A stretch of 64,000 nt of DNA from Falsochrobactrum shanghaiense (GTDB lineage Bacteria; Pseudomonadota; Alphaproteobacteria; Rhizobiales; Rhizobiaceae): NCBI RefSeq assembly GCF_003149535.1, contig NZ_QGDB01000009.1, positions 1-64,000 on the forward strand. The letters are read 5' to 3'. Positions 1-64,000 of this stretch are shown one piece after another (position 1 is the first letter of the stretch; the number at the start of each line of letters is the position of its first letter). The notes under the pieces were generated by a model. It ran no database searches and had not been told where the DNA came from. It worked only from the letters and a program-made list of their open reading frames with translations. The position numbers were made by a program, and so were the translations under genes.

Positions 1-179
1 ACTTCGCCGCCCTTTTCAAGCACGACGACGGAAAGCTCCGGATCGATCTGTTTGAACCTGATCGCCGCAGCAAGCCCAGCAGGGCCTGCGCCTACGATGA
101 CAACATCGAATTCCATGCTTTCGCGTTCGGGCAAGGCGTTAACACAAGCGTCTTGTGCAGAGTATTTGTTTGTGCTCAT
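1..179 (-). CDS. Electron transfer flavoprotein-ubiquinone oxidoreductase, N-terminal part (cut by window edge)
   Basis: Only the first 59 codons are inside the window; the gene continues to the left of base 1. The N-terminus carries the FAD-binding GAGPAG loop at residues 30-35 inside a VVIVGAGPAGLAAAI strand-loop-helix, followed by a second strand ending in LEKGGEV. The leader before it and this order are typical of ETF-QO, the membrane-associated flavin/Fe-S enzyme that passes electrons from acyl-CoA dehydrogenases via ETF to ubiquinone. It lies 65 bp downstream of a crotonase gene on the same strand. That fits a role as electron outlet for the two acyl-CoA dehydrogenases of this island. 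Another FAD-dependent oxidoreductase cannot be excluded from 59 residues. Confidence 0.8.
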   Translation of the reverse strand, partial: MSTNKYSAQDACVNALPERESMEFDVVIVGAGPAGLAAAIRFKQIDPELSVVVLEKGGE

Positions 180-244
180 TAATCTTGCTATTCTCGATAA
201 AGCTCTTTTTGATTAGATAATCGTTCATCTGCATCGTAAAGCCA

Positions 245-1078
245 TCATCCTTCGAAGGAGGACATACCATCGTGGTTGTTAGCTACGTTAGACGCCCGCA
301 TGAACTCAGCACGACGTTTCTCTTTAAGCGCATTGAGACCCTCGTTGAATTCCGGACCTGATTGCGCGAGAACCTGAGCGAGATTTTCATAACCCATCAT
401 CTCGTCTAGGCTGCTTTCGAACGATTTGAGCAGAATGGTTTTGGCGAGCCCCATCACTTGAGCTGGCCCCTCCGCGTAACGCTGTGCTAGCGCGAGGCCC
501 TCGATGTCCAACTGATCGTCGTCTACGATTTTGCTCACCACTCCGTTCTCCAAAGCGTCCTGAGCTGTCCAGGTCGCATTCGAGTAGAAGAAGTTTCGGG
601 CCTTCGCGAGTCCGACAAGACGAGGAAGCGTGAAGAGCGTTAGGCAGTCGGGCACGACGCCAAGACGGAAGAAGCCCGCCATGAATTTGGCATCCTGAGT
701 CGCAACGATGCTGTCAGCCATCAACGCCAGACCAAATCCCCCGCCGACCGCCATTCCACGGACGCCACAGACGACAGGACGGTCAAGTGTCATTAATGGC
801 GGAAACAACGTGCTTGCATGTCTGAAACGACGATGAGCTGGCCACGGCTCGCTCCCATTGGAAAGCATTCGAAGATCGCCGCCAGCGCAGAATGTCTGAC
901 CTTTAGCAGTTAAGTAGATCGCGCGGATCGAATAATCGTCTTGAACCTCGCGAACAACGTCCCGTAAGGAAAATCGAATCTCTCGCGTAAGCGAATTCCT
1001 TGCCGCCTCGTTTGCTAGGCGGATTATGAGCACTGCGCCGTTCCGCTCTGTCTCAAGATGAGGGTATTCTTTCTTCAT
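245..1078 (-). CDS. Enoyl-CoA hydratase/isomerase family protein, PaaG-like
   Basis: Crotonase-fold protein of 277 aa. The first oxyanion-hole segment is FCAGGDLR (residues 63-70) and the second is the GGG at 112-114. At the usual first catalytic Glu the sequence reads GGGFGLAL, so that Glu is missing. At the second position it reads LGVVPDCLTLF, putting Asp144 where PaaG-type isomerases carry a catalytic Asp. It is therefore more likely a double-bond isomerase than a hydratase. A GGGAAGG ribosome site precedes the ATG. It is the last intact gene before ETF-QO in the leftward unit that begins with dctQ. An extra C-terminal tail of about 15 residues looks non-conserved. Confidence 0.8.
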   Translation of the reverse strand: MKKEYPHLETERNGAVLIIRLANEAARNSLTREIRFSLRDVVREVQDDYSIRAIYLTAKGQTFCAGGDLRMLSNGSEPWPAHRRFRHASTLFPPLMTLDRPVVCGVRGMAVGGGFGLALMADSIVATQDAKFMAGFFRLGVVPDCLTLFTLPRLVGLAKARNFFYSNATWTAQDALENGVVSKIVDDDQLDIEGLALAQRYAEGPAQVMGLAKTILLKSFESSLDEMMGYENLAQVLAQSGPEFNEGLNALKEKRRAEFMRASNVANNHDGMSSFEG

Positions 1079-1119
1079 TGCAATTGCCTTCCCAAGTTGA
1101 TCGAAACAGGCTTACCGTG

Positions 1120-1295
1120 GCTCCATCCGTCGCACACGAGACTGCCGAACCGCGGACTAATTGAATTTCGGCGACTACTCTACCAAGTCGGTCAGAACTT
1201 CTGCTGGCAATAACTATTCTGGCGCCAGCATTTACCAGAGCCTTTACCATACCGAAGCCAATCCCCGGCCCTAAAGCACAAATTAAATCAAAAGC
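1120..1295 (-). pseudogene. Remnant of a short-chain dehydrogenase (SDR) N-terminus
   Basis: Reading leftwards from 1295, the frame gives AFDLICALGPGIGFGMVKAL and then an AGARIVIASR strand and CATD. This is the N-terminal Rossmann half of an SDR: FDL start, GxGIGxG nucleotide loop, second strand with Arg, and the ATDV-like stretch. The strand that should precede the glycine loop is shortened, and all sequence after the CATD segment, including the catalytic Tyr/Lys half, is absent. The frame then runs into the crotonase start. It sits directly downstream of the intact SDR at 1339-2106. It could be what was left when an older SDR was displaced. Confidence 0.55.
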
Positions 1296-1338
1296 GCAAC
1301 TATACTCACAGCATAAGTGTGTCTATTGATAAGGTCCC

Positions 1339-2106
1339 TTACTTTGGCGGGGGATAACCGGAGGACAAAGCCTGTTGACCACCGTCAACTGCAAGGGTTT
1401 GCCCGGTCACAAAACCTGCTGTGGGCGAAGCAAAATAGAGAATAGCTTGGGCCACCTCCTCCGGCTCGGCCCCGCGTTGCAACGGTATGCGAGCGATCCG
1501 CTCCTTCATTATCTCTGGCTGAAGGCGCATGCTTTTGCGGCCAAGATCGGTCCAAGTGAACCCGGGGCAGACGCAGTTTACCCGAATGCCGAATCTTGCC
1601 CAATCTACGGCAAGGGCCTTGGTCATGCCGATCACACCGTGTTTTGCCGCGACATAGGACACGCAGTGCGGAAGCCCGGAGAGAGAGGCTCCGGACCCCA
1701 GGTTCACGATGCTGCCACCGTGTTCCTTCATCCAAAGCGTGGCGGCGGCCTGCGCCATAAGGAAACTGCCGGTTAGACTGATGTCGATTTCGCGTCGCCA
1801 TTGATCCAGCTTGAGCTCAAGCGCGTCGATCAGTGTCACGGTCCCCGCATTATTCACCAGAACATCGATTGCACCGAAATGCGTAAGCGTCTGTTCAATG
1901 GCGGCCTGAACCTGTTCTTGTGAAGTTACATCGCAGGTCAGAACCAGCTTGTTACCAGTCAGACCGGCCGCAGCATCATCTAGCGCCGCTTGATCGTTAT
2001 CCGCCAGGACGACGCTTGCATTTCTGGCCAGCGCCTCGGCTGCAGTGGCAAAGCCGATGCCCCGTGCCGCGCCGGTGACAAACACTACTTTTCCGTCCAG
2101 TGACAT
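1339..2106 (-). CDS. Short-chain dehydrogenase/reductase (classical SDR)
   Basis: NAD(P)-dependent oxidoreductase of 255 aa, probably oxidising a 3-hydroxyacyl-CoA-type intermediate. Visible motifs are the TGAARGIG coenzyme loop (11-18), NNAG (85-88), catalytic Ser138, Tyr151 and Lys155 (YVAAK), and a C-terminal VDGGQ. Asp36 at the end of the second strand favours NAD(H). I chose the ATG at 2106 because AAGGA lies at a proper distance before it; a GTG at 2127 would add seven residues. It follows dctP after an intercistronic hairpin and belongs to the leftward TRAP operon. This suggests it acts on the imported compound or an early metabolite. Confidence 0.85.
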   Translation of the reverse strand: MSLDGKVVFVTGAARGIGFATAAEALARNASVVLADNDQAALDDAAAGLTGNKLVLTCDVTSQEQVQAAIEQTLTHFGAIDVLVNNAGTVTLIDALELKLDQWRREIDISLTGSFLMAQAAATLWMKEHGGSIVNLGSGASLSGLPHCVSYVAAKHGVIGMTKALAVDWARFGIRVNCVCPGFTWTDLGRKSMRLQPEIMKERIARIPLQRGAEPEEVAQAILYFASPTAGFVTGQTLAVDGGQQALSSGYPPPK

Positions 2107-2135
2107 TCTGTCGTCATCCTTCGTCACAAGATTGC

Positions 2136-2163
2136 CTGGGCAAGACGCTTTGGCCTTGCCCAG
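2136..2163 (-). terminator. Intercistronic hairpin between dctP and the SDR gene
   Basis: Perfect 9-bp inverted repeat CTGGGCAAG / CTTGCCCAG around a 10-nt loop, starting 8 nt after the dctP stop codon. No T-run follows in the direction of transcription, so it is more likely an mRNA-stabilising or partial-attenuation element that sets high dctP expression relative to downstream genes than a full terminator. The role is inferred from structure and position only. Confidence 0.6.
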
Positions 2164-2171
2164 GTTTTGAT

Positions 2172-3296
2172 TCAGTTCATCCCGTAGGTAGCCGGGTCAA
2201 GCTTATCAAAGATTTCCGACTTGATCAGCGCGGTTAGTGCCACTTCGTCCTTGGGGTCAATGCCTGCCAATAGGCCCTTCCATTTGTCCTGAGCTTCAAT
2301 GAAGTAAGCGATTACATCGCTCGGATCCTCGACACCACGGCGCTCCATCGTCGTAGCAGCCAGCTTGGCAGCGAAGTTCGCCTTGTACTCACTGAGACGA
2401 GCAAGCGCTTCCGGCTCGGGTTCGTTGACAGGAATGCCTGCCTCAGCCGTTGCGGCCCATGCACCCTCAACGTCGTTGAGCAGGTTGATTGCGTTACGTG
2501 CGGTAGCAGCCGGCAGAATGCTGATGATCTCGTCGCGCTGTTCTTCGGTCAGCCCCTTCCAGAAGTCCTTGTTCATGTAATAGCCATCGTTGGCATTGCC
2601 CCCCAATGGCAGCTTGTAAACAGAATTTGCCACCTCTGTTAGCTTAAAGAAGGTGGTCATGAACTCAGGACTGCCGGCGGTGCAGTCCAGTGAGCCACGC
2701 TGTAGGCCGGTATAGATCTCGGTCGACGGCACTTGAACCGGCACCGCACCGATGGAACTGCTGAACGATACCTGACCGCCCGTCGCAGTGCGGATCTTCT
2801 TGCCCTTAAGATCTTCCAGTTTAGCCACGTTGCCACGGCAAATGTAGTTGTAAATGCCGATCACATAACCTGTGGCATAGACCGTGTTGTTGCGATCAGC
2901 CTCGGCCACCAGTTTGGGATGTAAGAGCTTGGTCTGGACATAGGCCATGCCCAAGGCCAGTTGATCGTCTGCAGTGAATGAAACATCCGACAACATAAAG
3001 GTCAGCGGCAGATCCGACGGAACGTAGTTCGCCGTCACCTGACCGATCTGCGCTACATTCGCCGAGATGCCGGATAGTGATCCGTCAGCGGGAAGCAACG
3101 AGCCGCCGGCAAAGACATTGAATACAATCTCGCCATCGGTTGCTGCTTTCACGCTGTCGGCGAAATCCTGCATGAAGATGCCGGTCGGGCTATCCGGCGG
3201 ATTATAGGTCGCGGCCACGAATTCCGCGAGCGCAGGAGACGCAGCCAGCAGCAGCGCCGAGCCCACAAGCCCGCTCTTGATATACTTAAGTTTCAT
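2172..3296 (-). CDS. dctP: TRAP transporter solute-binding protein (DctP family)
   Basis: Periplasmic binding protein of 374 aa. It has a clear signal peptide: basic start MKLKYIK, a hydrophobic core, and cleavage after ALA at about residue 24. The mature protein shows the DctP fold features, including LEDLKGKKIR at 161-169, where the Arg normally salt-bridges a substrate carboxylate. This supports a carboxylic acid ligand. The ATG at 3296 is preceded by GGAGGAGG; a longer upstream reading would displace the signal peptide from the N-terminus. It lies immediately downstream of dctM in the order dctQ-dctM-dctP, so the transporter is complete. Confidence 0.93.
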   Translation of the reverse strand: MKLKYIKSGLVGSALLLAASPALAEFVAATYNPPDSPTGIFMQDFADSVKAATDGEIVFNVFAGGSLLPADGSLSGISANVAQIGQVTANYVPSDLPLTFMLSDVSFTADDQLALGMAYVQTKLLHPKLVAEADRNNTVYATGYVIGIYNYICRGNVAKLEDLKGKKIRTATGGQVSFSSSIGAVPVQVPSTEIYTGLQRGSLDCTAGSPEFMTTFFKLTEVANSVYKLPLGGNANDGYYMNKDFWKGLTEEQRDEIISILPAATARNAINLLNDVEGAWAATAEAGIPVNEPEPEALARLSEYKANFAAKLAATTMERRGVEDPSDVIAYFIEAQDKWKGLLAGIDPKDEVALTALIKSEIFDKLDPATYGMN

Positions 3297-3316
3297 AGTT
3301 TTCCTCCTCCAGAAAG

Positions 3317-4627
3317 TCATTTCATCATTAGGGTCGGCAGGTAGAGCGCGATTGCGGGGAATGCGATGATCAGACCTAGTGTCACCAGATCCGTGACGAT
3401 GAACCACGTCGCCCCCTTGAAAACGCTTGCGAGTTTGACCGTCCGCCCCAGGGCGCTGCGGATGACGAACACGTTCATCCCGACGGGGGGAGTGATCATC
3501 CCGATCTCAAGCAGTTTAATCACGATAATCCCGAACCAGATCATATCGACCCCAAGGCTGTTCAGGATCGGCTGCAGCACCGGGATGGTCAGGAGCATGA
3601 TCGAGGCGCTTTCCACGAACATGCCCAAGATGATGTAAAGCACCGCGACGACAAGGATCACGCCGATCACCGAATCCACATATTCCAGCAACAGGGCGGC
3701 AAAGGCGTTCGGCAAGCCGCTCAGCCCCATGAAGGTCGAGAACATGACGGCCCCGACCGCGATGATCAGCACGGTGCAGGTGCCCTCGGCGGTATCGACA
3801 AGGGCCTTGCGGATTGCCAGCCACGAAAGCGACCGACGCGAGGCGGCGATGGCCAGCGCGACCAGTGCTCCGAGCGCGGCCGCTTCGGTCGGCGTTGCGA
3901 TCCCCGTGAAGATGCTGCCCAGAACGGCGGCGATCAACAGCGGCAGCGGCCAGATGTCCAGCAGGGCGGCCCGAATTTGGCTCCGGCTGGTCTTTTCCTG
4001 GATCGACGGGGCAAGCGAGGGGTCGCGCCACGCCCTGACCGTGATCATCAGGATATAGGCTGCTGCGGACAGAATTCCGGGCAGAATGCCGGCCAGAAAT
4101 ATGGCCCCGATCGAAGTGTTGGTAAAAATCCCGTAAAGGATCATCAGGATGCTGGGCGGGATGAGCGATCCGAGAGTGCCTGCCGCTGCGACACAGCCCG
4201 TCGCAAGCGAGGGTTTGTAATTCGCTTTCAGCATCTCGGGCACGGCAATCCGCGCGAAGGCTGCGGCAGTCGCCACGCTGGAGCCGCTGGTGCTGGCAAA
4301 CAGCGCCGAAGCGACGACGGTGGATGAAGCAAGCCCGCCAGGCACCCGGCCGAGCAGGATCCGCGCGCTGGCGAACAGGCCCGAGGTCAAACCGCATTGC
4401 GATGCGATATATCCCATGAGCAGGAACATCGGGATGGCGCTCAAGCTCCATTGCGCTACGAAATTCTGCGGGATCGAGGCCAGGATGCCCCATGCCGCGC
4501 TGGTGGTCGCGATGACTGAGATGCCGACGAAGGCCACCAGACCAAGAACGACACCAACCTGGACGCGGATCGCGATGAGAGAAAGCACCGCAACGACGCC
4601 CAGAATTCCGACAGTAAGATTGTCCAT
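3317..4627 (-). CDS. dctM: TRAP transporter large permease subunit (DctM family)
   Basis: Very hydrophobic inner-membrane protein of 436 aa with about 12 predicted segments, the normal DctM length. Family features are the N-terminal GVVAVLSLIAIRVQVGVVLG helix pair, the AIPMFLLMGYIASQCGL segment, the TSGSSVATAAA loop, GSLIPPSILMILYG, and a C-terminal EIGMITPPVGMNVFVI segment. It forms the cation-coupled translocation channel together with DctQ. It begins 11 bp after the end of dctQ and ends 20 bp before dctP. Nothing suggests truncation. Confidence 0.93.
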   Translation of the reverse strand: MDNLTVGILGVVAVLSLIAIRVQVGVVLGLVAFVGISVIATTSAAWGILASIPQNFVAQWSLSAIPMFLLMGYIASQCGLTSGLFASARILLGRVPGGLASSTVVASALFASTSGSSVATAAAFARIAVPEMLKANYKPSLATGCVAAAGTLGSLIPPSILMILYGIFTNTSIGAIFLAGILPGILSAAAYILMITVRAWRDPSLAPSIQEKTSRSQIRAALLDIWPLPLLIAAVLGSIFTGIATPTEAAALGALVALAIAASRRSLSWLAIRKALVDTAEGTCTVLIIAVGAVMFSTFMGLSGLPNAFAALLLEYVDSVIGVILVVAVLYIILGMFVESASIMLLTIPVLQPILNSLGVDMIWFGIIVIKLLEIGMITPPVGMNVFVIRSALGRTVKLASVFKGATWFIVTDLVTLGLIIAFPAIALYLPTLMMK

Positions 4628-4638
4628 GATGTCTCCAA

Positions 4639-5184
4639 TTAATCAGCGGCGTGGGTAACGGCGGAGTTTTCGGAATGGGTGCCGGTCAGCACCTGCCAGT
4701 CATCGCGGACAATCACCTGCACCAGGCGCAGCACGCTGACGACCGTTGCCAGCCCAAAGCCAACGGGCAGAATGAAGGCGGCCGGCCAGACAATGATAAG
4801 ATGCACACCCTCGACATATTCGTTCTTCAAGTAAGATGCCCAGGCAGACAGCGCAGACTGGTAGGCCAGGCAGCCGAAGAATATCCCCTGCGCCAGGTAC
4901 CCGATGACAAGGCAGATGCGCTGCACGGCGGGGCTGAACATGTCGAAGAACAACTCGACCGTCACAGCCGCGTTCTTCAGCTCGATTAGCGCCAGCGGAA
5001 GAAACACAAGCGCCAACATGTAGTAGCGGGCCGTAATCTCGGACGTGCCGGGCATCGGGCTGTTCGCGAGATACTTCATGATTACGTCGGCATTGACGTG
5101 AAGCAGCATCGCAATAGCGGCAAGCCCGGTAAGAATGGATAACACCCATGTTATCCATTTTAGGATTTGTTCGACGGTCTCCAC
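4639..5184 (-). CDS. dctQ: TRAP transporter small permease subunit (DctQ family)
   Basis: Four-helix inner-membrane protein of 181 aa, normal for DctQ. Segments lie roughly at residues 10-32, 48-66, 90-112 and 130-152, with the typical RYYMLALVFLPLALIELK and LIIVWPAAFILPVGFGLA stretches. I chose the GTG at 5184 because GGAGGAGAGAGGAG lies just upstream. The alternative ATG at 5250 would fall inside the sigma-54 promoter element at 5247-5261, upstream of its predicted transcript start. First gene of the leftward dctQMP-SDR-crotonase unit. Confidence 0.85.
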   Translation of the reverse strand: METVEQILKWITWVLSILTGLAAIAMLLHVNADVIMKYLANSPMPGTSEITARYYMLALVFLPLALIELKNAAVTVELFFDMFSPAVQRICLVIGYLAQGIFFGCLAYQSALSAWASYLKNEYVEGVHLIIVWPAAFILPVGFGLATVVSVLRLVQVIVRDDWQVLTGTHSENSAVTHAAD

Positions 5185-5246
5185 TTTCTCAATCTCCTCT
5201 CTCCTCCTCCGACAGTGCCATTCGGCTTGCCGTCCATTCAGAGACA

Positions 5247-5261
5247 GCAATATCTATGCCA
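5247..5261 (-). promoter_or_regulatory. Sigma-54 promoter (-24/-12) for the dctQMP operon
   Basis: On the minus strand it reads TGGCATAGATATTGC, followed by T. The GG and GC doublets are separated by exactly 10 nt, as sigma-54 promoters require. The predicted start is near 5235, giving a leader of about 50 nt to the GTG of dctQ. One of seven sites with the identical TGGCAT-N5-TTGC form in block 1. Confidence 0.85.
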
Positions 5262-5628
5262 GCGGCCATCAGCTGGACGCAAAATCCCAGGCTTTTTGAT
5301 CAATTGCCGTAAGATTGACGAATCTTTCCGAGAACCTGCCATTGCGCACAGTCTTCGTGTCCGTCGGTCGTATCGTGTAGCAGATAACTTATCCTGAACA
5401 GATAACCGGCTTCGTCTCATGCAGTTATCGGCTACATGGCCATTCTGCATACAGGTGAATGACCTGAGGCTGTGCTGCTTAAAGTAGTTTAGCTTTTGCC
5501 ATAAAAGCGGGAGTTGATGGCTGGTAGGCGCGTAGACATAAAGCGCCACGTTCCATGTCGGATCGAAGCCGGATGAATCTTACTGTCTATTCAAGGTTTG
5601 CAAAGCAAGGATATCCCTCCCATCAGGC
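5262..5628. other. Divergent control region between dctQ and pcaF
   Basis: A 367-bp stretch between two outward-facing sigma-54 promoters, with no convincing gene. It holds a 16-bp inverted repeat AAGATTGACGAATCTT at 5311-5326 and a repeated AGATAAC (near 5383 and 5400). Either could be a binding site for the sigma-54 activator, but neither motif clearly recurs at the other promoters. Short open frames here have no recognisable domain. Confidence 0.5.
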
Positions 5629-5643
5629 TGGCATGTGGTTTGC
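5629..5643 (+). promoter_or_regulatory. Sigma-54 promoter (-24/-12) for the pcaF-MFS operon
   Basis: Reads TGGCATGTGGTTTGC followed by G, with correct GG-N10-GC spacing. The predicted start near 5655 gives a leader of about 85 nt before the ATG at 5740. An in-frame ATG at 5635 lies inside the element and therefore cannot be the translation start if this promoter is used. Confidence 0.85.
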
Positions 5644-5739
5644 GATCAATATCTGTCAATGCGCAGGCTGCGCCGATTCCTCCCCTTACTCGAGGAAGTT
5701 GCGACGGTCGAACAAATGCATGCTGCCCAAGGAGAAGAC

Positions 5740-6945
5740 ATGATTGACGCCTATATCTGCGATTATATCCGTACGCCTATCGGCCGTTACGCGGGCGCAC
5801 TTGCATCCATAAGGGCCGACGATCTCGGCGCGATTCCATTGAAAACGCTTATGGGACGTAATCCCTTGGTTGATTGGGAAGTTGTTGGCGATGTCGTCTA
5901 TGGCTGCGCCAATCAGGCCGGAGAGGACAATCGCAACGTTGCGCGCATGTCGCTTCTGCTCGCCGGATTGCCTGTCTCGGTAACCGGCACGACCATAAAC
6001 CGACTCTGCGGTTCGGGCATGGACGCCGTGATCACTGCCGCCCGCGCCATCCGCACCGGCGAAGCCGAACTGATGATAGCTGGTGGCGTGGAAAGCATGA
6101 GCCGGGCGCCTTTCGTGATGTCGAAGGCAGAAAGTGCCTTTTCCCGCGCAGCGGAAATTCACGACACGACGATTGGCTGGCGCTTCATCAACCCTGCCAT
6201 GAAGGGATTGCACGGCGTCGACTCGATGCCGGAAACCGGTGACAATGTGGCGCTCGACTTTGGTATTTCCCGCGAAGATCAGGACGCTTTCGCCATGCGT
6301 TCGCAAACGAAAGCAGCTGCTGCGCAGGAAAATGGCCGTCTAGCTCGGGAGATCGTCGGCGTCAGTGTGCCGCAGCGCAAGGGCGATCCACTTCTTGTGG
6401 ATCGGGACGAACACCCCCGCGGTACGACACCTGATGCGCTCGCCAAGCTGAAGCCCGTCAACAGGATCGAAGGCGGTACTGTGACGGCAGGCAACGCGTC
6501 GGGCGTCAATGATGGCGCGGCTGCACTTATCATCGCCTCGGAGGCCGCGGCTGCGAAATACGGCCTGACGCCGATCGCACGCTTTCTCGGTGGTGCTACA
6601 GCCGGTGTGCCGCCGCGCGTGATGGGTATAGGTCCAGCGCCCGCATCCCAGAAACTCATGGCGCAACTGGGTATGTCGCAGGACATGTTCGACGTTATTG
6701 AGCTTAACGAGGCCTTTGCATCCCAGGGACTTGCAACGTTGCGCAAGCTCGGAATAGCCGATGACGACCATCGCGTGAATATCAATGGTGGTGCCATTGC
6801 GCTCGGTCATCCGCTTGGCATGTCCGGCGCCCGCATCGCTGGCACAGCAGCGCTGGAAATGTCGTTGCGCAAGGGCAGATATGCGCTCGCCACGATGTGC
6901 ATTGGCGTCGGGCAGGGAATTGCGATGGCGTTGGAACGAGTCTGA
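5740..6945 (+). CDS. pcaF: Beta-ketoadipyl-CoA thiolase-type acetyl-CoA acyltransferase
   Basis: Thiolase of 401 aa that would cleave a 3-oxoacyl-CoA, most likely 3-oxoadipyl-CoA, to succinyl-CoA and acetyl-CoA. The nucleophile is Cys90 in NRLCGSGMDA, the His is in GGAIALGHPLGMSGAR, and the second Cys is in TMCIGVGQG. The N-terminus, with RTPIGRYAGAL, RADDLGAIPLK and YGCANQAGEDNRNVARM, is the signature of the PcaF/PaaJ branch. AAGGAG precedes the ATG at 5740. It heads a rightward operon with an MFS exporter under a sigma-54 promoter. Its presence, with PaaG- and PaaH-like proteins elsewhere in the island, suggests that the pathway ends in a C6 dicarboxylyl-CoA. Confidence 0.88.
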   Translation: MIDAYICDYIRTPIGRYAGALASIRADDLGAIPLKTLMGRNPLVDWEVVGDVVYGCANQAGEDNRNVARMSLLLAGLPVSVTGTTINRLCGSGMDAVITAARAIRTGEAELMIAGGVESMSRAPFVMSKAESAFSRAAEIHDTTIGWRFINPAMKGLHGVDSMPETGDNVALDFGISREDQDAFAMRSQTKAAAAQENGRLAREIVGVSVPQRKGDPLLVDRDEHPRGTTPDALAKLKPVNRIEGGTVTAGNASGVNDGAAALIIASEAAAAKYGLTPIARFLGGATAGVPPRVMGIGPAPASQKLMAQLGMSQDMFDVIELNEAFASQGLATLRKLGIADDDHRVNINGGAIALGHPLGMSGARIAGTAALEMSLRKGRYALATMCIGVGQGIAMALERV

Positions 6946-7021
6946 CCGCAACTGGGCGCGACGACCAATATGGCGCAGGCGCGCGCTTTGATGCGCTAAG
7001 CTACGGACCAACGAGGAAATA

Positions 7022-8272
7022 ATGTCGCGGACTGCATTCGATAACAAGCCCGCTCAGGGTGGCAGGAGCTGCGCAACACAGCCGCCCACAGATGACAAGC
7101 CGTCATCATTGCTTCTGGCAATCCTGGCAGCACTAATGAGCTTTTCTGCACTACCAACAGACAGCTATCTGCCGGCTTTGCCTGAAATCGCCCGATCGCT
7201 GGCATCCCGTGGCGGAAGTGCCGAATTGACCATTTCGACCTTTCTTATAGGATTCAGTCTTGGGCAGTTGGTATGGGGACCGATCGGCGACCGGTATGGC
7301 CGGCGCGGACCCATCGTGATCGGCATTCTTCTGTTTATCGCAGGAACAATCGGATGCGCACTATCGCCATCGATCTGGAGCATCGTGGGATGGCGATTCG
7401 TCCAAGCGATCGGTGCTAGTGCCAGTCAAGTACTGGCCCGCGCCATTGTTCGCGATCTCTATGCGCGGAATCGGTCTGCACAGATTTTCTCAACCCTTTT
7501 GTTGCTGATGGGATTTGCTTCCCTCCTCGGACCGCTCGTCGGCGCGCAAATTATGGCTCTTGCTGGATGGCGTGCTATTTTCTGGGCGGTGGCCGGATTT
7601 GGCCTGATGATGCTGTTCGCCACAACCATGATCCCCGACACACTTCCGCCGGAGCGGCGCAGCAGAGAACCCCTACGATATGCGTTCGCCGGCTATGGAC
7701 TGCTACTGAAGGACGCAAGGCTGATCGGTTTTGCGTTGTCAGGAGGTTTCTTCTTTGCAGGCTCGTTCGCGTTTGTCGCCGGCTCACCCTTTGTCTATAT
7801 TGAATTCTATCATGTGGACCCACGTGATTTCGCCTACCTCTTCGCAGTCAATATTATTGGCCTGATGGCGGCGAATTTTTTGAATGGCCAGCTTCTGAGC
7901 CGCTACGATAGCGACATGTTGCTACGTTTTGGAACCTGCGTCGGCGCCATCGCCGGCGTCGCTCTTGCTATCAACACCTGCTTTGGCTTCGGTGGAATTT
8001 GGGGTGTGGCGCTGCCTTTGTTCATCTATGTTTCGATGACCGGCTTCGTCATAGCCAATTCACTCGCTGGAGCACTGTCGGGATTTCCTACGCAGGCCGG
8101 GGCCGCGTCTGCATTAATTGGCTTGATCCACTATGGATCGGGCATGCTGGGTTCGACGATGCTCGGATGGCTGAAAGATGGCACGCCCTGGCCTATGGGC
8201 ATACTCATCGCCTTTGGTGGGGTTGGTAGTCTGTTCGTCGCCACGATTGCCACTCGCCACCGGCCTGGCTGA
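7022..8272 (+). CDS. MFS transporter, Bcr/CflA drug-efflux type
   Basis: Membrane protein of 416 aa with about 12 predicted helices. The first helix contains ALPTDSYLPALPEIARSL, the Bcr/CflA hallmark, followed by the MFS loop motif GPIGDRYGRRGP between helices 2 and 3 and the RFVQAIGASASQVLARAIVRD segment. It lies 76 bp after pcaF on the same strand, with no obvious terminator between. It could export an excess or toxic pathway intermediate, or import a substrate; direction and ligand are not visible. Confidence 0.88.
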   Translation: MSRTAFDNKPAQGGRSCATQPPTDDKPSSLLLAILAALMSFSALPTDSYLPALPEIARSLASRGGSAELTISTFLIGFSLGQLVWGPIGDRYGRRGPIVIGILLFIAGTIGCALSPSIWSIVGWRFVQAIGASASQVLARAIVRDLYARNRSAQIFSTLLLLMGFASLLGPLVGAQIMALAGWRAIFWAVAGFGLMMLFATTMIPDTLPPERRSREPLRYAFAGYGLLLKDARLIGFALSGGFFFAGSFAFVAGSPFVYIEFYHVDPRDFAYLFAVNIIGLMAANFLNGQLLSRYDSDMLLRFGTCVGAIAGVALAINTCFGFGGIWGVALPLFIYVSMTGFVIANSLAGALSGFPTQAGAASALIGLIHYGSGMLGSTMLGWLKDGTPWPMGILIAFGGVGSLFVATIATRHRPG

Positions 8273-8373
8273 AGCCGTGGCGTGTGTTCATTCTTCGTAC
8301 AGACTTGCTTTCAGCAATGCGCAAGTGTCTTCATTCGAGACATGGCTTCATCGACATGGAAGGCTCACGCTCC

Positions 8374-9135
8374 CTAAATCGTCGCCAGTCCACCATCGAC
8401 GGGCAGGCAGACGCCTGTAATGTTCCCGGCTTGAGCTGAAGCAAGAAACAGACCCGCATTGGCGATCTCATCGACGGACACGAACTGTCCGAGAGGCATC
8501 TTACCGACGAAATTCTTCTTGTTTTCCTCGAAATCACCCTTGCGCAGCGAAGCTTCCGTCATTTCTGTCCAGACACCCCAGGGTGCAATGGCGTTGACGC
8601 GGATATTATACTTTCCAAGATAGGTAGCGAGATTCCTGACCAGCATGATGATACCGGCCTTGGAAACTGAATAGGCAATGGAACCGAGAGGGGACGGCCG
8701 CATACCTGAAACCGATGCCGTGAAAATCATGCTTCCGCCACCGCTCTTTTTCATGTGAGGAACGACAAACTTGGCGCCGAAGACCGCCGCCTTGAGATTA
8801 ATCGCCATGACACGATCGAAGTCCTGTTCGGTGATTTCCTCAATGTTCTTGATGTTTGAAATGCCGGCATTATGCCAAAAGATATCAATGCCGCCATAGG
8901 TATCAACGGCATGTTGAACCATATTTTCGAGATCCGGCATGGCACTAACGTCAGCTTTGAAGAAAGAGGCCTCGACATCATTCGCACATATCTCGGCGAC
9001 GACCTTGTTACCTTGGTCGGTGTTCACGTCTGCAACCACGACCTTGGAGCCTTCGCTTGCGAAGCGCTTTACAATGCCTTCGCCGATACCCGTTGCACCC
9101 CCGACGATGAGCGTTACCTTGTCTTTTAACTGCAT
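8374..9135 (-). CDS. Short-chain dehydrogenase/reductase
   Basis: Classical SDR of 253 aa. The coenzyme loop is GGATGIG (12-18), Asp36 after the second strand favours NAD(H), and Tyr155 and Lys159 (YSVSK) form the active pair. The usual NNAG is replaced by WHNAG at 87-91, a minor but visible deviation. The C-terminal VDGGLATI is standard. It is the last gene of the leftward group from the acyl-CoA dehydrogenase at 14919, separated from the thioesterase gene by 105 bp that holds a GGAGG-type ribosome site but no clear promoter. It may act as a hydroxyacyl-CoA or alicyclic alcohol dehydrogenase. It converges with the MFS gene across about 100 bp of featureless DNA. Confidence 0.85.
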   Translation of the reverse strand: MQLKDKVTLIVGGATGIGEGIVKRFASEGSKVVVADVNTDQGNKVVAEICANDVEASFFKADVSAMPDLENMVQHAVDTYGGIDIFWHNAGISNIKNIEEITEQDFDRVMAINLKAAVFGAKFVVPHMKKSGGGSMIFTASVSGMRPSPLGSIAYSVSKAGIIMLVRNLATYLGKYNIRVNAIAPWGVWTEMTEASLRKGDFEENKKNFVGKMPLGQFVSVDEIANAGLFLASAQAGNITGVCLPVDGGLATI

Positions 9136-9240
9136 TTTCTTTCGACCTCCTGAAATATGCCGGTCGTGATGACACCGCGGCAGCGACCGATGCTGGTCTG
9201 ATGTTTATTTGTGAAGTATTGGGCCGTATCCTCTGAGTGA

Positions 9241-10083
9241 TTAGGTCGAGAGGTAAGCGCGAACGAATAGTGGCACTGGAACGACACGGCGCTCTTTAAA
9301 ATCAACGATCACTAAAACCTGTTCGACGGATGCGACCGGGCTTCCAAGATGGTCGTAAACGCAGTGCCGCAGCACAAGTGACTTTTCTCCCACTGACGCC
9401 AACCAGGATCGAGAAGAAAGCACATCTCCAGCTTTACACTCCCGATGCCGGGTGATTTTGACCTCGACCCCCATATGCGTGCAGCCGGACACTTTCTTCC
9501 ATTCCGGCGACAAGCCGACGATGTCGCCAAGGATGTGCAGCGACGCTAGAGTGCAGTAGGAGAAGATTTCGTGCATCTGAAGCTGACCTACGTGGTCTAG
9601 TTCATGAGGACGAACTACGCCAAGATTGAGGGGCATCATAGTCCGTGGGTCACACTGACTCGACGACATGCTACTTGGGGCACTGGAGAGCCCACGGGTG
9701 AATGAGGGTAGGACTTCGGCTACCCCAAGAACTGGTACTTTCTCCGTGGAGAACCCAGGCAGGTCAAGCGCGCTGGCACAGATGTGACCATTGCTCCGTA
9801 GCAAGTGCAGAATTCGGCCATTATGCTCTCCGCCCCTAATCACCGCGGAGTCGATCGCGAAGGTCTGGCTGACTCTTAGCTCGCGGTGGAAACGCATATG
9901 ACGCAGGCTAGCCGACGCCGCACCTGGATTGGCTCTCAGAACATCGGCGGCGAGCGCTTCGGAAGCATACTGAAATGCGCGAATGTAAAACGTAAGATTA
10001 AGATGCTCGTTTTCGTCGCACTCCCAGGGCCGCACCAGCCCGCTGTAAGTTTGGCGAGCTCCAGTCTTTTCTAATGTCAACAT
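9241..10083 (-). CDS. Double hot-dog acyl-CoA thioesterase family protein
   Basis: 280 aa with two copies of a thioesterase-like half. The N-terminal half has RPWECDENEHLNLTFYI (about residues 18-34), the D-E-N-E-H-L-N motif of 4-hydroxybenzoyl-CoA-type hot-dog enzymes. The C-terminal half has RPHELDHVGQLQMHEIF, with the related Asp-His-x-Gly pattern. The fold is known from acyl-CoA thioesterases and fatty-acyl hydratases. In this operon it could release free acid from a CoA intermediate and recycle CoA. The substrate is unknown. It starts 28 bp after the DUF35 gene. Confidence 0.7.
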   Translation of the reverse strand: MLTLEKTGARQTYSGLVRPWECDENEHLNLTFYIRAFQYASEALAADVLRANPGAASASLRHMRFHRELRVSQTFAIDSAVIRGGEHNGRILHLLRSNGHICASALDLPGFSTEKVPVLGVAEVLPSFTRGLSSAPSSMSSSQCDPRTMMPLNLGVVRPHELDHVGQLQMHEIFSYCTLASLHILGDIVGLSPEWKKVSGCTHMGVEVKITRHRECKAGDVLSSRSWLASVGEKSLVLRHCVYDHLGSPVASVEQVLVIVDFKERRVVPVPLFVRAYLST

Positions 10084-10111
10084 CTAAGGTCCGCCGTTTG
10101 CTGGCAGGCGG

Positions 10112-10519
10112 CTAAGCCGCCGTAGAGATGCGTCGGAACTGAGGAAGGATGTTTCCTGCATCGTCAGAGGTAAAATCGACCTCGACCTCATCCCCGATTT
10201 GAACGTCCAGTGCGTCACTTCCAACGATGTTGGTTATCATGCGTGGACCTTCAGCGGTAACAATTGCCCCAATGACATAAGGCACCTTTTCCCTGAAGGA
10301 GTTCAACGGCGCTCTTCTAACAGTCGTGAAACTCTCAACGTGTCCACGGCCACTGACGTCGACCCACGATAGCGTGTCCGACCAACATGTCGCACAATGA
10401 TACCGGGGCGGGAACTGGGTCGCGGCGCACTGGTCGCATTGCTGGAAACGCAGCTTACCTTCCCTTGCACCAGCCCAGTATTCGCGGCTGTCGCCGTTCT
10501 CGAGATCACTTGTATTCAT
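10112..10519 (-). CDS. DUF35 zinc-ribbon/OB-fold protein (acyl-CoA-binding partner of a thiolase-like enzyme)
   Basis: 135 aa. The rubredoxin-like zinc ribbon has Cys28, Cys31, Cys42 and Cys45 (CDQC...CATC), followed by an OB-fold with the VPYVIGAIVTAEGPRM segment. DUF35 proteins are known to act with thiolase-like enzymes, for example in the steroid side-chain aldolases that pair Ltp2 with a DUF35 chain. The probable partner here is the Cys-less thiolase-like protein in the divergent operon (15208-16374). I chose the ATG at 10519 because GGGGG precedes it. A GTG at 10591, overlapping the upstream crotonase stop, would add 24 residues not typical of the family. Confidence 0.85.
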   Translation of the reverse strand: MNTSDLENGDSREYWAGAREGKLRFQQCDQCAATQFPPRYHCATCWSDTLSWVDVSGRGHVESFTTVRRAPLNSFREKVPYVIGAIVTAEGPRMITNIVGSDALDVQIGDEVEVDFTSDDAGNILPQFRRISTAA

Positions 10520-10587
10520 CAGACTAACCCCCGGACTATTTCTGCAAACGTGGAAGCAGCCGGGCCGGACCAGCCGCTTCGTGCGAT

Positions 10588-11397
10588 TCACTTCTTGCGA
10601 AGATTGCTCATCAAGTTTGAGAGCATTTCCTTATGTTCCGTGCGTTGAAACAGGTAGTTTTGAGTATAAGCCTCATACGCAAGGACAGAGCCCAAGTCCG
10701 CGTCCGCAGCACGGACAAGAGAAAGCTTGGTTCCGGCGATGGCACGCCGCGGCGCGCCCTCCGCGATCTTCCGCCCGAGTTCTACGGCACGGTCCAGCAA
10801 TTGATCTGCGGGTACCAGATCGAGGAAAAGGCCAGCCTGTTTGCCTTCTTCCGCTTCTACCACAGCGCTCGTAAGCAGCCATTCATTAGCGCGCATCGTT
10901 CCCACGAGCTTCGGCAGGTGATAGGTGCACGCCATGTCCCAAGCACCTAGACCGATGCGACCGAACGCGAAGTGATATTTCGTTTCGGGAACCGCCAGAG
11001 CCAGATCGCAGCACAAGGCCAGAGCGACACCGCCGCCGATTGCAGGACCATTAACGGCCGCGATCACTGGAAGGTCGAGTTCCTTGATCCGCTGAACCAT
11101 CCTGCAGTGGCTACGCACCGCAATAAACTGGTCTTCAAGATCTTCGTGACCTTCTGGCTTTACGAGCGTCCCTAGTTCGGCACCAGAGCAGAAAACGGTT
11201 CCAGCGCCGGTGAGTACCACCGCCCGGATGTCACGGTCTCGTTCGGCTTCATCGAGCGCGGCCAAGAAGGCGTCCGCGAGCGTATGCGTTAAAGGATTAC
11301 GCTTGCGTGGGCGATTGATCGTTACGATCGCGACGCAGTCACGACGCTCGAGAACAACTTCGGGTTCCTGATCATCCGCGACGTGAGGAGCGGCCAT
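10588..11397 (-). CDS. Crotonase-family protein without canonical catalytic glutamates
   Basis: Enoyl-CoA hydratase/isomerase fold, 269 aa. Oxyanion-hole segments are FCSGAELG (69-76) and AIGGGVALAL (119-128). The first Glu of hydratases is replaced by Ala (GGGVALA, residue 125). In the second segment (FAFGRIGLGAWDMACTYHL) no Glu occurs at the usual place either, although Asp154 is close. A simple hydratase reaction is thus unlikely; isomerase, hydrolase or lyase chemistry is possible. It lies between the flavin monooxygenase gene and DUF35 in the leftward operon. The substrate is not recognisable. Confidence 0.78.
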   Translation of the reverse strand: MAAPHVADDQEPEVVLERRDCVAIVTINRPRKRNPLTHTLADAFLAALDEAERDRDIRAVVLTGAGTVFCSGAELGTLVKPEGHEDLEDQFIAVRSHCRMVQRIKELDLPVIAAVNGPAIGGGVALALCCDLALAVPETKYHFAFGRIGLGAWDMACTYHLPKLVGTMRANEWLLTSAVVEAEEGKQAGLFLDLVPADQLLDRAVELGRKIAEGAPRRAIAGTKLSLVRAADADLGSVLAYEAYTQNYLFQRTEHKEMLSNLMSNLRKK

Positions 11398-11450
11398 ATC
11401 TATACCTCATATTTTTCAGACAGTTATTGAACGATGTTGGCGATAATTGG

Positions 11451-12422
11451 TTAGAGCATTCTTGGAAGGCGCTCCTTGATGATCGAGCGCGCCTGCACCA
11501 CGATCCGGTCGATGAGTTCCTTTACAGTGGGGATGTCGTCGATCAGTCCCACGACCTGGCCGCAAGACCACACCCCGGACTCCACCTCGCCGTTCTTCAT
11601 GATCTTCGGGTAGACACCGGCGACTTCCTTGGCGACATCGGAGAATGTGATCTCTGAACCGAGGCGCTTCTCAGTCTCGATAACTCGTTCGACAGCCTCG
11701 TTCACCAACACGCGCTCGGTATTGCGCAACGGACGAAGAATAAGCCTGGTGTCACGCTCGGTGGCCGCCACTATTGCATCCTTCACGTTCTGATGGATGG
11801 GCGCTTCTTTGGTCGCCATGAAACGCGTACCCATGTTCATGCCGTCTGCGCCCAGTGAAAGAGCAGCGACTAAGGATGCTCCATCCACCATCCCGCCTGA
11901 CGCGATAAATGGCACCTTTAGCTTTTGTGCGCAGAGTGGAAGCAAAATCAGGTTCGTGACGTCGTCCTCGCCCGGATGCCCGGCGCATTCGAAACCATCC
12001 ATACTGATGGCGTCGCATCCCAGCCGTTCGGCCGTAAGCGCATGTCTGATCGACGTGCATTTATGGATAACAACGATCCCAGCTTCCTTGAAAGTAGCCA
12101 TCCATTCCTTTGGATTGTTTCCAGCGGTCTCCACGATTTTGACGCCGCCTTCGATGATCGCCTTCACGTAGCCAGGATAATCCGGTGGCCTTGTGGAAGG
12201 GAGAAACGCCAGGTTGACGGCGAACGGCTTGTCGGTCATCCCGCGGCAACGTTCAATTTCAGCCCGCAACGCCTCAGGCGTCGGCTGCGTGAGTGCCGTG
12301 ATGATACCTAAACCTCCAGCGTTCGAGACCGCTGAAGCGAGTTCGGCAAACCCGACATGATGCATGCCGCCCTGGACAATCGGATATTTGATGCCGAAAA
12401 GTTCTGTAATTCGAGTTTGCAT
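11451..12422 (-). CDS. Nitronate monooxygenase/2-nitropropane dioxygenase family flavoprotein
   Basis: FMN-dependent TIM-barrel protein of 323 aa. Family features are PIVQGGMHHVGFAELASAV near the N-terminus, AGGLGII, the active-site GFECAGHPGEDD segment with its His, the phosphate-binding PFIASGGMVDGASLVAAL, and GADGMNMGTRFMAT. Relatives include nitronate monooxygenases and FabK-like enoyl reductases. In an operon of acyl-CoA enzymes a reductase or dehydrogenase acting on an unsaturated acyl-CoA seems at least as likely as nitronate oxidation. The ATG at 12422 has AGGGGAGG in front. Confidence 0.8.
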   Translation of the reverse strand: MQTRITELFGIKYPIVQGGMHHVGFAELASAVSNAGGLGIITALTQPTPEALRAEIERCRGMTDKPFAVNLAFLPSTRPPDYPGYVKAIIEGGVKIVETAGNNPKEWMATFKEAGIVVIHKCTSIRHALTAERLGCDAISMDGFECAGHPGEDDVTNLILLPLCAQKLKVPFIASGGMVDGASLVAALSLGADGMNMGTRFMATKEAPIHQNVKDAIVAATERDTRLILRPLRNTERVLVNEAVERVIETEKRLGSEITFSDVAKEVAGVYPKIMKNGEVESGVWSCGQVVGLIDDIPTVKELIDRIVVQARSIIKERLPRML

Positions 12423-12521
12423 CGTTGGGCCTCCCCTAATTGCGTTGCCTAACTGTAGCTCCGCATTTTGCATGCCATCGTCAGTTCGCGGAGACTCTTT
12501 CAGAGCGCCATCCGCTGATTT

Positions 12522-12848
12522 TCACACACCTGTCTTCGACCCGACGCGTTCGCTGATCCAGATCAGTGGTTTGATATTCGTGAATTTGGGAATGTCGGCG
12601 CTTATCGTCGGAAGATGTGGGAAAAGCCCTTCGGTCAGATCTTCCATCGTTGCACAGGTGACAATCGCGTGTGCAACGAATGCCGGCGCGGATCCTGAGC
12701 GCATTCCTGAGACACCCTTGTCCAAGGTCACCGAGTGACAGCGAGAACCCATTAAACCCAGCACAAGAGGTATGTGTCTTTCGACATAGTAGTCATAGTC
12801 AAAGTGCCCTTCCTCCAAGGGAGGGTACATGACGTGGAAATTGAACAT
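12522..12848 (-). CDS. EthD family ferredoxin-like small protein
   Basis: Small alpha/beta (dimeric ferredoxin-like) protein of 108 aa. Its opening FHVMYPPLEEGHFDYDYYVERHIPLVLGLMG matches the EthD pattern of a first strand followed by an F-x-x-Y-Y-x-x-x-H-x-P helix. EthD proteins occur in ether- and steroid-degrading operons. Their role is often unknown, though some related dimeric barrels are isomerases or monooxygenases. It lies between the crotonase gene at 12891 and the flavoprotein gene at 11451 and is surely co-transcribed with them. Confidence 0.75.
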   Translation of the reverse strand: MFNFHVMYPPLEEGHFDYDYYVERHIPLVLGLMGSRCHSVTLDKGVSGMRSGSAPAFVAHAIVTCATMEDLTEGLFPHLPTISADIPKFTNIKPLIWISERVGSKTGV

Positions 12849-12890
12849 GGTTCTTCTCCAATTGGCTGCAACGCTATCGACGCGAGGCCC

Positions 12891-13676
12891 TCATTTGCCT
12901 TTGAAAACCGGGATACGCTTTTCTTTGAAGGCTGCCACGGCCTCTTGGTGATCCTCGGTTTTTCGAACGACCGCCAAGCCACCCGCAGCCAGTTCAAGTG
13001 CAGTGGAAAGATCCTTGTCAGCACCGTAACGAACCAACTTTTTGATCATCTGCACGGAGATAGGAGCGCCCGACGCGATCTTTCGTGCGAACTCACGCGT
13101 ACGCACCATCAGTTCGCCATCAGGATAGACGTGGTTCACAAGACCAATCCGCTCGGCCTCAGCCGCAGAAATCTGTTCGGCGGAGAGAAGCATCTCCAAA
13201 GCTCGGGCAGTGCCTACGATGCGCGGCAACAGGTAGGCGCCGCCGCCACCGGGCACCAAGCCCATCCGAACGTAGGTCTCAGCCATCCTTGCACTTTCTG
13301 CAGCAAAGCGGATGTCGCACGCTAAAGCGATATCCAGCCCGCCACCCGTGGCAAAACCATTGATCGCGGCAATAAGCGGTTTTTCGAACTCAGCAAGGAC
13401 TCTCGTGAGGCCTTGCATATGCGTGACCTCCGCTTTGATCTCCGAGGGAGTACTGGCGGCGACTGCATTGAACCCGTTGATGTCGCCACCCGTGGAAAAG
13501 GCACGGCCCGCTCCCGTAAGGATCGCTACCCTGACATCGTCGCGACGCCCGGTCTCGGCAATCGCTTCGATCCATTGGCCGAGCATGTCGTATGTGAAAG
13601 AATTAAGCTTCTCCGGACGGTTCATCATGATAGTTGCGATGCCTTCGGAAACCTCGATGTCTAAATGATCCGCCAT
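12891..13676 (-). CDS. Enoyl-CoA hydratase/isomerase family protein
   Basis: Crotonase of 261 aa with the usual architecture: MNRPEKLNSF, ILTGAGRAFSTGGD (53-66), GFATGGGLDIALACD and LVPGGGGAYLLPRIVG. Asp115 stands where hydratases have the first catalytic Glu, and Tyr135 (AETYVRMGL) stands at the second. The first site is therefore conservative, while the second is lost. This supports a crotonase with altered chemistry. It is the second gene of the leftward operon, 49 bp after the acyl-CoA dehydrogenase. Confidence 0.82.
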   Translation of the reverse strand: MADHLDIEVSEGIATIMMNRPEKLNSFTYDMLGQWIEAIAETGRRDDVRVAILTGAGRAFSTGGDINGFNAVAASTPSEIKAEVTHMQGLTRVLAEFEKPLIAAINGFATGGGLDIALACDIRFAAESARMAETYVRMGLVPGGGGAYLLPRIVGTARALEMLLSAEQISAAEAERIGLVNHVYPDGELMVRTREFARKIASGAPISVQMIKKLVRYGADKDLSTALELAAGGLAVVRKTEDHQEAVAAFKEKRIPVFKGK

Positions 13677-13725
13677 GTCTAATCCTGGTCAGAATGTGAT
13701 TTGTGAGAGGGAAAGCGGACCGAGA

Positions 13726-14919
13726 CTAGGCCACGTCCTTGCCGATTGGGCGAAAGCCCGTCTTGCCATGGTGGCGGTCGGCGTCCTTGTACCCCAGGGC
13801 GTCTTCGGCAATGAGGATTTTTTGCACGTTTGCAGTGCCCTCGCCAGTATACATAAGATCCGCATAGGACTTGTACCGCGCGATACGGAACTCTGCCGAG
13901 ATGCCATAGCCACCGTGGATCTGTTGCGATAGATCCGTGCAGAACTTTGCGGTGGAAGCGGCATGATACTTCGCGATCGAAGCAATGCGGTTTGTGGCCA
14001 GACCATCGTCCATCATCTGCGCCACTTTATAGAGCAACGCACGGCTTGCTTCGATTTGCACAGCCATATCGGCAATCTGCGATTGGATCATTTGGAACCG
14101 GCCGATAGGGCTACCACGAACGATGCGTTCGTTCGCATATTTCACAGCGTCGTCGTACGCCCCCAGCGCAATCCCGAGCGACTTGGCTGCGATGACAACA
14201 CGACCAGATTGCAGAGCACGCATGATGATCTTGAAACCATCGCCTTCTTGGCCGAGACGGTTTTCAACCGGTACGACGAAGTCGTCAAGGAACAGCGCTG
14301 AAGACGTGAATGCCTTCGACAAGTTAGCCGTTTCGATCCGCTTCGCAGTGAACCCCGGGTACTTCTTCGGCTCGACGATGAATGCAGTGACGCCTTTGGC
14401 TCCCGCCGAAGGATCCGTTTTGGCCAGCAGGATGCCAGCATCGCATTCGTCTCCTAGAGTTGCCCACATTTTGGAGCCGTTCAGGCGATATACGTCTCCA
14501 TCACGGACAGCGCGTGTCTTCATCGCGCCCGCGGCGTCCGAGCCACTACCATCTTCAGTCAGCGACATCATCCCGATGATCTCGCCGGCAATCAGTCGGG
14601 GAACATACTTTTCGACCTGCTCGTCCGTCCCGGCGAGATAGATGGATGTCGGGCAAGTGCCGGACTGTTGATTGCTACAAACAGCAAACCGGACGTCGAG
14701 GCGGGAAATCTCTTCCAGAATGATCACAGCAGCGAGGTAACCCAAGTTCGTACCGCCGACAGATTCCGGGAAGACAGAACCATAGAGGCCGGTCGCGCCG
14801 GCTTTCCTGATCAATTCACGCGGGAGCTGTTTTTTGGCTTCATACTCGTCGATGTACGGAAGGACCTCCGTGTGCATGAAGCGGCGAACCGTCGATCTGA
14901 TTTCTTCCATCTCTTCCAT
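13726..14919 (-). CDS. Acyl-CoA dehydrogenase
   Basis: FAD-dependent dehydrogenase of 397 aa with all three ACAD domains: an N-terminal helical domain, the middle beta domain (MMSLTEDGSGSDAAGAMKT and NGSKMWATLGDECDAGIL), and a C-terminal helical domain with QIHGGYGISAEF. The catalytic base is Glu360 in YTGEGTANVQ. The ending with AEDALGYK resembles dehydrogenases of cyclic or branched acyl-CoAs rather than short-chain fatty ones, but that is only an impression. AGGAAGGA lies 6 nt before the ATG. First gene of the long leftward operon under the sigma-54 promoter at 15036. Confidence 0.9.
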   Translation of the reverse strand: MEEMEEIRSTVRRFMHTEVLPYIDEYEAKKQLPRELIRKAGATGLYGSVFPESVGGTNLGYLAAVIILEEISRLDVRFAVCSNQQSGTCPTSIYLAGTDEQVEKYVPRLIAGEIIGMMSLTEDGSGSDAAGAMKTRAVRDGDVYRLNGSKMWATLGDECDAGILLAKTDPSAGAKGVTAFIVEPKKYPGFTAKRIETANLSKAFTSSALFLDDFVVPVENRLGQEGDGFKIIMRALQSGRVVIAAKSLGIALGAYDDAVKYANERIVRGSPIGRFQMIQSQIADMAVQIEASRALLYKVAQMMDDGLATNRIASIAKYHAASTAKFCTDLSQQIHGGYGISAEFRIARYKSYADLMYTGEGTANVQKILIAEDALGYKDADRHHGKTGFRPIGKDVA

Positions 14920-15035
14920 TTCTATTCCTTCCTACACACGCGGCAGCACTTTTGAACTGCATCATAGTAACAATCACAACCGATCCGCCTTTCGCCGACC
15001 TTTTACAGGCGTCGGGCAATCCTCTCTGTCAGTTC

Positions 15036-15050
15036 GCAAGTTCCATGCCA
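15036..15050 (-). promoter_or_regulatory. Sigma-54 promoter for the acyl-CoA dehydrogenase operon
   Basis: The minus strand reads TGGCATGGAACTTGC followed by G, with GG-N10-GC spacing. The predicted start near 15024 gives a leader of about 105 nt to the ATG at 14919. Its -24 end lies 49 bp from the -24 end of the divergent promoter at 15100. Confidence 0.85.
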
Positions 15051-15099
15051 CCACATCGGCTGACGGACCAACTCCAAGCCATTCGCTAAGCCATGACGA

Positions 15100-15114
15100 T
15101 GGCATTGCTCTTGC
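15100..15114 (+). promoter_or_regulatory. Sigma-54 promoter for the thiolase-like/MaoC operon
   Basis: Reads TGGCATTGCTCTTGC followed by G, with the correct GG-N10-GC spacing. Predicted start near 15126, about 82 nt before the ATG at 15208. A small inverted repeat CGAGC-ATAA-GCTCG lies in the leader around 15144-15157. Confidence 0.82.
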
Positions 15115-15207
15115 GAGGACTAGTGTGGTTTCGCGCGAGGCCGCGAGCATAAGCTCGTCTGCGTGTCTGAGCCACTCAATTGGTTATAAACAAGGGAGTC
15201 ACCACTT

Positions 15208-16374
15208 ATGACCCTTCGCAACCGGGCCGCAATCGTCGGCATAGGCGAAAGCGACATCGGAAAGGTGCCGCACATGACAGGTTTGGGCCTGAATGCCCAA
15301 GCGGCGAAACGGGCAATCGAAGAGTCCGGCCTAAAGCATTCCCAGATCGATGGGCTACTCACCGCCTACTCTTTCACTGAACCATACTTCATGCTCGGCT
15401 CGGTTCTCGCTGAATACCTCGGGATCAAGCCAGGATATGCGGGTTCGCTGGTAGTAGGTGGAGCATCTCCAACCGTCATGCTCCACCATGCAGCTCAAGC
15501 CGTCAGCAGCGGCGCAGCGAACTATGTTCTTGTGTGTGCGGGCGAAAATCGCGCGACCGGGATGTCACGCGATGAAACGGTGGCGGCTATGACCGCCGTG
15601 GGGCACCCCTACTTTGAAGCTCCCTACGGCGTGGGCATTCCTTCGCTGTATGCCATGGTGGCAAATGCATACATGAAAAAATACGGTACGACGCGCGAGC
15701 AGATGGCAGCCGTCGCCGTCAGTACGCGGAATAACGCGCTTAAACACCCCAATGCTCACATGAAGACAGCCCTGACGATTGAAGACGTTCTCAATTCAAA
15801 ACCGATCTCCGATCCTCTCAACATCTTCGATTGCTGCCTGATTTCAGACGCGGGCGGCGCCTTCATTGTAACTACGCCTGAACGAGCCGCGGATTTGAAA
15901 CAGAAGCCGGTTCACCTTGCTGGTATCGGCGAGGCGCACACTCATGAGCATCTCATCTCCGCTCCCAGCCTCACGGAGTTCGGAGCGACCCAGTCCGGCC
16001 AAGCAGCATATACGATGGCTGGCTTGGGTCCATCGGATGTTGACGTAGCCTTCCTCTATGACTGCTTCACGATCGTTCCGATCATAGAAATGGAGGAGTT
16101 GGGCCTGGCCGAGCGAGGAGCTGCAGGCGCCCACTTCGCGGCAGGCGGTGCGGAAATCGGCGGACAACTTCCAGTCAATACTCATGGCGGAATGCTAAGC
16201 CATGCCCATGCTGGTGCGGTTGGGGGGCTCATGGGCGTGGTTGAGGCCGTCCGACAGTTGAGGGGGCAAGCCGACAAGAGGCAAGTTCCGGGTGCCGAAG
16301 TCGCCATCGTCCATGGTGAAGGGGGCATCCTGTCCTCTCATTGCACAGCAATCCTTACGTCCGAAATCAGATGA
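15208..16374 (+). CDS. Thiolase-like protein lacking the nucleophilic cysteine (candidate retro-aldolase subunit)
   Basis: Thiolase-fold protein of 388 aa in the SCP-x/Ltp branch. The segment that should carry the nucleophile reads LVVGGASPTVMLHHAAQAV (81-99), so Gly85 stands where the acyl-accepting Cys normally is. The C-terminal half keeps NTHGGMLSHAHAGAVGGL and HGEGGILSSHC. Known Cys-less relatives such as Ltp2 work with a DUF35 protein as retro-aldolases that shorten steroid side chains. A DUF35 protein is encoded in the divergent co-regulated operon (10112-10519). I therefore infer an acyl-CoA C-C lyase (aldolase) role; a degenerate thiolase is the alternative. Confidence 0.8.
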   Translation: MTLRNRAAIVGIGESDIGKVPHMTGLGLNAQAAKRAIEESGLKHSQIDGLLTAYSFTEPYFMLGSVLAEYLGIKPGYAGSLVVGGASPTVMLHHAAQAVSSGAANYVLVCAGENRATGMSRDETVAAMTAVGHPYFEAPYGVGIPSLYAMVANAYMKKYGTTREQMAAVAVSTRNNALKHPNAHMKTALTIEDVLNSKPISDPLNIFDCCLISDAGGAFIVTTPERAADLKQKPVHLAGIGEAHTHEHLISAPSLTEFGATQSGQAAYTMAGLGPSDVDVAFLYDCFTIVPIIEMEELGLAERGAAGAHFAAGGAEIGGQLPVNTHGGMLSHAHAGAVGGLMGVVEAVRQLRGQADKRQVPGAEVAIVHGEGGILSSHCTAILTSEIR

Positions 16375-16391
16375 ATACTCAGGAGAGATAC

Positions 16392-16853
16392 ATGACACAC
16401 GAGCCACGAGGACGGTTCTTCGAAGATTTCACCGTTGGAGAGGTGCTGGTGACGCCAAAGCGGACGATCACGTCAACAGATATTGTCAATTTTGCTTGCC
16501 TCTCAGGAGATTTCAACGGCGTGCACGCCGATCACGAATATTGCAAAACAACGCCATTTGGAGAGCCTATCGCTCATGCGCCACTCGTCTATGCAGTGAT
16601 GGGAGGCCTCCAATATGCCAGTGGCGTCAATGATGGAACACTCCTTGCCGTGATCGGCATTGACGAATGGCGAATGCACAAGCCCGTGAAGCACGGTGAC
16701 ACTGTGCACATGCGCTCGACCGTGCTGAAAACGAAGGAAACTTCGAAGAGCGACCGTGGCATCGTGTCCTTCAAGCGAGAATTCGTCAATCAGCACGGCG
16801 AAGCAGTCCAGAGCATGTTCGCCACCTTCATGTACAAGCGACGTGCGGCGTGA
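16392..16853 (+). CDS. MaoC family acyl-CoA dehydratase/hydratase
   Basis: Single hot-dog protein of 153 aa, typical MaoC length. The hydratase-2 motif is clear: Asp40-Phe-Asn42-Gly-Val-His45, with the IAHAPL segment after it. The Asp/His dyad adds water to a 2-enoyl-CoA (R-specific in the family). The ATG at 16392 follows AGGAGAG by 5-6 nt. An ATG at 16371 that overlaps the upstream stop would add seven residues. It follows the thiolase-like gene directly, an arrangement also seen in steroid and terpenoid degradation clusters. This supports hydration followed by retro-aldol cleavage. Confidence 0.87.
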   Translation: MTHEPRGRFFEDFTVGEVLVTPKRTITSTDIVNFACLSGDFNGVHADHEYCKTTPFGEPIAHAPLVYAVMGGLQYASGVNDGTLLAVIGIDEWRMHKPVKHGDTVHMRSTVLKTKETSKSDRGIVSFKREFVNQHGEAVQSMFATFMYKRRAA

Positions 16854-16887
16854 GCCTCGATGCGGCCGCCAAACTAGGGAGCCAATA

Positions 16888-17658
16888 ATGACAATTGAAC
16901 TTAAGCGGCTGGGTGACTGCGCCCTCCTAACGTTAAATCGACCCGAGGCCTTGAATGCGTTGTCCTTCGACATCATCCGGCAAATCGATGTGGCCTTGGA
17001 CGACGTCGCCTCGCAAAAAGACGTCCGCGCGCTTCTGGTGACGGGGCAAGGCGAAAAGGCGTTCTGCGCTGGGGCCGACATCACCGAGTTGCTGGACCGA
17101 ACGCTGATGGCGCAGAAGCAGGGTGCCGAGCTCGGCCAAGCGGTATTCGCAAAGTTAAGCAGGCTGCGTGTCCCGTCCATCGCTCTCGTCAACGGGTATG
17201 CATTTGGCGGCGGTTGCGAACTTGCTCTTGCCTGCACGTTCCGCCTCGCTGCTCCAAACTCAATTTTCGGTCTTCCAGAAATCAAGTTGGGCCTCGTGCC
17301 AGGTTACGGTGGTATCGCGCGTTTGCCCAAGCTTGTGGGGGAAGGCCGTGCACTTGAGATCATCATGACGGGACGCAACGTCCAAGCCGATGAGGCAGAA
17401 CGGATTGGCTTGGTCAATTCAGTCGTGACCGGCGATCTGATCGAAACAGGTTTATCGTTTGCGGCATCGGTAACCCGCTACAGTATTCCGGTCCTCCAGA
17501 TCGCTCGGGAGGCGATTAAACGCACGGCACAATCCCCCCTCGAAGAAGCTCTTCGCATCGAAAGTGACGCTTCCACCCTCGCCTATCAGCTTGAGGATTC
17601 CCGCGAGGGTATGACCGCATTCTTGGAAAAACGTAAACCTCAGTTCATGGACCTGTAA
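16888..17658 (+). CDS. Enoyl-CoA hydratase (canonical crotonase)
   Basis: 256 aa. Both catalytic glutamates are present: Glu111 in GGGCELAL and Glu131 in FGLPEIKLG. Oxyanion loops are FCAGADI (59-65) and the GGG at 107-109. It is the only one of the six crotonases in this window with the full hydratase signature. It is therefore the best candidate for the syn-hydration of a ring-unsaturated acyl-CoA, the role BadK plays in cyclohexanecarboxylate degradation. It starts 34 bp after MaoC and is followed after 1 bp by an SDR gene, suggesting hydration then oxidation of the hydroxyl. Confidence 0.9.
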   Translation: MTIELKRLGDCALLTLNRPEALNALSFDIIRQIDVALDDVASQKDVRALLVTGQGEKAFCAGADITELLDRTLMAQKQGAELGQAVFAKLSRLRVPSIALVNGYAFGGGCELALACTFRLAAPNSIFGLPEIKLGLVPGYGGIARLPKLVGEGRALEIIMTGRNVQADEAERIGLVNSVVTGDLIETGLSFAASVTRYSIPVLQIAREAIKRTAQSPLEEALRIESDASTLAYQLEDSREGMTAFLEKRKPQFMDL

Positions 17659-17659
17659 A

Positions 17660-18364
17660 ATGAAACGCGAAAGAATTTTGGTCACCGGGGCAAGTCAAGG
17701 CATTGGCGAAGCCATTTCGATTGAATTGGACCGGCGTGGCTTCGACGTCATTTGCGTTTCACGCTCGGGTCGAGCCAAGGTAGGCGCGGCGAAAGTCTGC
17801 GATATGACTGATGAAGAGGCAATCAAGCGCCTATTCCGGGAAATTCAAAATGAAGGTCCTTTGCACGGAATCGTCAACAATGCCGGATTTCACTCACTAC
17901 AATCTGTCGCGGAAACGAAAACTGCTGACTTCGAAGCAATGCTAAGAATGAACGTCACATCGGTGATGATCGCATCGCGCGAAGCATATCCATTGCTTAG
18001 GGCAACCGGTGGAACAGTCGTCAATATGGGTTCGCTTTTTGGAAAGCTGGGCGTCCGTGACAATATCGCTTACGCAGCGTCAAAAGCGGCTGTGGGAGCA
18101 ATGACTCGCTGCATGGCGGCCGAATGGGGCGGAGACGGTATCGCAGTTGTCAACGTAGCTCCCGGCTATATCGAAACCGAATTGAACCGAGACTACCTCG
18201 GCCGGGAAAAAGTGCGCGCCTTCCTGGGGCAGCGCATCCCTGTACGCCGCCCAGGTACAGTCGAGGAAGTGGCTCGCTTCGTGAGCTCCATCTTCGTCGA
18301 AAAGATCGTCTTTCTTACTGGCGAAACGATTTACGTGGATGGAGGACAAGGCGTCGCCCACTAG
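17660..18364 (+). CDS. Short-chain dehydrogenase/reductase
   Basis: Classical SDR of 234 aa, slightly short for the family. Motifs are TGASQGIG (9-16), NNAG (73-76), Ser125, Tyr138 and Lys142 (YAASK), and VDGGQG at the end. Arg35 after the second strand (VSRSGR) suggests NADP(H) rather than NAD(H), unlike the other SDRs here. The ATG sits one base after the stop of the hydratase, so translation is probably coupled. It is the last gene of the rightward operon and converges on the activator gene with 26 bp between. It probably oxidises the hydroxyacyl-CoA made by the hydratase. Confidence 0.86.
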   Translation: MKRERILVTGASQGIGEAISIELDRRGFDVICVSRSGRAKVGAAKVCDMTDEEAIKRLFREIQNEGPLHGIVNNAGFHSLQSVAETKTADFEAMLRMNVTSVMIASREAYPLLRATGGTVVNMGSLFGKLGVRDNIAYAASKAAVGAMTRCMAAEWGGDGIAVVNVAPGYIETELNRDYLGREKVRAFLGQRIPVRRPGTVEEVARFVSSIFVEKIVFLTGETIYVDGGQGVAH

Positions 18365-18390
18365 CGGGGCGACATCAAACGAAATAGCTT

Positions 18391-20058
18391 TCAAAGACCC
18401 AATTTCTTGTAAAGATAGGACCGCGATACGCCTAGATGCTCTGCAACTTTCTTCTTGTTGCCGTTGAACCTAGCCATCGCACTCGCGATCATCTCAGCTT
18501 CAACACGGTCAACGGCCTGCCGGAGCGCACCGGTGGTTTCATCACCAGCCGGCTGAGGATGATGGCGTGGTACCGCAGCCGTAGGAACGCCGGTGGCCTC
18601 GACCTTGCCAAAATCGGCTACGGTAAGCTGGTTGTTCTCGCAGAATACGAAAGCTCGTTCGACTTCATGTCGAAGCTGCCTTACATTGCCGGGCCATTGT
18701 CGGCTCATCAGGTACTCTTGCACTTCAAGGCTGATTTCCGGAACGGCGCGGTGATATTGCCTAGCAAGATCCAGAAGAAAATGCCTAAGCAGCAACGGAA
18801 TATCTTCAATCCGCTCTTCTAGCGACGGTAGACTGATGCAGACGGGGCTGATACGGTAGAAGAGGTCGAGGCGGAAACGGCCCTCAGTTACAAATTCCTC
18901 AAGGTCTCGATTGGTGGCACTGCAAAGCCTGAAGTCGACATGCTTAGGTTTATCACTCCCAACTCGCTCGACAATTCGATCCTGAAGCACTCTGAGGAGC
19001 TTTGACTGGACTTCAAGTGGCATGTCGCCGATTTCATCGAGAAAAATCGTTCCCCTGTCTGCCAACTCGAACTTGCCTGCCCTGCCCTTGCGATCAGCGC
19101 CAGTAAAAGATCCGGCCTCATAGCCAAAGAGTTCACTTTCCACCAGGGATGCGGGTAGAGCAGCAGCATTCACCGTCACGAGACGGCCATCCTGGCGCGG
19201 ACTCATCATATGAAGCGCCTGTGCGACTAGTTCCTTGCCGGTACCACTCTCGCCGCGGATGAGAACAGGAATATCAAGTGGAGCAACTTTGCGGATTTGT
19301 TCACGTACTGACTTGATGACAAAACTGTCGCCGATAATCGCGTCCAGGAACCTCTCACCGCGATTTTCCTCTTTCACGGTCGTCTTGTAGAACGCGATTT
19401 CACTCTCGAGCGCGTTGATCCTCCGGGCCAGCGCTTCCACCTGTTGCGGCCCTTTAAACATGACACGCCCGATCGCGCCAACAATTTCGCCCTTGTGGCG
19501 GATCGGCTGACGGGTGACGACACGCTCTTTGCCGTTCATACGATGGATATGGCCAACTTCCGCAATACCTGTCTTTATTACATGAGGAAGACCCGAATTC
19601 TCTATGACATCGCGAACATTCTTTCCCCAAGCCTGCCCTGGTTCCAAGCCGAAGAATTTCTCATGTGCAGGGGACATGAAGGCCAGCTTTTCGTTAATGT
19701 CGACAACCGCCATCGCATCGTAGGGATCTGTTAACAGATGATCAATAATGTCAAAGGCGAAATCCACGTTTGCGATGAAGTTGATGACCGTCTCGCTGAC
19801 CTTTTCGGTGATCAGTATAATGATCGCGTCATCGACGGGAGCCACCAGGGCCGCATATGTCTTGTCCCGAAATAAGATTGGCATCAAACGTCGAGTGACC
19901 GCATCGCGCCTCCATTCAATGTCCATAACTAAAGCTTTAATCCGGGAATCCGTCCCAATCCCCGTTGCAGCGGCGACCTTGCCGGTTGCATCCACTACGA
20001 CCAGGCCACTAAAGGCCGGCTGAATCGGTCCGCTCACTATATCCTCCACTCCCTGCAC
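18391..20058 (-). CDS. Sigma-54-dependent transcriptional activator (PAS-AAA+-Fis)
   Basis: Enhancer-binding protein of 555 aa. An N-terminal sensory part (1-205) contains a PAS-like domain around 105-200. A short helical linker (205-235) leads to the AAA+ domain, with Walker A GESGTGKE (269-276), Walker B TIFLDEIG (337-344) and the sigma-54 contact loop GSFTGA (316-321; the consensus is GAFTGA). A Fis-type helix-turn-helix ends the protein (NKKKVAEHLGVSRSYLYKKL). It lies next to rpoN and central to seven sigma-54 promoters, so it is the obvious regulator of the island. The PAS domain may sense a pathway ligand or redox state. A Gly-Ser variant in the loop is tolerated in some family members. 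Confidence 0.92.
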   Translation of the reverse strand: MQGVEDIVSGPIQPAFSGLVVVDATGKVAAATGIGTDSRIKALVMDIEWRRDAVTRRLMPILFRDKTYAALVAPVDDAIIILITEKVSETVINFIANVDFAFDIIDHLLTDPYDAMAVVDINEKLAFMSPAHEKFFGLEPGQAWGKNVRDVIENSGLPHVIKTGIAEVGHIHRMNGKERVVTRQPIRHKGEIVGAIGRVMFKGPQQVEALARRINALESEIAFYKTTVKEENRGERFLDAIIGDSFVIKSVREQIRKVAPLDIPVLIRGESGTGKELVAQALHMMSPRQDGRLVTVNAAALPASLVESELFGYEAGSFTGADRKGRAGKFELADRGTIFLDEIGDMPLEVQSKLLRVLQDRIVERVGSDKPKHVDFRLCSATNRDLEEFVTEGRFRLDLFYRISPVCISLPSLEERIEDIPLLLRHFLLDLARQYHRAVPEISLEVQEYLMSRQWPGNVRQLRHEVERAFVFCENNQLTVADFGKVEATGVPTAAVPRHHPQPAGDETTGALRQAVDRVEAEMIASAMARFNGNKKKVAEHLGVSRSYLYKKLGL

Positions 20059-20189
20059 CGCTTTATGTATTTGGGGAATTCACTTTTATATATACTTTGT
20101 ATCTTTCAAATACAGCGAGTCAAACCAATTTCCATCAGACAAACACTAATGCGACTTTTTTTGGCAGCATCTGATCACAAACTAGAAAC

Positions 20190-20204
20190 TGGCATAATCC
20201 TTGC
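20190..20204 (+). promoter_or_regulatory. Sigma-54 promoter in front of rpoN
   Basis: TGGCATAATCCTTGC followed by A, with perfect GG-N10-GC spacing. The predicted start near 20216 gives a leader of about 70 nt to the ATG of rpoN. It implies that this rpoN copy is itself sigma-54 dependent (positive feedback), kick-started by another RpoN or by read-through. Confidence 0.85.
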
Positions 20205-20286
20205 ATGCTCCTTATTGGGCCGGCTTAGTTACAGGTGTTGGAGGACACCGGCAATTGTTGAGGCGGATCGAGAAGGAGGAGTAAAT

Positions 20287-21744
20287 ATGAATATTATCGC
20301 TAGCGTCCAGCAGATGCCACTTCAGACATTGGCAGTCACACCACAACTTATTCAGTCCGTGCAGGTGCTGCAGTTCAACAGTCAGGAACTCAGTGACTAC
20401 GTCAAGGAGCAAAGCGAGCGCAACCCGTTGATCCGTATCTCCCCAGACAGCGCGACCGTTACGAGCGCTGTATCGGGAACCGAAACAGGAGAAGGACGGC
20501 GTATCAATAATCGAGAGGCGACCGGCAAAGAGGGTGGCCCAACCTACCACGCCCGGCTCGATTCCAGACAAACTTCCTCCTCGGCCAGAGCTCCTAACTT
20601 GGAGGCTTTCTGTGCAATTCGGACTTCACTTCGAGAAAGCCTGCGGTCTCAGTTCATGATTGAGATTCGTGAGCCGAGGGACATACGGATTGGTATCGAG
20701 ATCATCGATTCCATAGAGGAAGACGGCTACTTTCGTCGCGACATCACCGAAATGAGTTGGCTTCTCGAAGTATCCGAGGATGATATTGTTCGGGTGTTGG
20801 AAACCATTCAGACTTTCGAGCCCGCCGGAGTCGGCGCACGTAACTTATCAGAGTGTCTAAAGATACAGCTTCGTGAAGCCAACAAGCTGACGCCACTCTT
20901 TGCCATTTTTCTCGATCATCTCCCGTTGCTGGCAGCGTATCGCATTCCGGAACTGGCGCGCGTCTGCCGCGTGGAACCAGACGTAATACTCAAGCTTGCA
21001 GCAGATGTTCGCAAGTTAAATCCACGCCCCGGTGCACAGTTTGATAATGAACCAATATTGTCGGCGATTCCAGATGTGATCGTTAAAGAGAAATCCAATG
21101 GTGATTTTACGGTCGAACTTAATCCTAGATCGCTACCTAAGGTGCTGTTGGATCGTGATTATTTCGCAGAGGTCTCCGTTCAGGCAAAGGGCAAGGAAAC
21201 CAAGAAATTTGTCACCGACTGCTGGAATAATGCAAACTGGCTGGTACGTAATCTGGAACAGCGAGCACAGACCATTCTCCGTGTGGCAACAGAGGTATTA
21301 ACAAGACAGCGAGATTTTCTTCGGTATGGCCCCGGCCATCTCCACCCATTGAACCTCAAAGACGTGGCGACGGCTCTCAATATTCACGAGTCCACTGTTA
21401 GCCGCGCGACCGTTAACAAGTACGTCAACACCAGCCGAGGCACGTTTGAACTCAAATCATTCTTCGTAAATTCAATCGCGACGTCCGATGGTACGGCGTT
21501 CTTCTCTTCCGAGAAGATCAGACAACGGGTTAAAGAGCTTATTGATGGCGAGACATCCGCCACGATCCAGTCGGACGACGCGATCATGAACCGCTTGAAG
21601 AGAGAAGGTATCGAGATCGCAAGGCGAACAGTCGCAAAATATCGTGACGAACTTAACATTCCTTCATCAACCGACAGACGCCGCCAAAGAGTGATGTCGG
21701 AAACCGCTTACGTAAATGGTTCTGGACAACGTGCAATAGCATAG
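20287..21744 (+). CDS. rpoN: RNA polymerase sigma-54 factor (RpoN), island-borne copy
   Basis: 485 aa with all three RpoN regions. The N-terminal Gln/Leu-rich activator-response region is at 1-50 (MPLQTLAVTPQLIQSVQVLQ onwards), followed by a short acidic region II, the core-binding domain (about 100-300), a HTH around 370-400 (LKDVATALNIHESTVSRA), and the RpoN box ARRTVAKYRD (445-454; the consensus ends in E). GGAGGAG precedes the ATG at 20287, and an upstream ATG at 20065 would place the promoter inside the gene. Housekeeping rpoN normally lies next to hpf/ptsN-type genes; none is here. This is therefore probably a second, dedicated copy. Confidence 0.93.
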   Translation: MNIIASVQQMPLQTLAVTPQLIQSVQVLQFNSQELSDYVKEQSERNPLIRISPDSATVTSAVSGTETGEGRRINNREATGKEGGPTYHARLDSRQTSSSARAPNLEAFCAIRTSLRESLRSQFMIEIREPRDIRIGIEIIDSIEEDGYFRRDITEMSWLLEVSEDDIVRVLETIQTFEPAGVGARNLSECLKIQLREANKLTPLFAIFLDHLPLLAAYRIPELARVCRVEPDVILKLAADVRKLNPRPGAQFDNEPILSAIPDVIVKEKSNGDFTVELNPRSLPKVLLDRDYFAEVSVQAKGKETKKFVTDCWNNANWLVRNLEQRAQTILRVATEVLTRQRDFLRYGPGHLHPLNLKDVATALNIHESTVSRATVNKYVNTSRGTFELKSFFVNSIATSDGTAFFSSEKIRQRVKELIDGETSATIQSDDAIMNRLKREGIEIARRTVAKYRDELNIPSSTDRRRQRVMSETAYVNGSGQRAIA

Positions 21745-21759
21745 TCGGCGGTCTCAGAG

Positions 21760-21776
21760 GCCCGCACGAGGCGGGC
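21760..21776 (+). terminator. Hairpin after rpoN
   Basis: GCCCGC-ACGAG-GCGGGC stem-loop (6 bp, 5-nt loop) 16 nt after the rpoN stop, followed by TT and an AT-rich stretch. It lies between convergent genes and could end transcription from both sides. Confidence 0.55.
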
Positions 21777-21803
21777 TTCATAAATTTTACGGGTTTGATT
21801 TGA

Positions 21804-23240
21804 CTATGCCGCCTTGGATTGCTGCGCGGCGCGCCGCAGACCGAGCGACACACGGTATCGCGGATCACCCGTCAGCCTGAGCAGATTGTCGATGATGTCG
21901 GCAACCCGCTGCAAGCCGATCTCACGGGCCCAGGTAATAGGACCCTTGGGATAGTTCACACCAAAACGCATTGCTGCATCAACGCCCGCCTCGTCGGAAA
22001 CAGCTTGCATCACCGCTTCGAACCCTTCGTTCGCCAGCATTACCACCGTGCGCATTACTACCAGACCTGGCCAGTCTGGTAGTCGCGTGGTTTTTACATC
22101 GCGCTCTGCCATAGTTGCCACAAAACTCTCGATGACCTCTTCCGGTGTATCAGAAGACGCTGTAAAGCCGAGACGGGAAGCGCCCTCGGCTTTAAAGAGG
22201 TCATAGATGATTGCCGGCGCGCCCATGGATGCTGCCACTTCCGCCGCTGTCCTCCCATCGGTTGGAGCGATCGTGACGCCTTTGAAAGTGCTCATGGCGC
22301 CAAGGGAGAACTGTTGAATAGTTGTTGTCCCGACCGGCGCCTCGGCAGCGACTGGTTGAGGATTGTCGTCAGACCCGTCGTAGCGGAAGAACCCCCTCCC
22401 ACTTTTTCTGCCAAATCGGCCAGCATTGACCAATTCGAGCTGGACGATCGAGGGCCTGAACCTAGGGTCGTGATAGAAGGCCTCGAATACCGATAACGTG
22501 ACCTGATAGTTCACATCGTGTCCAATCAAGTCCATCAGAGCGAAGGGGCCCATTCTGAAACCACCACCCTCGGTAAGCAGGGCATCGAGCGTCGCAGCGT
22601 CGGCAACCTGTTCCTCAAGAAGGCGCAGCGCTTCTGCGTAGTAAGGTCTGGCCACGCGGTTCACGATGAAGCCCGGCGTTGATTTCGTATGAATTGCGAC
22701 CTTCCCCCACTGCTCAGCAGTCGACTTGACAGTGCGCGCGACTTCGCCGTCGGTGGCAACCCCGGAGACGACTTCGACAAGTTTCATGATGGGGGCCGGA
22801 TTGAAAAAATGCATCCCGACCATTCGACCAGGCATCTCTAGATTCCGGGCGATCGAAGTGACGGAGATCGAAGACGTATTTGTCGCGAGGATGCATTCTG
22901 AAGCGACGATCCCTTCAAGCTCCGCAAAGAGTTCCCGTTTGATTTCAAGCTTCTCTACGATCGCCTCGATGACCAAAGCGGATGGCGCCAGATCTGTCAA
23001 ACTCTTCACCACGGTGACACGGCCGAGCAGCGCATCCCTCTCGGCAGCCTCCATTTTCCCGCGATCTACAAGCTTTTGAAGATCCGATTCAAGCCGCTGT
23101 TTCCCGTTATCGGCAGCGACATGCGCGGCATCCCAAAGACGAACGGGGTGCCTTGCTGCAGCCGCGACCTGGGCGATTCCGACGCCCATTGTTCCTGCGC
23201 CTACGATCCCGATAACTGCCGATTTGTCGAGTGCCGTCAT
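21804..23240 (-). CDS. 3-hydroxyacyl-CoA dehydrogenase, PaaH/PaaC-like
   Basis: 478 aa with an N-terminal Rossmann domain (GAGTMG 14-19), the TNTSSISVT and GMHFFNPAPIMKLVEVV segments of the active site, a first C-terminal 3HCDH domain (TPGFIVNRVARPYYAEALRLLEE), and a second C-terminal helical domain near the end (WPGLVVMRTVVMLANEGFEAVMQ). The double C-domain and this length are those of PaaH (3-hydroxyadipyl-CoA dehydrogenase). Together with the PcaF-like thiolase it would complete beta-oxidation of an adipyl-CoA-type intermediate. Last gene of the leftward operon that begins with the CoA-transferase at 30718. Its start overlaps the oxidoreductase stop by 4 bp. Confidence 0.9.
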   Translation of the reverse strand: MTALDKSAVIGIVGAGTMGVGIAQVAAAARHPVRLWDAAHVAADNGKQRLESDLQKLVDRGKMEAAERDALLGRVTVVKSLTDLAPSALVIEAIVEKLEIKRELFAELEGIVASECILATNTSSISVTSIARNLEMPGRMVGMHFFNPAPIMKLVEVVSGVATDGEVARTVKSTAEQWGKVAIHTKSTPGFIVNRVARPYYAEALRLLEEQVADAATLDALLTEGGGFRMGPFALMDLIGHDVNYQVTLSVFEAFYHDPRFRPSIVQLELVNAGRFGRKSGRGFFRYDGSDDNPQPVAAEAPVGTTTIQQFSLGAMSTFKGVTIAPTDGRTAAEVAASMGAPAIIYDLFKAEGASRLGFTASSDTPEEVIESFVATMAERDVKTTRLPDWPGLVVMRTVVMLANEGFEAVMQAVSDEAGVDAAMRFGVNYPKGPITWAREIGLQRVADIIDNLLRLTGDPRYRVSLGLRRAAQQSKAA

Positions 23241-24247
23241 ATGCCTGTTCCGTTTTCTTCAGTGCCATTTCGAGTGATCAGTATCATTCTTCCTCGCGAA
23301 CCTCCCCGCCTGACGAGTGCAAGCGCTTCGTCAAACTCGTCCAGTTCATGCGTCGACGATATGACCGGCGAGATCTGTCCGTCGCGCCACAACGCGAAGA
23401 TGTGCTCTTGGGCCGCCTTTACGGATTCAATGTCCTTGCTGCGATAATCCGTCCATTGCAGACCGCCCACCGCGACGTTTTTCACCAACAGATAATTGGA
23501 CGGGATTTGCGGAATGTCTCCCGACGCAAAGCCGAGCGAGATCAAAATACCACACCACGAGAGCGACCGGATGGCAGCAAGAGTAAGTTCTCCTCCCACC
23601 GGATCAATAACGATGTCGACGCCACGACCGTCCGTCAAATCCTTCACTGCTTCGCGTAGGTTTGTGGATGTAAGATCGATGGCGACATCAGCACCTAGAT
23701 CTTTCACGAACGACGTTCCCAATGCACCTCGAGCCGTCGCAATCACTCGGCCTGCCCCAAGAGCCTTCGCGAGCTGCACAGTCGCCATGCCGACGCCGCC
23801 AGTGGCACCAAGTACTAGCACTGTCTTTCCAGGTTTGAAGCCAGCACGGGCCATCAATGCGAAATAGGCAGTCTGGTAGACGAGACCGAAGGCTGATGCT
23901 GTCTCAAAGGACATCTCGTCCGGTATCTCAAAGCAAAACCTTGCCGGAACACTCACTCTTTCCGCGTAGGTTCCATATTCAGGCAGCACAAGGACACGTT
24001 GTCCGAGCGTCGCCTCAGTCACCCCTTCACCGATTTCCACCACGACGCCAGCCCCTGCCAGACCTGGTGAGAAAGGCAAAGAAGGCTTTCTCTGGTACCG
24101 CCCTTCGATGTAGAGAACATCGGGAAAGTTAACTTCCGAAGCCGCTAGTTCTACAATTACCTCACCCGCTCCCGGCGACGGATCCGCAACCTCCTCCACT
24201 CTCGTCGTATCCCACGAGCCAAACTCGTGGACAAAAACCGCCCTCAT
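23237..24247 (-). CDS. Zinc-independent quinone oxidoreductase/enoyl reductase-like MDR protein
   Basis: 336 aa medium-chain dehydrogenase/reductase. No zinc-binding Cys cluster is visible. The Rossmann part carries LVLGATGGVGMATVQLAKALGA, the AGGVG-type loop of NADPH:quinone oxidoreductases, and the N-terminus has ASEVNFPDVLYIEGRYQ typical of that group. Members reduce quinones or 2-enoyl-CoA double bonds with NADPH. In this operon, between two hydroxyacyl-CoA dehydrogenases, saturation of an enoyl-CoA seems a fitting role; this is inference. Translationally coupled with the downstream PaaH-like gene (ATGA overlap). Confidence 0.83.
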   Translation of the reverse strand: MRAVFVHEFGSWDTTRVEEVADPSPGAGEVIVELAASEVNFPDVLYIEGRYQRKPSLPFSPGLAGAGVVVEIGEGVTEATLGQRVLVLPEYGTYAERVSVPARFCFEIPDEMSFETASAFGLVYQTAYFALMARAGFKPGKTVLVLGATGGVGMATVQLAKALGAGRVIATARGALGTSFVKDLGADVAIDLTSTNLREAVKDLTDGRGVDIVIDPVGGELTLAAIRSLSWCGILISLGFASGDIPQIPSNYLLVKNVAVGGLQWTDYRSKDIESVKAAQEHIFALWRDGQISPVISSTHELDEFDEALALVRRGGSRGRMILITRNGTEENGTGI

Positions 24248-24284
24248 CCACAGTTCCTCCGATACCGAACTTTGCCGGTGTTAG

Positions 24285-25817
24285 CTACCAACCGAACTCG
24301 TCCGAAACCTTTTCACGTTCACTCTGCCTAGCGACCACCGCCGCGCGCGCAGGAGCAAATCCTGGCGCACCCGTCATTTCGTAGATGGCCTTCGATATAT
24401 GGAAGTGCCTAGCAAGACCGCCTCTCACGACGCGTTCGAGCGGGCCGTCAGGGTATCCGAGTCCTTGGCAGCAGGTCCGATCCATATCCTCCGCTGAAGC
24501 TAAGCCTTCATCAAGAAAACGCAGGGCATCATTATATTTGGGGCGAACAAGCCTATCGACGATCCTACCCGGCTGATCTGCGCAGATCACAACATCAAAA
24601 CCGGCGACCTCGAAGATCGAACGCGCAGCTTCGAGGGCAACTGGATCGGTGTTCTGCCTGTAGACTATTTCCACCAGTTTTGAAGGCGCATCATTGCCGT
24701 TGCGGTAGCGCGCGAAGCCCACGACGTTCGAGGTTTCAGGTGCGAGTCCCTCTCCGGTGTGAAATCCGAGGCATTCCGTATCGAGCTCTACCAGAACCGC
24801 CTTCTTTTCAGGAGCGGGTCGGTATAAACCGCCAAGCTGCACATCCACCTTACCATCTGGAGATGCGTCAGACACAAACGCATCCGCCTCGGAGAACGAT
24901 CGGCTTTTGCCAGCCCTTGCGATCGTGTACGAGGGAGCCGTCTCTGCCTTTGGTCTGCTTTCAGCCCCAAGCAAGCCCCGGCCCGTTTTATTGCCAAGGC
25001 GCCCGGCTGCCACAAGCCGTCGAAGCAACGGCGGCACCGACGCCCGCTTGTCGAGAGTAATAGGGTAGAAAGCCTCACCCAAACGAACCTGCGTATCCAA
25101 ACCGATAAGGTCGAGTAGCGTGCACGGTCCCATCTTGTACCCGAGGGCCGATTTGATCGCGAGGTCGATGTCCTCCGCAGAAGCCAAGCCCGCCTCGATC
25201 GCGCGGATAACATCGTTGTTGAACGGCACCAGAAGGGCATTGAGGATGAACCCCGGCTTGTCTTGAGTTTCGACGGGCGCTTGTCCAACCGATCGGGTCC
25301 ATTCCCACGCTGCATTGAAGGTCTCGTCGGAGGTGTTGATCCCACGTGACATTTCGATCAGCTTCATCAACTGGGCTGGCAAGCAGAAATGCATCCCGAC
25401 CACCTTGTCTTCCCGCCCACAACCGCTCGCAATTTCAGTGATGGAGAGGGTCGACGTATTGGAGGCAAAGATCGTGCCGTCCTTGCATATGCCGTTAAGC
25501 TTGGCGAAAAGCCCCTGTTTGACCTCAAGGTTTTCAAAGATGGCTTCGATAACAACATCGCAGTCGGCAAGATCAGCTAGATCCGTCGAATCCTTCATTC
25601 GAGCGAGTGCCGCATCTGCATCTGCTGAAGACAGCTTGCCCCGTTCGACCGCCTTACGAAAGAACCCTTCCGCTGCGGCACGAGCTTTGGCCAGTCCCTC
25701 CGGATTGGTGTCGAAGCAAACTGTTTCTGCTCCGCCACGTGCCGCCACGATAGCTATCCCGGCTCCCATTGTACCTCCAGCGCCGCAGACACCGATTTTT
25801 TTAATTGTGATGGTCAT
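24285..25817 (-). CDS. 3-hydroxyacyl-CoA dehydrogenase (long, double C-domain)
   Basis: 510 aa. The Rossmann loop reads GAGGTMGAG (11-19), one Gly longer than usual. The catalytic region has SNTSTLSITEIA and KVVGMHFCLPAQLMKLIEM, the latter with CLPA where relatives have NPPP/NPA. The first C-terminal domain is near 190-290. After a divergent linker a second one follows (DRLVRPKYNDALRFLDEGLASAEDMD, about 435-500). It differs from the PaaH-like paralogue four kilobases away, so the two probably serve different hydroxyacyl-CoAs. The ATG at 25817 overlaps the stop of the upstream acyl-CoA dehydrogenase. Confidence 0.87.
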   Translation of the reverse strand: MTITIKKIGVCGAGGTMGAGIAIVAARGGAETVCFDTNPEGLAKARAAAEGFFRKAVERGKLSSADADAALARMKDSTDLADLADCDVVIEAIFENLEVKQGLFAKLNGICKDGTIFASNTSTLSITEIASGCGREDKVVGMHFCLPAQLMKLIEMSRGINTSDETFNAAWEWTRSVGQAPVETQDKPGFILNALLVPFNNDVIRAIEAGLASAEDIDLAIKSALGYKMGPCTLLDLIGLDTQVRLGEAFYPITLDKRASVPPLLRRLVAAGRLGNKTGRGLLGAESRPKAETAPSYTIARAGKSRSFSEADAFVSDASPDGKVDVQLGGLYRPAPEKKAVLVELDTECLGFHTGEGLAPETSNVVGFARYRNGNDAPSKLVEIVYRQNTDPVALEAARSIFEVAGFDVVICADQPGRIVDRLVRPKYNDALRFLDEGLASAEDMDRTCCQGLGYPDGPLERVVRGGLARHFHISKAIYEMTGAPGFAPARAAVVARQSEREKVSDEFGW

Positions 25818-27004
25818 TTGCTCTTGAAACTCCTGCCGATGAGCTGGCGATGAACCTGGTTCGTGCCCTCCCAAATTTGTGTGATCTTAGCGTCGCGCAT
25901 TAGTCGTTCGGCGCGATAGTCGCGGCAGTAGCCGTAGCCCCCGTGGAGCTGCACGCATTCCGTGGCCATCTTCATCGCTAGGTCTGTCGCACGAAGTTTT
26001 GCGACAGAGGCTTCCATGCCGAAATCAGGAACACCCGACGCGATGAGGTCCGCGACATAGTCGATCCAGTTCTCAACCATGACCAGTTCCGACGCCAAAT
26101 CTGCTAGCGTGAACTGGTTTCCCTGGAAATCGAGGATCTTTTTACCGCCTTGAGCGCGCTCGTTGCCGTAGGCGACCATATCCTTGAAGGCGGCACGCGC
26201 GATCCCGCGCGCATGTGCTGCCACTGATGGCCGCGAGCGGTTCAGCGACGCAAGCAGGATGGAAAGACCATCTCCGGGTCTGCCAATAAGATTGGCGTAG
26301 GGCACCCGGACATTGTCGAAAGCGAGCGCGCAGGTCGACGACCCGTTGTGTCCCATCTTTCGTTCCTTTGACACAACCTTGAAGCCTTCTGTTCCCTTTT
26401 CCAGAATTAGGACCGAGATCGCAGCCTTGGGATCGTCGATACCCGACCATTTTCCGAAAAGCAGGATTAGATCAGCGACGTCACCGTTGGTGATGAAAAC
26501 TTTGGAGCCATTGATGACGATGTCATCGCCATCCTGAGTGAAGCGCGTCTTCATTCCCGTCGCGTCGGAACCCGCGTTCGGCTCGGTAATGGCGAGCGCT
26601 CCTAACGCACCCTCAACGATACGGGGCAGCAGTCGGGCACGTTGTTCGTCGTTGCCGAACTCGATTAGCGGCTTGATCCCGTGGAAATTAGTCGCGTATA
26701 TGATACCCGTCGACGCGCAAGCCTCGGAAATGATCGTGACGATCTCAAGGTAAAGTTTGAAGGACATTTCAGCGCCGCCGAACTGCTCCGGGACGAAGAT
26801 GCTATTGAGGCCAAGTTCATTAATCGCCTGGATATTCTCCCAAGGAAACTGGCCGGCTTCATCCACATGCGCGGCTCGAGGAGCGATAACTTCATCGACC
26901 ATCCTCTGTACCTGATCTATGATCAGCCGCTCATCGTCATTCCACTGTCGCTGACTGCACACTCTTTCGAGAATATTCATAATACTCATCCAATAGTGGG
27001 TCAT
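25814..27004 (-). CDS. Acyl-CoA dehydrogenase
   Basis: 396 aa from the upstream ATG; ATGs at 26989 and 26980 are alternatives, since no strong ribosome site decides. All ACAD domains are present: ALAITEPNAGSDATGMKT, NGSKVFITNGDVADLILLF, MGHNGSSTCALAFDNVRVP, the QLHGGYGYCRDYRAERLMRDAKI region, and the catalytic Glu in QIWEGTNQVHRQLIGR at the C-terminus. It fits the butyryl/isovaleryl-CoA-like group. In the BadI-containing operon it is the candidate for first oxidation of the activated ring acid (AliB-like role). Electrons would go to ETF and the ETF-QO at the left edge. Confidence 0.9.
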   Translation of the reverse strand: MTHYWMSIMNILERVCSQRQWNDDERLIIDQVQRMVDEVIAPRAAHVDEAGQFPWENIQAINELGLNSIFVPEQFGGAEMSFKLYLEIVTIISEACASTGIIYATNFHGIKPLIEFGNDEQRARLLPRIVEGALGALAITEPNAGSDATGMKTRFTQDGDDIVINGSKVFITNGDVADLILLFGKWSGIDDPKAAISVLILEKGTEGFKVVSKERKMGHNGSSTCALAFDNVRVPYANLIGRPGDGLSILLASLNRSRPSVAAHARGIARAAFKDMVAYGNERAQGGKKILDFQGNQFTLADLASELVMVENWIDYVADLIASGVPDFGMEASVAKLRATDLAMKMATECVQLHGGYGYCRDYRAERLMRDAKITQIWEGTNQVHRQLIGRSFKSK

Positions 27005-27049
27005 ACCGAAGGAAACTTTCGCTCCCGCCAGAGTCCACGTTAGTTGCCG

Positions 27050-28666
27050 TTACACCTTGGTTGCCTGATATCTCACCGGCTGCGGCTGCAGATCGCCGCG
27101 TTTGACCATCTCCACCAGTTCCCGCTTCAAGATTTTTCCGCTGGGCGTGAGTGGCAGAGAGCCCACCGAAATGAACCATTCGGGCATGTCGAACTTGGAA
27201 AGCCCCTCGGCAGCAAGGTGGTTCAACAACTCCGGACCTTCGACGCCACCGATGACTGCCAAGCAGACGCGCTCGCCCAACCGTTCGTCGGACACAGGAA
27301 ATGCCGCCGCCTTGGTTACTGAAGAGTGTGTCAGCGCAGCCGCCTCGATATGCGAAGGATAGATGTTGTGGCCGCCGCGGATGATGATATCCTTGACCCG
27401 TCCTTCGATCCGAAGGTTGCCGTACCGGTCGATGGAACCAAGATCTCCGGACATCAAATAGCCGTACCGGTTGAAGGTCTTCTCAGTCGCTTCCTGGTTT
27501 GCAAAGTAACCGAGCATCATCGCGGCACCGCGGCCTCCAATCTCGCCAGTCATCCCCTGCGCAACCTCCCGATCAGAGTTTTCTTGGTCCCATATCTTGA
27601 TTTCATAGCCAGGGCCGCCTCGACCGCATGTTGAAATCCAGACCTCCTTGGGATCGCTCGGATGGGTGTACTGATGTGACGAACATTCGGTCATGCCGTA
27701 GATATTCTGGGGTGCAATACCTTGATCGACAAATGCCTTGGCAACGACCTCGGGAATTGGAGCGCCAGCCATATAGAATGTCTTGACGGACCCAATCCTC
27801 GGTAGCCCGCGTTTCGTCTGGTCAGCGAGGATGTCCATTGCATGGGTGGGGACGCCTAGAACGTAGGTCGCCTTATTGTCCACGATCCAATCGAGGCGCG
27901 AAACTCCTTGTGGTGGATCATCCGTCACCATCGTGCCGCCGCACACTAGCCATTGGCTGATCGCCACCCATGCGATGTGGTGAGACAGAGGACTCAATGA
28001 AAGGATAACGGAACTTCGGTCCAGCCCCCAATCGCGTGCAAGATCACGTGCGTTGGCGAGAAGTGTATTACTTGAATGCATAACGCACTTGGGTCGGCCG
28101 GTAGTTCCCGACGTGAAGGCGAGATACGCGACACTGTCGGGGTTGCCATGCGGATCGCGCATAGGATAAGTGATATGGCGGGGGAAGTTATCAGGCGTAT
28201 AGATCTTTTTTAGGAAGGGGAGCCGTTTGACCATTCCCTCAAAGTCGTGATCTGCCCGGTCGGCACCCCATCCATCCTCCGTAATCAGTGCCTTGGCTTG
28301 CAATTCGGTTAGAAGATCAATGATCTCTTTGCAGGTATAGCTTCGGTGAAGTGACGGATTGCAAGCTATACCCTCACGCGAACATGCAAGGAATGCGATA
28401 ACCGCTTCCAAGCGGTTCGACATCCAAATGGAAATACGGTCGCCAGCAGCCAACTCCCGATTTACGAAGTCATCGGCCAGAGCATCCACGCGAGCCTTGA
28501 GCGATCGCCAATCGAGGCTTTGCCGGCCGTCACGCAACGCCGCGGCGTCTGACGAGTACTGGGCGTGCTCAGCCAGCAGCGAGTAGAAGGTATCGTTTCG
28601 CCAGAGCCCGCAGTCATAGTAGCTCTGACTATTTCGAGGATCATGAAGTGTCAAAAACGGTCGCAT
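27050..28666 (-). CDS. AMP-forming acyl-CoA ligase
   Basis: 538 aa member of the adenylating superfamily. The P-loop is AFTSGTTGRPK, motif II is YGMTEC, the hinge is GDLGSIDRYGNLRIEGRVKDIIIRGGHNIYP, and the catalytic Lys lies in TPSGKILKRE near the C-terminus. The overall style resembles cyclohexanecarboxylate-CoA ligase-type enzymes, but substrate cannot be assigned. The ATG at 28666, preceded by AAGGCGG, is 10 bp after the crotonase stop. The frame is open further upstream, but that would overlap the crotonase gene. It would activate the free acid at the start of the ring pathway. Confidence 0.88.
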   Translation of the reverse strand: MRPFLTLHDPRNSQSYYDCGLWRNDTFYSLLAEHAQYSSDAAALRDGRQSLDWRSLKARVDALADDFVNRELAAGDRISIWMSNRLEAVIAFLACSREGIACNPSLHRSYTCKEIIDLLTELQAKALITEDGWGADRADHDFEGMVKRLPFLKKIYTPDNFPRHITYPMRDPHGNPDSVAYLAFTSGTTGRPKCVMHSSNTLLANARDLARDWGLDRSSVILSLSPLSHHIAWVAISQWLVCGGTMVTDDPPQGVSRLDWIVDNKATYVLGVPTHAMDILADQTKRGLPRIGSVKTFYMAGAPIPEVVAKAFVDQGIAPQNIYGMTECSSHQYTHPSDPKEVWISTCGRGGPGYEIKIWDQENSDREVAQGMTGEIGGRGAAMMLGYFANQEATEKTFNRYGYLMSGDLGSIDRYGNLRIEGRVKDIIIRGGHNIYPSHIEAAALTHSSVTKAAAFPVSDERLGERVCLAVIGGVEGPELLNHLAAEGLSKFDMPEWFISVGSLPLTPSGKILKRELVEMVKRGDLQPQPVRYQATKV

Positions 28667-28676
28667 ATAAGCCGCC

Positions 28677-29456
28677 TTAGTTGCCGAAGCGGGTTGGATC
28701 AGGCTTGCGCCGCTCGGCGAAGCTCTCACCCAGTTCTTTCGCTTCATCGGTGCCGATGTATTGACTAAGCAAAAGATCATGTGTGACGCGAGAAAGTCCG
28801 CTCACTCCGCCGTGGCGCGCGTTGAAAGCCCCCTTGATCGAGGCGAGCGCGAATGCGCCGCGGTCGGCAATTTCCAATGCGAACTCACGCGTCTTCTCTG
28901 CGAGTTGATGGTCGGGCACAACCCGGTTTATCAATCCGATTTCCTTGGCGTAAGCTGCGGTCATCTTTGAATTGGTGTACCAGATTTCCTTAGCGCGCTT
29001 CTTTCCGACCAGGTCCTCGAGATACCAAGTTCCGTAGCCACCGTCGAAGGAGCCGACCATCGGGCCGACCTGCCGGAAGATTGCGCTCTCCTTGGCAATG
29101 GTGACGTCGCAAACGACCTGAAGCACGTTGCCGCCACCAACAGCCATGCCATTGATGCTCGCGATCACCGGCTTTTGCAGACGATCAATGGCATCGTACA
29201 TTTCCAACGTCGGAAGTACGCCGGCATAGAGCTTTGTCTTCTCCATCCCATCCTTGCGACCGCCAATGCAGAAAAACCTGTCTCCGGCACCGGTCAAGAC
29301 CACGACGCGGGTGCGTGTTTCACGTCGGATGCCCTCAATGCAGTCACGAATTTCGTGGCACATCGTTTCCGTGAACATGTTGCCGTCTTCCGGCCGGTTC
29401 ATTGTGATAGTGCCAACCGGACCGTCTTCGACGTAGATGATCTCTTTGTAGGTCAT
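28677..29456 (-). CDS. MenB/BadI-type crotonase, probable 2-ketocyclohexanecarboxyl-CoA hydrolase-like ring-cleavage enzyme
   Basis: 259 aa. The segment AIFRQVGPMVGSFDGGYGTWYL (126-146) followed by VGKKRAKEIWY is the signature of the MenB/BadI branch. BadI opens 2-ketocyclohexanecarboxyl-CoA to pimeloyl-CoA by a reverse Dieckmann reaction; MenB makes dihydroxynaphthoyl-CoA. Asp138 is in the conserved GS-x-D position. The neighbours (ligase, acyl-CoA dehydrogenase, hydroxyacyl-CoA dehydrogenases) and the absence of other men genes argue for hydrolytic ring opening. GAGGAAA precedes the ATG. The variation around residues 66-80 (RKDGMEKTKLY) suggests a substrate different from that of BadI. Confidence 0.8.
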   Translation of the reverse strand: MTYKEIIYVEDGPVGTITMNRPEDGNMFTETMCHEIRDCIEGIRRETRTRVVVLTGAGDRFFCIGGRKDGMEKTKLYAGVLPTLEMYDAIDRLQKPVIASINGMAVGGGNVLQVVCDVTIAKESAIFRQVGPMVGSFDGGYGTWYLEDLVGKKRAKEIWYTNSKMTAAYAKEIGLINRVVPDHQLAEKTREFALEIADRGAFALASIKGAFNARHGGVSGLSRVTHDLLLSQYIGTDEAKELGESFAERRKPDPTRFGN

Positions 29457-29482
29457 GATTTCCTCGTTTCGTACTTTAAGGC

Positions 29483-30718
29483 TTAGCGTTTGACGGCTGG
29501 CGCCAGCGCGCTCAAAACCTCTTGAGTGTGCTCGCCCAATCGTGGAGGAGCAGATGCCGGAATGCTGAACTTGTCGTCGATTTGAATCCCTAGACCGATC
29601 TGCGGAACGACACGGCCCTGACCATCGATGAGGCCGTAGAACATTCCACGGTCCTGTAGCGCCTGATCGGCAACAACCTCGTCAACTGCGTTAATCGGAC
29701 CGGCTGGCACACGCGCTGAGGCAAATATCTTTAGCCATTCAGCACGCGTACGCTTCAATAGGAGATTCTGAATGTGCTTCACGATCTTCGACCGGACGAT
29801 GCGGCGCGCGGCGTTACTCTCAAAACCCTTCTGATGAGCAAATTCCGGATCGCCTACGGCTTCCCAAAAGCGCTTCCAGATACGATCCGATCCAATCCCC
29901 AGCGTAAGGGGCCGGTCCGCTGTTTCGAACGCTTGGTAAATTGCGATCACGCTGTCCGTCCCACCGGATCTCTTGGGAACTTCGCCCGAGCCGAGGTAGG
30001 AGGAGATGCGACACGACAGGAACCTCGTCATGCTCTCAACGAGGCTGATGTCGATCTTTCGTCCCTGTCCGGATTTCTGCTTGTCGAACAACGCCGCCAT
30101 CGTGGCCATAGCCGCATCTTGGCCGGCCAGCATATCAGCAGCAGGAGCCCCAACCTTCTGGGGAGAGCCCCCTTCTTCGCCGGTGATATCCATGATCCCG
30201 GAGTATCCCTCCGCAATCAGATCATAGCAGGTGAGTTCCGCACGCTCTCCAGACAAGCCGAAGCCGGTTACGGAAACGAAGATAATATCCGGTTTCTGTT
30301 CACGAAGGCTCTCATAATCAAGCTTTAGCTTCTTCTGCACGCTCAACGGCTGGTTCGTAACCACCACATCCGCGCTTGCAATGAGACGTTGCAAGTCGCT
30401 GAATCCTTCCTTGCTGAGAAGGTCTAGCACTACACTCTTTTTGTTTCGGTTTACTGCGGTGAACCAAAGCGCTTGCCCATCCAGAAAGGGAGGTCCCCAG
30501 TGCCGTGCATCGTCACCATCAGGTCGCTCAACTTTGATGACTTCGGCACCAAAATCCGATAGCAGCATCGTCGCGTATGGGCCGGCAACCGACGTGGTGA
30601 GATCAAGCACGCGAACTCCGGCAAGCATCGAAAAAGACGCCGTGGCATTCAATACAGGTAAAGCTTGGTACGGAAGGCCCGGAGGCGGTAGAGCGGAGTG
30701 TGCTGCCTGTCGGCTCAT
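29483..30718 (-). CDS. CaiB/BaiF family (class III) CoA-transferase
   Basis: 411 aa. Core motifs are GVRVLDLTTSVAGPYATMLLSDFGAEVIKVE (35-64), VTGFGLSG, and the catalytic Asp195 in APAADML, which forms a glutamyl/aspartyl-CoA thioester in the family. It would move CoA between a CoA ester and the incoming acid, an ATP-free alternative to the ligase downstream. The ATG at 30718 has GAGGG at good distance and lies about 22 nt after the predicted sigma-54 start. An internal Met31 would fit the family core equally well. First gene of the seven-gene leftward operon. Confidence 0.88.
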   Translation of the reverse strand: MSRQAAHSALPPPGLPYQALPVLNATASFSMLAGVRVLDLTTSVAGPYATMLLSDFGAEVIKVERPDGDDARHWGPPFLDGQALWFTAVNRNKKSVVLDLLSKEGFSDLQRLIASADVVVTNQPLSVQKKLKLDYESLREQKPDIIFVSVTGFGLSGERAELTCYDLIAEGYSGIMDITGEEGGSPQKVGAPAADMLAGQDAAMATMAALFDKQKSGQGRKIDISLVESMTRFLSCRISSYLGSGEVPKRSGGTDSVIAIYQAFETADRPLTLGIGSDRIWKRFWEAVGDPEFAHQKGFESNAARRIVRSKIVKHIQNLLLKRTRAEWLKIFASARVPAGPINAVDEVVADQALQDRGMFYGLIDGQGRVVPQIGLGIQIDDKFSIPASAPPRLGEHTQEVLSALAPAVKR

Positions 30719-30752
30719 CGTGAAAACCCTCGTTGCGATTGCTTTCCACTTC

Positions 30753-30767
30753 GCAAAAGCGATGCCA
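30753..30767 (-). promoter_or_regulatory. Sigma-54 promoter for the CoA-transferase/BadI operon
   Basis: The minus strand reads TGGCATCGCTTTTGC followed by G, with correct GG-N10-GC spacing. Predicted start near 30741 and a short leader to the ATG at 30718. Confidence 0.85.
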
Positions 30768-31075
30768 GCCTCTTAGGACACGCCAGATTTGATGGCCGCA
30801 AACCCTTCGAGGTCGTCCAGGAACACGAAAGTGTCGGCTGGCCACCGCGAACATTGCTCTCTCACGCACTATCTATCGCAGCGGTTGTTGTAAAAGGTGA
30901 GTTGATATCCTGCACTTGCGAAATTCAAAATCTCGTGCTGTGTGTCCCGAACGACTTCGTTCGGACAGCCATGTGTCCATGGCGAGAACACTGCAGAGTT
31001 CAACAGTTTGACGAACCAATGATTGAGGACGAGATCGCCACTATCGAGAGAGTCTTTTTCGAACTGCTGCACCGT
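30768..31075. other. Divergent control region between the CoA-transferase and alcohol dehydrogenase operons
   Basis: 308 bp between two outward-facing sigma-54 promoters with no credible gene. It contains the strongest inverted repeat of the island, at 30943-30967: arms CCGAACGA and TCGTTCGG around CT, with flanks TGTC and ACA extending the symmetry with one unpaired base. It lies about 110 bp from the right promoter and 175 bp from the left one, usual distances for an enhancer site of a sigma-54 activator. Confidence 0.55.
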
Positions 31076-31090
31076 TGGCATGATCATTGC
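31076..31090 (+). promoter_or_regulatory. Sigma-54 promoter for the alcohol dehydrogenase operon
   Basis: TGGCATGATCATTGC followed by G, with correct GG-N10-GC spacing. Predicted start near 31102, about 70 nt before the ATG at 31171. Confidence 0.85.
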
Positions 31091-31170
31091 GGAGTAACTC
31101 AGCAACTAATCAGACGGGCTCCTTTAAGAAGCGGAGCCATCCCAACTGGCGATAATCAGGAGACCTAATC

Positions 31171-32229
31171 ATGCATGCTTACCGTCTACACGCAGCGGGC
31201 CACAGCTTGCGATGTGATGCGATCGAAATTCCGTCCGTCGAGAATAAAGAAGTATTAGTAAAGGTGGCGGGTTGTGGTGTGTGCCATACTGACTGGCACC
31301 TTCAGGACGGTGGTTTCGATCTAGGCGGGGGACAAAAACTACCGTTTCACGGCGTTCAATATCCCGTTACACCAGGTCACGAAGTTTCGGGGACGATCGT
31401 AGCTGCCGGCCCCGAAGCCGAAGATGCCCCAGCGGGGCGGAAAGTGCTCGTGTTCCCATGGGTTGGTTGTGGGCAATGTGCGAACTGCACTGTTGGTTTG
31501 GAGCATCTTTGCTTTCGCCCACAGTACATTGGGATCTACCGTGACGGAGGTTACGCTGACTATGTCCGTGTACCTCACAGTCGCTATCTGGTGGATATCG
31601 GCGATCTCGATATCACTACGGCTGCCCCGCTGGCATGTTCCGGCCTGACCACATTCAGCGCAATCAAGAAATTTGGCAGCGTTCCCAATGAATGCCCCCT
31701 GGTGATCATAGGCGCTGGCGGACTTGGTTTGATGGCCGTGAACATTCTTAAGATGATCTCCGCCAAGCCGCCTGTCGTCCTGGAAATCGACCCTGCCAAA
31801 CGTGAGGCGGCGCTCGCGGCTGGTGCTGCGGCTGTGATCGATCCTCGCGACGCGGATTTCGCCAAGCAAATCCGCAAGGCGGTCGGACAACCCGTCCGTG
31901 GCGTACTCGATCTAGTTGGAAGCGGAACGACGGTCCGTCAAGGTATAGACATTCTTGCTGTCGGCGCGAAACTTGTCGTCGTCGGTCTTCTCGGTGGAAC
32001 GCTTGAGCTGCCTACACCGCTGCTCGCATTGAAGTCGATTGCCATAGAAGGCAGTTTCGTCGGCAGCCTCGAAGAACTGCATGAGTTGGTTGCACTCGTG
32101 CGGACACACGGGGCACCAGAGATGCCCATTACTGCAAGACCATTGGACGAAGCTAAATCCATACTGGAAAGCCTGGAGCACGGCTCCGTCGTAGGCAGAG
32201 TGGTGCTGGTTCCATCCCCCGCCCACTAA
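31171..32229 (+). CDS. Zinc-dependent alcohol dehydrogenase
   Basis: Medium-chain alcohol dehydrogenase of 352 aa. Catalytic zinc ligands are Cys38 (GCGVCHTD) and His70-Glu71 (PGHEVSG). The structural zinc site is Cys100, Cys103, Cys106 and Cys114. The coenzyme loop is IGAGGLGLMAV, with Glu at the end of the next strand (VLEID), which favours NAD. It is followed by an aldehyde dehydrogenase and a CoA ligase in one operon, so the obvious sequence is alcohol to aldehyde to acid to acyl-CoA. A hydroxyacyl-CoA dehydrogenase role, as for some members in anaerobic aromatic pathways, is an alternative. Confidence 0.9.
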   Translation: MHAYRLHAAGHSLRCDAIEIPSVENKEVLVKVAGCGVCHTDWHLQDGGFDLGGGQKLPFHGVQYPVTPGHEVSGTIVAAGPEAEDAPAGRKVLVFPWVGCGQCANCTVGLEHLCFRPQYIGIYRDGGYADYVRVPHSRYLVDIGDLDITTAAPLACSGLTTFSAIKKFGSVPNECPLVIIGAGGLGLMAVNILKMISAKPPVVLEIDPAKREAALAAGAAAVIDPRDADFAKQIRKAVGQPVRGVLDLVGSGTTVRQGIDILAVGAKLVVVGLLGGTLELPTPLLALKSIAIEGSFVGSLEELHELVALVRTHGAPEMPITARPLDEAKSILESLEHGSVVGRVVLVPSPAH

Positions 32230-32234
32230 TCTTT

Positions 32235-32270
32235 AAGAGCTGCTGCCGGTCAATGTCGCACGGCTCTTTT
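32235..32270 (+). terminator. Possible weak terminator/attenuator between the alcohol and aldehyde dehydrogenase genes
   Basis: AAGAGC at 32235-32240 pairs with GCTCTT at 32263-32268 and a T-run follows. The stem is only 6 bp and the loop is long (22 nt), so at best it is a partial attenuator. The next gene has its own GGAGGAAG ribosome site. Confidence 0.3.
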
Positions 32271-32288
32271 GCGTCCTTGGAGGAAGAC

Positions 32289-33719
32289 ATGACGAACAAT
32301 TTGAAATTCTTTATCAACGGAGCGTGGGTTGACCCGCACTCTTCAGCCACGATTGACGTCGTCGATCCGTCAACTGAGGAAGCATTCACGAAAGTGGCGA
32401 TCGGCGACGCTCAGGACGTCGATCGGGCAGTCCTTGCGGCTCGCGAGGCCTTCAAGAGCTTCAGCCATACCACTGTAGAAGAGCGTGCCGATCTCATCAG
32501 CCGTGTAATCACGGCCTACAAGAAGCGCGGTCGCGATCTGGCAAACGCGATCTCGAAAGAAGTCGGGGCCCCCCTTGAATTCGCCTACACGAACCAAGTG
32601 GGTGCCGGCCTCGCGCACTTCAGTCAGACGCTTAAGGCATTGCGGAGTTTTGAGTTCGAAAAGCACCGCGGTCCGCATTCCATCGTTTTCGAGCCGATCG
32701 GCGTCGTGGCGCTCATCACGCCGTGGAACTGGCCTTTGAACCAGATCGCGTGCAAGGTAGCTCCCGCATTAGCCGCCGGGTGCTCGATGATCCTCAAGCC
32801 GAGCGAGGTAGCGCCCCTTAACGCGCTTATTCTCGCGGAGATCTTCGAAGAGGCGGGGGTGCCCCCTGGGGTATTCAATCTGATCAATGGCGATGGGCCA
32901 GGTGTTGGCCATGCTCTTGCCGCCCACCCAGATGTGGACATGATCTCTATCACAGGCTCGACCCGTGCAGGCGTGCTCGTCGCAAAGGCGGCCGCAGATA
33001 CCATCAAGCGTGTGCATCAGGAACTTGGCGGCAAGTCACCCAACATTCTTTTCGAGGATGCTGAATTCCCGAAAGCGGTGACCAAGGGTATTTACGCCTG
33101 TTTCAATAATAGCGGCCAAAGCTGCAATGCGCCGACGCGCATGTTTGTACCGAGATCCCGCCAAGACGAAGTCAAGGAAATCGCCCGCGAGGCTGCCAAG
33201 AAATTCCGCGTCGGCGATCCTAAAGACGAGACCACGAAGCTCGGCCCGGTGATCAACCGAACGCAGTATGAAAAAATCCAGAGCCTGATCGAGACTGGCA
33301 TCAAGGAAGGTGCATCTGTCGTCGTCGGCGGCATTGGCCGACCGGACGGCCTAAACCGCGGCTTTTACGTCCAACCCACAATCTTTGCCGACGTCACGTC
33401 CGAGATGACTATCGCCGTCGAAGAGATTTTCGGGCCGGTCTTGTCGATCATTCCGTACGACGACATCAACGACGCGATCAATCAGGCAAACGATACAGTC
33501 TACGGTCTCGCTGCCTATGTCCAAAGTGCCGACCTCACAAAAGCCCGCGATGCGGCCCGTCGCCTGCGGGCTGGATCGGTCTATATCAACTATCCGGACT
33601 GGGACGTCAGCCTGCCGTTTGGCGGCTACAAACAGTCTGGCAACGGTCGCGAACAGGGTGAGTTCGGCTTGGAGGCATTCCTCGAGATCAAAGGCATTGC
33701 CGGCTACGGCACCGAATGA
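32289..33719 (+). CDS. Aldehyde dehydrogenase
   Basis: NAD(P)-dependent ALDH of 476 aa. The catalytic Cys279 lies in NNSGQSCNAPTR and the general base Glu245 in HQELGGKSPNI. The oxyanion Asn and coenzyme region is TPWNWPLNQI (144-153), and the ITGSTRAG Rossmann loop follows. C-terminal PFGGYKQSGNGREQGEFGLEAFLEIK is standard. GGAGGAAG precedes the ATG at 32289. It should oxidise the aldehyde made by the preceding alcohol dehydrogenase; the acid would be taken by the next gene, a CoA ligase whose ATG overlaps this stop codon. Confidence 0.92.
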   Translation: MTNNLKFFINGAWVDPHSSATIDVVDPSTEEAFTKVAIGDAQDVDRAVLAAREAFKSFSHTTVEERADLISRVITAYKKRGRDLANAISKEVGAPLEFAYTNQVGAGLAHFSQTLKALRSFEFEKHRGPHSIVFEPIGVVALITPWNWPLNQIACKVAPALAAGCSMILKPSEVAPLNALILAEIFEEAGVPPGVFNLINGDGPGVGHALAAHPDVDMISITGSTRAGVLVAKAAADTIKRVHQELGGKSPNILFEDAEFPKAVTKGIYACFNNSGQSCNAPTRMFVPRSRQDEVKEIAREAAKKFRVGDPKDETTKLGPVINRTQYEKIQSLIETGIKEGASVVVGGIGRPDGLNRGFYVQPTIFADVTSEMTIAVEEIFGPVLSIIPYDDINDAINQANDTVYGLAAYVQSADLTKARDAARRLRAGSVYINYPDWDVSLPFGGYKQSGNGREQGEFGLEAFLEIKGIAGYGTE

Positions 33720-35416
33720 CAGATCAGTTGGGGACGGCGGACAAAATGCTACAGAATTGGAAGGACAAGGCCACAATGCACGACAGCCGTGATTGGTTTC
33801 CGAAGGAGTCCATCGGTGACCTCCCTACCATCGCCGCCGATCGCTGGGGCGATCGTGAAACGCTGTTTTTTGAAGGCAGACGATGGAGCTTCAAAGAGGT
33901 AGCGGACGAGGTAGATCGTGTCGCTCGAGGCCTGATCGCTATCGGTGTAAAGCCGGGCGAGCACGTTGCAATTTGGCTGACAAATCGTCCTGAATTCATA
34001 TTCTCCTATTTCGCTATCATCCGGATCGGGGCCGTGGTCGTCCCGATGAACACTCGATGGCGGACACGCGATTTTGTCGCAGCTATGCAGGCGTCCGATC
34101 CAACTGTACTCATCGCGGAGACGGTTTCAGGGCCAATCGACTTCGAGGCGATGGTCAAGGAGGCTCTCGGGTCCGATAGCTTTTTCGATGGGGAGCGCAT
34201 TTCTTGCTCCGAATGCCCTACTCTTCGCCGCGTGATCTTCCTGTCCGACCATTCGCTCGAAGGCGCAGCGACCTGGGACGAAGTCATGTCGGTCGGCGAG
34301 GCTACGCCTGCGGGAGAGCTAGAACAGCGCGCGACAGAGGTCGACCCGGACAATTTAGCGATCATCCTGTTCACCTCAGGCACGACCGGACGGCCAAAAG
34401 GCGTCATGCAATCGCATTCCGGTATCCGCTCCGCTCTGGAAAGGGCGACGGTTCTGGGCATGACGATGAATGATGTTCAGATCAATTACTTACCGCTCTT
34501 TCATAACTATTCGCTCGTCTGGATCGTCATGCACAACGTTCTGTGCGGTGCACGTCAGGTCCTGACAAACCGGTTTGACGCCGAAGAAGTCCTCAAGCTG
34601 ATCAGCCAAGAGCGCGTTACAATGCTTCACGGCTTTGAGGTTCATCTCAGCGAGCTGCTGACCGCTTACGAGCGCAATCCCGATCATTACGACCTCTCCA
34701 GCCTGCGTATTGGAACACACACTTTCGGTTCCGAATTCGGGCGCCGTATCACGGAGCGATTCCAGACCGTTTTCTGCCGAACTGTTTCCTCCTATGGAAT
34801 GTCCGAGACCTTCAGCGCTGTAACGTGTCGGCATCCAAAAGACATGACCATTCAAGAGACCTGCGACGCTTCAGGCTATCCGCTACCTGGCTCTCGGCTG
34901 AGGATCATTGATCAGGAAGGCAAGGAAGTGCCCACGGGAGAGATCGGGGAGATCATCGTCAAGTCACCCAGTCTCATGCTTGGCTATTACAAAAACCCGG
35001 AGGAGACGCAGAAAGCCATCGACCAAGATGGTTGGTTCCATACCGGTGATTCTGGATATCTTCGAACGGATGGAATGCTGCATTTCGTCGGCAGGTTCAA
35101 GGACATGATCCGGGTTGGCGGCGAGAATGTGGACCCCACAGAAGTCGAAGCCCTTCTTCTTGAGGTGCCTGAGGTCGTTCAGGTGGCTGCGGTCGCAATG
35201 TGCGACGATAGATTGGCCGAGGTCGTGGCAGCATTCGTGGTGGTACATGAAGTCGCCGACGTCGAAACTGTCCGACAAAGTATCTATGAACTCTGCAAAG
35301 GTAGGATTGCTAGCTTCAAGGTCCCGACAAGAATCGAGTTTGTGTCCGAACTACCCATCACCAGCACAGGAAAGATCGACCGCCTGACGCTGCGAAATCG
35401 TCTCAAAGAAATCTGA
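33716..35416 (+). CDS. AMP-forming acyl-CoA ligase
   Basis: 566 aa adenylate-forming enzyme: P-loop LFTSGTTGRPKGVMQSH, SYGMSETF, GWFHTGDSGYLRTDGMLHFVGRFKDMIRVGGENVDP, and the catalytic Lys in TSTGKIDRLTLR. The PLFHNYSLVW region lines the acyl pocket. It starts with an ATGA overlap on the aldehyde dehydrogenase stop, so the pair is translationally coupled and the aldehyde-derived acid is its likely substrate. It differs strongly from the ligase at 27050 in length and motifs, so the two are not a recent duplication. Confidence 0.9.
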   Translation: MTDQLGTADKMLQNWKDKATMHDSRDWFPKESIGDLPTIAADRWGDRETLFFEGRRWSFKEVADEVDRVARGLIAIGVKPGEHVAIWLTNRPEFIFSYFAIIRIGAVVVPMNTRWRTRDFVAAMQASDPTVLIAETVSGPIDFEAMVKEALGSDSFFDGERISCSECPTLRRVIFLSDHSLEGAATWDEVMSVGEATPAGELEQRATEVDPDNLAIILFTSGTTGRPKGVMQSHSGIRSALERATVLGMTMNDVQINYLPLFHNYSLVWIVMHNVLCGARQVLTNRFDAEEVLKLISQERVTMLHGFEVHLSELLTAYERNPDHYDLSSLRIGTHTFGSEFGRRITERFQTVFCRTVSSYGMSETFSAVTCRHPKDMTIQETCDASGYPLPGSRLRIIDQEGKEVPTGEIGEIIVKSPSLMLGYYKNPEETQKAIDQDGWFHTGDSGYLRTDGMLHFVGRFKDMIRVGGENVDPTEVEALLLEVPEVVQVAAVAMCDDRLAEVVAAFVVVHEVADVETVRQSIYELCKGRIASFKVPTRIEFVSELPITSTGKIDRLTLRNRLKEI

Positions 35417-35464
35417 CGAGGACCAGAAGCCAGCGTTCGCGCGGATCTGAATAACATTCTTTCA

Positions 35465-36238
35465 ATGGAGAGCGCATTGAAACCGAAACTTTATGGTTTT
35501 TCGACTGGAAGTGTGACGATCAAGAAGAAGGCCGTCATTGACGATGGCGTGGGCATGGTGGAGATGCCGATACCTGCCTTCCTAATCGTTCATCCGAACG
35601 GCAACGTGCTGTTCGACACCGGATTGCACTCTGACCTGGCCGATCCGACGTCCGAGCGGCTCGGCAACCTATCCAAATACTCGACGATCAAATTCTCCAT
35701 GGAAGAACATGTCGTCAATCGTATCGCCACCTTGGGCCTAAAGCCCGAAGACATATCGATTATTATCAATTCGCACCTGCACTTCGACCATGCCGGAGGC
35801 AACTGCGATTTCCCTAATGCCACAATGATCGTCCAACGTGCAGAAATGAACGCGGCAACGGATCCCGATCTGATCGTTAGAAATGCGTTCAATCCTGACG
35901 ATTACAAGTCCAATCTCAAGCGAAAGCTGATTGACGGTGAACACGATGTCTTCGGTGATGGGGTACTCCTTCTAAAACCTACGCCTGGTCACACACCAGG
36001 CCATCAGTGCCTGCTTGTGACGATCGACGACCGCAGGATCTTACTAGCTGCCGACGCAAGCTACATAGCGGAAAATCTGGAGCGTCAGATGGTTTCGAGA
36101 CTGAGTTTCGACATTGAGGCTGCAAAGCGGTCCTTGGCGAAGCTTGCTGAATGGAAAGCTGAAGGGTGGGAGATCATGATCGGGCATGATCTCGACCAGT
36201 GGAGCAGAGTTCCAAAGATTCCAACGCCAATCGTATGA
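35465..36238 (+). CDS. Metallo-beta-lactamase-fold hydrolase, N-acyl homoserine lactonase-like
   Basis: 257 aa. The zinc motif is His104-Leu-His106-Phe-Asp108-His109 followed by AGG. Further ligands are in PTPGHTPGHQ, an Asp in LLAADASY, and a C-terminal His in MIGHDLDQ. The open arrangement and length match AhlD/AttM-type lactonases. In a catabolic operon it may open a lactone formed on the pathway rather than quench quorum signals. It begins 49 bp after the ligase stop, with only a weak ribosome site. Glyoxalase II-like thioester hydrolysis is another option. Confidence 0.8.
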   Translation: MESALKPKLYGFSTGSVTIKKKAVIDDGVGMVEMPIPAFLIVHPNGNVLFDTGLHSDLADPTSERLGNLSKYSTIKFSMEEHVVNRIATLGLKPEDISIIINSHLHFDHAGGNCDFPNATMIVQRAEMNAATDPDLIVRNAFNPDDYKSNLKRKLIDGEHDVFGDGVLLLKPTPGHTPGHQCLLVTIDDRRILLAADASYIAENLERQMVSRLSFDIEAAKRSLAKLAEWKAEGWEIMIGHDLDQWSRVPKIPTPIV

Positions 36239-36290
36239 CCCTTTCCAGGCGCGTGAAGGCTAGATCTATTCGCTGATTTTAGGGGATGCC

Positions 36291-37118
36291 ATGATCAACC
36301 TGGGTTTCAAAGGGAAGACGTTCTTCGTACAGGGAGGTACGTCTGGCGTTGGAAAGGCCGCGGCAAGGATACTGCTGGAGGAAGGTGCCAAGGTCGGCAT
36401 CACCGGCACATCCGAAGCGTCGGTCGTGGCAGCATTGGCTGAGTTGCGCGAGATTAGCCCTCGGGTGGCAGGTCGGGTAGCGAATGTCAAAGACAAGGCC
36501 GCAATTGAAGAGGCAGTTACTTATTTTGAAACCGAACTCGGGCCTATAGATGGCCTTCTAATCTGTGCGGCAATCTCCGGTTCAGCACCGGCGGAGGATT
36601 TGGATATTGAGGAGTGGAATAACGTCCTGTCAGTGAACCTGAGCGGCGCTTTTTTGACTGCCCAATGCGTCGGTCGTCAGATGATCGCGCGCCGTTGCGG
36701 TGCGATCGTCTTCGTTGGATCCACTGATGGCTTGGGTGGTCATCCGAGCCGAACACACTACGTTGCCTCCAAGCACGGGCTAAATGGACTAACCAAGAAT
36801 TTAGCGCTTGAATGGGGCCGTCATGGCATCCGCATCAACTGCATCGCTCCAAATGCGATCGACACTCCGATGCTGCAACGAAACATGCCGCCTGCTTTCT
36901 TGTCGAATGTGATCGAGGATCGCACGCCGCTCGGGCGAGTGGCGCAGGCTTCGGAGATCGCCTCTGCCGCTCTTCTATTACTTTCCGAAGCCGCCTCCTA
37001 TATCACCGGTGCAACTGTGCCGGTCGATGGAGGGCTGACCGCGGGGTTTTGGACGCGGAGAAACGGAGCAGATTACTCTTCTAAGAGGCTACTTGATGCC
37101 GGTATCTATGAAGAGTGA
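36291..37118 (+). CDS. Short-chain dehydrogenase/reductase
   Basis: SDR of 275 aa with coenzyme loop GGTSGVG (15-21), Ser144 in the FVGSTDG segment, Tyr157 and Lys161 (YVASK), and VDGGLTAG near the end. NNAG is replaced by CAAIS (92-96), so the central strand motif is atypical. The C-terminus has about 20 extra residues (WTRRNGADYSSKRLLDAGIYEE). Last gene of the rightward alcohol dehydrogenase operon. It could be the dehydrogenase for a ring hydroxyl in the BadH position of an alicyclic pathway. No other cofactor domain is seen. Confidence 0.82.
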   Translation: MINLGFKGKTFFVQGGTSGVGKAAARILLEEGAKVGITGTSEASVVAALAELREISPRVAGRVANVKDKAAIEEAVTYFETELGPIDGLLICAAISGSAPAEDLDIEEWNNVLSVNLSGAFLTAQCVGRQMIARRCGAIVFVGSTDGLGGHPSRTHYVASKHGLNGLTKNLALEWGRHGIRINCIAPNAIDTPMLQRNMPPAFLSNVIEDRTPLGRVAQASEIASAALLLLSEAASYITGATVPVDGGLTAGFWTRRNGADYSSKRLLDAGIYEE

Positions 37119-37272
37119 GGCAAACCAACCCGTTTAGTGCAGTCTGTCCACAGCGTATTCGGAACATGGACTATCGGTTCAAATCTCCTCCGGTCAGCCA
37201 TGCGGGATAGCGATGAGAACTATGTCTACTCCATAGCCCTCTATACCCCTCCAAAGTAGAACTGTTAGCAAA

Positions 37273-38181
37273 TCAACGCCTCATGGGTTGATCTCGGTGC
37301 CGGAGTGCGTCGACCACAAACTGGAAGGCCGGCAAGGTCTGGCGCCGGCTGGGATAGTAGAGGAAGTAGCCGTCGAAAAAAGGCGACCAGTCGTCAAGCA
37401 CCTGCGTGAGCGAGCCTTGCGCGATCTGGTCTTCGACGATGTTTTCGGGAACGTAGGCGATTCCGTAACCGCTTACCGCCGCATCAATCATCACGTAGGA
37501 ATTGTTGAATGTCAGTTGCCCCGAAACTCTGACGCGAAGCGCCTGCCCGTCCTTCTCGAACTCCCAGGCGTAGAGGCCTCCGGCCGTTTCCTGGCGCATG
37601 TTGATACAGGCATGCCGCACCAGATCCTGCGGATGCATGGGCGTTCCGTTCATGGCGAGATAGGCTGGTGCGGCGACGGCGACGAGCCGCCAGTCGGGGC
37701 TGATGCGGACCGCGATCATGTCCTTTTCAATGCTTTCTCCCAATCTCACACCGGCGTCGAAGCCCTCCTCGACGATGTTCCGGAAGGTGCTGTCGAGCAG
37801 CAATTCAACGTTGACGTCGGGATATTGGCGAAGCATCGGCTTCAGCTTTGGCCACACGACGCTGTGAAACGCATGATCGGAAAGCGTCAACCGTATGGAG
37901 CCTGAAGGTTTTTCGCGAAACGCCATCAATGATGCGATCTCGTCCTCAATCTCAGCCATGCGCGGGGTAATGGTCTGAAGCAGGCGTTCGCCGGCGGCAG
38001 TCGGGGCGACATTCCGTGTCGTGCGTGTCAGAAGCCTTATGCCCATCCGCGTTTCCAATTGCTTGATGGTATGGCTGAGCGTCGACTGGGCGACGCCCAG
38101 CTTTGCGGCCGCTCTGGTGAAACTACGTTCTTCAGCGACCATCTGAAACCACGTCAGATGATTGAAATCGATCTTGGCCAT
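37273..38181 (-). CDS. LysR-family transcriptional regulator
   Basis: 302 aa. The N-terminal winged helix-turn-helix covers 1-60 (FNHLTWFQMVAEERSFTRAAAKLGVAQSTLSHTIKQLETRMGIRLL), followed by the effector-binding domain. TRTTRNVAPTAAGERLL and the SGSIRLTLSDHAF region place it in the CrgA/AaeR-like branch. It is divergent from the MFS exporter at 38302, so it probably controls the rightward detoxification operon and its own gene from the 120-bp gap. Its gene order and base use differ from the sigma-54 island to the left, marking a block boundary near 37.2 kb. Confidence 0.9.
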   Translation of the reverse strand: MAKIDFNHLTWFQMVAEERSFTRAAAKLGVAQSTLSHTIKQLETRMGIRLLTRTTRNVAPTAAGERLLQTITPRMAEIEDEIASLMAFREKPSGSIRLTLSDHAFHSVVWPKLKPMLRQYPDVNVELLLDSTFRNIVEEGFDAGVRLGESIEKDMIAVRISPDWRLVAVAAPAYLAMNGTPMHPQDLVRHACINMRQETAGGLYAWEFEKDGQALRVRVSGQLTFNNSYVMIDAAVSGYGIAYVPENIVEDQIAQGSLTQVLDDWSPFFDGYFLYYPSRRQTLPAFQFVVDALRHRDQPMRR

Positions 38182-38301
38182 AGAGGCTTTCCCCGGATGC
38201 GTACCTTCGCGAGATTAATCGACTGGATCGATAAGTCCATGCTGATTTTAACCGCTAATCAACCGCCGCAGACACGCCTATGTTTCGCCAGACAATATTT
38301 C
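38182..38301. promoter_or_regulatory. Divergent promoter region, LysR/MFS
   Basis: 120 bp between divergent starts. It contains the AT-rich stretch GATTAATCGACTGGATCGAT near 38212-38231, with partial dyad symmetry of the T-N11-A style used by LysR proteins. No clear -35/-10 pair can be fixed by eye. Confidence 0.4.
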
Positions 38302-39510
38302 ATGACCATGGCGGACCCGATGAGCTTAACCACCACCGATGCAAAAAACCGGCCCGACGCGGCATGGGGCGCCGTCCTGTCGATGGCGCTGTGCGTGGCG
38401 ATGCTGATTGCCTCGGAGTTCATGCCAGTCAGCCTCCTGACCCCGATGGCCGAAGGGCTTGGCGCAACGGAGGGGCAGACCGGACAGGCGATCTCGATCA
38501 GCGGGCTTTGCGCGGTCGCGGCCAGCTTGGCTGTCACTACGGTCGCCGGCAGGCTCAACCGCAAATGGGTGCTTGTGGCGATGACCACCTTCATGCTGCT
38601 GTCACTGGTCCTCGTCGCGGCGGCGCCGAATTTTACGGTCCTTATGATCGGTCGCGCGTTGCTCGGTATCTGCATCGGCGGTTTCTGGGCGTTGGCCACA
38701 GCCGTCATCATGCGACTTGTGCCGGCGCAGGATGTGCCGCGCGCGCTGGCCGTGATGTATGGCGGGCAGGCCATCGCGGCCGCCTTCGCAGCCCCTGTCG
38801 GCGCCTATCTGGGCAACATATTCGGCTGGCGCGAAGTGTTTTGGGCGCTGACGCCAATCGTCGCCGTCAACCTCGCCTGGCATGTGATCGCGCTGCCGTC
38901 ACTGCCCGTGCACCGAAGGCAGGATGTTCGCGCCATGATCGAGCTGGTGCGCCGCCCCTATTTCCTGCGCGGGCTGGTTGCGGTGATGCTGTCATGGGGC
39001 GCGGCCTTCACCATGTTCACCTATCTGCGTCCGTTCCTCGAACAGGTGACCCGCGTAGACGTCACCATGCTTTCCTTTCTCCTGCTGCTCCTTGGCAGTG
39101 CGGGCTTCATCGGCACCTGGGCGGCGGGACGTTATGTCAAAGGCAATGTCGCGCCTCTCCTGAAGCTGCCCGCGCTGGTGATGGGCGGTGCCACTACTGG
39201 CCTTTTGCTGTTCGGCTTCTCCCCCATTGCAACGGGTTTCTTCATGGTGGTCTGGGGGGCAATGAACACTATGTTCTCGGTGATCTGGATGAGCTGGATG
39301 GCGCAGAACGCGGATGACGCGCCGGAAGCTGGCGGCAGCCTGATGGTGGCGGCGATCCAGGCCTCGATCCTGCTCGGCGCGGTGCTGGGCGGGCTGTTGC
39401 TGGATGGCGTTTCGATCCAGGCAACTTTCATTGGCAGCGTGGTGCTGGCCGCCTTCGCCGTCGTGCTCATTGGTGACGGGCAGCGCATGTTGAAGCCGGA
39501 TGGAGTTTGA
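38302..39510 (+). CDS. MFS transporter, sugar/arabinose-efflux (DHA1) type
   Basis: 402 aa with about 12 helices. FMPVSLLTPMAEGLGATEGQTGQAISISGLCAV is the characteristic start of the AraJ/SotB-like DHA1 family, followed by RALLGICIGGFWALATAVIMRLVP. The ATG at 38302 is the first plausible start; 38308 and 38320 are also in frame. It overlaps the open frame of the next gene slightly and is divergent from LysR. Such LysR-MFS pairs usually protect against a toxic small molecule or drug. The remnant at 43098-43373 is a piece of a related exporter. Confidence 0.87.
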   Translation: MTMADPMSLTTTDAKNRPDAAWGAVLSMALCVAMLIASEFMPVSLLTPMAEGLGATEGQTGQAISISGLCAVAASLAVTTVAGRLNRKWVLVAMTTFMLLSLVLVAAAPNFTVLMIGRALLGICIGGFWALATAVIMRLVPAQDVPRALAVMYGGQAIAAAFAAPVGAYLGNIFGWREVFWALTPIVAVNLAWHVIALPSLPVHRRQDVRAMIELVRRPYFLRGLVAVMLSWGAAFTMFTYLRPFLEQVTRVDVTMLSFLLLLLGSAGFIGTWAAGRYVKGNVAPLLKLPALVMGGATTGLLLFGFSPIATGFFMVVWGAMNTMFSVIWMSWMAQNADDAPEAGGSLMVAAIQASILLGAVLGGLLLDGVSIQATFIGSVVLAAFAVVLIGDGQRMLKPDGV

Positions 39511-39511
39511 T

Positions 39512-39952
39512 ATGACACTTACCTCCCGGATTTCACGTCGCACATTGCTGGCGGCAGGTTGCGCCAGCCTCTTTGCCCCCATTGTCCATGCGGAAGGAGC
39601 CGCCATGCGTTTGAAATTGGCCTTCGCGGATCAGGATTTCACGGCTACGCTGGAGGACAATCCTTCCACGCGGGATTTGATGACGATGCTGCCGCTCGAC
39701 CTGACCATCGACGATTATTCGACCAACGAGAAGATCGCCTATCTGCCGCGCAAGCTGACCGAAGAAGGCAGCGGGCGGTTCGAAAACGAGGCCGCCGGCG
39801 ATCTTTGCTATTTCGCCCCATGGGGCAATCTGGCGATGTTTTATGGTCCCTATCGCTGGTCGCGCGGGCTGATCCGGCTGGGTCGGCTGGACGAAGGGCC
39901 TGCGCCCTTGCTGGTGCGCGGCAAACACATGCTGCGCATCGAGACACTTTGA
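39512..39952 (+). CDS. Exported cyclophilin-like fold protein (Tat signal)
   Basis: 146 aa. The N-terminus has a twin-arginine type signal ([10 protein letters not shown], then a hydrophobic stretch ending IVHA at about residue 27). The mature part, with [37 protein letters not shown] and the [14 protein letters not shown] segment, matches the small cyclophilin-like (DUF369/YxaF-type) family found beside NAD(P)-dependent reductases in many proteobacteria. Function is unknown. GGAG lies before the ATG at 39512, one base after the exporter stop. Secretion by Tat would place it in the periplasm. Confidence 0.75.
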
Positions 39953-39969
39953 AACCAAAGGAGATAACC

Positions 39970-40365
39970 ATGCAGATCTATCGTGCCGGGCAAACACCTT
40001 CCCGCTCCGGTCCCGCCGAATGGTTCACCGGACGCGTGCGCATCGACGCGCTGTTCAACGCCGCCGATCCCGACCGGGTGCAGGGCGCACACGTCACCTT
40101 TGAGCCGGGCGCGCGCACCGCATGGCATACCCATCCGCTCGGCCAGACGCTGATCGTTACTTCTGGCATCGGGCGAGTGCAGCGTGAGGGTGGCCCGGTA
40201 GAAGACATCCGTCCCGGCGATGTCGTCTGGTTCGAGCCGGGTGAAAAGCACTGGCACGGCGCGTCGCCCGAGACCGCCATGACCCATATCGCGCTTCAGG
40301 AGGTCGAGAACGGCAAGGTCGTCGACTGGCTGGAGCACGTCACGGACGAACAATACGGCGCCTGA
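39970..40365 (+). CDS. Cupin-domain protein
   Basis: Single cupin of 131 aa. Motif 1 has His53, His55 and Gln59 (WHTHPLGQT) and motif 2 has the His94/His96 pair after [15 protein letters not shown]. These residues normally hold a metal. The family includes small dioxygenase-like and isomerase-like cupins often encoded with carboxymuconolactone decarboxylases. The ATG at 39970 is preceded by AAGGAGA. It lies 17 bp after the cyclophilin-like gene in the same operon. Confidence 0.83.
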
Positions 40366-40395
40366 TTGGACGTCGCCAACCGAAAGGACATCACC

Positions 40396-41133
40396 ATGAT
40401 CAAAGACAAGGTCATTGTTATCACCGGCGCTTCCAGCGGCATGGGTGCCGCCGCCGCGCGTCATCTCGCCGCCGAAGGAGCCAGCGTGGTTCTCGGCGCG
40501 CGCCGCTCCGGCCGGATCGAGGCGCTGGCGGCAGAAATCACCGCGGCGGGCGGCAAGGCAATCGCGCTCACTACGGACGTGACCAGACGCGACGACCTCA
40601 AGGCGCTCGTGGAGGCGGCGGTCAAGACATATGGCCGGATCGACGTTCTCATCAACAATGCAGGGCTCATGCCGCTGTCGCCGCTCGACCGGCTCAAGGT
40701 CGATGAATGGGACCGGATGATCGACGTCAATCTCAAGGGCGTACTTTACGGCATCGCCGCAGCGCTCCCATACATGCAGGCGCAAAAATCAGGCCACATC
40801 ATCAATCTTTCCTCGGTCGCGGGACATAAGATTTTCGGCGGCTCCACCGTCTATTCTGCAACAAAGACCGGGGTAAGGATCATTTCGGATGGGCTGCGGC
40901 AGGAAATGGCGTCTCACAATATCCGCGTCACCATCATCTCGCCGGGCGCGGTCAAGACCGAGCTACTCGATCACATCAGCGAGGCAGATGTGCAGAAGGC
41001 GAACCAGGATTACGTGGGTCAGGTCGGCGTGCCCGCCGAAACATTTGCCCGGCTGGTCGCCTTCGCCATCAACGAACCGGAGGACGTCGGTATCAACGAA
41101 ATCCTATTCCGGCCGACGGCGCAGGAGCTCTGA
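40396..41133 (+). CDS. Short-chain dehydrogenase/reductase
   Basis: Classical SDR of 245 aa: TGASSGMG (10-17), Arg36-Arg37 after the second strand (LGARRSGR), indicating NADP(H), NNAG (87-90), SS at 139-140, and Tyr153/Lys157 (YSATK). It belongs to the YdfG-like oxidoreductases that reduce small aldehydes, ketones or hydroxy acids. AAGGA precedes the ATG at 40396; an upstream TTG would add ten residues. Its place after exporter, cyclophilin-like protein and cupin suggests reductive detoxification. Confidence 0.87.
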   Translation: MIKDKVIVITGASSGMGAAAARHLAAEGASVVLGARRSGRIEALAAEITAAGGKAIALTTDVTRRDDLKALVEAAVKTYGRIDVLINNAGLMPLSPLDRLKVDEWDRMIDVNLKGVLYGIAAALPYMQAQKSGHIINLSSVAGHKIFGGSTVYSATKTGVRIISDGLRQEMASHNIRVTIISPGAVKTELLDHISEADVQKANQDYVGQVGVPAETFARLVAFAINEPEDVGINEILFRPTAQEL

Positions 41134-41190
41134 GCCCGGCAGCTATCTGGCGGCGCTATAGCGCAGTCACCACAACACAGGAGCAGGATC

Positions 41191-41868
41191 ATGACTGACA
41201 CCAATCGCGTGGTTATCGTCGGCGGACACGGCAAGATTGCATTGCTCGCGGCCGGAAAGCTCAAATCGGCGGGCTACACGGTCGACTCGGTAATCCGCAA
41301 TGTCGGCCAGAGCGATGCTGTGCGAGCGGTCGGCGGCAATCCGGTCGTGCTCGACATTGAATCGGCCAATATCGAGCAGCTTGCATCGGTATTTACCGGC
41401 GCCAATGCCATCGTCTTTTCGGCTGGTGCCGGTGGTGGCAATCCGGCCCGTACACATGCCGTCGATTATGAGGCTGCGACCCGCGCCATGGCGGCGGCGG
41501 ATCAGGCGGGGGTCAGGCGCTTCATCATGGTCTCCTATGCAACTGCCAGTGAAGATATACACCGGCTCGACTCAGGCGATGCGTTCTATCCCTATGCCAG
41601 GGCCAAGCACGACGCGGATGCGAAACTGCGCGAAAGCACGCTCGATTACACCATCCTTGGCCCTGCATTGCTCACCACCGAGCCTGCGACCGGGAAACTC
41701 ACGCGGACCGAAGACGCCGGCAGCGACTGGACAGACGACAGGCGCGTCACTTCCCGCGAAAACGTCGCCGAAGTGATCGCCCATGTCATCAAGGCGGATG
41801 CCAGCGTCCGGCAGACCGTGAACTTCTACGATGGCGACACGCCGATCGCCGATGTAATGGGTCGATGA
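41191..41868 (+). CDS. NAD(P)-binding atypical SDR (NmrA/YhfK-like)
   Basis: 225 aa. The N-terminal GGHGKIALLAAGKLKSAGY loop is the dinucleotide site of atypical SDRs, with Arg31 in VIRNVGQ near the second strand. The FSAGAGGGNP and RFIMVSYATASE segments and a YARAKHDAD stretch are typical of the YhfK/SDR_a5 group, which lacks the classical Tyr-x-x-x-Lys layout. The substrate is unknown; related proteins are stress-induced. Same operon as the SDR upstream, 57 bp apart. Confidence 0.82.
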   Translation: MTDTNRVVIVGGHGKIALLAAGKLKSAGYTVDSVIRNVGQSDAVRAVGGNPVVLDIESANIEQLASVFTGANAIVFSAGAGGGNPARTHAVDYEAATRAMAAADQAGVRRFIMVSYATASEDIHRLDSGDAFYPYARAKHDADAKLRESTLDYTILGPALLTTEPATGKLTRTEDAGSDWTDDRRVTSRENVAEVIAHVIKADASVRQTVNFYDGDTPIADVMGR

Positions 41869-41899
41869 TCCAAAATCCACCAGATACGGGAGCAACAGG

Positions 41900-42622
41900 A
41901 TGGCAAGGCCAAAGATCATCATTCACATGCACACGTCGCTCAACGGCAAGATCAACGGACCGCACCTGCGGACCGAGGAAAGCGAGGCGTCTCAGGTCGA
42001 ATACTATAATCTGTTCCTCGGACCGGACCCGTTCTACCGCGACCATTGCGGCTGGCTGAGCGGCAGCACGACAAGCGAGGTGAATTTTACGCATTACAAG
42101 GAGCCGGATCTCGATCCGGATGCGAAGGATGTGCCGCCGGGCGATTTCCTCGCGGAGCACGACGAGAGAATCCATTATTTCGCCATCGATCGCGCCGGAA
42201 AACTGGCGTGGAGCCGCAACTTCATCACCTATTTCGATACGCGCGCGCATGTAGTGGAAATCATCCCGGACAACGTTAGCAACGCGTATAAGGACTTCCT
42301 GCGCCGGATGAATGTCTCCTACATCATCGCCGGTAAAGAGGAACTGGACTTCGCGGCGGCAGTTTCAAAAATCCAGCAAATCTACGGCAAGAACGAGTTG
42401 CTGCTGAACGGCGGTGGTGGCGTGAACTGGTCACTTCTGAAACAGGGGCTCGTGGACGAGGTCAGCATCGTCATGACGCCCGTAGCGGACGGCTCGACCG
42501 ACTCCGCTTCCCTCTTCGACGGCAATCCGAAATACAACGACAATGACCCAGTCGGTTTCGAACTGATCGACACGAAGAAGCTGCCGGATGGCAGCGTCTG
42601 GCTGCGCTACAACGTGAAGTAG
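41900..42622 (+). CDS. RibD C-terminal domain (dihydrofolate reductase-like) protein
   Basis: 240 aa with the dihydrofolate reductase fold seen in RibD reductase domains. IIIHMHTSLNGKI near the start is the family's first strand with the S-x-D/N-G-K pattern, and LLLNGGGGVNWSLLKQGLVDEVSIVMTPV is the nucleotide-binding GGG and the core LVDE strand. No deaminase domain is attached, so a role in riboflavin synthesis is unlikely. It is probably an NADPH-dependent reductase of the stress operon. Last intact gene of block 2. Confidence 0.85.
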   Translation: MARPKIIIHMHTSLNGKINGPHLRTEESEASQVEYYNLFLGPDPFYRDHCGWLSGSTTSEVNFTHYKEPDLDPDAKDVPPGDFLAEHDERIHYFAIDRAGKLAWSRNFITYFDTRAHVVEIIPDNVSNAYKDFLRRMNVSYIIAGKEELDFAAAVSKIQQIYGKNELLLNGGGGVNWSLLKQGLVDEVSIVMTPVADGSTDSASLFDGNPKYNDNDPVGFELIDTKKLPDGSVWLRYNVK

Positions 42623-43097
42623 AGCAATCAGAACTGCGCTGGATACGCAGGTGCCGTATAAACATGACGAATGGCAGTTTCCAGCAACGAGACCAGGGAA
42701 ATCGATGCCGAGATGATGTTGCTGCAAGAATATCGCGCTGTAGCGTAAAAACGGCGGCTTGCTCTCTCACCCGACGGGATTCGGTGATCGACGGCAATAT
42801 CGCACTATAGAGGGCAATCGGCGGGTTTACTGCCGACTTCTCTCTGCGTCGCGTTGTCTTGCAGATGTGGACGATCACCTCCAACCGCGGGGCCGGAATC
42901 GCCGAGTTGGGGCAAGGCCGGCTTCCCTGGGACAGGGCCTGCCATCGCGCCGCTCGCCCTGTCTAATAACGCCTCATCCCCTCATTGCTTTTGCTGGGGT
43001 TATCCGGCGTTGGAATTAAGTTTCCTATCCCCGGACAGTTTTGTTCAATTCACCGTTCTTAGCGTTGCGCTGCTGGTCCCTCGCATAGAGGCGGCAA
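42623..43097. other. Non-coding stretch between the RibD-like gene and an MFS remnant
   Basis: About 475 bp in which I see no gene with codon bias, no RNA gene and no strong repeat. The short open frames lack domains. Together with the remnant that follows, it looks like a scar between blocks 2 and 3. Confidence 0.5.
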
Positions 43098-43373
43098 GGC
43101 CATCGCCCTGAAGGCCGAACTGTGCGCCTTCATCGACCGACAGGTTCTGCTCGCCATGGGCATCACCATCTTCGGCCCTGCCGCCTTTTTCACCTCCATC
43201 ACCTACATCGCCCGGATGATGATCGAGGAAGCGGGGTTCTCCGATGCCGGTGTTGCGTGGTTGATGGTTCTCTTCGGCCTTGGGTTGGCGGTCGGCAACT
43301 GGGCGGGTGGACGTTTCGCGGATCGGTCGCTGTTCGGTACTCTGTTTGTCACCCTGGCGGCTCAGGCTGCGGT
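43098..43373 (+). pseudogene. Fragment of an MFS exporter
   Basis: In one frame the translation reads AIALKAELCAFIDRQVLLAM, then GITIFGPAAFFTSITYIA, a FSDAGVAWLMVLFGLGLAVG helix and NWAGGRFADRS. This is the middle part (about helices 7-8) of a DHA1 exporter, equivalent to the region around residues 205-300 of the intact exporter at 38302. No start is possible upstream, and the frame leaves the family at about 43373, where sequence linked to chrA begins. Both ends of the gene are missing. Confidence 0.7.
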
Positions 43374-43394
43374 TCACTCTTCAAGCAGACCGGC

Positions 43395-44483
43395 TCAGAT
43401 ATTATGGAGTGCCGTAAAGCTCAAAGCGCCCACCAACAACATCCAAATTGGATTGAGCCGCAAGGTTGTCAAGATACCCGCTGATAAGAAGCAAAGCACC
43501 AATGCCGCAATCCCCCCCGCCATTGTCTGTATCAAAAGATAAGTCGCTGCCAGGATCATTCCCGCCGCAACAGGTCGAAGCCCTATCGAGAGTGCTTTCT
43601 GCCAGCGTGAGTTTTGATGGCGGGCGCAAATATGGGCGACAGTGTAAATCAGGAAAGAGGTTGGCCCAAAAAGGGACAGAGTAGCGACAATCGCACCCAT
43701 CATCCCCGCAACCTTCCAACCTATAAGAGTGGCGATCAAGGAGCCGGGACCAGGCGTCATACGGGAGATCGTAAAGACTTCTACAAAAGCTTCTGGCGTA
43801 AACCAATGATGGACATTAACGACTTGCCGCTGAATATCAGCAAGTGCGGTTTGCCCACCACCGATAGTCACTATGGACAAGGGAACAAAAACAACAATAA
43901 GCTGAATAATGGGATCTGAAGATAATCTATTTCTTGATTCACTCTCGTAAGCATGGGCAAAACCGGCCGCTCCAACCGCAAGTACCGTCCAAAGTAACGA
44001 AAAATGGAGCAACCCTATTGCAATAAATGTCAGCAGCATTAATGCGACAGGTATGGGTCTGCGGGGCACATTATTGGCGGCTACAATTCCCATCGAAAGC
44101 GATATGCCGATGGCAGCGGCCCCCGCACCGGTCAACATTTGCTGTGTTAAGGGATATACCATCAACTCATCAAACAAGCTTGCGAGCAATATGATAAATA
44201 TCGCAGGTGGAAGAATCGTCCCGACGAAACCGATCATTGCCCCCTTGGTTCCGAGCGCTCTATAGCCAATCCAGATAGCAAGGTTCTTGACATTGACACC
44301 GGGCAATGCCTGCGCGAGAGCGAGACCGTCAAAAAACTCTCCCTGCGACATCAATCGACGCTTTTCAACAAACTCATACAGGAAAAGGCCACTGAGTCCC
44401 CCGCCAAAACTCGTTAAGCTGATGCGAGAAAATGCCAGAAAAAGGTCAAGCGATGTGGGTTTTGAGTCGCTATCTGCACGCAA
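43395..44483 (-). CDS. chrA: Chromate transporter ChrA
   Basis: 362 aa, the long (two-CHR-domain) form with about 10-12 helices. The first repeat has RISLTSFGGGLSGLFLYEFVEKRRLMSQGEFFDGLALAQALPGVNVKNLAIWIGY. The second has PLSIVTIGGGQTALADIQRQVV and TPEAFVEVFTISRMTPGPGSLIATLIGWKVAGMMGA. These G-G-G and P-G signatures define the family, which exports chromate or imports related anions. The start codon appears to be TTG at 44483 after GGGAG. The gene is more AT-rich than its neighbours, which hints at separate acquisition. It lies 263 bp downstream of the dehydrogenase gene at 44747. Confidence 0.9.
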   Translation of the reverse strand: MRADSDSKPTSLDLFLAFSRISLTSFGGGLSGLFLYEFVEKRRLMSQGEFFDGLALAQALPGVNVKNLAIWIGYRALGTKGAMIGFVGTILPPAIFIILLASLFDELMVYPLTQQMLTGAGAAAIGISLSMGIVAANNVPRRPIPVALMLLTFIAIGLLHFSLLWTVLAVGAAGFAHAYESESRNRLSSDPIIQLIVVFVPLSIVTIGGGQTALADIQRQVVNVHHWFTPEAFVEVFTISRMTPGPGSLIATLIGWKVAGMMGAIVATLSLFGPTSFLIYTVAHICARHQNSRWQKALSIGLRPVAAGMILAATYLLIQTMAGGIAALVLCFLSAGILTTLRLNPIWMLLVGALSFTALHNI

Positions 44484-44746
44484 AAGATCACTCCCAGCAT
44501 AGAAACGTAAGTGCCGCCATTACCTGAACACCACAAATTGCTGGATTGTCAAAGTCGCCAATCCATGCTGCTACATCGAAATACACCGGCAACGCAGTCC
44601 GCCAATCGAACCCAAGCATGAGTTAGAGCTTATCTTCAGCAAGCAGGAACCACCCACTATTCGGTTGCGACCGCTTATCAGACGAACAAAGGCGGCAACG
44701 TCCTCTCAACGTCACCGCCCCTGACAACAATCCCTTGTGAAGCCGG

Positions 44747-45826
44747 TCAGGCTGCCTGCCCCATTGCTTCAATAATCGCATGTTCCATATCCGCAGGCGT
44801 GCCGCTACCACGGATATCAGGAGTGCGTGTTGCAGGGTTAGCTAAGGCTGTATCAAGACCAAGGCGCATCAGGCTAGACATTTCAACCGCTGCTGCGGCT
44901 TCGTGCTTATGGCCCAGCCAATCAAACAACATGCGTGTGGATTCGATCATCGCATAGGGATTTGCGATGCCTTTTCCCGCAATGTCTGGTGCTGACCCAT
45001 GAGTTGCCTGGGCCATGGCAATTGACCCCCGACCGATGCACAAGCCAGGTGCCATGCCAAGCCCTCCGACAATGCCCGCAGCGACGTCGCTCAAAATATC
45101 GCCGAACATATTGGTCGTGACGACCACGTCCACATCTTGGGGATTGCGCACCAAACGCATACCCATTGCATCGACCATCATCTCATCAACAATGACATCG
45201 GGGTAGTCCTGTGCAATCTCATAACACGCATCAACGAACATGCCACAGCCGAGCTTGAAGACCGTATTCTTATGCGCCAGTGTCAAACGCTTGCGGCGCA
45301 CACGCGCAAGCTCAAAGGCAGCGCGTGCAACCTTACGGGAGCCTTCCATCGAGATGACCCGTACCGAAATCGTCATGTCTGGGTTGGGGCGAAATTCGCC
45401 TGAACCCATATAGACGTTACGATCCGGCTGGAACCCTTCATTGTTCTCGCGAACGATGATCAAATCCACATTGTCATGTAAACAGCCGATATCCGGGTAG
45501 GAGCGTGTCGGGCGAACATTTGCAAACAAGTCAAAATGCTTGCGAAGGATCGGGTGAGGGTTGATCGCCTCTGGCACTTTCGGATATTCGCGATGGCCGA
45601 TCGGCCCAAGAATCCAGCCATCGAGTGTTGAGAGGGCCTCAAGGGTTCCTTTCGGCATTGTCGTCCCGTGGCTATCAAGCGCCAGCCGACCGAGTGGGAG
45701 TTCAGTCCATTCAATCGCCTGCTTCGTGATCTCAGCCGCGGCACAGGCGATACGCACAGATGCTGGAACGATTTCCAGACCAATATCGTCACCATTAAGA
45801 ATGCCGACTTTAAGGGCACGCACCAT
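44747..45826 (-). CDS. Isocitrate/isopropylmalate-type beta-decarboxylating dehydrogenase
   Basis: 359 aa. Motifs are GDDIGLEIVP near the start, the substrate-binding Arg segment ANVRPTRSYPDI, IIVRENNEGFQPDRNVYMG, the KVARAAFELARVRRKRLTLAHKNTVF stretch with catalytic Lys, the metal ligands in TNMFGDILSDVAAG, and the coenzyme loop HGSAPDIAGKGIANPYAM. The family oxidises 2-hydroxy acids such as malate, tartrate, isopropylmalate or isocitrate. The ATG at 45826 lies one base after the MmgE/PrpD stop, with GGACGGAG before it. It is one of three such enzymes in block 3, which points to a hydroxy-dicarboxylate pathway. Confidence 0.88.
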   Translation of the reverse strand: MVRALKVGILNGDDIGLEIVPASVRIACAAAEITKQAIEWTELPLGRLALDSHGTTMPKGTLEALSTLDGWILGPIGHREYPKVPEAINPHPILRKHFDLFANVRPTRSYPDIGCLHDNVDLIIVRENNEGFQPDRNVYMGSGEFRPNPDMTISVRVISMEGSRKVARAAFELARVRRKRLTLAHKNTVFKLGCGMFVDACYEIAQDYPDVIVDEMMVDAMGMRLVRNPQDVDVVVTTNMFGDILSDVAAGIVGGLGMAPGLCIGRGSIAMAQATHGSAPDIAGKGIANPYAMIESTRMLFDWLGHKHEAAAAVEMSSLMRLGLDTALANPATRTPDIRGSGTPADMEHAIIEAMGQAA

Positions 45827-45827
45827 A

Positions 45828-47207
45828 TCAGCTCCGTCCTGCACTGTAGGAGCGCCGCGCGATCTCGGCTACGTCTTCCAGTTTCGGGGTGTCCCAGCAC
45901 AGAGCCAGAACCTCATTCGTAAGCGCTTCGCCAACAACCAGTGCCGACTGAATGCGAAACTTGTGATTGATCTGCTCGTCGGTGAGGGGAACGTCGTGGC
46001 TTCCAATGGCGCGGTGCACGTGCTTTTGCAAGACCGAGCCATCCTTAAATGTAACGTCGATGGTTACCGATGCTTCATGACATTCAGGATTTGAGGTTGC
46101 GTCGATACGGTCACGCAGATCGATTACCTCTGGCGCATTCACGATCTCGTCAGTAAATGCGGTTGGTGCGCCATCCCCGTATATAAGGGCTACGGCTGCG
46201 GCATGGAACACACTGAATTTGCCTTCCAGGCCCGTCTTTGGCGTTCGCTTGCCAGTCAATTCCAAAACAAGCGGATGTGTGGTTAAGCGCACCCTGGAAA
46301 TATCTTTTACGCGATCACCAATCTCTGCACGAATTTGCTGACAGCCATCAATGGACGGATGGATGACGATGCCACACGCATAAGGCTTATAACTATTCAG
46401 TGCAGCTTCCCAGCGCTGGCCGAGACCTTCGAGAATTTCATCCCAGTCCTGCTTATCAGACATCACACAGGCAAAGCCGCGCGGTGCCTCCAGCGCACGT
46501 TCTGAACTATCAAAACCAGCTTCCGCCAGTAAGGCGGCGGTCAGGCCATTTTGTGCCGCCCGCCCCGGATGAAAGCTCTTGGTCATGGTGCCGAACATTT
46601 CACGCAGGCCAGCCGATTGGGATGCCGCCAATCCGATGGCCCAACGCATTTTCTGCACATCAAGGCCAATAGCCTTTCCGACGGCAGCCGCCGCCCCGAA
46701 CACGCCCGTCGTGCCGGTAATGTGCCAACCACGATCATAATGATGCGGGTAAACACTATTGCCAATACGACATTCCACTTCCACGCCTATAATCAGCGCA
46801 GTCAGGAAATCCTCGCCGCTCATCGGTCGGATTTCCGACAAGGCAAGAAGTGCGGACACCACCGGGCCAGCAGGATGGATGATCGTCTTTAAATGCGTAT
46901 CATCATAATCAAGCACATGTGAGGTGATGCCGTTGAGCAAAGCGGCATGAAGCGCATCAAGACGTTCAGGGCGCCCCAAAACGGTTGATGTCTTCTCGCC
47001 GCTAAATGGTATAACCGCGTGCAGGGCAGCATCTACCGTCTCATGGCGTGCGCCACCAATTGCGCAGCCAACCCAGTTAACGAAGGTGCGCAGGCCCTCA
47101 CGCCGCACTTCAGCAGGGATGTCATTGCCATTGAGATTTACGATCCACTCCGAAAGGCGCTTCGTGACTTCCGGGGTTCCAGGCGGGGTTGTATGATGTC
47201 CGCTCAT
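45828..47207 (-). CDS. MmgE/PrpD family protein
   Basis: 459 aa. The all-helical N-terminal part has NWVGCAIGGARHETVDAAL and HVLDYDDTHLKTIIHPAGPVVSALLAL, with the YDDTH...HPxxPV pattern of the family. The centre has GTTGVFGAAAAVGKAIGLD and GTMTKSFHPGRAAQNG, the MTKPLH-like site. Known members are 2-methylcitrate dehydratase, cis-aconitate decarboxylase and iminodisuccinate epimerase. Adjacent to another MmgE/PrpD protein and a hydroxy acid dehydrogenase, so it probably dehydrates, epimerises or decarboxylates a di- or tricarboxylate. Confidence 0.87.
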   Translation of the reverse strand: MSGHHTTPPGTPEVTKRLSEWIVNLNGNDIPAEVRREGLRTFVNWVGCAIGGARHETVDAALHAVIPFSGEKTSTVLGRPERLDALHAALLNGITSHVLDYDDTHLKTIIHPAGPVVSALLALSEIRPMSGEDFLTALIIGVEVECRIGNSVYPHHYDRGWHITGTTGVFGAAAAVGKAIGLDVQKMRWAIGLAASQSAGLREMFGTMTKSFHPGRAAQNGLTAALLAEAGFDSSERALEAPRGFACVMSDKQDWDEILEGLGQRWEAALNSYKPYACGIVIHPSIDGCQQIRAEIGDRVKDISRVRLTTHPLVLELTGKRTPKTGLEGKFSVFHAAAVALIYGDGAPTAFTDEIVNAPEVIDLRDRIDATSNPECHEASVTIDVTFKDGSVLQKHVHRAIGSHDVPLTDEQINHKFRIQSALVVGEALTNEVLALCWDTPKLEDVAEIARRSYSAGRS

Positions 47208-47237
47208 TCATTACTCCTTCACATAAATACGCAACTC

Positions 47238-48665
47238 TCAGCGGCGCAGCAGGGACATCAGACCATTGATTTCCGGTAGCTTTTCCAATTCGGAAACCAT
47301 TGAAACAACTTCATTTGCCTTCACTTTATCCCACTTGGCGAACTCAGCGCATTCATGGAATTTCTGTGCAACTTCGTCATAGCTCATTGGATTGGCCGGG
47401 CTCCCCTTACCAAAATCGGCCATGCCGCTAATGGTACGACCATCGGCCAGATGAATATCGATATAGGTCGTCATCAGATGATAACCGGCAGCTTCCGCAC
47501 GATCATCGACAACGAAATCGACCTTCTTGATCATTTCCTTGACATCGGCACGCTCAACCGTCTCATCGGTAAATTCACTCAAGCCCGCCCGGCCTTCCAG
47601 AAGAAGAATTGCCATGCAGAATTCCATTGAGAATTTAGCCTGAAGTTCATTGCGCGGATCATGGTGGATCAGGGCATTCGGCATGTTGGAATTGGTGCCT
47701 ACACGAACACGGACGACATCCTTGGCCTGAATATTGTTTTCACGGATCAGGCGCAGCATTTCAGTCATGCCCGGATGGGTAAGGGAACCCGACGGATGCG
47801 GCTTGATGGAAACGCCAGGGAACTCAAAAGTCCACGGCGCGCCAAGCTTGCCCTTGATCGCTGCTTCGTCATACCCACCGCCCGCAGCTTTGAAGAAGCC
47901 ACGTGGAGCTTCAAGGAGATTGCCGGCAGCTGTCCAGCCATAGCTTGCAAACTGTGCAGCAACCACGCCACTTTCCGAAGAACGACCGGCATGGAATGGC
48001 TTGGTCATGGTGCCGAAATTTTCGCGCAACCCAGCCGATTGGCTACCCGCTATGGAGAGCGCCCGTTTCATGGTTGCAATATCGAGACCGAGCAGGCGTC
48101 CGGCAGCGGAAGCTGCCGCAAAGGTGCCGCAAGTCGCCGTAGCGTGAAAGCCTTCCTGATAATGACGGGGATTGATCGCCTCGGCAATCTTGCACTCGAC
48201 TTCAACGCCGAGGTGATAGGCGAGCATAACATCGGCACCGGATGCATTCGCTGTTTCGCCCATGGCGAGCGCAGCCGGCAATGCCGGTGCAGTCGGGTGG
48301 GTCAAAAGACCATAAACTCGATCCTTGGCAACTGCGAGTTGTGTGTCATCATAGTCATCGGCATGAATACCCACACCATTGGAGAAGGCCGCAAAACGCG
48401 CAGGCACCTTAAGATTGGATCCAATGACCGTCGCACCGCCCGGAATATTGCCGAGATCGGCGATATGCTGGCGGACCAATTCTCCTGATTTGGCGACAGA
48501 ACCGGAAAGAGCCAAGCCAAGACCGTCAAGAATGGACTTCTTGCCATTTTCAATAGCGACCGTCGACACATCGTCAAACTTCGTGTCATGGACGAAAGCT
48601 GCAATTTCCTCCGTCAAGCCAGCTGCTTCACTTGCCCCTTGGGCGCCCCTGTTTTCAATGTTCAT
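47238..48665 (-). CDS. MmgE/PrpD family protein
   Basis: 475 aa, a paralogue of the next gene. It shares HADDYDDTQLAVAKDRVYGLLTHPTAPALPAALA, GTFAAASAAGRLLGLD and GTMTKPFHAGRSSESG. GGAGAATAAG precedes the ATG at 48665; an in-frame TTG at 48677 is less likely. The two MmgE/PrpD proteins differ clearly in sequence, so they may form a hetero-oligomer or act on successive intermediates. It is the first gene of the leftward unit MmgE-MmgE-dehydrogenase and has an operator-like repeat just upstream. Confidence 0.87.
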   Translation of the reverse strand: MNIENRGAQGASEAAGLTEEIAAFVHDTKFDDVSTVAIENGKKSILDGLGLALSGSVAKSGELVRQHIADLGNIPGGATVIGSNLKVPARFAAFSNGVGIHADDYDDTQLAVAKDRVYGLLTHPTAPALPAALAMGETANASGADVMLAYHLGVEVECKIAEAINPRHYQEGFHATATCGTFAAASAAGRLLGLDIATMKRALSIAGSQSAGLRENFGTMTKPFHAGRSSESGVVAAQFASYGWTAAGNLLEAPRGFFKAAGGGYDEAAIKGKLGAPWTFEFPGVSIKPHPSGSLTHPGMTEMLRLIRENNIQAKDVVRVRVGTNSNMPNALIHHDPRNELQAKFSMEFCMAILLLEGRAGLSEFTDETVERADVKEMIKKVDFVVDDRAEAAGYHLMTTYIDIHLADGRTISGMADFGKGSPANPMSYDEVAQKFHECAEFAKWDKVKANEVVSMVSELEKLPEINGLMSLLRR

Positions 48666-48789
48666 CTTATTCTCCAAGTGAATAAAGCTTTTGACGCGAC
48701 GAATGGCATGTGCCTGACCTCCTGTGATCTGCTAGACGCAGGATTCGTTTTGCACCGCCTCTCGATTATCAAAAGCAGCTCTATCGCCA

Positions 48790-48801
48790 ACTGTCAACAA
48801 T
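48790..48801. promoter_or_regulatory. Operator-like site upstream of the MmgE/PrpD operon
   Basis: ACTGTCAACAAT, near-palindromic (centre CA). On the minus strand it contains TTGACAGT, so it would overlap a -35 box for the leftward MmgE operon. The same 12-mer, with one to three changes, occurs at 50428, 50461 and 54071. Confidence 0.6.
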
Positions 48802-48806
48802 CTACA

Positions 48807-50420
48807 TTAATTTTTCAGCGATTTGCTGTTGTGGATTAGGTCGTCACCACGACCGAGCTTGAATTCAGCACGTTCCCGTACGGAAAGCTGTTCTATCAGC
48901 CCGGTTTCCCAAGCAAGGTAGCGTCGCGAGGCTTCCATATTGCCATCGTGGCGGTCGTGAACGAAGAAAAGGTGATCAATGCATGCGGCATCTTCTGGAG
49001 AATCCTGACTTGCCGTCATCGTTGCGCCTGCGGCGACAAGGGCGGCCTGCCCACCTTCGACGCGACAGAGATCAGCAACGCCAAGATCGCGAAGATCTTG
49101 CGCAACCAATGCGGCAGCTGATCTGTCGCCAATAAGAATGATTGCACTATTTTGATGCCCGGCAAGGGCGCTGGCAAGACGGGGCCGGATTGCCCAGTGA
49201 GCCCCTTTCACATGTCCTTTACGATACTCCATGGATCCACGGATATCGAGCAACAGGGCACCTGCTTTTTGTTGTCTTAAAGCCTCGTCAGCAGAAATTT
49301 CAGCTAGATGGGTCAGAGGTGGCCTTATGCGTAAAGCTATGCCTTCAAGTATCGATTTGGATGCTTCATTCACGCGCAACACATGTACATCGAAACCAAC
49401 TTGCCGGAGCCAGAAGGCGGTAATAGTGGAACGTAACCCGGTATCACAGCACAAAATCAGGCGCGCATGCCGCGTCCCGACCCACTGATCAACAGACTGA
49501 ACCAGTTGGACACCAGGCACATGAGCCGCGCCCGGCACAGGATCATTTTCCACCTCAGATGCCGAACGCGTGTCAAAAAAATAAGTGCTTGTCCCGCTGT
49601 CGCGCAGCATAGCAGCCGCCATCTCGCCATCGATTTCGGGAATAGCAAAGCGCGCCATGAGTTTATCCGCCCGTTCACGCGACTGGTGCAGATCATGAGC
49701 AGTCAATTCAGGGAAGGGAGATACCGCATTGTCACGCTCCAGCATCTCGCCGGAGAGCGCCCAGCCCTGGGTGCCATTTTCCAATGCGAGAATTGGCCCC
49801 GCATAACCACTGAGCTTCAGGCCGATAGCGCCGATAATACCACGTGTTCGTCCTGCGCAAGTGATCACTATCGGTAATTGTTCAGCCGGATCGACTGCTG
49901 TAATCCGGTGGGCGAGTTCGCCATTGGGCAAGCAAACAGCACCCGGCACTCGCATCTTGGCATATTCAGCCGGAGGACGGGAATCGAAGAAGCCAAATTC
50001 CCTTTCCTCTTCTTTCCATTGTTTCAAGCCTTCAGGCGACAGGAATTGTGGATGCCAGACATGCTCTGCCAACTCACCCAAAGTCTTCATCGGGACATTG
50101 ACGCCTTTGTATAGGCATAATCCCGCACGACCCCATGCGCCAACTCCACCTTCAACGCGGTGAATATTTGTATAACCCAAATCAGATAGCCGCTTTGCCG
50201 CGCGCTCTGCGACCCCATCATCGTCATCCATCAAAACGATACGCTCAGCCAGACGTGGAACAAGATCACCAATGATAAGTTCAAGTTGAGAATAAGGTGC
50301 AGGCACAGCAAACAATGCATGTCCCTCACCGAACTGCCCTGCCTCACGCACGTCCAAAAGTGCAACCGGTGCTCCGTCATGCACCATATCGCCCGCCACT
50401 TGTGCTGAAATTTGTTTCAT
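48807..50420 (-). CDS. Four-domain rhodanese protein
   Basis: 537 aa made of four tandem rhodanese-like domains, about 1-105, 110-235, 250-365 and 370-475, plus a C-terminal tail. Active-site Cys is present in domain 2 (Cys188, ITCAGRTRG) and domain 3 (Cys325, LCCDTGLRS). It is absent in domain 1 (LMDDDDG) and domain 4 (LIGDRSAAA). Rhodaneses move sulfur from thiosulfate or cysteine-derived persulfides to an acceptor. In a catabolic locus this suggests release of sulfur from, or its handling near, the substrate. AGGA precedes the ATG at 50420. Divergent from the PdxA-like gene. Confidence 0.87.
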   Translation of the reverse strand: MKQISAQVAGDMVHDGAPVALLDVREAGQFGEGHALFAVPAPYSQLELIIGDLVPRLAERIVLMDDDDGVAERAAKRLSDLGYTNIHRVEGGVGAWGRAGLCLYKGVNVPMKTLGELAEHVWHPQFLSPEGLKQWKEEEREFGFFDSRPPAEYAKMRVPGAVCLPNGELAHRITAVDPAEQLPIVITCAGRTRGIIGAIGLKLSGYAGPILALENGTQGWALSGEMLERDNAVSPFPELTAHDLHQSRERADKLMARFAIPEIDGEMAAAMLRDSGTSTYFFDTRSASEVENDPVPGAAHVPGVQLVQSVDQWVGTRHARLILCCDTGLRSTITAFWLRQVGFDVHVLRVNEASKSILEGIALRIRPPLTHLAEISADEALRQQKAGALLLDIRGSMEYRKGHVKGAHWAIRPRLASALAGHQNSAIILIGDRSAAALVAQDLRDLGVADLCRVEGGQAALVAAGATMTASQDSPEDAACIDHLFFVHDRHDGNMEASRRYLAWETGLIEQLSVRERAEFKLGRGDDLIHNSKSLKN

Positions 50421-50427
50421 TATTTTT

Positions 50428-50439
50428 CCTGTCAACAAT
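50428..50439. promoter_or_regulatory. Operator-like half of a divergent control region (left copy)
   Basis: CCTGTCAACAAT directly in front of the rhodanese ribosome site. With the copy at 50461-50472 it forms a larger inverted repeat, TGTCAACAATTT (50430-50441) against AAATTGTTGACA (50459-50470). This is a good layout for co-operative repressor binding between the divergent rhodanese and PdxA-like genes. Confidence 0.65.
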
Positions 50440-50460
50440 TTACAAAAAAAAGCATATCAA

Positions 50461-50472
50461 ATTGTTGACAGT
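50461..50472. promoter_or_regulatory. Operator-like site overlapping the PdxA-operon -35 box (right copy)
   Basis: ATTGTTGACAGT. Its TTGACA (50465-50470) can serve as the -35 element of a rightward promoter, with a TATTAT at 50486-50491 or TTATCT at 50488-50493 as -10. A protein bound here would block RNA polymerase. Confidence 0.6.
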
Positions 50473-50607
50473 TTTCAAGTTTAACTATTATCTGCCTATC
50501 CAGAATAGTGTGGCGAATCCGAAATTCGGTTTCAAATCCACCACACTGGAAGAAGTGCGCTTTTCTCATAAAGTCGCCCGGTTCGTTGTCACTGCGGAAG
50601 CGAAAAC

Positions 50608-51648
50608 ATGACCACATCAATTGAAAACACTAAAAAACCGGTGCTCGCTTTGGTGCCGGGTGACCCGACAGGTATTGGTCCAGAACAGACCGCGCGCATT
50701 TTGGCTAATGGCCGTATGCGCGAACATGCTCATTTCATTCTCGTCGGGGATCGTCGGGTTCTGGAAATGGGTATGCAGCAAGCTGGCGTCACCGTACCGA
50801 TCACCACCATTACCCACCCGTCACAGGCTGATTTCACCGCCCAATCCATTCCTATAATTGATTTGGACAATCTTGATCCGAACGAATTCGAGATTGGAAA
50901 ACCTGACCCGACGGTCGGCAAACGTGTCGGCGAAACCTTGTCGGCGGCGGTTGATATTGCCAAGGAAAATTGGGTTCAGGGTGTGGCTTTCGCGCCCCTC
51001 CATAAGAAAGCCATGTTTGACGGTGGCTGGCGCTTCCCTGACGAACACCAGCTTTTCGCAAACCTCCTCGGACATAATGGCATGTTCCGTGAAATGAACG
51101 TTCTGGACGGCCAGTGGATGAGCCGCGTGACCTCGCATACCTCACTACGCAATGCGCTGGACATGATCACGGAAGAAAACATCTGCAAATCTTTGCGCCT
51201 GACCGATGCAACCATGCGCAAAGCGGGCATCGAGAATCCGCGTATCGCAGTCGCAGCTCTTAATCCGCATGGTGGTGAAGGGGGCCTGTTTGGAACCGAG
51301 GAAATCGACATCATCGCTCCGGCAGTTCAGAAAATGGCCGCGGAAGGCATCAATTGCGAAGGCCCTTTCCCGTCCGATACCGTCTACTTGAAAGCATTTT
51401 CCGGCCAGTATGATAGTGTTCTCGCCATGTATCACGACCAAGGCCAGATCGCGACCAAACTGAAAGGTTTCAACAAAGGCGTTACGATCACGGCAGGTCT
51501 TGACGTGGTTTTCACCACACCGGCTCATGGCACAGCTCATGATATTGTCGGTCGCGGCATCGCAGATACAGGTGCATTCGAAAGTGCCATTGCACTTGCT
51601 GCAAAGCTGGCAAATCTCGGTCAATCGAAGGAGCAGGAAACGGCGTGA
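50608..51648 (+). CDS. PdxA family NAD-dependent dehydrogenase (catabolic paralogue)
   Basis: 346 aa in the 4-hydroxythreonine-4-phosphate dehydrogenase family: LALVPGDPTGIGPEQTARIL at the start, LHKKAMFDGGWRFPDEHQLFANLLG, ALNPHGGEGGLFG, GPFPSDTVYL, AMYHDQGQIATKLKGF, and TTPAHGTAHDIVGRG with the metal-binding His residues. Housekeeping PdxA has YPGHTE where this has FPDEHQ, so it is a paralogue. PdxA2-like relatives oxidise four-carbon sugar-acid phosphates or phthalate-type dihydrodiols. It is followed at once, with a 4-bp overlap, by a tartrate dehydrogenase-like gene, which supports a role in hydroxy acid catabolism rather than vitamin B6. Confidence 0.82.
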   Translation: MTTSIENTKKPVLALVPGDPTGIGPEQTARILANGRMREHAHFILVGDRRVLEMGMQQAGVTVPITTITHPSQADFTAQSIPIIDLDNLDPNEFEIGKPDPTVGKRVGETLSAAVDIAKENWVQGVAFAPLHKKAMFDGGWRFPDEHQLFANLLGHNGMFREMNVLDGQWMSRVTSHTSLRNALDMITEENICKSLRLTDATMRKAGIENPRIAVAALNPHGGEGGLFGTEEIDIIAPAVQKMAAEGINCEGPFPSDTVYLKAFSGQYDSVLAMYHDQGQIATKLKGFNKGVTITAGLDVVFTTPAHGTAHDIVGRGIADTGAFESAIALAAKLANLGQSKEQETA

Positions 51649-52721
51649 GCAAGAGAAATCCACATCACATCGCGGTCATCGCCGGCGACGGCATTGGCAA
51701 AGAAGTAATGCCTGAAGGCGTGAAGGTACTGCGCAAAGTCTGCGATATCTTTGATATCGGCATGGAATTCGAAACCCACGACTTTGCGTCCTGCGATTAT
51801 TACGCCAAGCACGGCCAGATGATGCCGGATGACTGGAAGGATCGTCTTTCAGGTTCCGACGCCATCTATTTCGGTGCTGTCGGGTGGCCGGACACCGTTC
51901 CGGATCACGTCTCGCTCTGGGGCTCGCTCCTGAAATTCCGCCGCGAGTTCGATCAATATGTAAACCTGCGTCCGGTGCGTCTGATGCCGGGTGTTCCGTC
52001 TCCGCTCGCTGGCCGCAATCCGGGCGACATCGATTTCTGGATCGTGCGTGAAAACACCGAAGGGGAATATTCGTCTATCGGCGGACGCATGTATGAAGGC
52101 ACGGAGAACGAAATCGTGCTGCAGGAAACCGTGATGAGCCGCCGCGGCGTTGACCGCATCCTGCGCTTCGCCTTCGAGCTTGCCTCGCGCCGCGAGAAAA
52201 AGCACCTGACATCGGCAACCAAGTCGAACGGCATTTCCGTTACCATGCCCTATTGGGATGAGCGCGTCGTGGAAATGTCGAAAAACTATCCGGAGATCCG
52301 CACAGACAAATATCATATCGATATTTTGACGGCGCAATTTGTGCTCCATCCCGACTGGTTCGACGTGGTCGTCGCCTCCAATCTGTTCGGTGACATCCTG
52401 TCGGATCTGGGGCCCGCTTGCACCGGCACGATCGGCATAGCGCCCTCCGGCAACATCAATCCAGAGCGTGATTTCCCGTCCCTGTTTGAGCCGGTCCATG
52501 GCTCCGCTCCCGACATTGCCGGCAAAGGCGTCGCCAATCCGATCGGCCAGATTTGGGCCGGGGCCATGATGATGGAACATCTGGGCCACAAGGATGCCGC
52601 CGATGCCATTGTCGCAGCCATCGAAAAGGTTCTGGGCAGTCCCGAAACCCGCACGGCTGACCTGAAGGGCAAGGCCAATACCGTATCCTGTGGCGACAGC
52701 GTCTGCGCCGCATTGGGCTAA
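51645..52721 (+). CDS. Tartrate/D-malate dehydrogenase-like beta-decarboxylating dehydrogenase
   Basis: 358 aa starting with GTG that overlaps the upstream stop. AGDGIGKEVMPEG, the LWGSLLKFRREFDQYVNLRPVRLMPG segment (typical of tartrate/D-malate dehydrogenases), IVRENTEGEYSSIGGRMY, SNLFGDILSDLGP, and HGSAPDIAGKGVANPIGQIW are all visible. The catalytic Tyr/Lys pair is covered by these blocks. The family acts on tartrate, D-malate or 3-isopropylmalate; the 'LWGSLLKFRR' helix favours the former two. It ends 151 bp before the LysR gene, which may regulate it. Confidence 0.9.
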   Translation: MSKRNPHHIAVIAGDGIGKEVMPEGVKVLRKVCDIFDIGMEFETHDFASCDYYAKHGQMMPDDWKDRLSGSDAIYFGAVGWPDTVPDHVSLWGSLLKFRREFDQYVNLRPVRLMPGVPSPLAGRNPGDIDFWIVRENTEGEYSSIGGRMYEGTENEIVLQETVMSRRGVDRILRFAFELASRREKKHLTSATKSNGISVTMPYWDERVVEMSKNYPEIRTDKYHIDILTAQFVLHPDWFDVVVASNLFGDILSDLGPACTGTIGIAPSGNINPERDFPSLFEPVHGSAPDIAGKGVANPIGQIWAGAMMMEHLGHKDAADAIVAAIEKVLGSPETRTADLKGKANTVSCGDSVCAALG

Positions 52722-52818
52722 AGTCTTAAAACAAAAGTTTGGAGCGGTTACAGCTACTCTGCGACAGCGAGCCGTTCCACCCATCTGCCCATCCTTCTAT
52801 CAGGTTCTTTGTCAGGCT

Positions 52819-52846
52819 TTGACTTCCCTTCGCGCATACTTATGTT
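52819..52846 (+). promoter_or_regulatory. Sigma-70-type promoter for the LysR gene
   Basis: TTGACT (52819-52824), a 16-nt spacer and TATGTT (52841-52846) give a predicted start near 52853, 20 nt before the GTG. A fair match to consensus by eye. Confidence 0.45.
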
Positions 52847-52872
52847 GGGCTGCCAAGAAGCCAGAGGATTGC

Positions 52873-53814
52873 GTGAACGAAAACATCAACAACCTGTCTC
52901 TAAAACAATTACGGGCCATTCAGGCTGTTGCCCGCTATTCCAGTTTTCTCGCCGCCGCGGTTGAATTGCGTATGTCACAGCCCGGTATCTCGCGGCTGGT
53001 TCGCAGCGTCGAGGAAAGTCTCGGCGTTCGCCTTTTTCACCGCTCCACCCGCCATGTGCTCCTGACTCAAGAAGGTCTGACCTTCCTGCCCACAATCGAC
53101 CGGGTTCTGGCAGAGATCGACATATCGGTCGCTGACCTCGTGTCAATGCGCGCAGAACATACCGGACGCGTCATCATGGCCTGCCCGCTCGCCATCGCAA
53201 ATCGCATGTTGTCAGGCATCATCGCGCCGTTTCGCACTCACTATCCACATGTGAGGCTGGAAATCCGCGAAGCCTTGCGCAGCGCGGTCATCCAACAGGT
53301 CCGCCATGGTACCGTCGATTTCGCACTCGGCTCGTTCATGGAAGCCAGCGAAGATATCCAGATTGAGGAACTGTGCGGCATCAGCTACCGCGTCGTGTTT
53401 CCGCGGAGTCACCGCTTCGCTGCGATGACGGAAGTCAGCCTCTCGGACATGCAGGATGAACCCATGGTCTCCCTACCCTCCACGTCGATCTTACGCAGCC
53501 TCTTCGATGCTGCAGCCTCCCGGCAGGGCTTCCGGCTGCGCCACATGGTGACGGTCAACACCATCGGCTCTGTATTCGACCTGGTGGAAAATGGCCAGGC
53601 CATCGCGATCCAGAGCGACCTCTCGATCAGCTCCCATTTGAGCCCGCGCATCGAATCCCGTCCGCTGGTCGCCCCCCGCCTGACATCGAAGCTTTCGATG
53701 CTTCTGCATAAGGAGCGGATGCTTTCTCCTGCAGCACTCGAATTGAAGCAAAGTGTGGAATTCGCATTCAGGGAGCGCATATTTCACATGACGTCGGCCC
53801 GAACCGACGATTGA
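52873..53814 (+). CDS. LysR-family transcriptional regulator
   Basis: 313 aa. HTH at about 10-60 (LKQLRAIQAVARYSSFLAAAVELRMSQPGISRLVRSVEESLGVRLF), then a ligand domain with GRVIMACPLAIANRMLSGI. The start is GTG at 52873 after AGAGGA; the frame is open upstream, but that part is not LysR-like. It lies between the dehydrogenase pair and the peptidase-transporter operon on the same strand. The branch resembles GbpR/CbbR-like regulators that respond to small acids. It could activate one or both units. Confidence 0.9.
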   Translation: MNENINNLSLKQLRAIQAVARYSSFLAAAVELRMSQPGISRLVRSVEESLGVRLFHRSTRHVLLTQEGLTFLPTIDRVLAEIDISVADLVSMRAEHTGRVIMACPLAIANRMLSGIIAPFRTHYPHVRLEIREALRSAVIQQVRHGTVDFALGSFMEASEDIQIEELCGISYRVVFPRSHRFAAMTEVSLSDMQDEPMVSLPSTSILRSLFDAAASRQGFRLRHMVTVNTIGSVFDLVENGQAIAIQSDLSISSHLSPRIESRPLVAPRLTSKLSMLLHKERMLSPAALELKQSVEFAFRERIFHMTSARTDD

Positions 53815-54070
53815 GCCGGTCGCGAGGGGCTATGCCACATCGCGCGAGCAAATCTCCTAACAATGCCTTGTCGCCAAAAATCCGTCATTTCTAAGGGGCG
53901 GTTTTATTTATTATGTCCTTTTATGGATTTTCCTACCGTCTGGTGGACAGAGGATAACCGTCATCTTTCGGACTGCGTCACAAATGCGAAAACGTCATTA
54001 ATCTACGTTATTGCAAAAAAATTGACATCATACATACCACATGCCCTTATCTTCAGATTGCTATATGTGA
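53815..54070. other. Intergenic control region before the peptidase-ABC operon
   Basis: About 256 bp without a gene, unusually AT-rich. It holds a likely promoter with TTGACA at 54022-54027 and a CCTTAT/TTATCT -10 around 54045-54053. The operator-like ATTGTCAACAAT follows immediately downstream at 54071. Confidence 0.5.
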
Positions 54071-54082
54071 ATTGTCAACAAT
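54071..54082. promoter_or_regulatory. Operator-like site downstream of the peptidase-operon promoter
   Basis: ATTGTCAACAAT, the most symmetrical of the four copies (arms ATTGT/ACAAT, centre CA). It lies just after the predicted transcript start, a typical place for a repressor of the GntR type. Confidence 0.6.
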
Positions 54083-54146
54083 CTATCATTACCGGGTGTT
54101 GACGGTGGCCGAACGGCTGAAGCTTCGTTTGAGGGAGAAGATGAAG

Positions 54147-55505
54147 ATGAACGATTATCTTGACCGAGAAGACGTGCGAGAAAATAATATCCGTGAACTC
54201 ATTGAGCTCCTCCGCATGCCAACGGTTTCTGCCCGCGGCGATATGAAACCGATGCAGGACGCAGCAGACTGGTTGGTAAAACGTCTGCAGAGCCTCGGCG
54301 CCAAGACCCAGTTGCTCGACAGTCCCGGCTTCCCGATTGTTTATGGCGAAATCAAGGGCGATAGCGACAAGACCATTCTTTTCTACAACCATTATGACGT
54401 TCAGCCGGTTGAGCCGCTGGACGCTTGGGCATCCGATCCCTTCGAACCCGAAATCCGCGATGGAATTCTCTTCGCCCGTGGCACTGACGATAACAAAGGT
54501 TGCCTCTTGTCCCGCATTCATGCGGTTGAAGCAATCCTCAAGGAACGCGGCACCCTGCCGGTAACCGTCAAGTTTATCTTCGAAGGTGAAGAAGAATCCG
54601 GTTCGGAAAGCCTTCCGGTCGCAGTTGAGCGTCACCACGAGCTTCTGCGCGCAGATGCCTGCATCTGGGAGAATGCGCGCCGCGATGATACCGGTGCCCC
54701 AACGACCACACTCGGCAACAAGGGCATGTTTTCCTTCGAGATGCGCGCCCGCACGGCAACGTCGGACTCCCATTCCGGCAAGGCCAACATCTACCCGAAC
54801 GCGATCTGGCGTCTGGTTTCTGCCCTTTCCACCATGCGCGACGTCAACGGCAACATCACCATTGACGGCATGATGGAAGAACTGGGCGAGTTGACCGAAG
54901 CCGAAGCCGAAATTTGCCACAACACGCCAGCAAATGGCGAGAAACAGGCCCGCAAGCTCGGCCTCGAACGCCTGATTCCCGGAAATGACGATTTTTCCGT
55001 CAACAAGGCGCTATTCTACACGCCGTCGCTAAACCTTCAGGGCATCGAAGGCGGCTATACCGGCCCCGGTCATAAAACCGTCAATCCAGCCACCGCAATG
55101 GCGCGCCTTGAATGCCGTCTGGTCAAGAACCAGGACCATGACAAGGTCAAGGAAATGATCGAGCAGCATCTGGTTAATCGCGGTTTTTCCGACATCGAAG
55201 TCGCGAGCGAGAAGGCAGGTGCATGGCCAGCATACACCTCGCCGGACGATCCTTTCGTCAATACCATCGTATCGGCTGCCAGGAAGGTCTACGGCCGCGA
55301 ACTGGTCGTCCTGCCGAGCTCTCCCGGCACCGGTCCGCGCTTCATCTTCACCAAGTATTCGGACATGCCGATTGCTGCTCTTGGCGTTGGCCATGCGGAC
55401 AGCCGCGCGCACGCGCCGAATGAAAACATTGCGGTGGAAGACCAGCATCTGTGCACGAAACATGTCGCGCAAATCCTGCGCGAGTGGGCGCAAACCAACG
55501 TCTGA
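54147..55505 (+). CDS. M20 family metallopeptidase/amidohydrolase
   Basis: 452 aa di-zinc hydrolase. Ligands and catalytic residues: His82 and Asp84 (YNHYDVQP), Asp114 bridging (RGTDDNKG), Glu148-Glu149 (FEGEEESGS), with the lid domain about 200-320 and a C-terminal His in APNENI-type context. Members cleave dipeptides, N-acyl amino acids or carbamoyl amino acids. I chose the ATG at 54147 because GGGAG lies nine bases ahead; 54141 is too close. It is the first gene of the operon peptidase-ABC transporter-peptidase, so it probably hydrolyses the imported compound in the cytoplasm. Confidence 0.88.
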   Translation: MNDYLDREDVRENNIRELIELLRMPTVSARGDMKPMQDAADWLVKRLQSLGAKTQLLDSPGFPIVYGEIKGDSDKTILFYNHYDVQPVEPLDAWASDPFEPEIRDGILFARGTDDNKGCLLSRIHAVEAILKERGTLPVTVKFIFEGEEESGSESLPVAVERHHELLRADACIWENARRDDTGAPTTTLGNKGMFSFEMRARTATSDSHSGKANIYPNAIWRLVSALSTMRDVNGNITIDGMMEELGELTEAEAEICHNTPANGEKQARKLGLERLIPGNDDFSVNKALFYTPSLNLQGIEGGYTGPGHKTVNPATAMARLECRLVKNQDHDKVKEMIEQHLVNRGFSDIEVASEKAGAWPAYTSPDDPFVNTIVSAARKVYGRELVVLPSSPGTGPRFIFTKYSDMPIAALGVGHADSRAHAPNENIAVEDQHLCTKHVAQILREWAQTNV

Positions 55506-55552
55506 GATCGCGATTGAGCGACAGGCAGGTATATCAAAGGGGAGGTAATACC

Positions 55553-57079
55553 ATGCTACCACGTAAGACAAAATCACTGCTACCCGGCATTGCACTTGCA
55601 ATGCTGATGGCAACCAGCACAATATCCCAGGCCCGTGACCTGGTCATTGCGCAGGGAATCGACGTGCCGGGCTTTGATATTCATGCCCACTCAACCTCGG
55701 CCGTCGAAGCTGTCTTCATCAACATCTTCGACTATCTGGTGATGCGCGATCAATCCGGCGAATTGCAGCCGTCGCTCGCTACCAGTTGGGAGCAGGTTGG
55801 AGAAGACGCGATAAAGTTCCATCTTCGCGAAGGCGTGGTGTTCCATGACGGTACGCCGTTCACGGCCGAGGACGTCAAATTCTCGATCGAGCGCCCTGCT
55901 CTCGATGAGAGTGTCCTGCAGCACTCCTTTTACGACACGATCACCGGCGTTGAAGCGGTGGACCCGCATACGGTCATCGTCCGCACCAACGGTCCGGACC
56001 CGATTCTGCTAAACCGTTTAAGCCGAATTGGTTCCGGTATCGTGCCGAAGGCTTATGTCGAGCGCGTCGGCTGGGATGGTTTTTCCAAGGCGCCGATCGG
56101 TACCGGCCCGTTCAAAGTTACCGAATGGCGCCGTGATGATCGCATCATCATGGAAGCCTTCGACAAGCATTGGCGCGGTCGCCCGGTATGGGATCACCTG
56201 ATCCACCGCACCATCCCCGAATCGTCAACCCGTGTCGGCGAACTGATCAGCGGCGGCGTCGATATCGCAACCAACATTCCGAGTCAGGACCGCGAGCGCG
56301 TCGATGCTTCAGGTGTTGCCAATGCTGTTCCCTGGCCGACCTTCCGCGTCATGCATCTCTTCCTCAATGCGAAGGAAGGCTCCCCGATGCACGATCCGAG
56401 GGTGCGCGAAGCCATTGACCTAGCCATTGACAACCGAACCCTCGTCGACACGGTCATGGGGGGCCTCGGAACACCGGTCCGTGCAGCCGTGACACCGGGC
56501 CTCAGCGCTGTCCCGATGAAGTACTACAATACCTTCGAGTACAACCCGGAGCGTGCTGTTGAACTGCTGAAGGAAGCGGGCTACGGGCCTGACCATCCAG
56601 CGCTTATCAAGCTGCAGGGACCGGCAGGCCGCTATCCGCTCGACGTTGAAACCCTAGAGATCGTTGCTGTCATGCTGAACGCAGTCGGTATTGAGACGGA
56701 AATCGAGACGACAGAATGGAGTTCCTTCCAAGACCGGGTCTGGAACGCACATGATGTGGAAGGTATTGCCCTGATCGGTCATGCAAACTCCCTTCAGGAC
56801 GGCTACCACGCCATCCAGCGGTCGCGCTGCGGCCAGGAATACAGCCTTATCACCGGCTGGTGTGACCCGAAATTCGATGAGCTTGTCCAGAAGTCGACGA
56901 TTACCGTTAACCCGGAAGAGCGCAACAAGATTCTCAAAGAGGCCTTCGACCTTAACGTGAAGTCGAACACGATCATCCAGCTGTTCCAGGTGGAAAATCT
57001 GATCGGTATCAACAAGAACATCGATTGGAAGCCGTCACCGGACGAGCAGCTGTGGATGTTTGCGGCCAAGCCCAAATGA
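55553..57079 (+). CDS. ABC transporter substrate-binding protein (peptide/nickel family 5)
   Basis: 508 aa. Signal peptide: basic MLPRKTK, a hydrophobic core, and cleavage after SQA at about residue 27. The mature protein shows the family-5 pattern: SLATSWEQVGEDAIKFHLREGVVFHDGTPFTAEDVKFSIER, GTGPFKVTEWRRDDRI, and VREAIDLAIDNRTLVDTVMGG. These proteins bind dipeptides, oligopeptides or other amide compounds such as glutathione or opines. GGGGAGGT precedes the ATG at 55553. Preceded by one M20 peptidase and followed by two permease genes, a second M20 peptidase and a double ATPase, giving a complete uptake system. Confidence 0.92.
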   Translation: MLPRKTKSLLPGIALAMLMATSTISQARDLVIAQGIDVPGFDIHAHSTSAVEAVFINIFDYLVMRDQSGELQPSLATSWEQVGEDAIKFHLREGVVFHDGTPFTAEDVKFSIERPALDESVLQHSFYDTITGVEAVDPHTVIVRTNGPDPILLNRLSRIGSGIVPKAYVERVGWDGFSKAPIGTGPFKVTEWRRDDRIIMEAFDKHWRGRPVWDHLIHRTIPESSTRVGELISGGVDIATNIPSQDRERVDASGVANAVPWPTFRVMHLFLNAKEGSPMHDPRVREAIDLAIDNRTLVDTVMGGLGTPVRAAVTPGLSAVPMKYYNTFEYNPERAVELLKEAGYGPDHPALIKLQGPAGRYPLDVETLEIVAVMLNAVGIETEIETTEWSSFQDRVWNAHDVEGIALIGHANSLQDGYHAIQRSRCGQEYSLITGWCDPKFDELVQKSTITVNPEERNKILKEAFDLNVKSNTIIQLFQVENLIGINKNIDWKPSPDEQLWMFAAKPK

Positions 57080-57144
57080 ACTGAATACGAGATCTGAAAC
57101 AGAACGACCAACACGCGCAGATTAAAGAGGAGGAGACCTGCCCC

Positions 57145-58065
57145 ATGATCAACTATATCATCCGGCGACTTCTGCAGATGGTACCAGTTCTCTTCGGCGT
57201 CACCCTGCTGGTCTTCTTCCTGCTGCGCGTGTCCGGTGACCCGGTCTCGCTCATGCTGGGTGAGGACGCCACCCCTGAGCAGATTGAGAACATGCGTCAT
57301 ACAATGGGTCTCGACCTGCCCCTTTACGTCCAATACTATCATTACATGGCGGGCCTCCTGACCGGCGACTTCGGTACGTCGATTCGCTATAATAACCTGT
57401 CCGCATTGGACGTCGTACTGGAACGTCTGCCAGCTACCGCCCGACTGGCGGGTATGGCACTGTTCTTCGCCGTCATCATTTCGCTGCCCGCCGGTATCAT
57501 CGCCGCTTACTGGCGTAGTCGCATTCCCGATTACATCGCCTCGTTCTTCTCCGTTCTGGGGCAGGCCATGCCAAGTTTCTGGCTGGGCATCATGCTGATC
57601 CTGGTCTTTGGTATCACCTTGTCATGGCTCCCCGTATCAGGATCCGATCAGCCCGGTGCCGTAATTCTGCCCGGACTGGCCCTTGGTGCGGGTCTCGCCG
57701 GTGTGCTCACGCGCCTCCTGCGCTCGTCGCTGCTCGACATCATTAATCAAGATTTCATCCGCACGGCTTACGCCAAAGGCCTGACGCCCGGCGTTATCAT
57801 CTATCGGCACGTGCTGCGCAACTCGATCCTGTCCTACATCACCGTGATCGGTCTTGAAGCTTCGGCTTTAATGGCGGGCGCCGTAGTCACTGAGCAGGTT
57901 TTCGCTTGGCCCGGCATCGGACTTCTGGCCATTCAGGCCATCAATTCGCGCGATATGGCCGTGGTTCAGACCGTGGTTCTTCTGGCAGCTCTGATCGTTA
58001 TGCTGATGAACCTGCTCGTCGACATCCTTTACTCCATCATTGATCCGCGGATACAGCATGGCTGA
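57145..58065 (+). CDS. ABC transporter permease (DppB-like)
   Basis: 306 aa inner-membrane protein with six predicted helices. The first block MINYIIRRLLQMVPVLFGVTLLVFFLLRVSGDPV is the standard DppB/OppB opening. The EAA loop, which contacts the ATPase, is near RTAYAKGLTPGVIIYRHVLRNSIL (residues 208-231), and the EQVFAWPGIGLLAIQAINSRD signature follows. GAGGAGGAG lies ahead of the ATG. It overlaps the next permease gene by 8 bp. Confidence 0.93.
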   Translation: MINYIIRRLLQMVPVLFGVTLLVFFLLRVSGDPVSLMLGEDATPEQIENMRHTMGLDLPLYVQYYHYMAGLLTGDFGTSIRYNNLSALDVVLERLPATARLAGMALFFAVIISLPAGIIAAYWRSRIPDYIASFFSVLGQAMPSFWLGIMLILVFGITLSWLPVSGSDQPGAVILPGLALGAGLAGVLTRLLRSSLLDIINQDFIRTAYAKGLTPGVIIYRHVLRNSILSYITVIGLEASALMAGAVVTEQVFAWPGIGLLAIQAINSRDMAVVQTVVLLAALIVMLMNLLVDILYSIIDPRIQHG

Positions 58066-58957
58066 TACTCAACCTCTGCGCCCGACAACCGGAAGCACCA
58101 TCGCCGGGGTCAGAAGGAAGATAGCAAGCTTGCGCCTGAGCGCAATGGCAGTCGTTTGCCTGACCATCCTCTTCCTCTTCATATTGCTGGCACTGTTTTC
58201 GTCTCAGTTCGCGCCCTATGACCCTGTCTTCCCGGATTTGCGTGCACGCCTAGTACCACCTGCATGGAGCGACCGTGGTACGATGAAGCACATTCTCGGC
58301 ACCGACCAGCTCGGTCGCGACATGCTTTCGCGCCTGATCTACGGCAGCCGCATCGCGCTTCTAGTCGGTTTCCTCGGCGTGATCGTTGCAGCTTTCATCG
58401 GCACGGTCGTTGGCCTTATCGCCGGCTTTGCTGGCGGTAAGCTGGATGCCGTGCTGATGGCCTTCGTCAACACGTTGCTCGCTGTACCCAATACGCTTCT
58501 CTATCTGACGGTGCTGGCTGTATTCGGCCAGAGCCTGACGCTGCTCATCATCATTATCGGCTGCATCAACTGGACTACGTTTGCCCGCGTTGTGCGCGGC
58601 GAGGTTCTGAGCGTGAAGCGCCGTGAATTCATCGAGGCGAGCCGTGCAATTGGCCAATTGCCAGCGATTACCATGGTGCGCCACGTTCTGCCCAACGTTA
58701 TCGGGCCGATCATCGTGATCGCCACGATGAACGTCGCCATGCTGATCATCCTTGAGGCAACCTTGAGCTTCCTCGGTTTTGGCGTGCAGCCGCCGACTGT
58801 GACTTGGGGCCGCATGCTGGCCGATGGCCGCAACTATGTGGCAACCGCTTGGTGGCTGGCAGCCTTCCCCGGCCTGACGATCACCCTTCTCACACTGTCG
58901 CTGATCTTCCTTGGTGACTGGCTTCGCGACAGGCTCGATCCGAGAAACGACGCATGA
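58058..58957 (+). CDS. ABC transporter permease (DppC-like)
   Basis: 299 aa with six predicted helices and a cytoplasmic N-terminus. HILGTDQLGRDMLSRLIYGSRIALLVGF is the DppC/OppC signature. The EAA loop is RREFIEASRAIGQLPAITMVRHVLPNVI, and EATLSFLGFGVQPPTVTWGRMLADGRNY is the typical C-terminal block. The ATG at 58058 overlaps the DppB-like stop, so translation is coupled. Partners are the DppB-like permease and the fused ATPase. Confidence 0.93.
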   Translation: MADTQPLRPTTGSTIAGVRRKIASLRLSAMAVVCLTILFLFILLALFSSQFAPYDPVFPDLRARLVPPAWSDRGTMKHILGTDQLGRDMLSRLIYGSRIALLVGFLGVIVAAFIGTVVGLIAGFAGGKLDAVLMAFVNTLLAVPNTLLYLTVLAVFGQSLTLLIIIIGCINWTTFARVVRGEVLSVKRREFIEASRAIGQLPAITMVRHVLPNVIGPIIVIATMNVAMLIILEATLSFLGFGVQPPTVTWGRMLADGRNYVATAWWLAAFPGLTITLLTLSLIFLGDWLRDRLDPRNDA

Positions 58958-60318
58958 GCCAACAAACCGACCGTGCACTCTCGGAACTGATCGAATGGGT
59001 AAAGATGCCTAGTCATAAGACTGAGCCCGAATCCATGCGTGAAGCCGCACACTTCTGCGCGCGTCTTCTTAAAGAAGCCGGCTTTACGGTCCGCTTTGTT
59101 GGCTCTCCCGAAGCTCCAGCCATCATAGCCCGGATCAATCCCGACGCCCCGAAAACGCTTCTCTTCTATAGCCACTACGACGTCGTTGCCCCCGGTGATG
59201 AGGGTGCCTGGACCCATCCTCCCTTCTCAGGCCATGTCGAGGATGGCGTCCTCCATGGACGCGGCTCATCCGATCACAAGGCGACCTTCATCGCCCGCCT
59301 CGAAGCGGTTCGCCGTCTTTTGAAAAGCGGTGAACTTCCGCTCGGGATCGCTTTCCTCATTGAAGGCGATGAGGAGCTAGGCAGCAGAGGGCTGGAACAG
59401 ATCATAATCGACAATCGTGACATGCTCACAGCCTCTGGGGGTCTCTATTCCGGTGGTGCGCGCACAGAGACGGGCAAGCCGGTGATCCGCGCCGGCGGCA
59501 AGGGTCAGATCGCCATTCACCTCACCGTCCAGCTGTCGAATCGCGATAACCATTCAAAATGGGCGGCGATTGCACCCAATCCCGGCTGGCGCCTGGTTGC
59601 AGCATTGAACACGCTTTATGACGGCGACAGGGACCAACTGCTAACCAAAGGATTTCTGGAAAGCGCTCTGCCGCCCAACGCTGCCGATGAAGCAGCCCTC
59701 GCCAAGCTCAACTTCGATGTCGATGCCTTCCTCAAGTCATCCGGCCATAAACGTCTGCGCGCCGATGCGCAGGCCGATCCGTTGCGCACGCTTCTCTTTG
59801 TGCCGACCTTCAACATTGCTTGGTTGCGCAGCGGACCCGGCAGCTCGACAGTTCTGCCGGGAACCGCCTCGGCCATGCTCGACTTGCGCCTCGTTCCCGG
59901 TCAGACCGCCCGCGGTGCCGAACAGACCGTGCGCGATCATCTTGCCAGCCATGGCTTTGGCGATGTTCTCATCGAGGTAAGCAAAGGCTCCGAGCCTGAG
60001 AAATGCGACCTTGACGATCTTGTCATACAGTCTCTCTATGCTGCCGCAGTCAAAGTGCATGGCGAATGCGACGTCTACCCGATGGGGCCGGGCTCCGGTC
60101 CACGTTACCTGTTCGCGCGTCATCTTGGATGCAGCCTCGTGCAGGATCCCGGATGTAGTTGGTCGGGCTCAAACGACCATGCTGCAAACGAAAATATCAT
60201 GATCGAGCACTTTCAGCAGAATATCGATCTCATCGAAGCATTCCTGCGTGACTATGCCCGCCGCTGCGCAGATGGCGGCTCCGCCCCGTCCCTCGGAGGA
60301 GCAACTAATAATGTTTGA
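58954..60318 (+). CDS. M20 family metallopeptidase (second copy)
   Basis: 454 aa, a distant paralogue of the peptidase at 54147. Zinc/catalytic residues: His74 and Asp76 (YSHYDVVAPG), Asp107 (GRGSSDHKA), and Glu140-Glu141 (EGDEELGS). The start overlaps the DppC-like stop (ATGA). The two enzymes differ in the lid region, so they may cleave two successive amide bonds or the two forms of a substrate. Its insertion between permease and ATPase genes shows that hydrolysis and uptake belong to one pathway. Confidence 0.88.
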   Translation: MSQQTDRALSELIEWVKMPSHKTEPESMREAAHFCARLLKEAGFTVRFVGSPEAPAIIARINPDAPKTLLFYSHYDVVAPGDEGAWTHPPFSGHVEDGVLHGRGSSDHKATFIARLEAVRRLLKSGELPLGIAFLIEGDEELGSRGLEQIIIDNRDMLTASGGLYSGGARTETGKPVIRAGGKGQIAIHLTVQLSNRDNHSKWAAIAPNPGWRLVAALNTLYDGDRDQLLTKGFLESALPPNAADEAALAKLNFDVDAFLKSSGHKRLRADAQADPLRTLLFVPTFNIAWLRSGPGSSTVLPGTASAMLDLRLVPGQTARGAEQTVRDHLASHGFGDVLIEVSKGSEPEKCDLDDLVIQSLYAAAVKVHGECDVYPMGPGSGPRYLFARHLGCSLVQDPGCSWSGSNDHAANENIMIEHFQQNIDLIEAFLRDYARRCADGGSAPSLGGATNNV

Positions 60319-62149
60319 TACCGCCCCCCTCTCTCCCGACCGACCCGTGCTCTCGGTAACGGACCTGACTGCCGCGTTCAAGCAGCGCGATGGCAGTTAT
60401 CGCACCATCATCGACAAGATTTCCTTTGACATTGCGCCGCGCGAAACGCTAGCCGTCGTGGGTGAATCCGGCTCCGGCAAGAGTGTTACCGCTATGTCGA
60501 TCATGCGTCTTCTGGCGGACCGTTCCACCCGCATCACTGGCAAGGTCGAACTGGATGGCAGGAGCCTGCTGGATCTCACCGAACAGGACATGCGCACCGT
60601 GCGCGGCAATGACATTGCCATGATCTTCCAGGAACCGATGACAAGCCTCAATCCGTTGATGACAGTTGGCGCGCAGATCGGTGAAGTTCTGGTACGCCAT
60701 CGCGGCATGTCCTGGGCGAAAGCGCGTACGGAAAGCATCCGCATGCTCGAACGCGTCCGCATCCCGGAAGCGGCTCGCCGTCTCGCTGAATATCCCCACC
60801 GCCTATCGGGCGGTATGCGCCAACGTGTCATGATTGCCATGGCGCTCGCCTGCAAACCACGCCTTCTGATCGCCGACGAGCCGACCACTGCACTTGATGT
60901 GACCATTCAGGCCCAGACCCTCGCCCTGATGAAAGTCCTTCAGGAAGAAGAAGGCATGGGCATCCTCTTCATCACCCATGACATGGGCGTGGTGTCGGAA
61001 GTAGCAGACCGCACGCTGGTCATGCTGAAGGGCAATGCGGTGGAGCGCGGCAAGACCACCGATATTTTCAACGCACCGACCCATCCCTATACTAAAGCGC
61101 TCTTGGCAGCGGTTCCGACGCTTGGTTCCATGGCGGGCGAAGCATTGCCGATGCGCTTCCCATGCGTGGATGCCAAGACTGGCATCGCGACCCCTCCCCC
61201 GCTCGCAGTCGATACGGTAGCCCAAGATGAGCTGCCTGTTCTCACGGTCAAGAACCTTACCACCCGCTACACGGTCGGTCGTGGCCTGATCGGCAAGCCG
61301 AAATTCGCCATTCACGCCGTGGAAAATGTCTCCTTCGAACTGCGCAAGGGCGAAACGCTGGCGCTGGTGGGCGAATCCGGTTGCGGCAAGTCAACGCTGG
61401 GCCGCTCGGTCCTGCGTCTGGTTGAGCCCAAATCCGGCGAGATCAAACTTCACGGCACCGATATCGGTGACCTTAATGCCAGCGCTTTACGGCGCATGCG
61501 CCGTAGCGCACAGCTGATTTTCCAGGATCCCTATGCAAGTCTTGATCCGCGTTATTCCGTGGGAACCGCCATTGCCGAGCCGCTCTTGACCCATGGACTG
61601 GCAACCAAGGCCCAAGCGCGCGAGCGCGTGGCGGCCCTTCTGGAGCGCGTTGGCCTCAGTGCCGATTACGCCACCCGCTATCCGCATGAATTTTCGGGTG
61701 GCCAGCGCCAGCGTATCTCGATTGCCCGCGCGCTTGCATTAGAACCTTCCATGATCGTCGCCGATGAAGCGGTCTCGGCGCTCGATGTCTCGATTAAAGC
61801 GCAGGTTCTGAACCTAATGCTCGATCTTCAGGAGAACCTAAAGATCGCCTATCTCTTCATCTCGCATGACATGGCGGTGGTGGAGCGGATCAGCCATCGC
61901 GTCGCCGTTATGTATCTCGGCGAAATCGTCGAGATCGGGCCGCGCGAAGCCATCTTCAGCAATCCCCAGCATGCCTATACCAAAAAACTGCTGGCAGCCG
62001 TGCCCAAGGTCGATCCGGCCCGCCGTGGTCGCAAGCTTCAGATATCCAATGACGAGATTCTCAGCCCGATCCGTCCGATGGGTTATGTTCCGCCAGCACG
62101 TACCTATCGCGCAGTAGGCAACGATCATTTCGTTTGCGAAAGCAGATAA
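60311..62149 (+). CDS. Fused double ATPase of a peptide-type ABC transporter (DppD-DppF)
   Basis: 612 aa with two complete nucleotide-binding domains. Domain 1: Walker A GESGSGKS (51-58), signature [15 protein letters not shown], Walker [13 protein letters not shown]. Domain 2: Walker A GESGCGKS (about 355-362), signature [15 protein letters not shown], Walker [13 protein letters not shown]. Each is followed by the oligopeptide/dipeptide C-terminal extension ([12 protein letters not shown] and [12 protein letters not shown]). The fusion replaces separate DppD and DppF chains. GGAGGAG before the ATG at 60311, overlapping the peptidase stop, supports this start. Confidence 0.93.
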
Positions 62150-62188
62150 ATGATCGGGCGCTGCGGCGACCCATTCTGCCCCCGATAA

Positions 62189-62225
62189 AAAAGAGCCATT
62201 CTGGTAATGCCGGAGCGGCTCTTTT
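62189..62225. terminator. Bidirectional terminator
   Basis: AAAAGAGCC at 62189-62197 pairs with GGCTCTTTT at 62217-62225. The A-run on one side and T-run on the other make it work for both convergent genes, the double ATPase from the left and the hydrolase from the right. Confidence 0.75.
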
Positions 62226-62247
62226 CATATCTTGTGTCATCGATGGC

Positions 62248-63171
62248 TTATGCGACCGGCGTGGGTTCTTGACCGCCAAAGAACTGCTGGAAGGGCTCCA
62301 GCACCATCTGCGGCTTTTCTTCAGCTGGATAATGGCCGGTCGGAATGGCCCAGCCGCGCAGGTTCGGCGCCCATGCAGACCACGCTTCAAGTGGGTTGTA
62401 ATGACGACCACAATGACTGTTGCTGCCCCACAGGACAAGCACCGGGCATTCGATCTGGCGATTTCCGAAATCAGCGCTGTCCATTGCAAAGTCCAGAGAA
62501 ACGGTTGCGCGATAGTCCTCGCAGACCGCATGAATCTGCTCATGCGTGGTGCAGCGCTTGTATTCAGCCATGGCCAGCGGATCGAAAATCGACAGACCAA
62601 CGCCCTTCTTGTTGAGCTTGTAATCAATGTAATAGCTCAGGTCGCTGCCCAGAAGCTTTTCTGGAAACGGGGCCTTCTGCGCCATGAAGAACCAGTGATA
62701 TGCTTCAAGGCCCCAGCCGAGACTGACATGGGTCAGTGCATGGTGGGTCGGAACGATATCGAGCGAGGCAAGGCGCTCAACGCGGTTCGGCGCATCCAGC
62801 GCCATGCGAAAGGCAACGCGCGCGCCGCGGTCATGGCCGGCAACCTGAAACCGCTCCAAGCCAAGCCGGTCCATTACTTCCAGATTGTCCTGAGCCATGG
62901 CACGGAATGTGTAACCGGAATGATCCTCGCCACCATCGGGCTTGGAACTGTCGCCATAGCCGCGCAGATCAGGCAAGACCACGGTGAATTGTTCCGCAAG
63001 CTTCGGTGCGATGCGGTGCCAGCTGACATGGGTCAGCGGATTGCCGTGCAAAAGCAGAAGCGCCGGACCCTTTCCGCCGACGGCTACGTTGATTTCAGCA
63101 CCCTTGGTGCGAATACGCTGGTGTTTGAAGCCGGGCAGAAGCTTTTCTGCGTTGGAGAGGGCAGATGACAT
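62248..63171 (-). CDS. Alpha/beta hydrolase, haloacetate dehalogenase-like
   Basis: 307 aa. HGNP (42-45) gives the oxyanion hole, Asp114 in GHDRGARVA is the nucleophile, Arg115 and Arg118 would hold a carboxylate, Asp138 and His280 (TGHYPAEE) complete the active site, and His159-Trp160 and Tyr220 match the halide site of fluoroacetate dehalogenases. The Trp expected in the stretch around 180-190 is missing (YIDYKLNKKG). It could thus dehalogenate a 2-haloacid, or be a related epoxide or ester hydrolase. GAAAGG precedes the ATG at 63171. Co-directional with and 56 bp downstream of the dehydrogenase at the right edge. Confidence 0.82.
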   Translation of the reverse strand: MSSALSNAEKLLPGFKHQRIRTKGAEINVAVGGKGPALLLLHGNPLTHVSWHRIAPKLAEQFTVVLPDLRGYGDSSKPDGGEDHSGYTFRAMAQDNLEVMDRLGLERFQVAGHDRGARVAFRMALDAPNRVERLASLDIVPTHHALTHVSLGWGLEAYHWFFMAQKAPFPEKLLGSDLSYYIDYKLNKKGVGLSIFDPLAMAEYKRCTTHEQIHAVCEDYRATVSLDFAMDSADFGNRQIECPVLVLWGSNSHCGRHYNPLEAWSAWAPNLRGWAIPTGHYPAEEKPQMVLEPFQQFFGGQEPTPVA

Positions 63172-63227
63172 TAACGAACCTTTCTCTTCCTTCACGCCGC
63201 CAGACGGCGCTCCCATATTTTTCCGGA

Positions 63228-64000
63228 TCAGGCTTCCTCGACCTGAAGTGCGTTCCGACCTTCGAGTGCGCGGCAAACAGCATCGGTTACATCTTGTGTA
63301 TTGGCCGTTCCGCCCACATCCGGCGTCATGATGCCGGCTGCGCAAACTTGTTCAATCGCAGTCATCAGCCGTGCAGCAGCCGCATTCTCCCCCAGATGCT
63401 CAAGCATCTGCACCGCAGTCCAGAAGGTTGCGATCGGATTGGCGATGCCCTTGCCTGTAATATCAAAAGCGGAGCCATGGATTGGCTCGAACATCGAGGG
63501 GAAGCGGCGCTCTGGATCGATATTGCCGGTTGGTGCAACGCCGAGGCTGCCCGCCAGCGCTCCGGCAAGATCAGACAGAATATCAGCGTGAAGATTAGTG
63601 GCAACGATAGTATCGAGGCTCTTCGGATTGAGCGTCATACGCACCGCCATGGCATCAACCAGCATCTTGTCCCAGGTAACATCCGGGAATTCAGCCGCTA
63701 CCTCTGCCGCGATCTCGTCCCACATCACCATGCCATGGCGCTGCGCATTGGACTTGGTGACCACCGTCAGAAGCTTGCGTGGGCGCGACTGCGCGATACG
63801 GAAAGCATAGCGCATAATCCGTGTAACGCCAACGCGGGTGAAAATTGACACTTCTGTCCCGACTTCTTCCGGTAGCCCCTTATGCGCACGCCCGCCACTG
63901 CCCGAATATTCGCCTTCGGAATTTTCGCGCACGATCACCCAGTCGAGATCTCCCGGCCCACAATCACGCAGTGGCGTGCGGATGCCCGGCAGGATACGCG
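63228..64000 (-). CDS. Tartrate/isopropylmalate-type dehydrogenase, C-terminal part (cut by window edge)
   Basis: The frame is open to the right edge, so the start lies outside. About 257 codons are visible, from RILPGIRTPLRD on: the conserved IVRENSEGEYSGSGGRAHKG, YAFRIAQSRPRKLLTVVTKSN, ATNLHADILSDLAGALAGSLGVAPTGNI (HADILSD in place of FGDILSD), HGSAFDITGKGIANPIATFW. These are the beta-decarboxylating dehydrogenase blocks. It is the third member of this family in block 3 and closest in style to the tartrate/D-malate group (51645). Confidence 0.88.
   Translation of the reverse strand, partial: RILPGIRTPLRDCGPGDLDWVIVRENSEGEYSGSGGRAHKGLPEEVGTEVSIFTRVGVTRIMRYAFRIAQSRPRKLLTVVTKSNAQRHGMVMWDEIAAEVAAEFPDVTWDKMLVDAMAVRMTLNPKSLDTIVATNLHADILSDLAGALAGSLGVAPTGNIDPERRFPSMFEPIHGSAFDITGKGIANPIATFWTAVQMLEHLGENAAAARLMTAIEQVCAAGIMTPDVGGTANTQDVTDAVCRALEGRNALQVEEA

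What the first reader, a model, noticed from the sequence alone, without database searches (positions are those of the whole stretch)
5247..31090. A self-contained sigma-54 regulon: seven identical-type promoters, a dedicated activator and an island-borne rpoN
Seven sites of exact form TGGCAT-N5-TTGC lie at 5247(-), 5629(+), 15036(-), 15100(+), 20190(+), 30753(-) and 31076(+). Each stands in front of an operon start at 20-105 nt leader distance, and together they cover every divergent operon pair of block 1. The activator and rpoN genes sit between them. Sigma-54 control of single catabolic operons is known (for example xyl and dmp). An entire acyl-CoA island of about 30 genes with its own rpoN and own activator is, as far as I know, not a described arrangement. 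Seen: promoters and genes. Inferred: that the local activator and RpoN act on all of them.
Basis: partly seen in the sequence, partly recalled or inferred. Interest (0 to 1): 0.9.

Follow-up and report, generated by a model that had tools for sequence, protein, structure and literature searches.

The report
Catabolic island carrying its own sigma-54
A block of about 33 bacterial genes for breaking down an unidentified acid carries its own transcription sigma factor (sigma-54), its own activator and matching promoters before nearly every operon, and related blocks occur on plasmids and in genomes of other bacteria, so it looks like a metabolic package that brings part of its own transcription machinery.

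Summary
All seven TGGCAT-N5-TTGC sites are at the stated places (shuffle mean 0.22; none of 100 reached 7). Each precedes an operon with a predicted leader of 23-105 nt; together they cover 32 genes, rpoN included; only the activator lacks one. The genome has 37 TGGCAY-N5-TTGC sites: 7 lie in this 26 kb, and 24 of the other 30 lie inside reading frames.

Comparison supports the regulon reading. Island RpoNs form one clade, apart from chromosomal RpoN and rhizobial symbiotic RpoN2. More distant activators sit beside similar operons without rpoN, so rpoN looks added.

The novelty claim is too strong: the Mesorhizobium loti symbiosis island already has its own rpoN, nifA and promoters.

New: a catabolic sigma-54 lineage with a changed -12 helix (SRV to S/CRA) and G at -11 in 33 of 53 sites. 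Altered promoter specificity is plausible, not shown.

The parts
245..5184 (-). Operon A: DctQ, DctM, DctP (TRAP transporter), SDR, enoyl-CoA hydratase (260-nt gap before the last gene, so that gene may be separate)
   Evidence: Pfam; start at 5184 (GTG after AGGAGATTGAGAAA)
5247..5261 (-). sigma-54 -24/-12 site TGGCATAGATATTGC, leader 51 nt
5629..5643 (+). sigma-54 site TGGCATGTGGTTTGC, leader 85 nt
5740..8272 (+). Operon B: 3-oxoadipyl-CoA thiolase (PcaF, above NCBIfam cut-off) and Bcr/CflA-type MFS transporter (above cut-off)
8374..14919 (-). Operon C: acyl-CoA dehydrogenase, enoyl-CoA hydratase, EthD-like, nitronate-monooxygenase family, enoyl-CoA hydratase, ChsH2-type OB-fold protein, 4HBT_2 thioesterase-like, SDR
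15036..15050 (-). sigma-54 site TGGCATGGAACTTGC, leader 105 nt
15100..15114 (+). sigma-54 site TGGCATTGCTCTTGC, leader 82 nt
15208..18364 (+). Operon D: thiolase-like protein, MaoC hydratase, enoyl-CoA hydratase, SDR
18391..20058 (-). sigma-54 activator (bEBP): PAS, AAA+ with ESELFGYEAGSFTGA loop, Fis-type HTH; start codon uncertain (database copy is 511 aa)
20190..20204 (+). sigma-54 site TGGCATAATCCTTGC before rpoN, leader 71 nt; -11 base is A
20287..21744 (+). island rpoN (sigma-54), 485 aa, 39% identical to the chromosomal RpoN; HTH reads HESTVSRA
21804..30718 (-). Operon F: class III CoA-transferase, MenB/BadI-like hydratase, AMP-forming CoA ligase, acyl-CoA dehydrogenase, 3-hydroxyacyl-CoA dehydrogenase, quinone-oxidoreductase-like, second 3-hydroxyacyl-CoA dehydrogenase
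30753..30767 (-). sigma-54 site TGGCATCGCTTTTGC, leader 23 nt
31076..31090 (+). sigma-54 site TGGCATGATCATTGC, leader 69 nt
31171..37118 (+). Operon G: zinc alcohol dehydrogenase, aldehyde dehydrogenase, CoA ligase, lactonase-like metallo-hydrolase, SDR

Best explanation
A patchily distributed, probably horizontally acquired acyl-CoA catabolic island with its own sigma-54 switch. The activator (PAS plus AAA+ plus Fis HTH) senses an unknown pathway compound and drives sigma-54 RNA polymerase at seven -24/-12 promoters. One of these makes the island's own RpoN, so induction feeds forward: chromosomal or basal RpoN starts it, then island RpoN raises output from the six catabolic operons. The enzymes (transporter, CoA ligases, CoA-transferase, MenB/BadI-like hydratase, beta-oxidation set, 3-oxoadipyl-CoA thiolase) suggest uptake, CoA activation, possible ring opening and beta-oxidation of a cyclic or dicarboxylic acid. 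Shown: the sites, their placement, the gene families, co-inheritance of rpoN and activator, recurrence in other islands. Inferred: that this RpoN and this activator act on all seven, the autoregulation, the transfer, the substrate.
For: Sites exact, promoter-placed and clustered. Other islands: pP73A and pPABY4 show 13 and 9 strict sites in about 66 and 50 kb, each before an annotated gene; G676 has 12 of its 45 genome-wide sites in 40 kb and G734 12 of 49 in 43 kb of the island contig. Island proteins with a match of 40% identity or more over at least 60% of length: G676 22, G734 15, pP73A 19, pPABY4 12 of 33. A strict site precedes rpoN in 4 of 5 islands (Salipiger has none). RpoN tree of 81 rows: 14 of 15 activator-linked rows in one 28-row clade, support 100/98. 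Activator tree of 25 rows: the 17 rpoN-linked rows form one clade, 100/100, the 8 others lie outside. Distances of 13 pairs correlate, r = 0.70, 0 of 5000 permutations reached it. None of 34 same-genus genomes shows a close copy of the island RpoN (best listed about 43%, a few genomes incomplete). Precedent for host RpoN starting such a loop: the M. loti prxS-rpoN2 promoter keeps activity in an rpoN2 mutant (PMC3538637, passage).
Against: No expression, binding or start-site data. Chromosomal RpoN is present and, by inference, serves the activator family where no local rpoN exists. RpoN is among the less conserved shared proteins (43-46% between the window and the other islands, while core enzymes reach 70-89%), which could mean weak constraint. 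No clear shared activator-binding motif. In G676 6 of 12 sites, and in the first 40 kb of G734 4 of 7, fall inside mechanically called frames, though several of these stand right before genes found by homology. One rpoN (Salipiger) lacks a strict site. The correlation partly reflects shared descent of whole islands; activators of 62% identity or more with unknown linkage were not in the tree. Both named plasmids are typed non-mobilizable. Operon limits are by gene spacing only.
Confidence: 0.75

Rival explanations
1. The promoters and the activator work with the chromosomal RpoN; the island rpoN is redundant, a dosage booster or a passenger.
For: Activators 47-56% identical sit beside similar CoA-transferase/ligase operons with sigma-54 sites but no rpoN in the 37 kb read, and G546, G588, G489 and G226 have only one rpoN in the whole genome. 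Both RpoNs share ARRTVAKYR. The island RpoN is poorly conserved between islands (43-46%).
Against: The island rpoN has an open frame in the five islands read, keeps its own clade and travels with one activator clade; its recognition helix has a fixed change (A in 28 of 28, V in 46 of 50 others); -11 is G in 33 of 53 sites.
Confidence: 0.25
2. Orthogonal system: island RpoN and chromosomal RpoN read different promoters, set by the -11 base and the changed -12 helix, as reported for RpoN1/RpoN2 of Cereibacter sphaeroides. (This sharpens the best explanation and overlaps with it.)
For: -11: G 33, T 12, A 8, C 0 of 53, against a TTGC-next-base background of G 0.32, C 0.42 (binomial p 5e-6); 7 of 21 G in islands without rpoN (Fisher p 0.038); 12 of 37 with 16 M. 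loti promoters added (p 0.0097). The changed residues align with E. coli-type positions 382 and 384, beside R383 (the role of R383 is recalled). -11 specificity in C. sphaeroides: PMC11999139, passages.
Against: Salipiger sites have G in only 3 of 9, and G489, without local rpoN, has G in 3 of 3; rpoN's own promoter here has A at -11; p values are modest, and some counted sites in both groups may not be promoters (two of the four Aminobacter sites lie inside genes).
Confidence: 0.35
3. Chance or composition: the seven sites are not promoters.
For: The reversed pattern occurs 13 times in the genome, the true pattern 37 times, so stray matches exist.
Against: Placement before every operon, shuffles, clustering in four other islands, no C at -11 in 53 sites.
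Confidence: 0.03

Closest known systems
Symbiosis island ICEMlSymR7A of Mesorhizobium loti (rpoN2, nifA1, nifA2)
   Same: Island with its own rpoN, its own activators, 16 candidate -24/-12 promoters and a sigma-54 promoter before the rpoN operon (PMC3538637, passages).
   Different: Nitrogen fixation genes and NifA; the two rhizobial symbiotic plasmid RpoN2 proteins that I placed (R. etli, R. tropici) fall among chromosomal RpoNs, not in the island clade.
Cereibacter (Rhodobacter) sphaeroides RpoN paralogues with cognate activators NifA, FleQ/FleT, AprX
   Same: Each studied RpoN works with its own activator; the -11 base contributes to specificity (PMC11999139, passages; Poggio 2006 is cited there, not read).
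   Different: Nif, flagellar and XrpA targets, not a catabolic island; AprX has a REC domain, here PAS. The C. sphaeroides RpoNs were not placed in my tree.
Sigma-54 control of catabolic and beta-oxidation genes (xyl, dmp recalled; beta-oxidation enzymes in Clostridia and Bacilli, PMC12316311, passages)
   Same: Activator plus -24/-12 promoter before catabolic genes.
   Different: No island-borne rpoN named in the passages read; here rpoN is on the island and is itself a target.
Castellaniella defragrans monoterpene island
   Same: Island of acyl-CoA and ring-opening (BadI-like) genes (PMC4109377, passages); an activator listed under C. defragrans is 62% identical.
   Different: The passages read name no island rpoN; I did not compare enzymes or the activator's neighbourhood.

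Membership tests
Sigma-54 (RpoN) | Activator-interacting, core-binding and DNA-binding domains; RpoN box | tested here: met
   PF00309, PF04963, PF04552, ARRTVAKYR; TIGR02395 409 bits, cut-off 277
Bacterial enhancer-binding protein | AAA+ sigma-54 interaction domain with GAFTGA loop, C-terminal HTH | tested here: met
   PF00158, PF25601, PF02954; the loop reads GSFTGA, as in 113 of the 120 listed proteins
Sigma-54 regulon island with own rpoN and activator (as ICEMlSym) | Own rpoN, own activator, promoters before island operons and before rpoN | tested here: met
Sigma-54 regulon island with own rpoN and activator (as ICEMlSym) | Transcription depends on island rpoN and activator | not testable with these tools
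   needs mutants
Rhizobial symbiotic RpoN2 | Groups with R. etli/R. tropici symbiotic RpoN2 | tested here: not met
   separate clades
C. sphaeroides-type specialised RpoN | -11 base separates promoter sets | tested here: inconclusive
   G at -11 in 33 of 53, against 7 of 21 and 5 of 16
BadI-type alicyclic ring-opening pathway | Family-level match of the ring hydrolase | tested here: inconclusive
   28677-29456 matches badI at 205 bits, under the 467.6 cut-off; menB and PRK07396 also under their cut-offs

The most novel reading that the evidence does not exclude
A transferable, orthogonal sigma-54 system: a distinct RpoN lineage with an altered -12 recognition helix (SRV to S/CRA) that reads TGGCAY-N5-TTGCG promoters poorly used by chromosomal RpoN, paired with its own activator clade, so that a catabolic island brings its own enhancer-dependent transcription machinery to new hosts. 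In 2 of 4 islands (here and G676) rpoN's own promoter keeps -11 A, so that the host RpoN could start the loop.
Probability: 0.33. Interest if true: 0.78.

Novelty: new variant of a known kind. Interest (0 to 1): 0.62.

Why it matters
Sigma factors are usually host property that accessory genes borrow. A co-inherited rpoN-activator pair kept with catabolic genes in different alphaproteobacterial families (Roseobacteraceae and the host's family, probably Rhizobiaceae) would be a second, non-symbiotic case of an island bringing its own sigma-54. Its paired promoters make a natural test of how RpoN paralogues separate their targets: the -11 base and the residue beside R383.

Tried and rejected
Chance origin of the sites: rejected. 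TGGCAT (T at -21) as the mark of the island sigma: rejected, since T is 7 of 7 here but 18 of 53 over five islands. A GSFTGA loop as the mark of rpoN-linked activators: rejected, 113 of the 120 listed proteins have it. A shared upstream activator motif: in 53 upstream regions two overlapping 6-mer dyads occur in 3 regions, 20 shuffles reach 2; shorter dyads do not exceed shuffles; not convincing. A changed RpoN box: no. Placement with the rhizobial symbiotic RpoN2: rejected. A close plasmid copy: none holds 80% of window 1-25000 or 44000-64000 (25-44 kb not searched). Genome contigs gave three distant RpoNs of 27-30% identity.

Rows dropped: P0013, whose contig-length match (2776 bp) is too short for both genes and which fell outside the clade, was left out; P0026 and P0031, sister to the 28-row clade, were left out; one of two C. 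indicus activators was left out. The RpoN tree used 60 of the 120 listed RpoNs. Same-length pairing is a proxy that works only within two capped lists: G734's activator contig length (100315, P0235) has no RpoN partner in the list although its rpoN exists. Linkage of about 100 of the 120 listed activators is thus unknown. That activators of about 62% identity or more go with a local rpoN rests on 4 loci found by activator search (C. indicus, Salipiger, G676, G734), 4 of 4 with rpoN; the 7 examined at 56% or less (Aminobacter, Achromobacter, Cupriavidus, G546, G588, G489, G226) showed none.
Full report
Observation. A pattern search finds exactly the seven sites named; none of 100 shuffles reaches this number. 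No exact TGGCAC-N5-TTGC occurs in the window. Sequence reading and gene families give seven transcription units from 245 to 37118: operons of 5, 2, 8, 4, 1, 7 and 5 genes, 32 in all, each with a site and a predicted leader of 23-105 nt before its first start codon. The single gene without one is the activator. rpoN is one of the seven targets. In the whole genome there are 37 TGGCAY-N5-TTGC sites, 7 here; the reversed-pattern control gives 13. Of the 30 others 24 lie within mechanically called frames, 6 are intergenic and 3 of those 6 have a gene start nearby. Of the 86-kb contig, 64-86 kb has none.

Two RpoNs. The genome has two rpoN genes. One is chromosomal, between frames that by my reading look like lptB and hpf. 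The island copy is 39% identical to it. None of 34 same-genus genomes shows a close copy of the island RpoN, so the island was probably acquired.

Relatives. In the protein database RpoN and activator hits have longest contigs of identical length in 14 cases, the window's own included, among them Mesorhizobium sp. A556, Celeribacter indicus and Celeribacter sp. PS-C1; I drop one of the 14 (2776 bp, too short). Plasmids pP73A of C. indicus and pPABY4 of Salipiger abyssi carry activator and rpoN divergently side by side within acyl-CoA and TRAP transporter genes; both plasmids are typed non-mobilizable. Strict sites: 13 in about 66 kb of pP73A and 9 in about 50 kb of pPABY4, all before annotated genes on the same strand, leaders 25-232 nt. 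A family-level search with the Mesorhizobium activator P0125 gave 6 of 394 genomes, the own genome included; G676 and G734 (63% identity) have a second rpoN on the same contig, G546, G588 and G489 (50-53%) have one rpoN each. G676 has 12 of 45 sites in 40 kb and G734 12 of 49 in 43 kb; mechanical frame calling puts 6 of the 12 in G676 and 4 of the 7 in the first 40 kb of G734 inside frames. Matches of 40% identity or more, over at least 60% of length, were found for 22, 15, 19 and 12 of 33 island proteins in G676, G734, pP73A and pPABY4; the BadI-like hydratase is 75-89% identical in the first three, the thiolase-like protein 77-81% in all four, RpoN only 43-46%. Salipiger shows no match of that level for operon F in the 50 kb read. 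A class-level search gave 2 of 385 genomes, the own one and G226 (49%, one rpoN). Aminobacter, Achromobacter and Cupriavidus plasmids have a related activator (47-56%) beside similar operons with sites but no rpoN in the 37 kb read.

Trees (midpoint-rooted). In an 81-row RpoN tree 14 of 15 activator-linked rows fall in a 28-row clade (100/98), apart from chromosomal RpoNs and from R. etli and R. tropici symbiotic RpoN2. In a 25-row activator tree the 17 rpoN-linked rows form one clade (100/100) and the 8 without rpoN lie outside; intermediate activators of unknown linkage were not included. Distances of 13 pairs correlate (r 0.70, 0 of 5000 permutations). One joint origin of the pair is the simplest reading.

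Specificity hint. Between the 28 clade rows and 50 others, six positions differ by my criterion; two lie in the -12 helix: HESTVSRV becomes HESTV(C/S)RA, with A in 28 of 28 against V in 46 of 50 (A in 4), and C in 20 of 28 against S in 50 of 50. The window's own RpoN has S and A. By alignment these are E. coli-type positions 382 and 384 (allowing for three extra residues of that chain), beside R383, which I recall as the -12 contact. G676 and G734 show the same contrast within one genome. In 53 strict sites of five rpoN-bearing islands -11 is G 33, T 12, A 8, C 0; in 21 sites of six stretches without rpoN it is A 7, G 7, T 5, C 2; in 16 M. loti promoters it is G 5 by my count from Table 1, where the quoted consensus is TGGCACG-N4-TTGCW. 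Fisher p is 0.038 for the first comparison and 0.0097 with M. loti added. Against it: Salipiger has G in 3 of 9, and G489, without local rpoN, in 3 of 3. The -11 position is reported to matter for RpoN1/RpoN2 of C. sphaeroides (PMC11999139, passages).

Function. Best guess: uptake and CoA-dependent breakdown of a cyclic or dicarboxylic acid. Basis: PcaF-type thiolase above cut-off, MenB/BadI-like hydratase below cut-off, acyl-CoA dehydrogenases nearest to glutaryl-, acryloyl- and cyclohexanecarbonyl-type models, all below cut-off. The substrate is not determined.

Precedent. The M. loti symbiosis island is the same kind of arrangement for nitrogen fixation (PMC3538637, passages); there the prxS-rpoN2 promoter keeps part of its activity without rpoN2, as the feed-forward model needs. 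C. sphaeroides pairs RpoNs with activators (PMC11999139, passages). Sigma-54 control of beta-oxidation enzymes is reported for Clostridia and Bacilli (PMC12316311, passages). I found no report of an acyl-CoA island with its own rpoN (open-licence papers only). I therefore call it a new variant of a known kind.

Noticed in passing
window 12463-12477 (-): A looser -24/-12-like sequence, TGGCATGCAAAATGC, at the start of the nitronate-monooxygenase-family gene inside operon C.
   Followed up: no
window 28677-29456 (-): MenB/BadI-like hydratase in operon F, a possible ring-opening enzyme; below family cut-offs but 75-89% identical in three other islands.
   Followed up: partly
window 35465-36238 (+): Lactonase-like metallo-hydrolase (nearest AHL lactonase models, below cut-off) as fourth gene of operon G; pP73A has a gene annotated N-acyl homoserine lactonase family too, though no match passed the limits.
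   Followed up: no
G004:C57:31724-33073 and G026:C2:1834928-1836274: Further second rpoN genes in same-genus genomes, about 40% identical to the island RpoN and of unknown context.
   Followed up: no
L072, L073, L074: The activator family beside a recurring hydratase, CoA ligase, acyl-CoA dehydrogenase operon in Aminobacter, Achromobacter and Cupriavidus plasmids, without rpoN in the stretch read.
   Followed up: partly
window 38280-39317 (+): Long reading frame in a stretch of higher G+C (about 0.61) with no Pfam match.
   Followed up: no
window 15036-15114; L066 32760-32819; L069 16308-16376: Very tight divergent sigma-54 site pair (starts 45-64 nt apart) between an acyl-CoA dehydrogenase gene and the thiolase-like gene (annotated hypothetical in the plasmids), kept in three islands.
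   Followed up: partly
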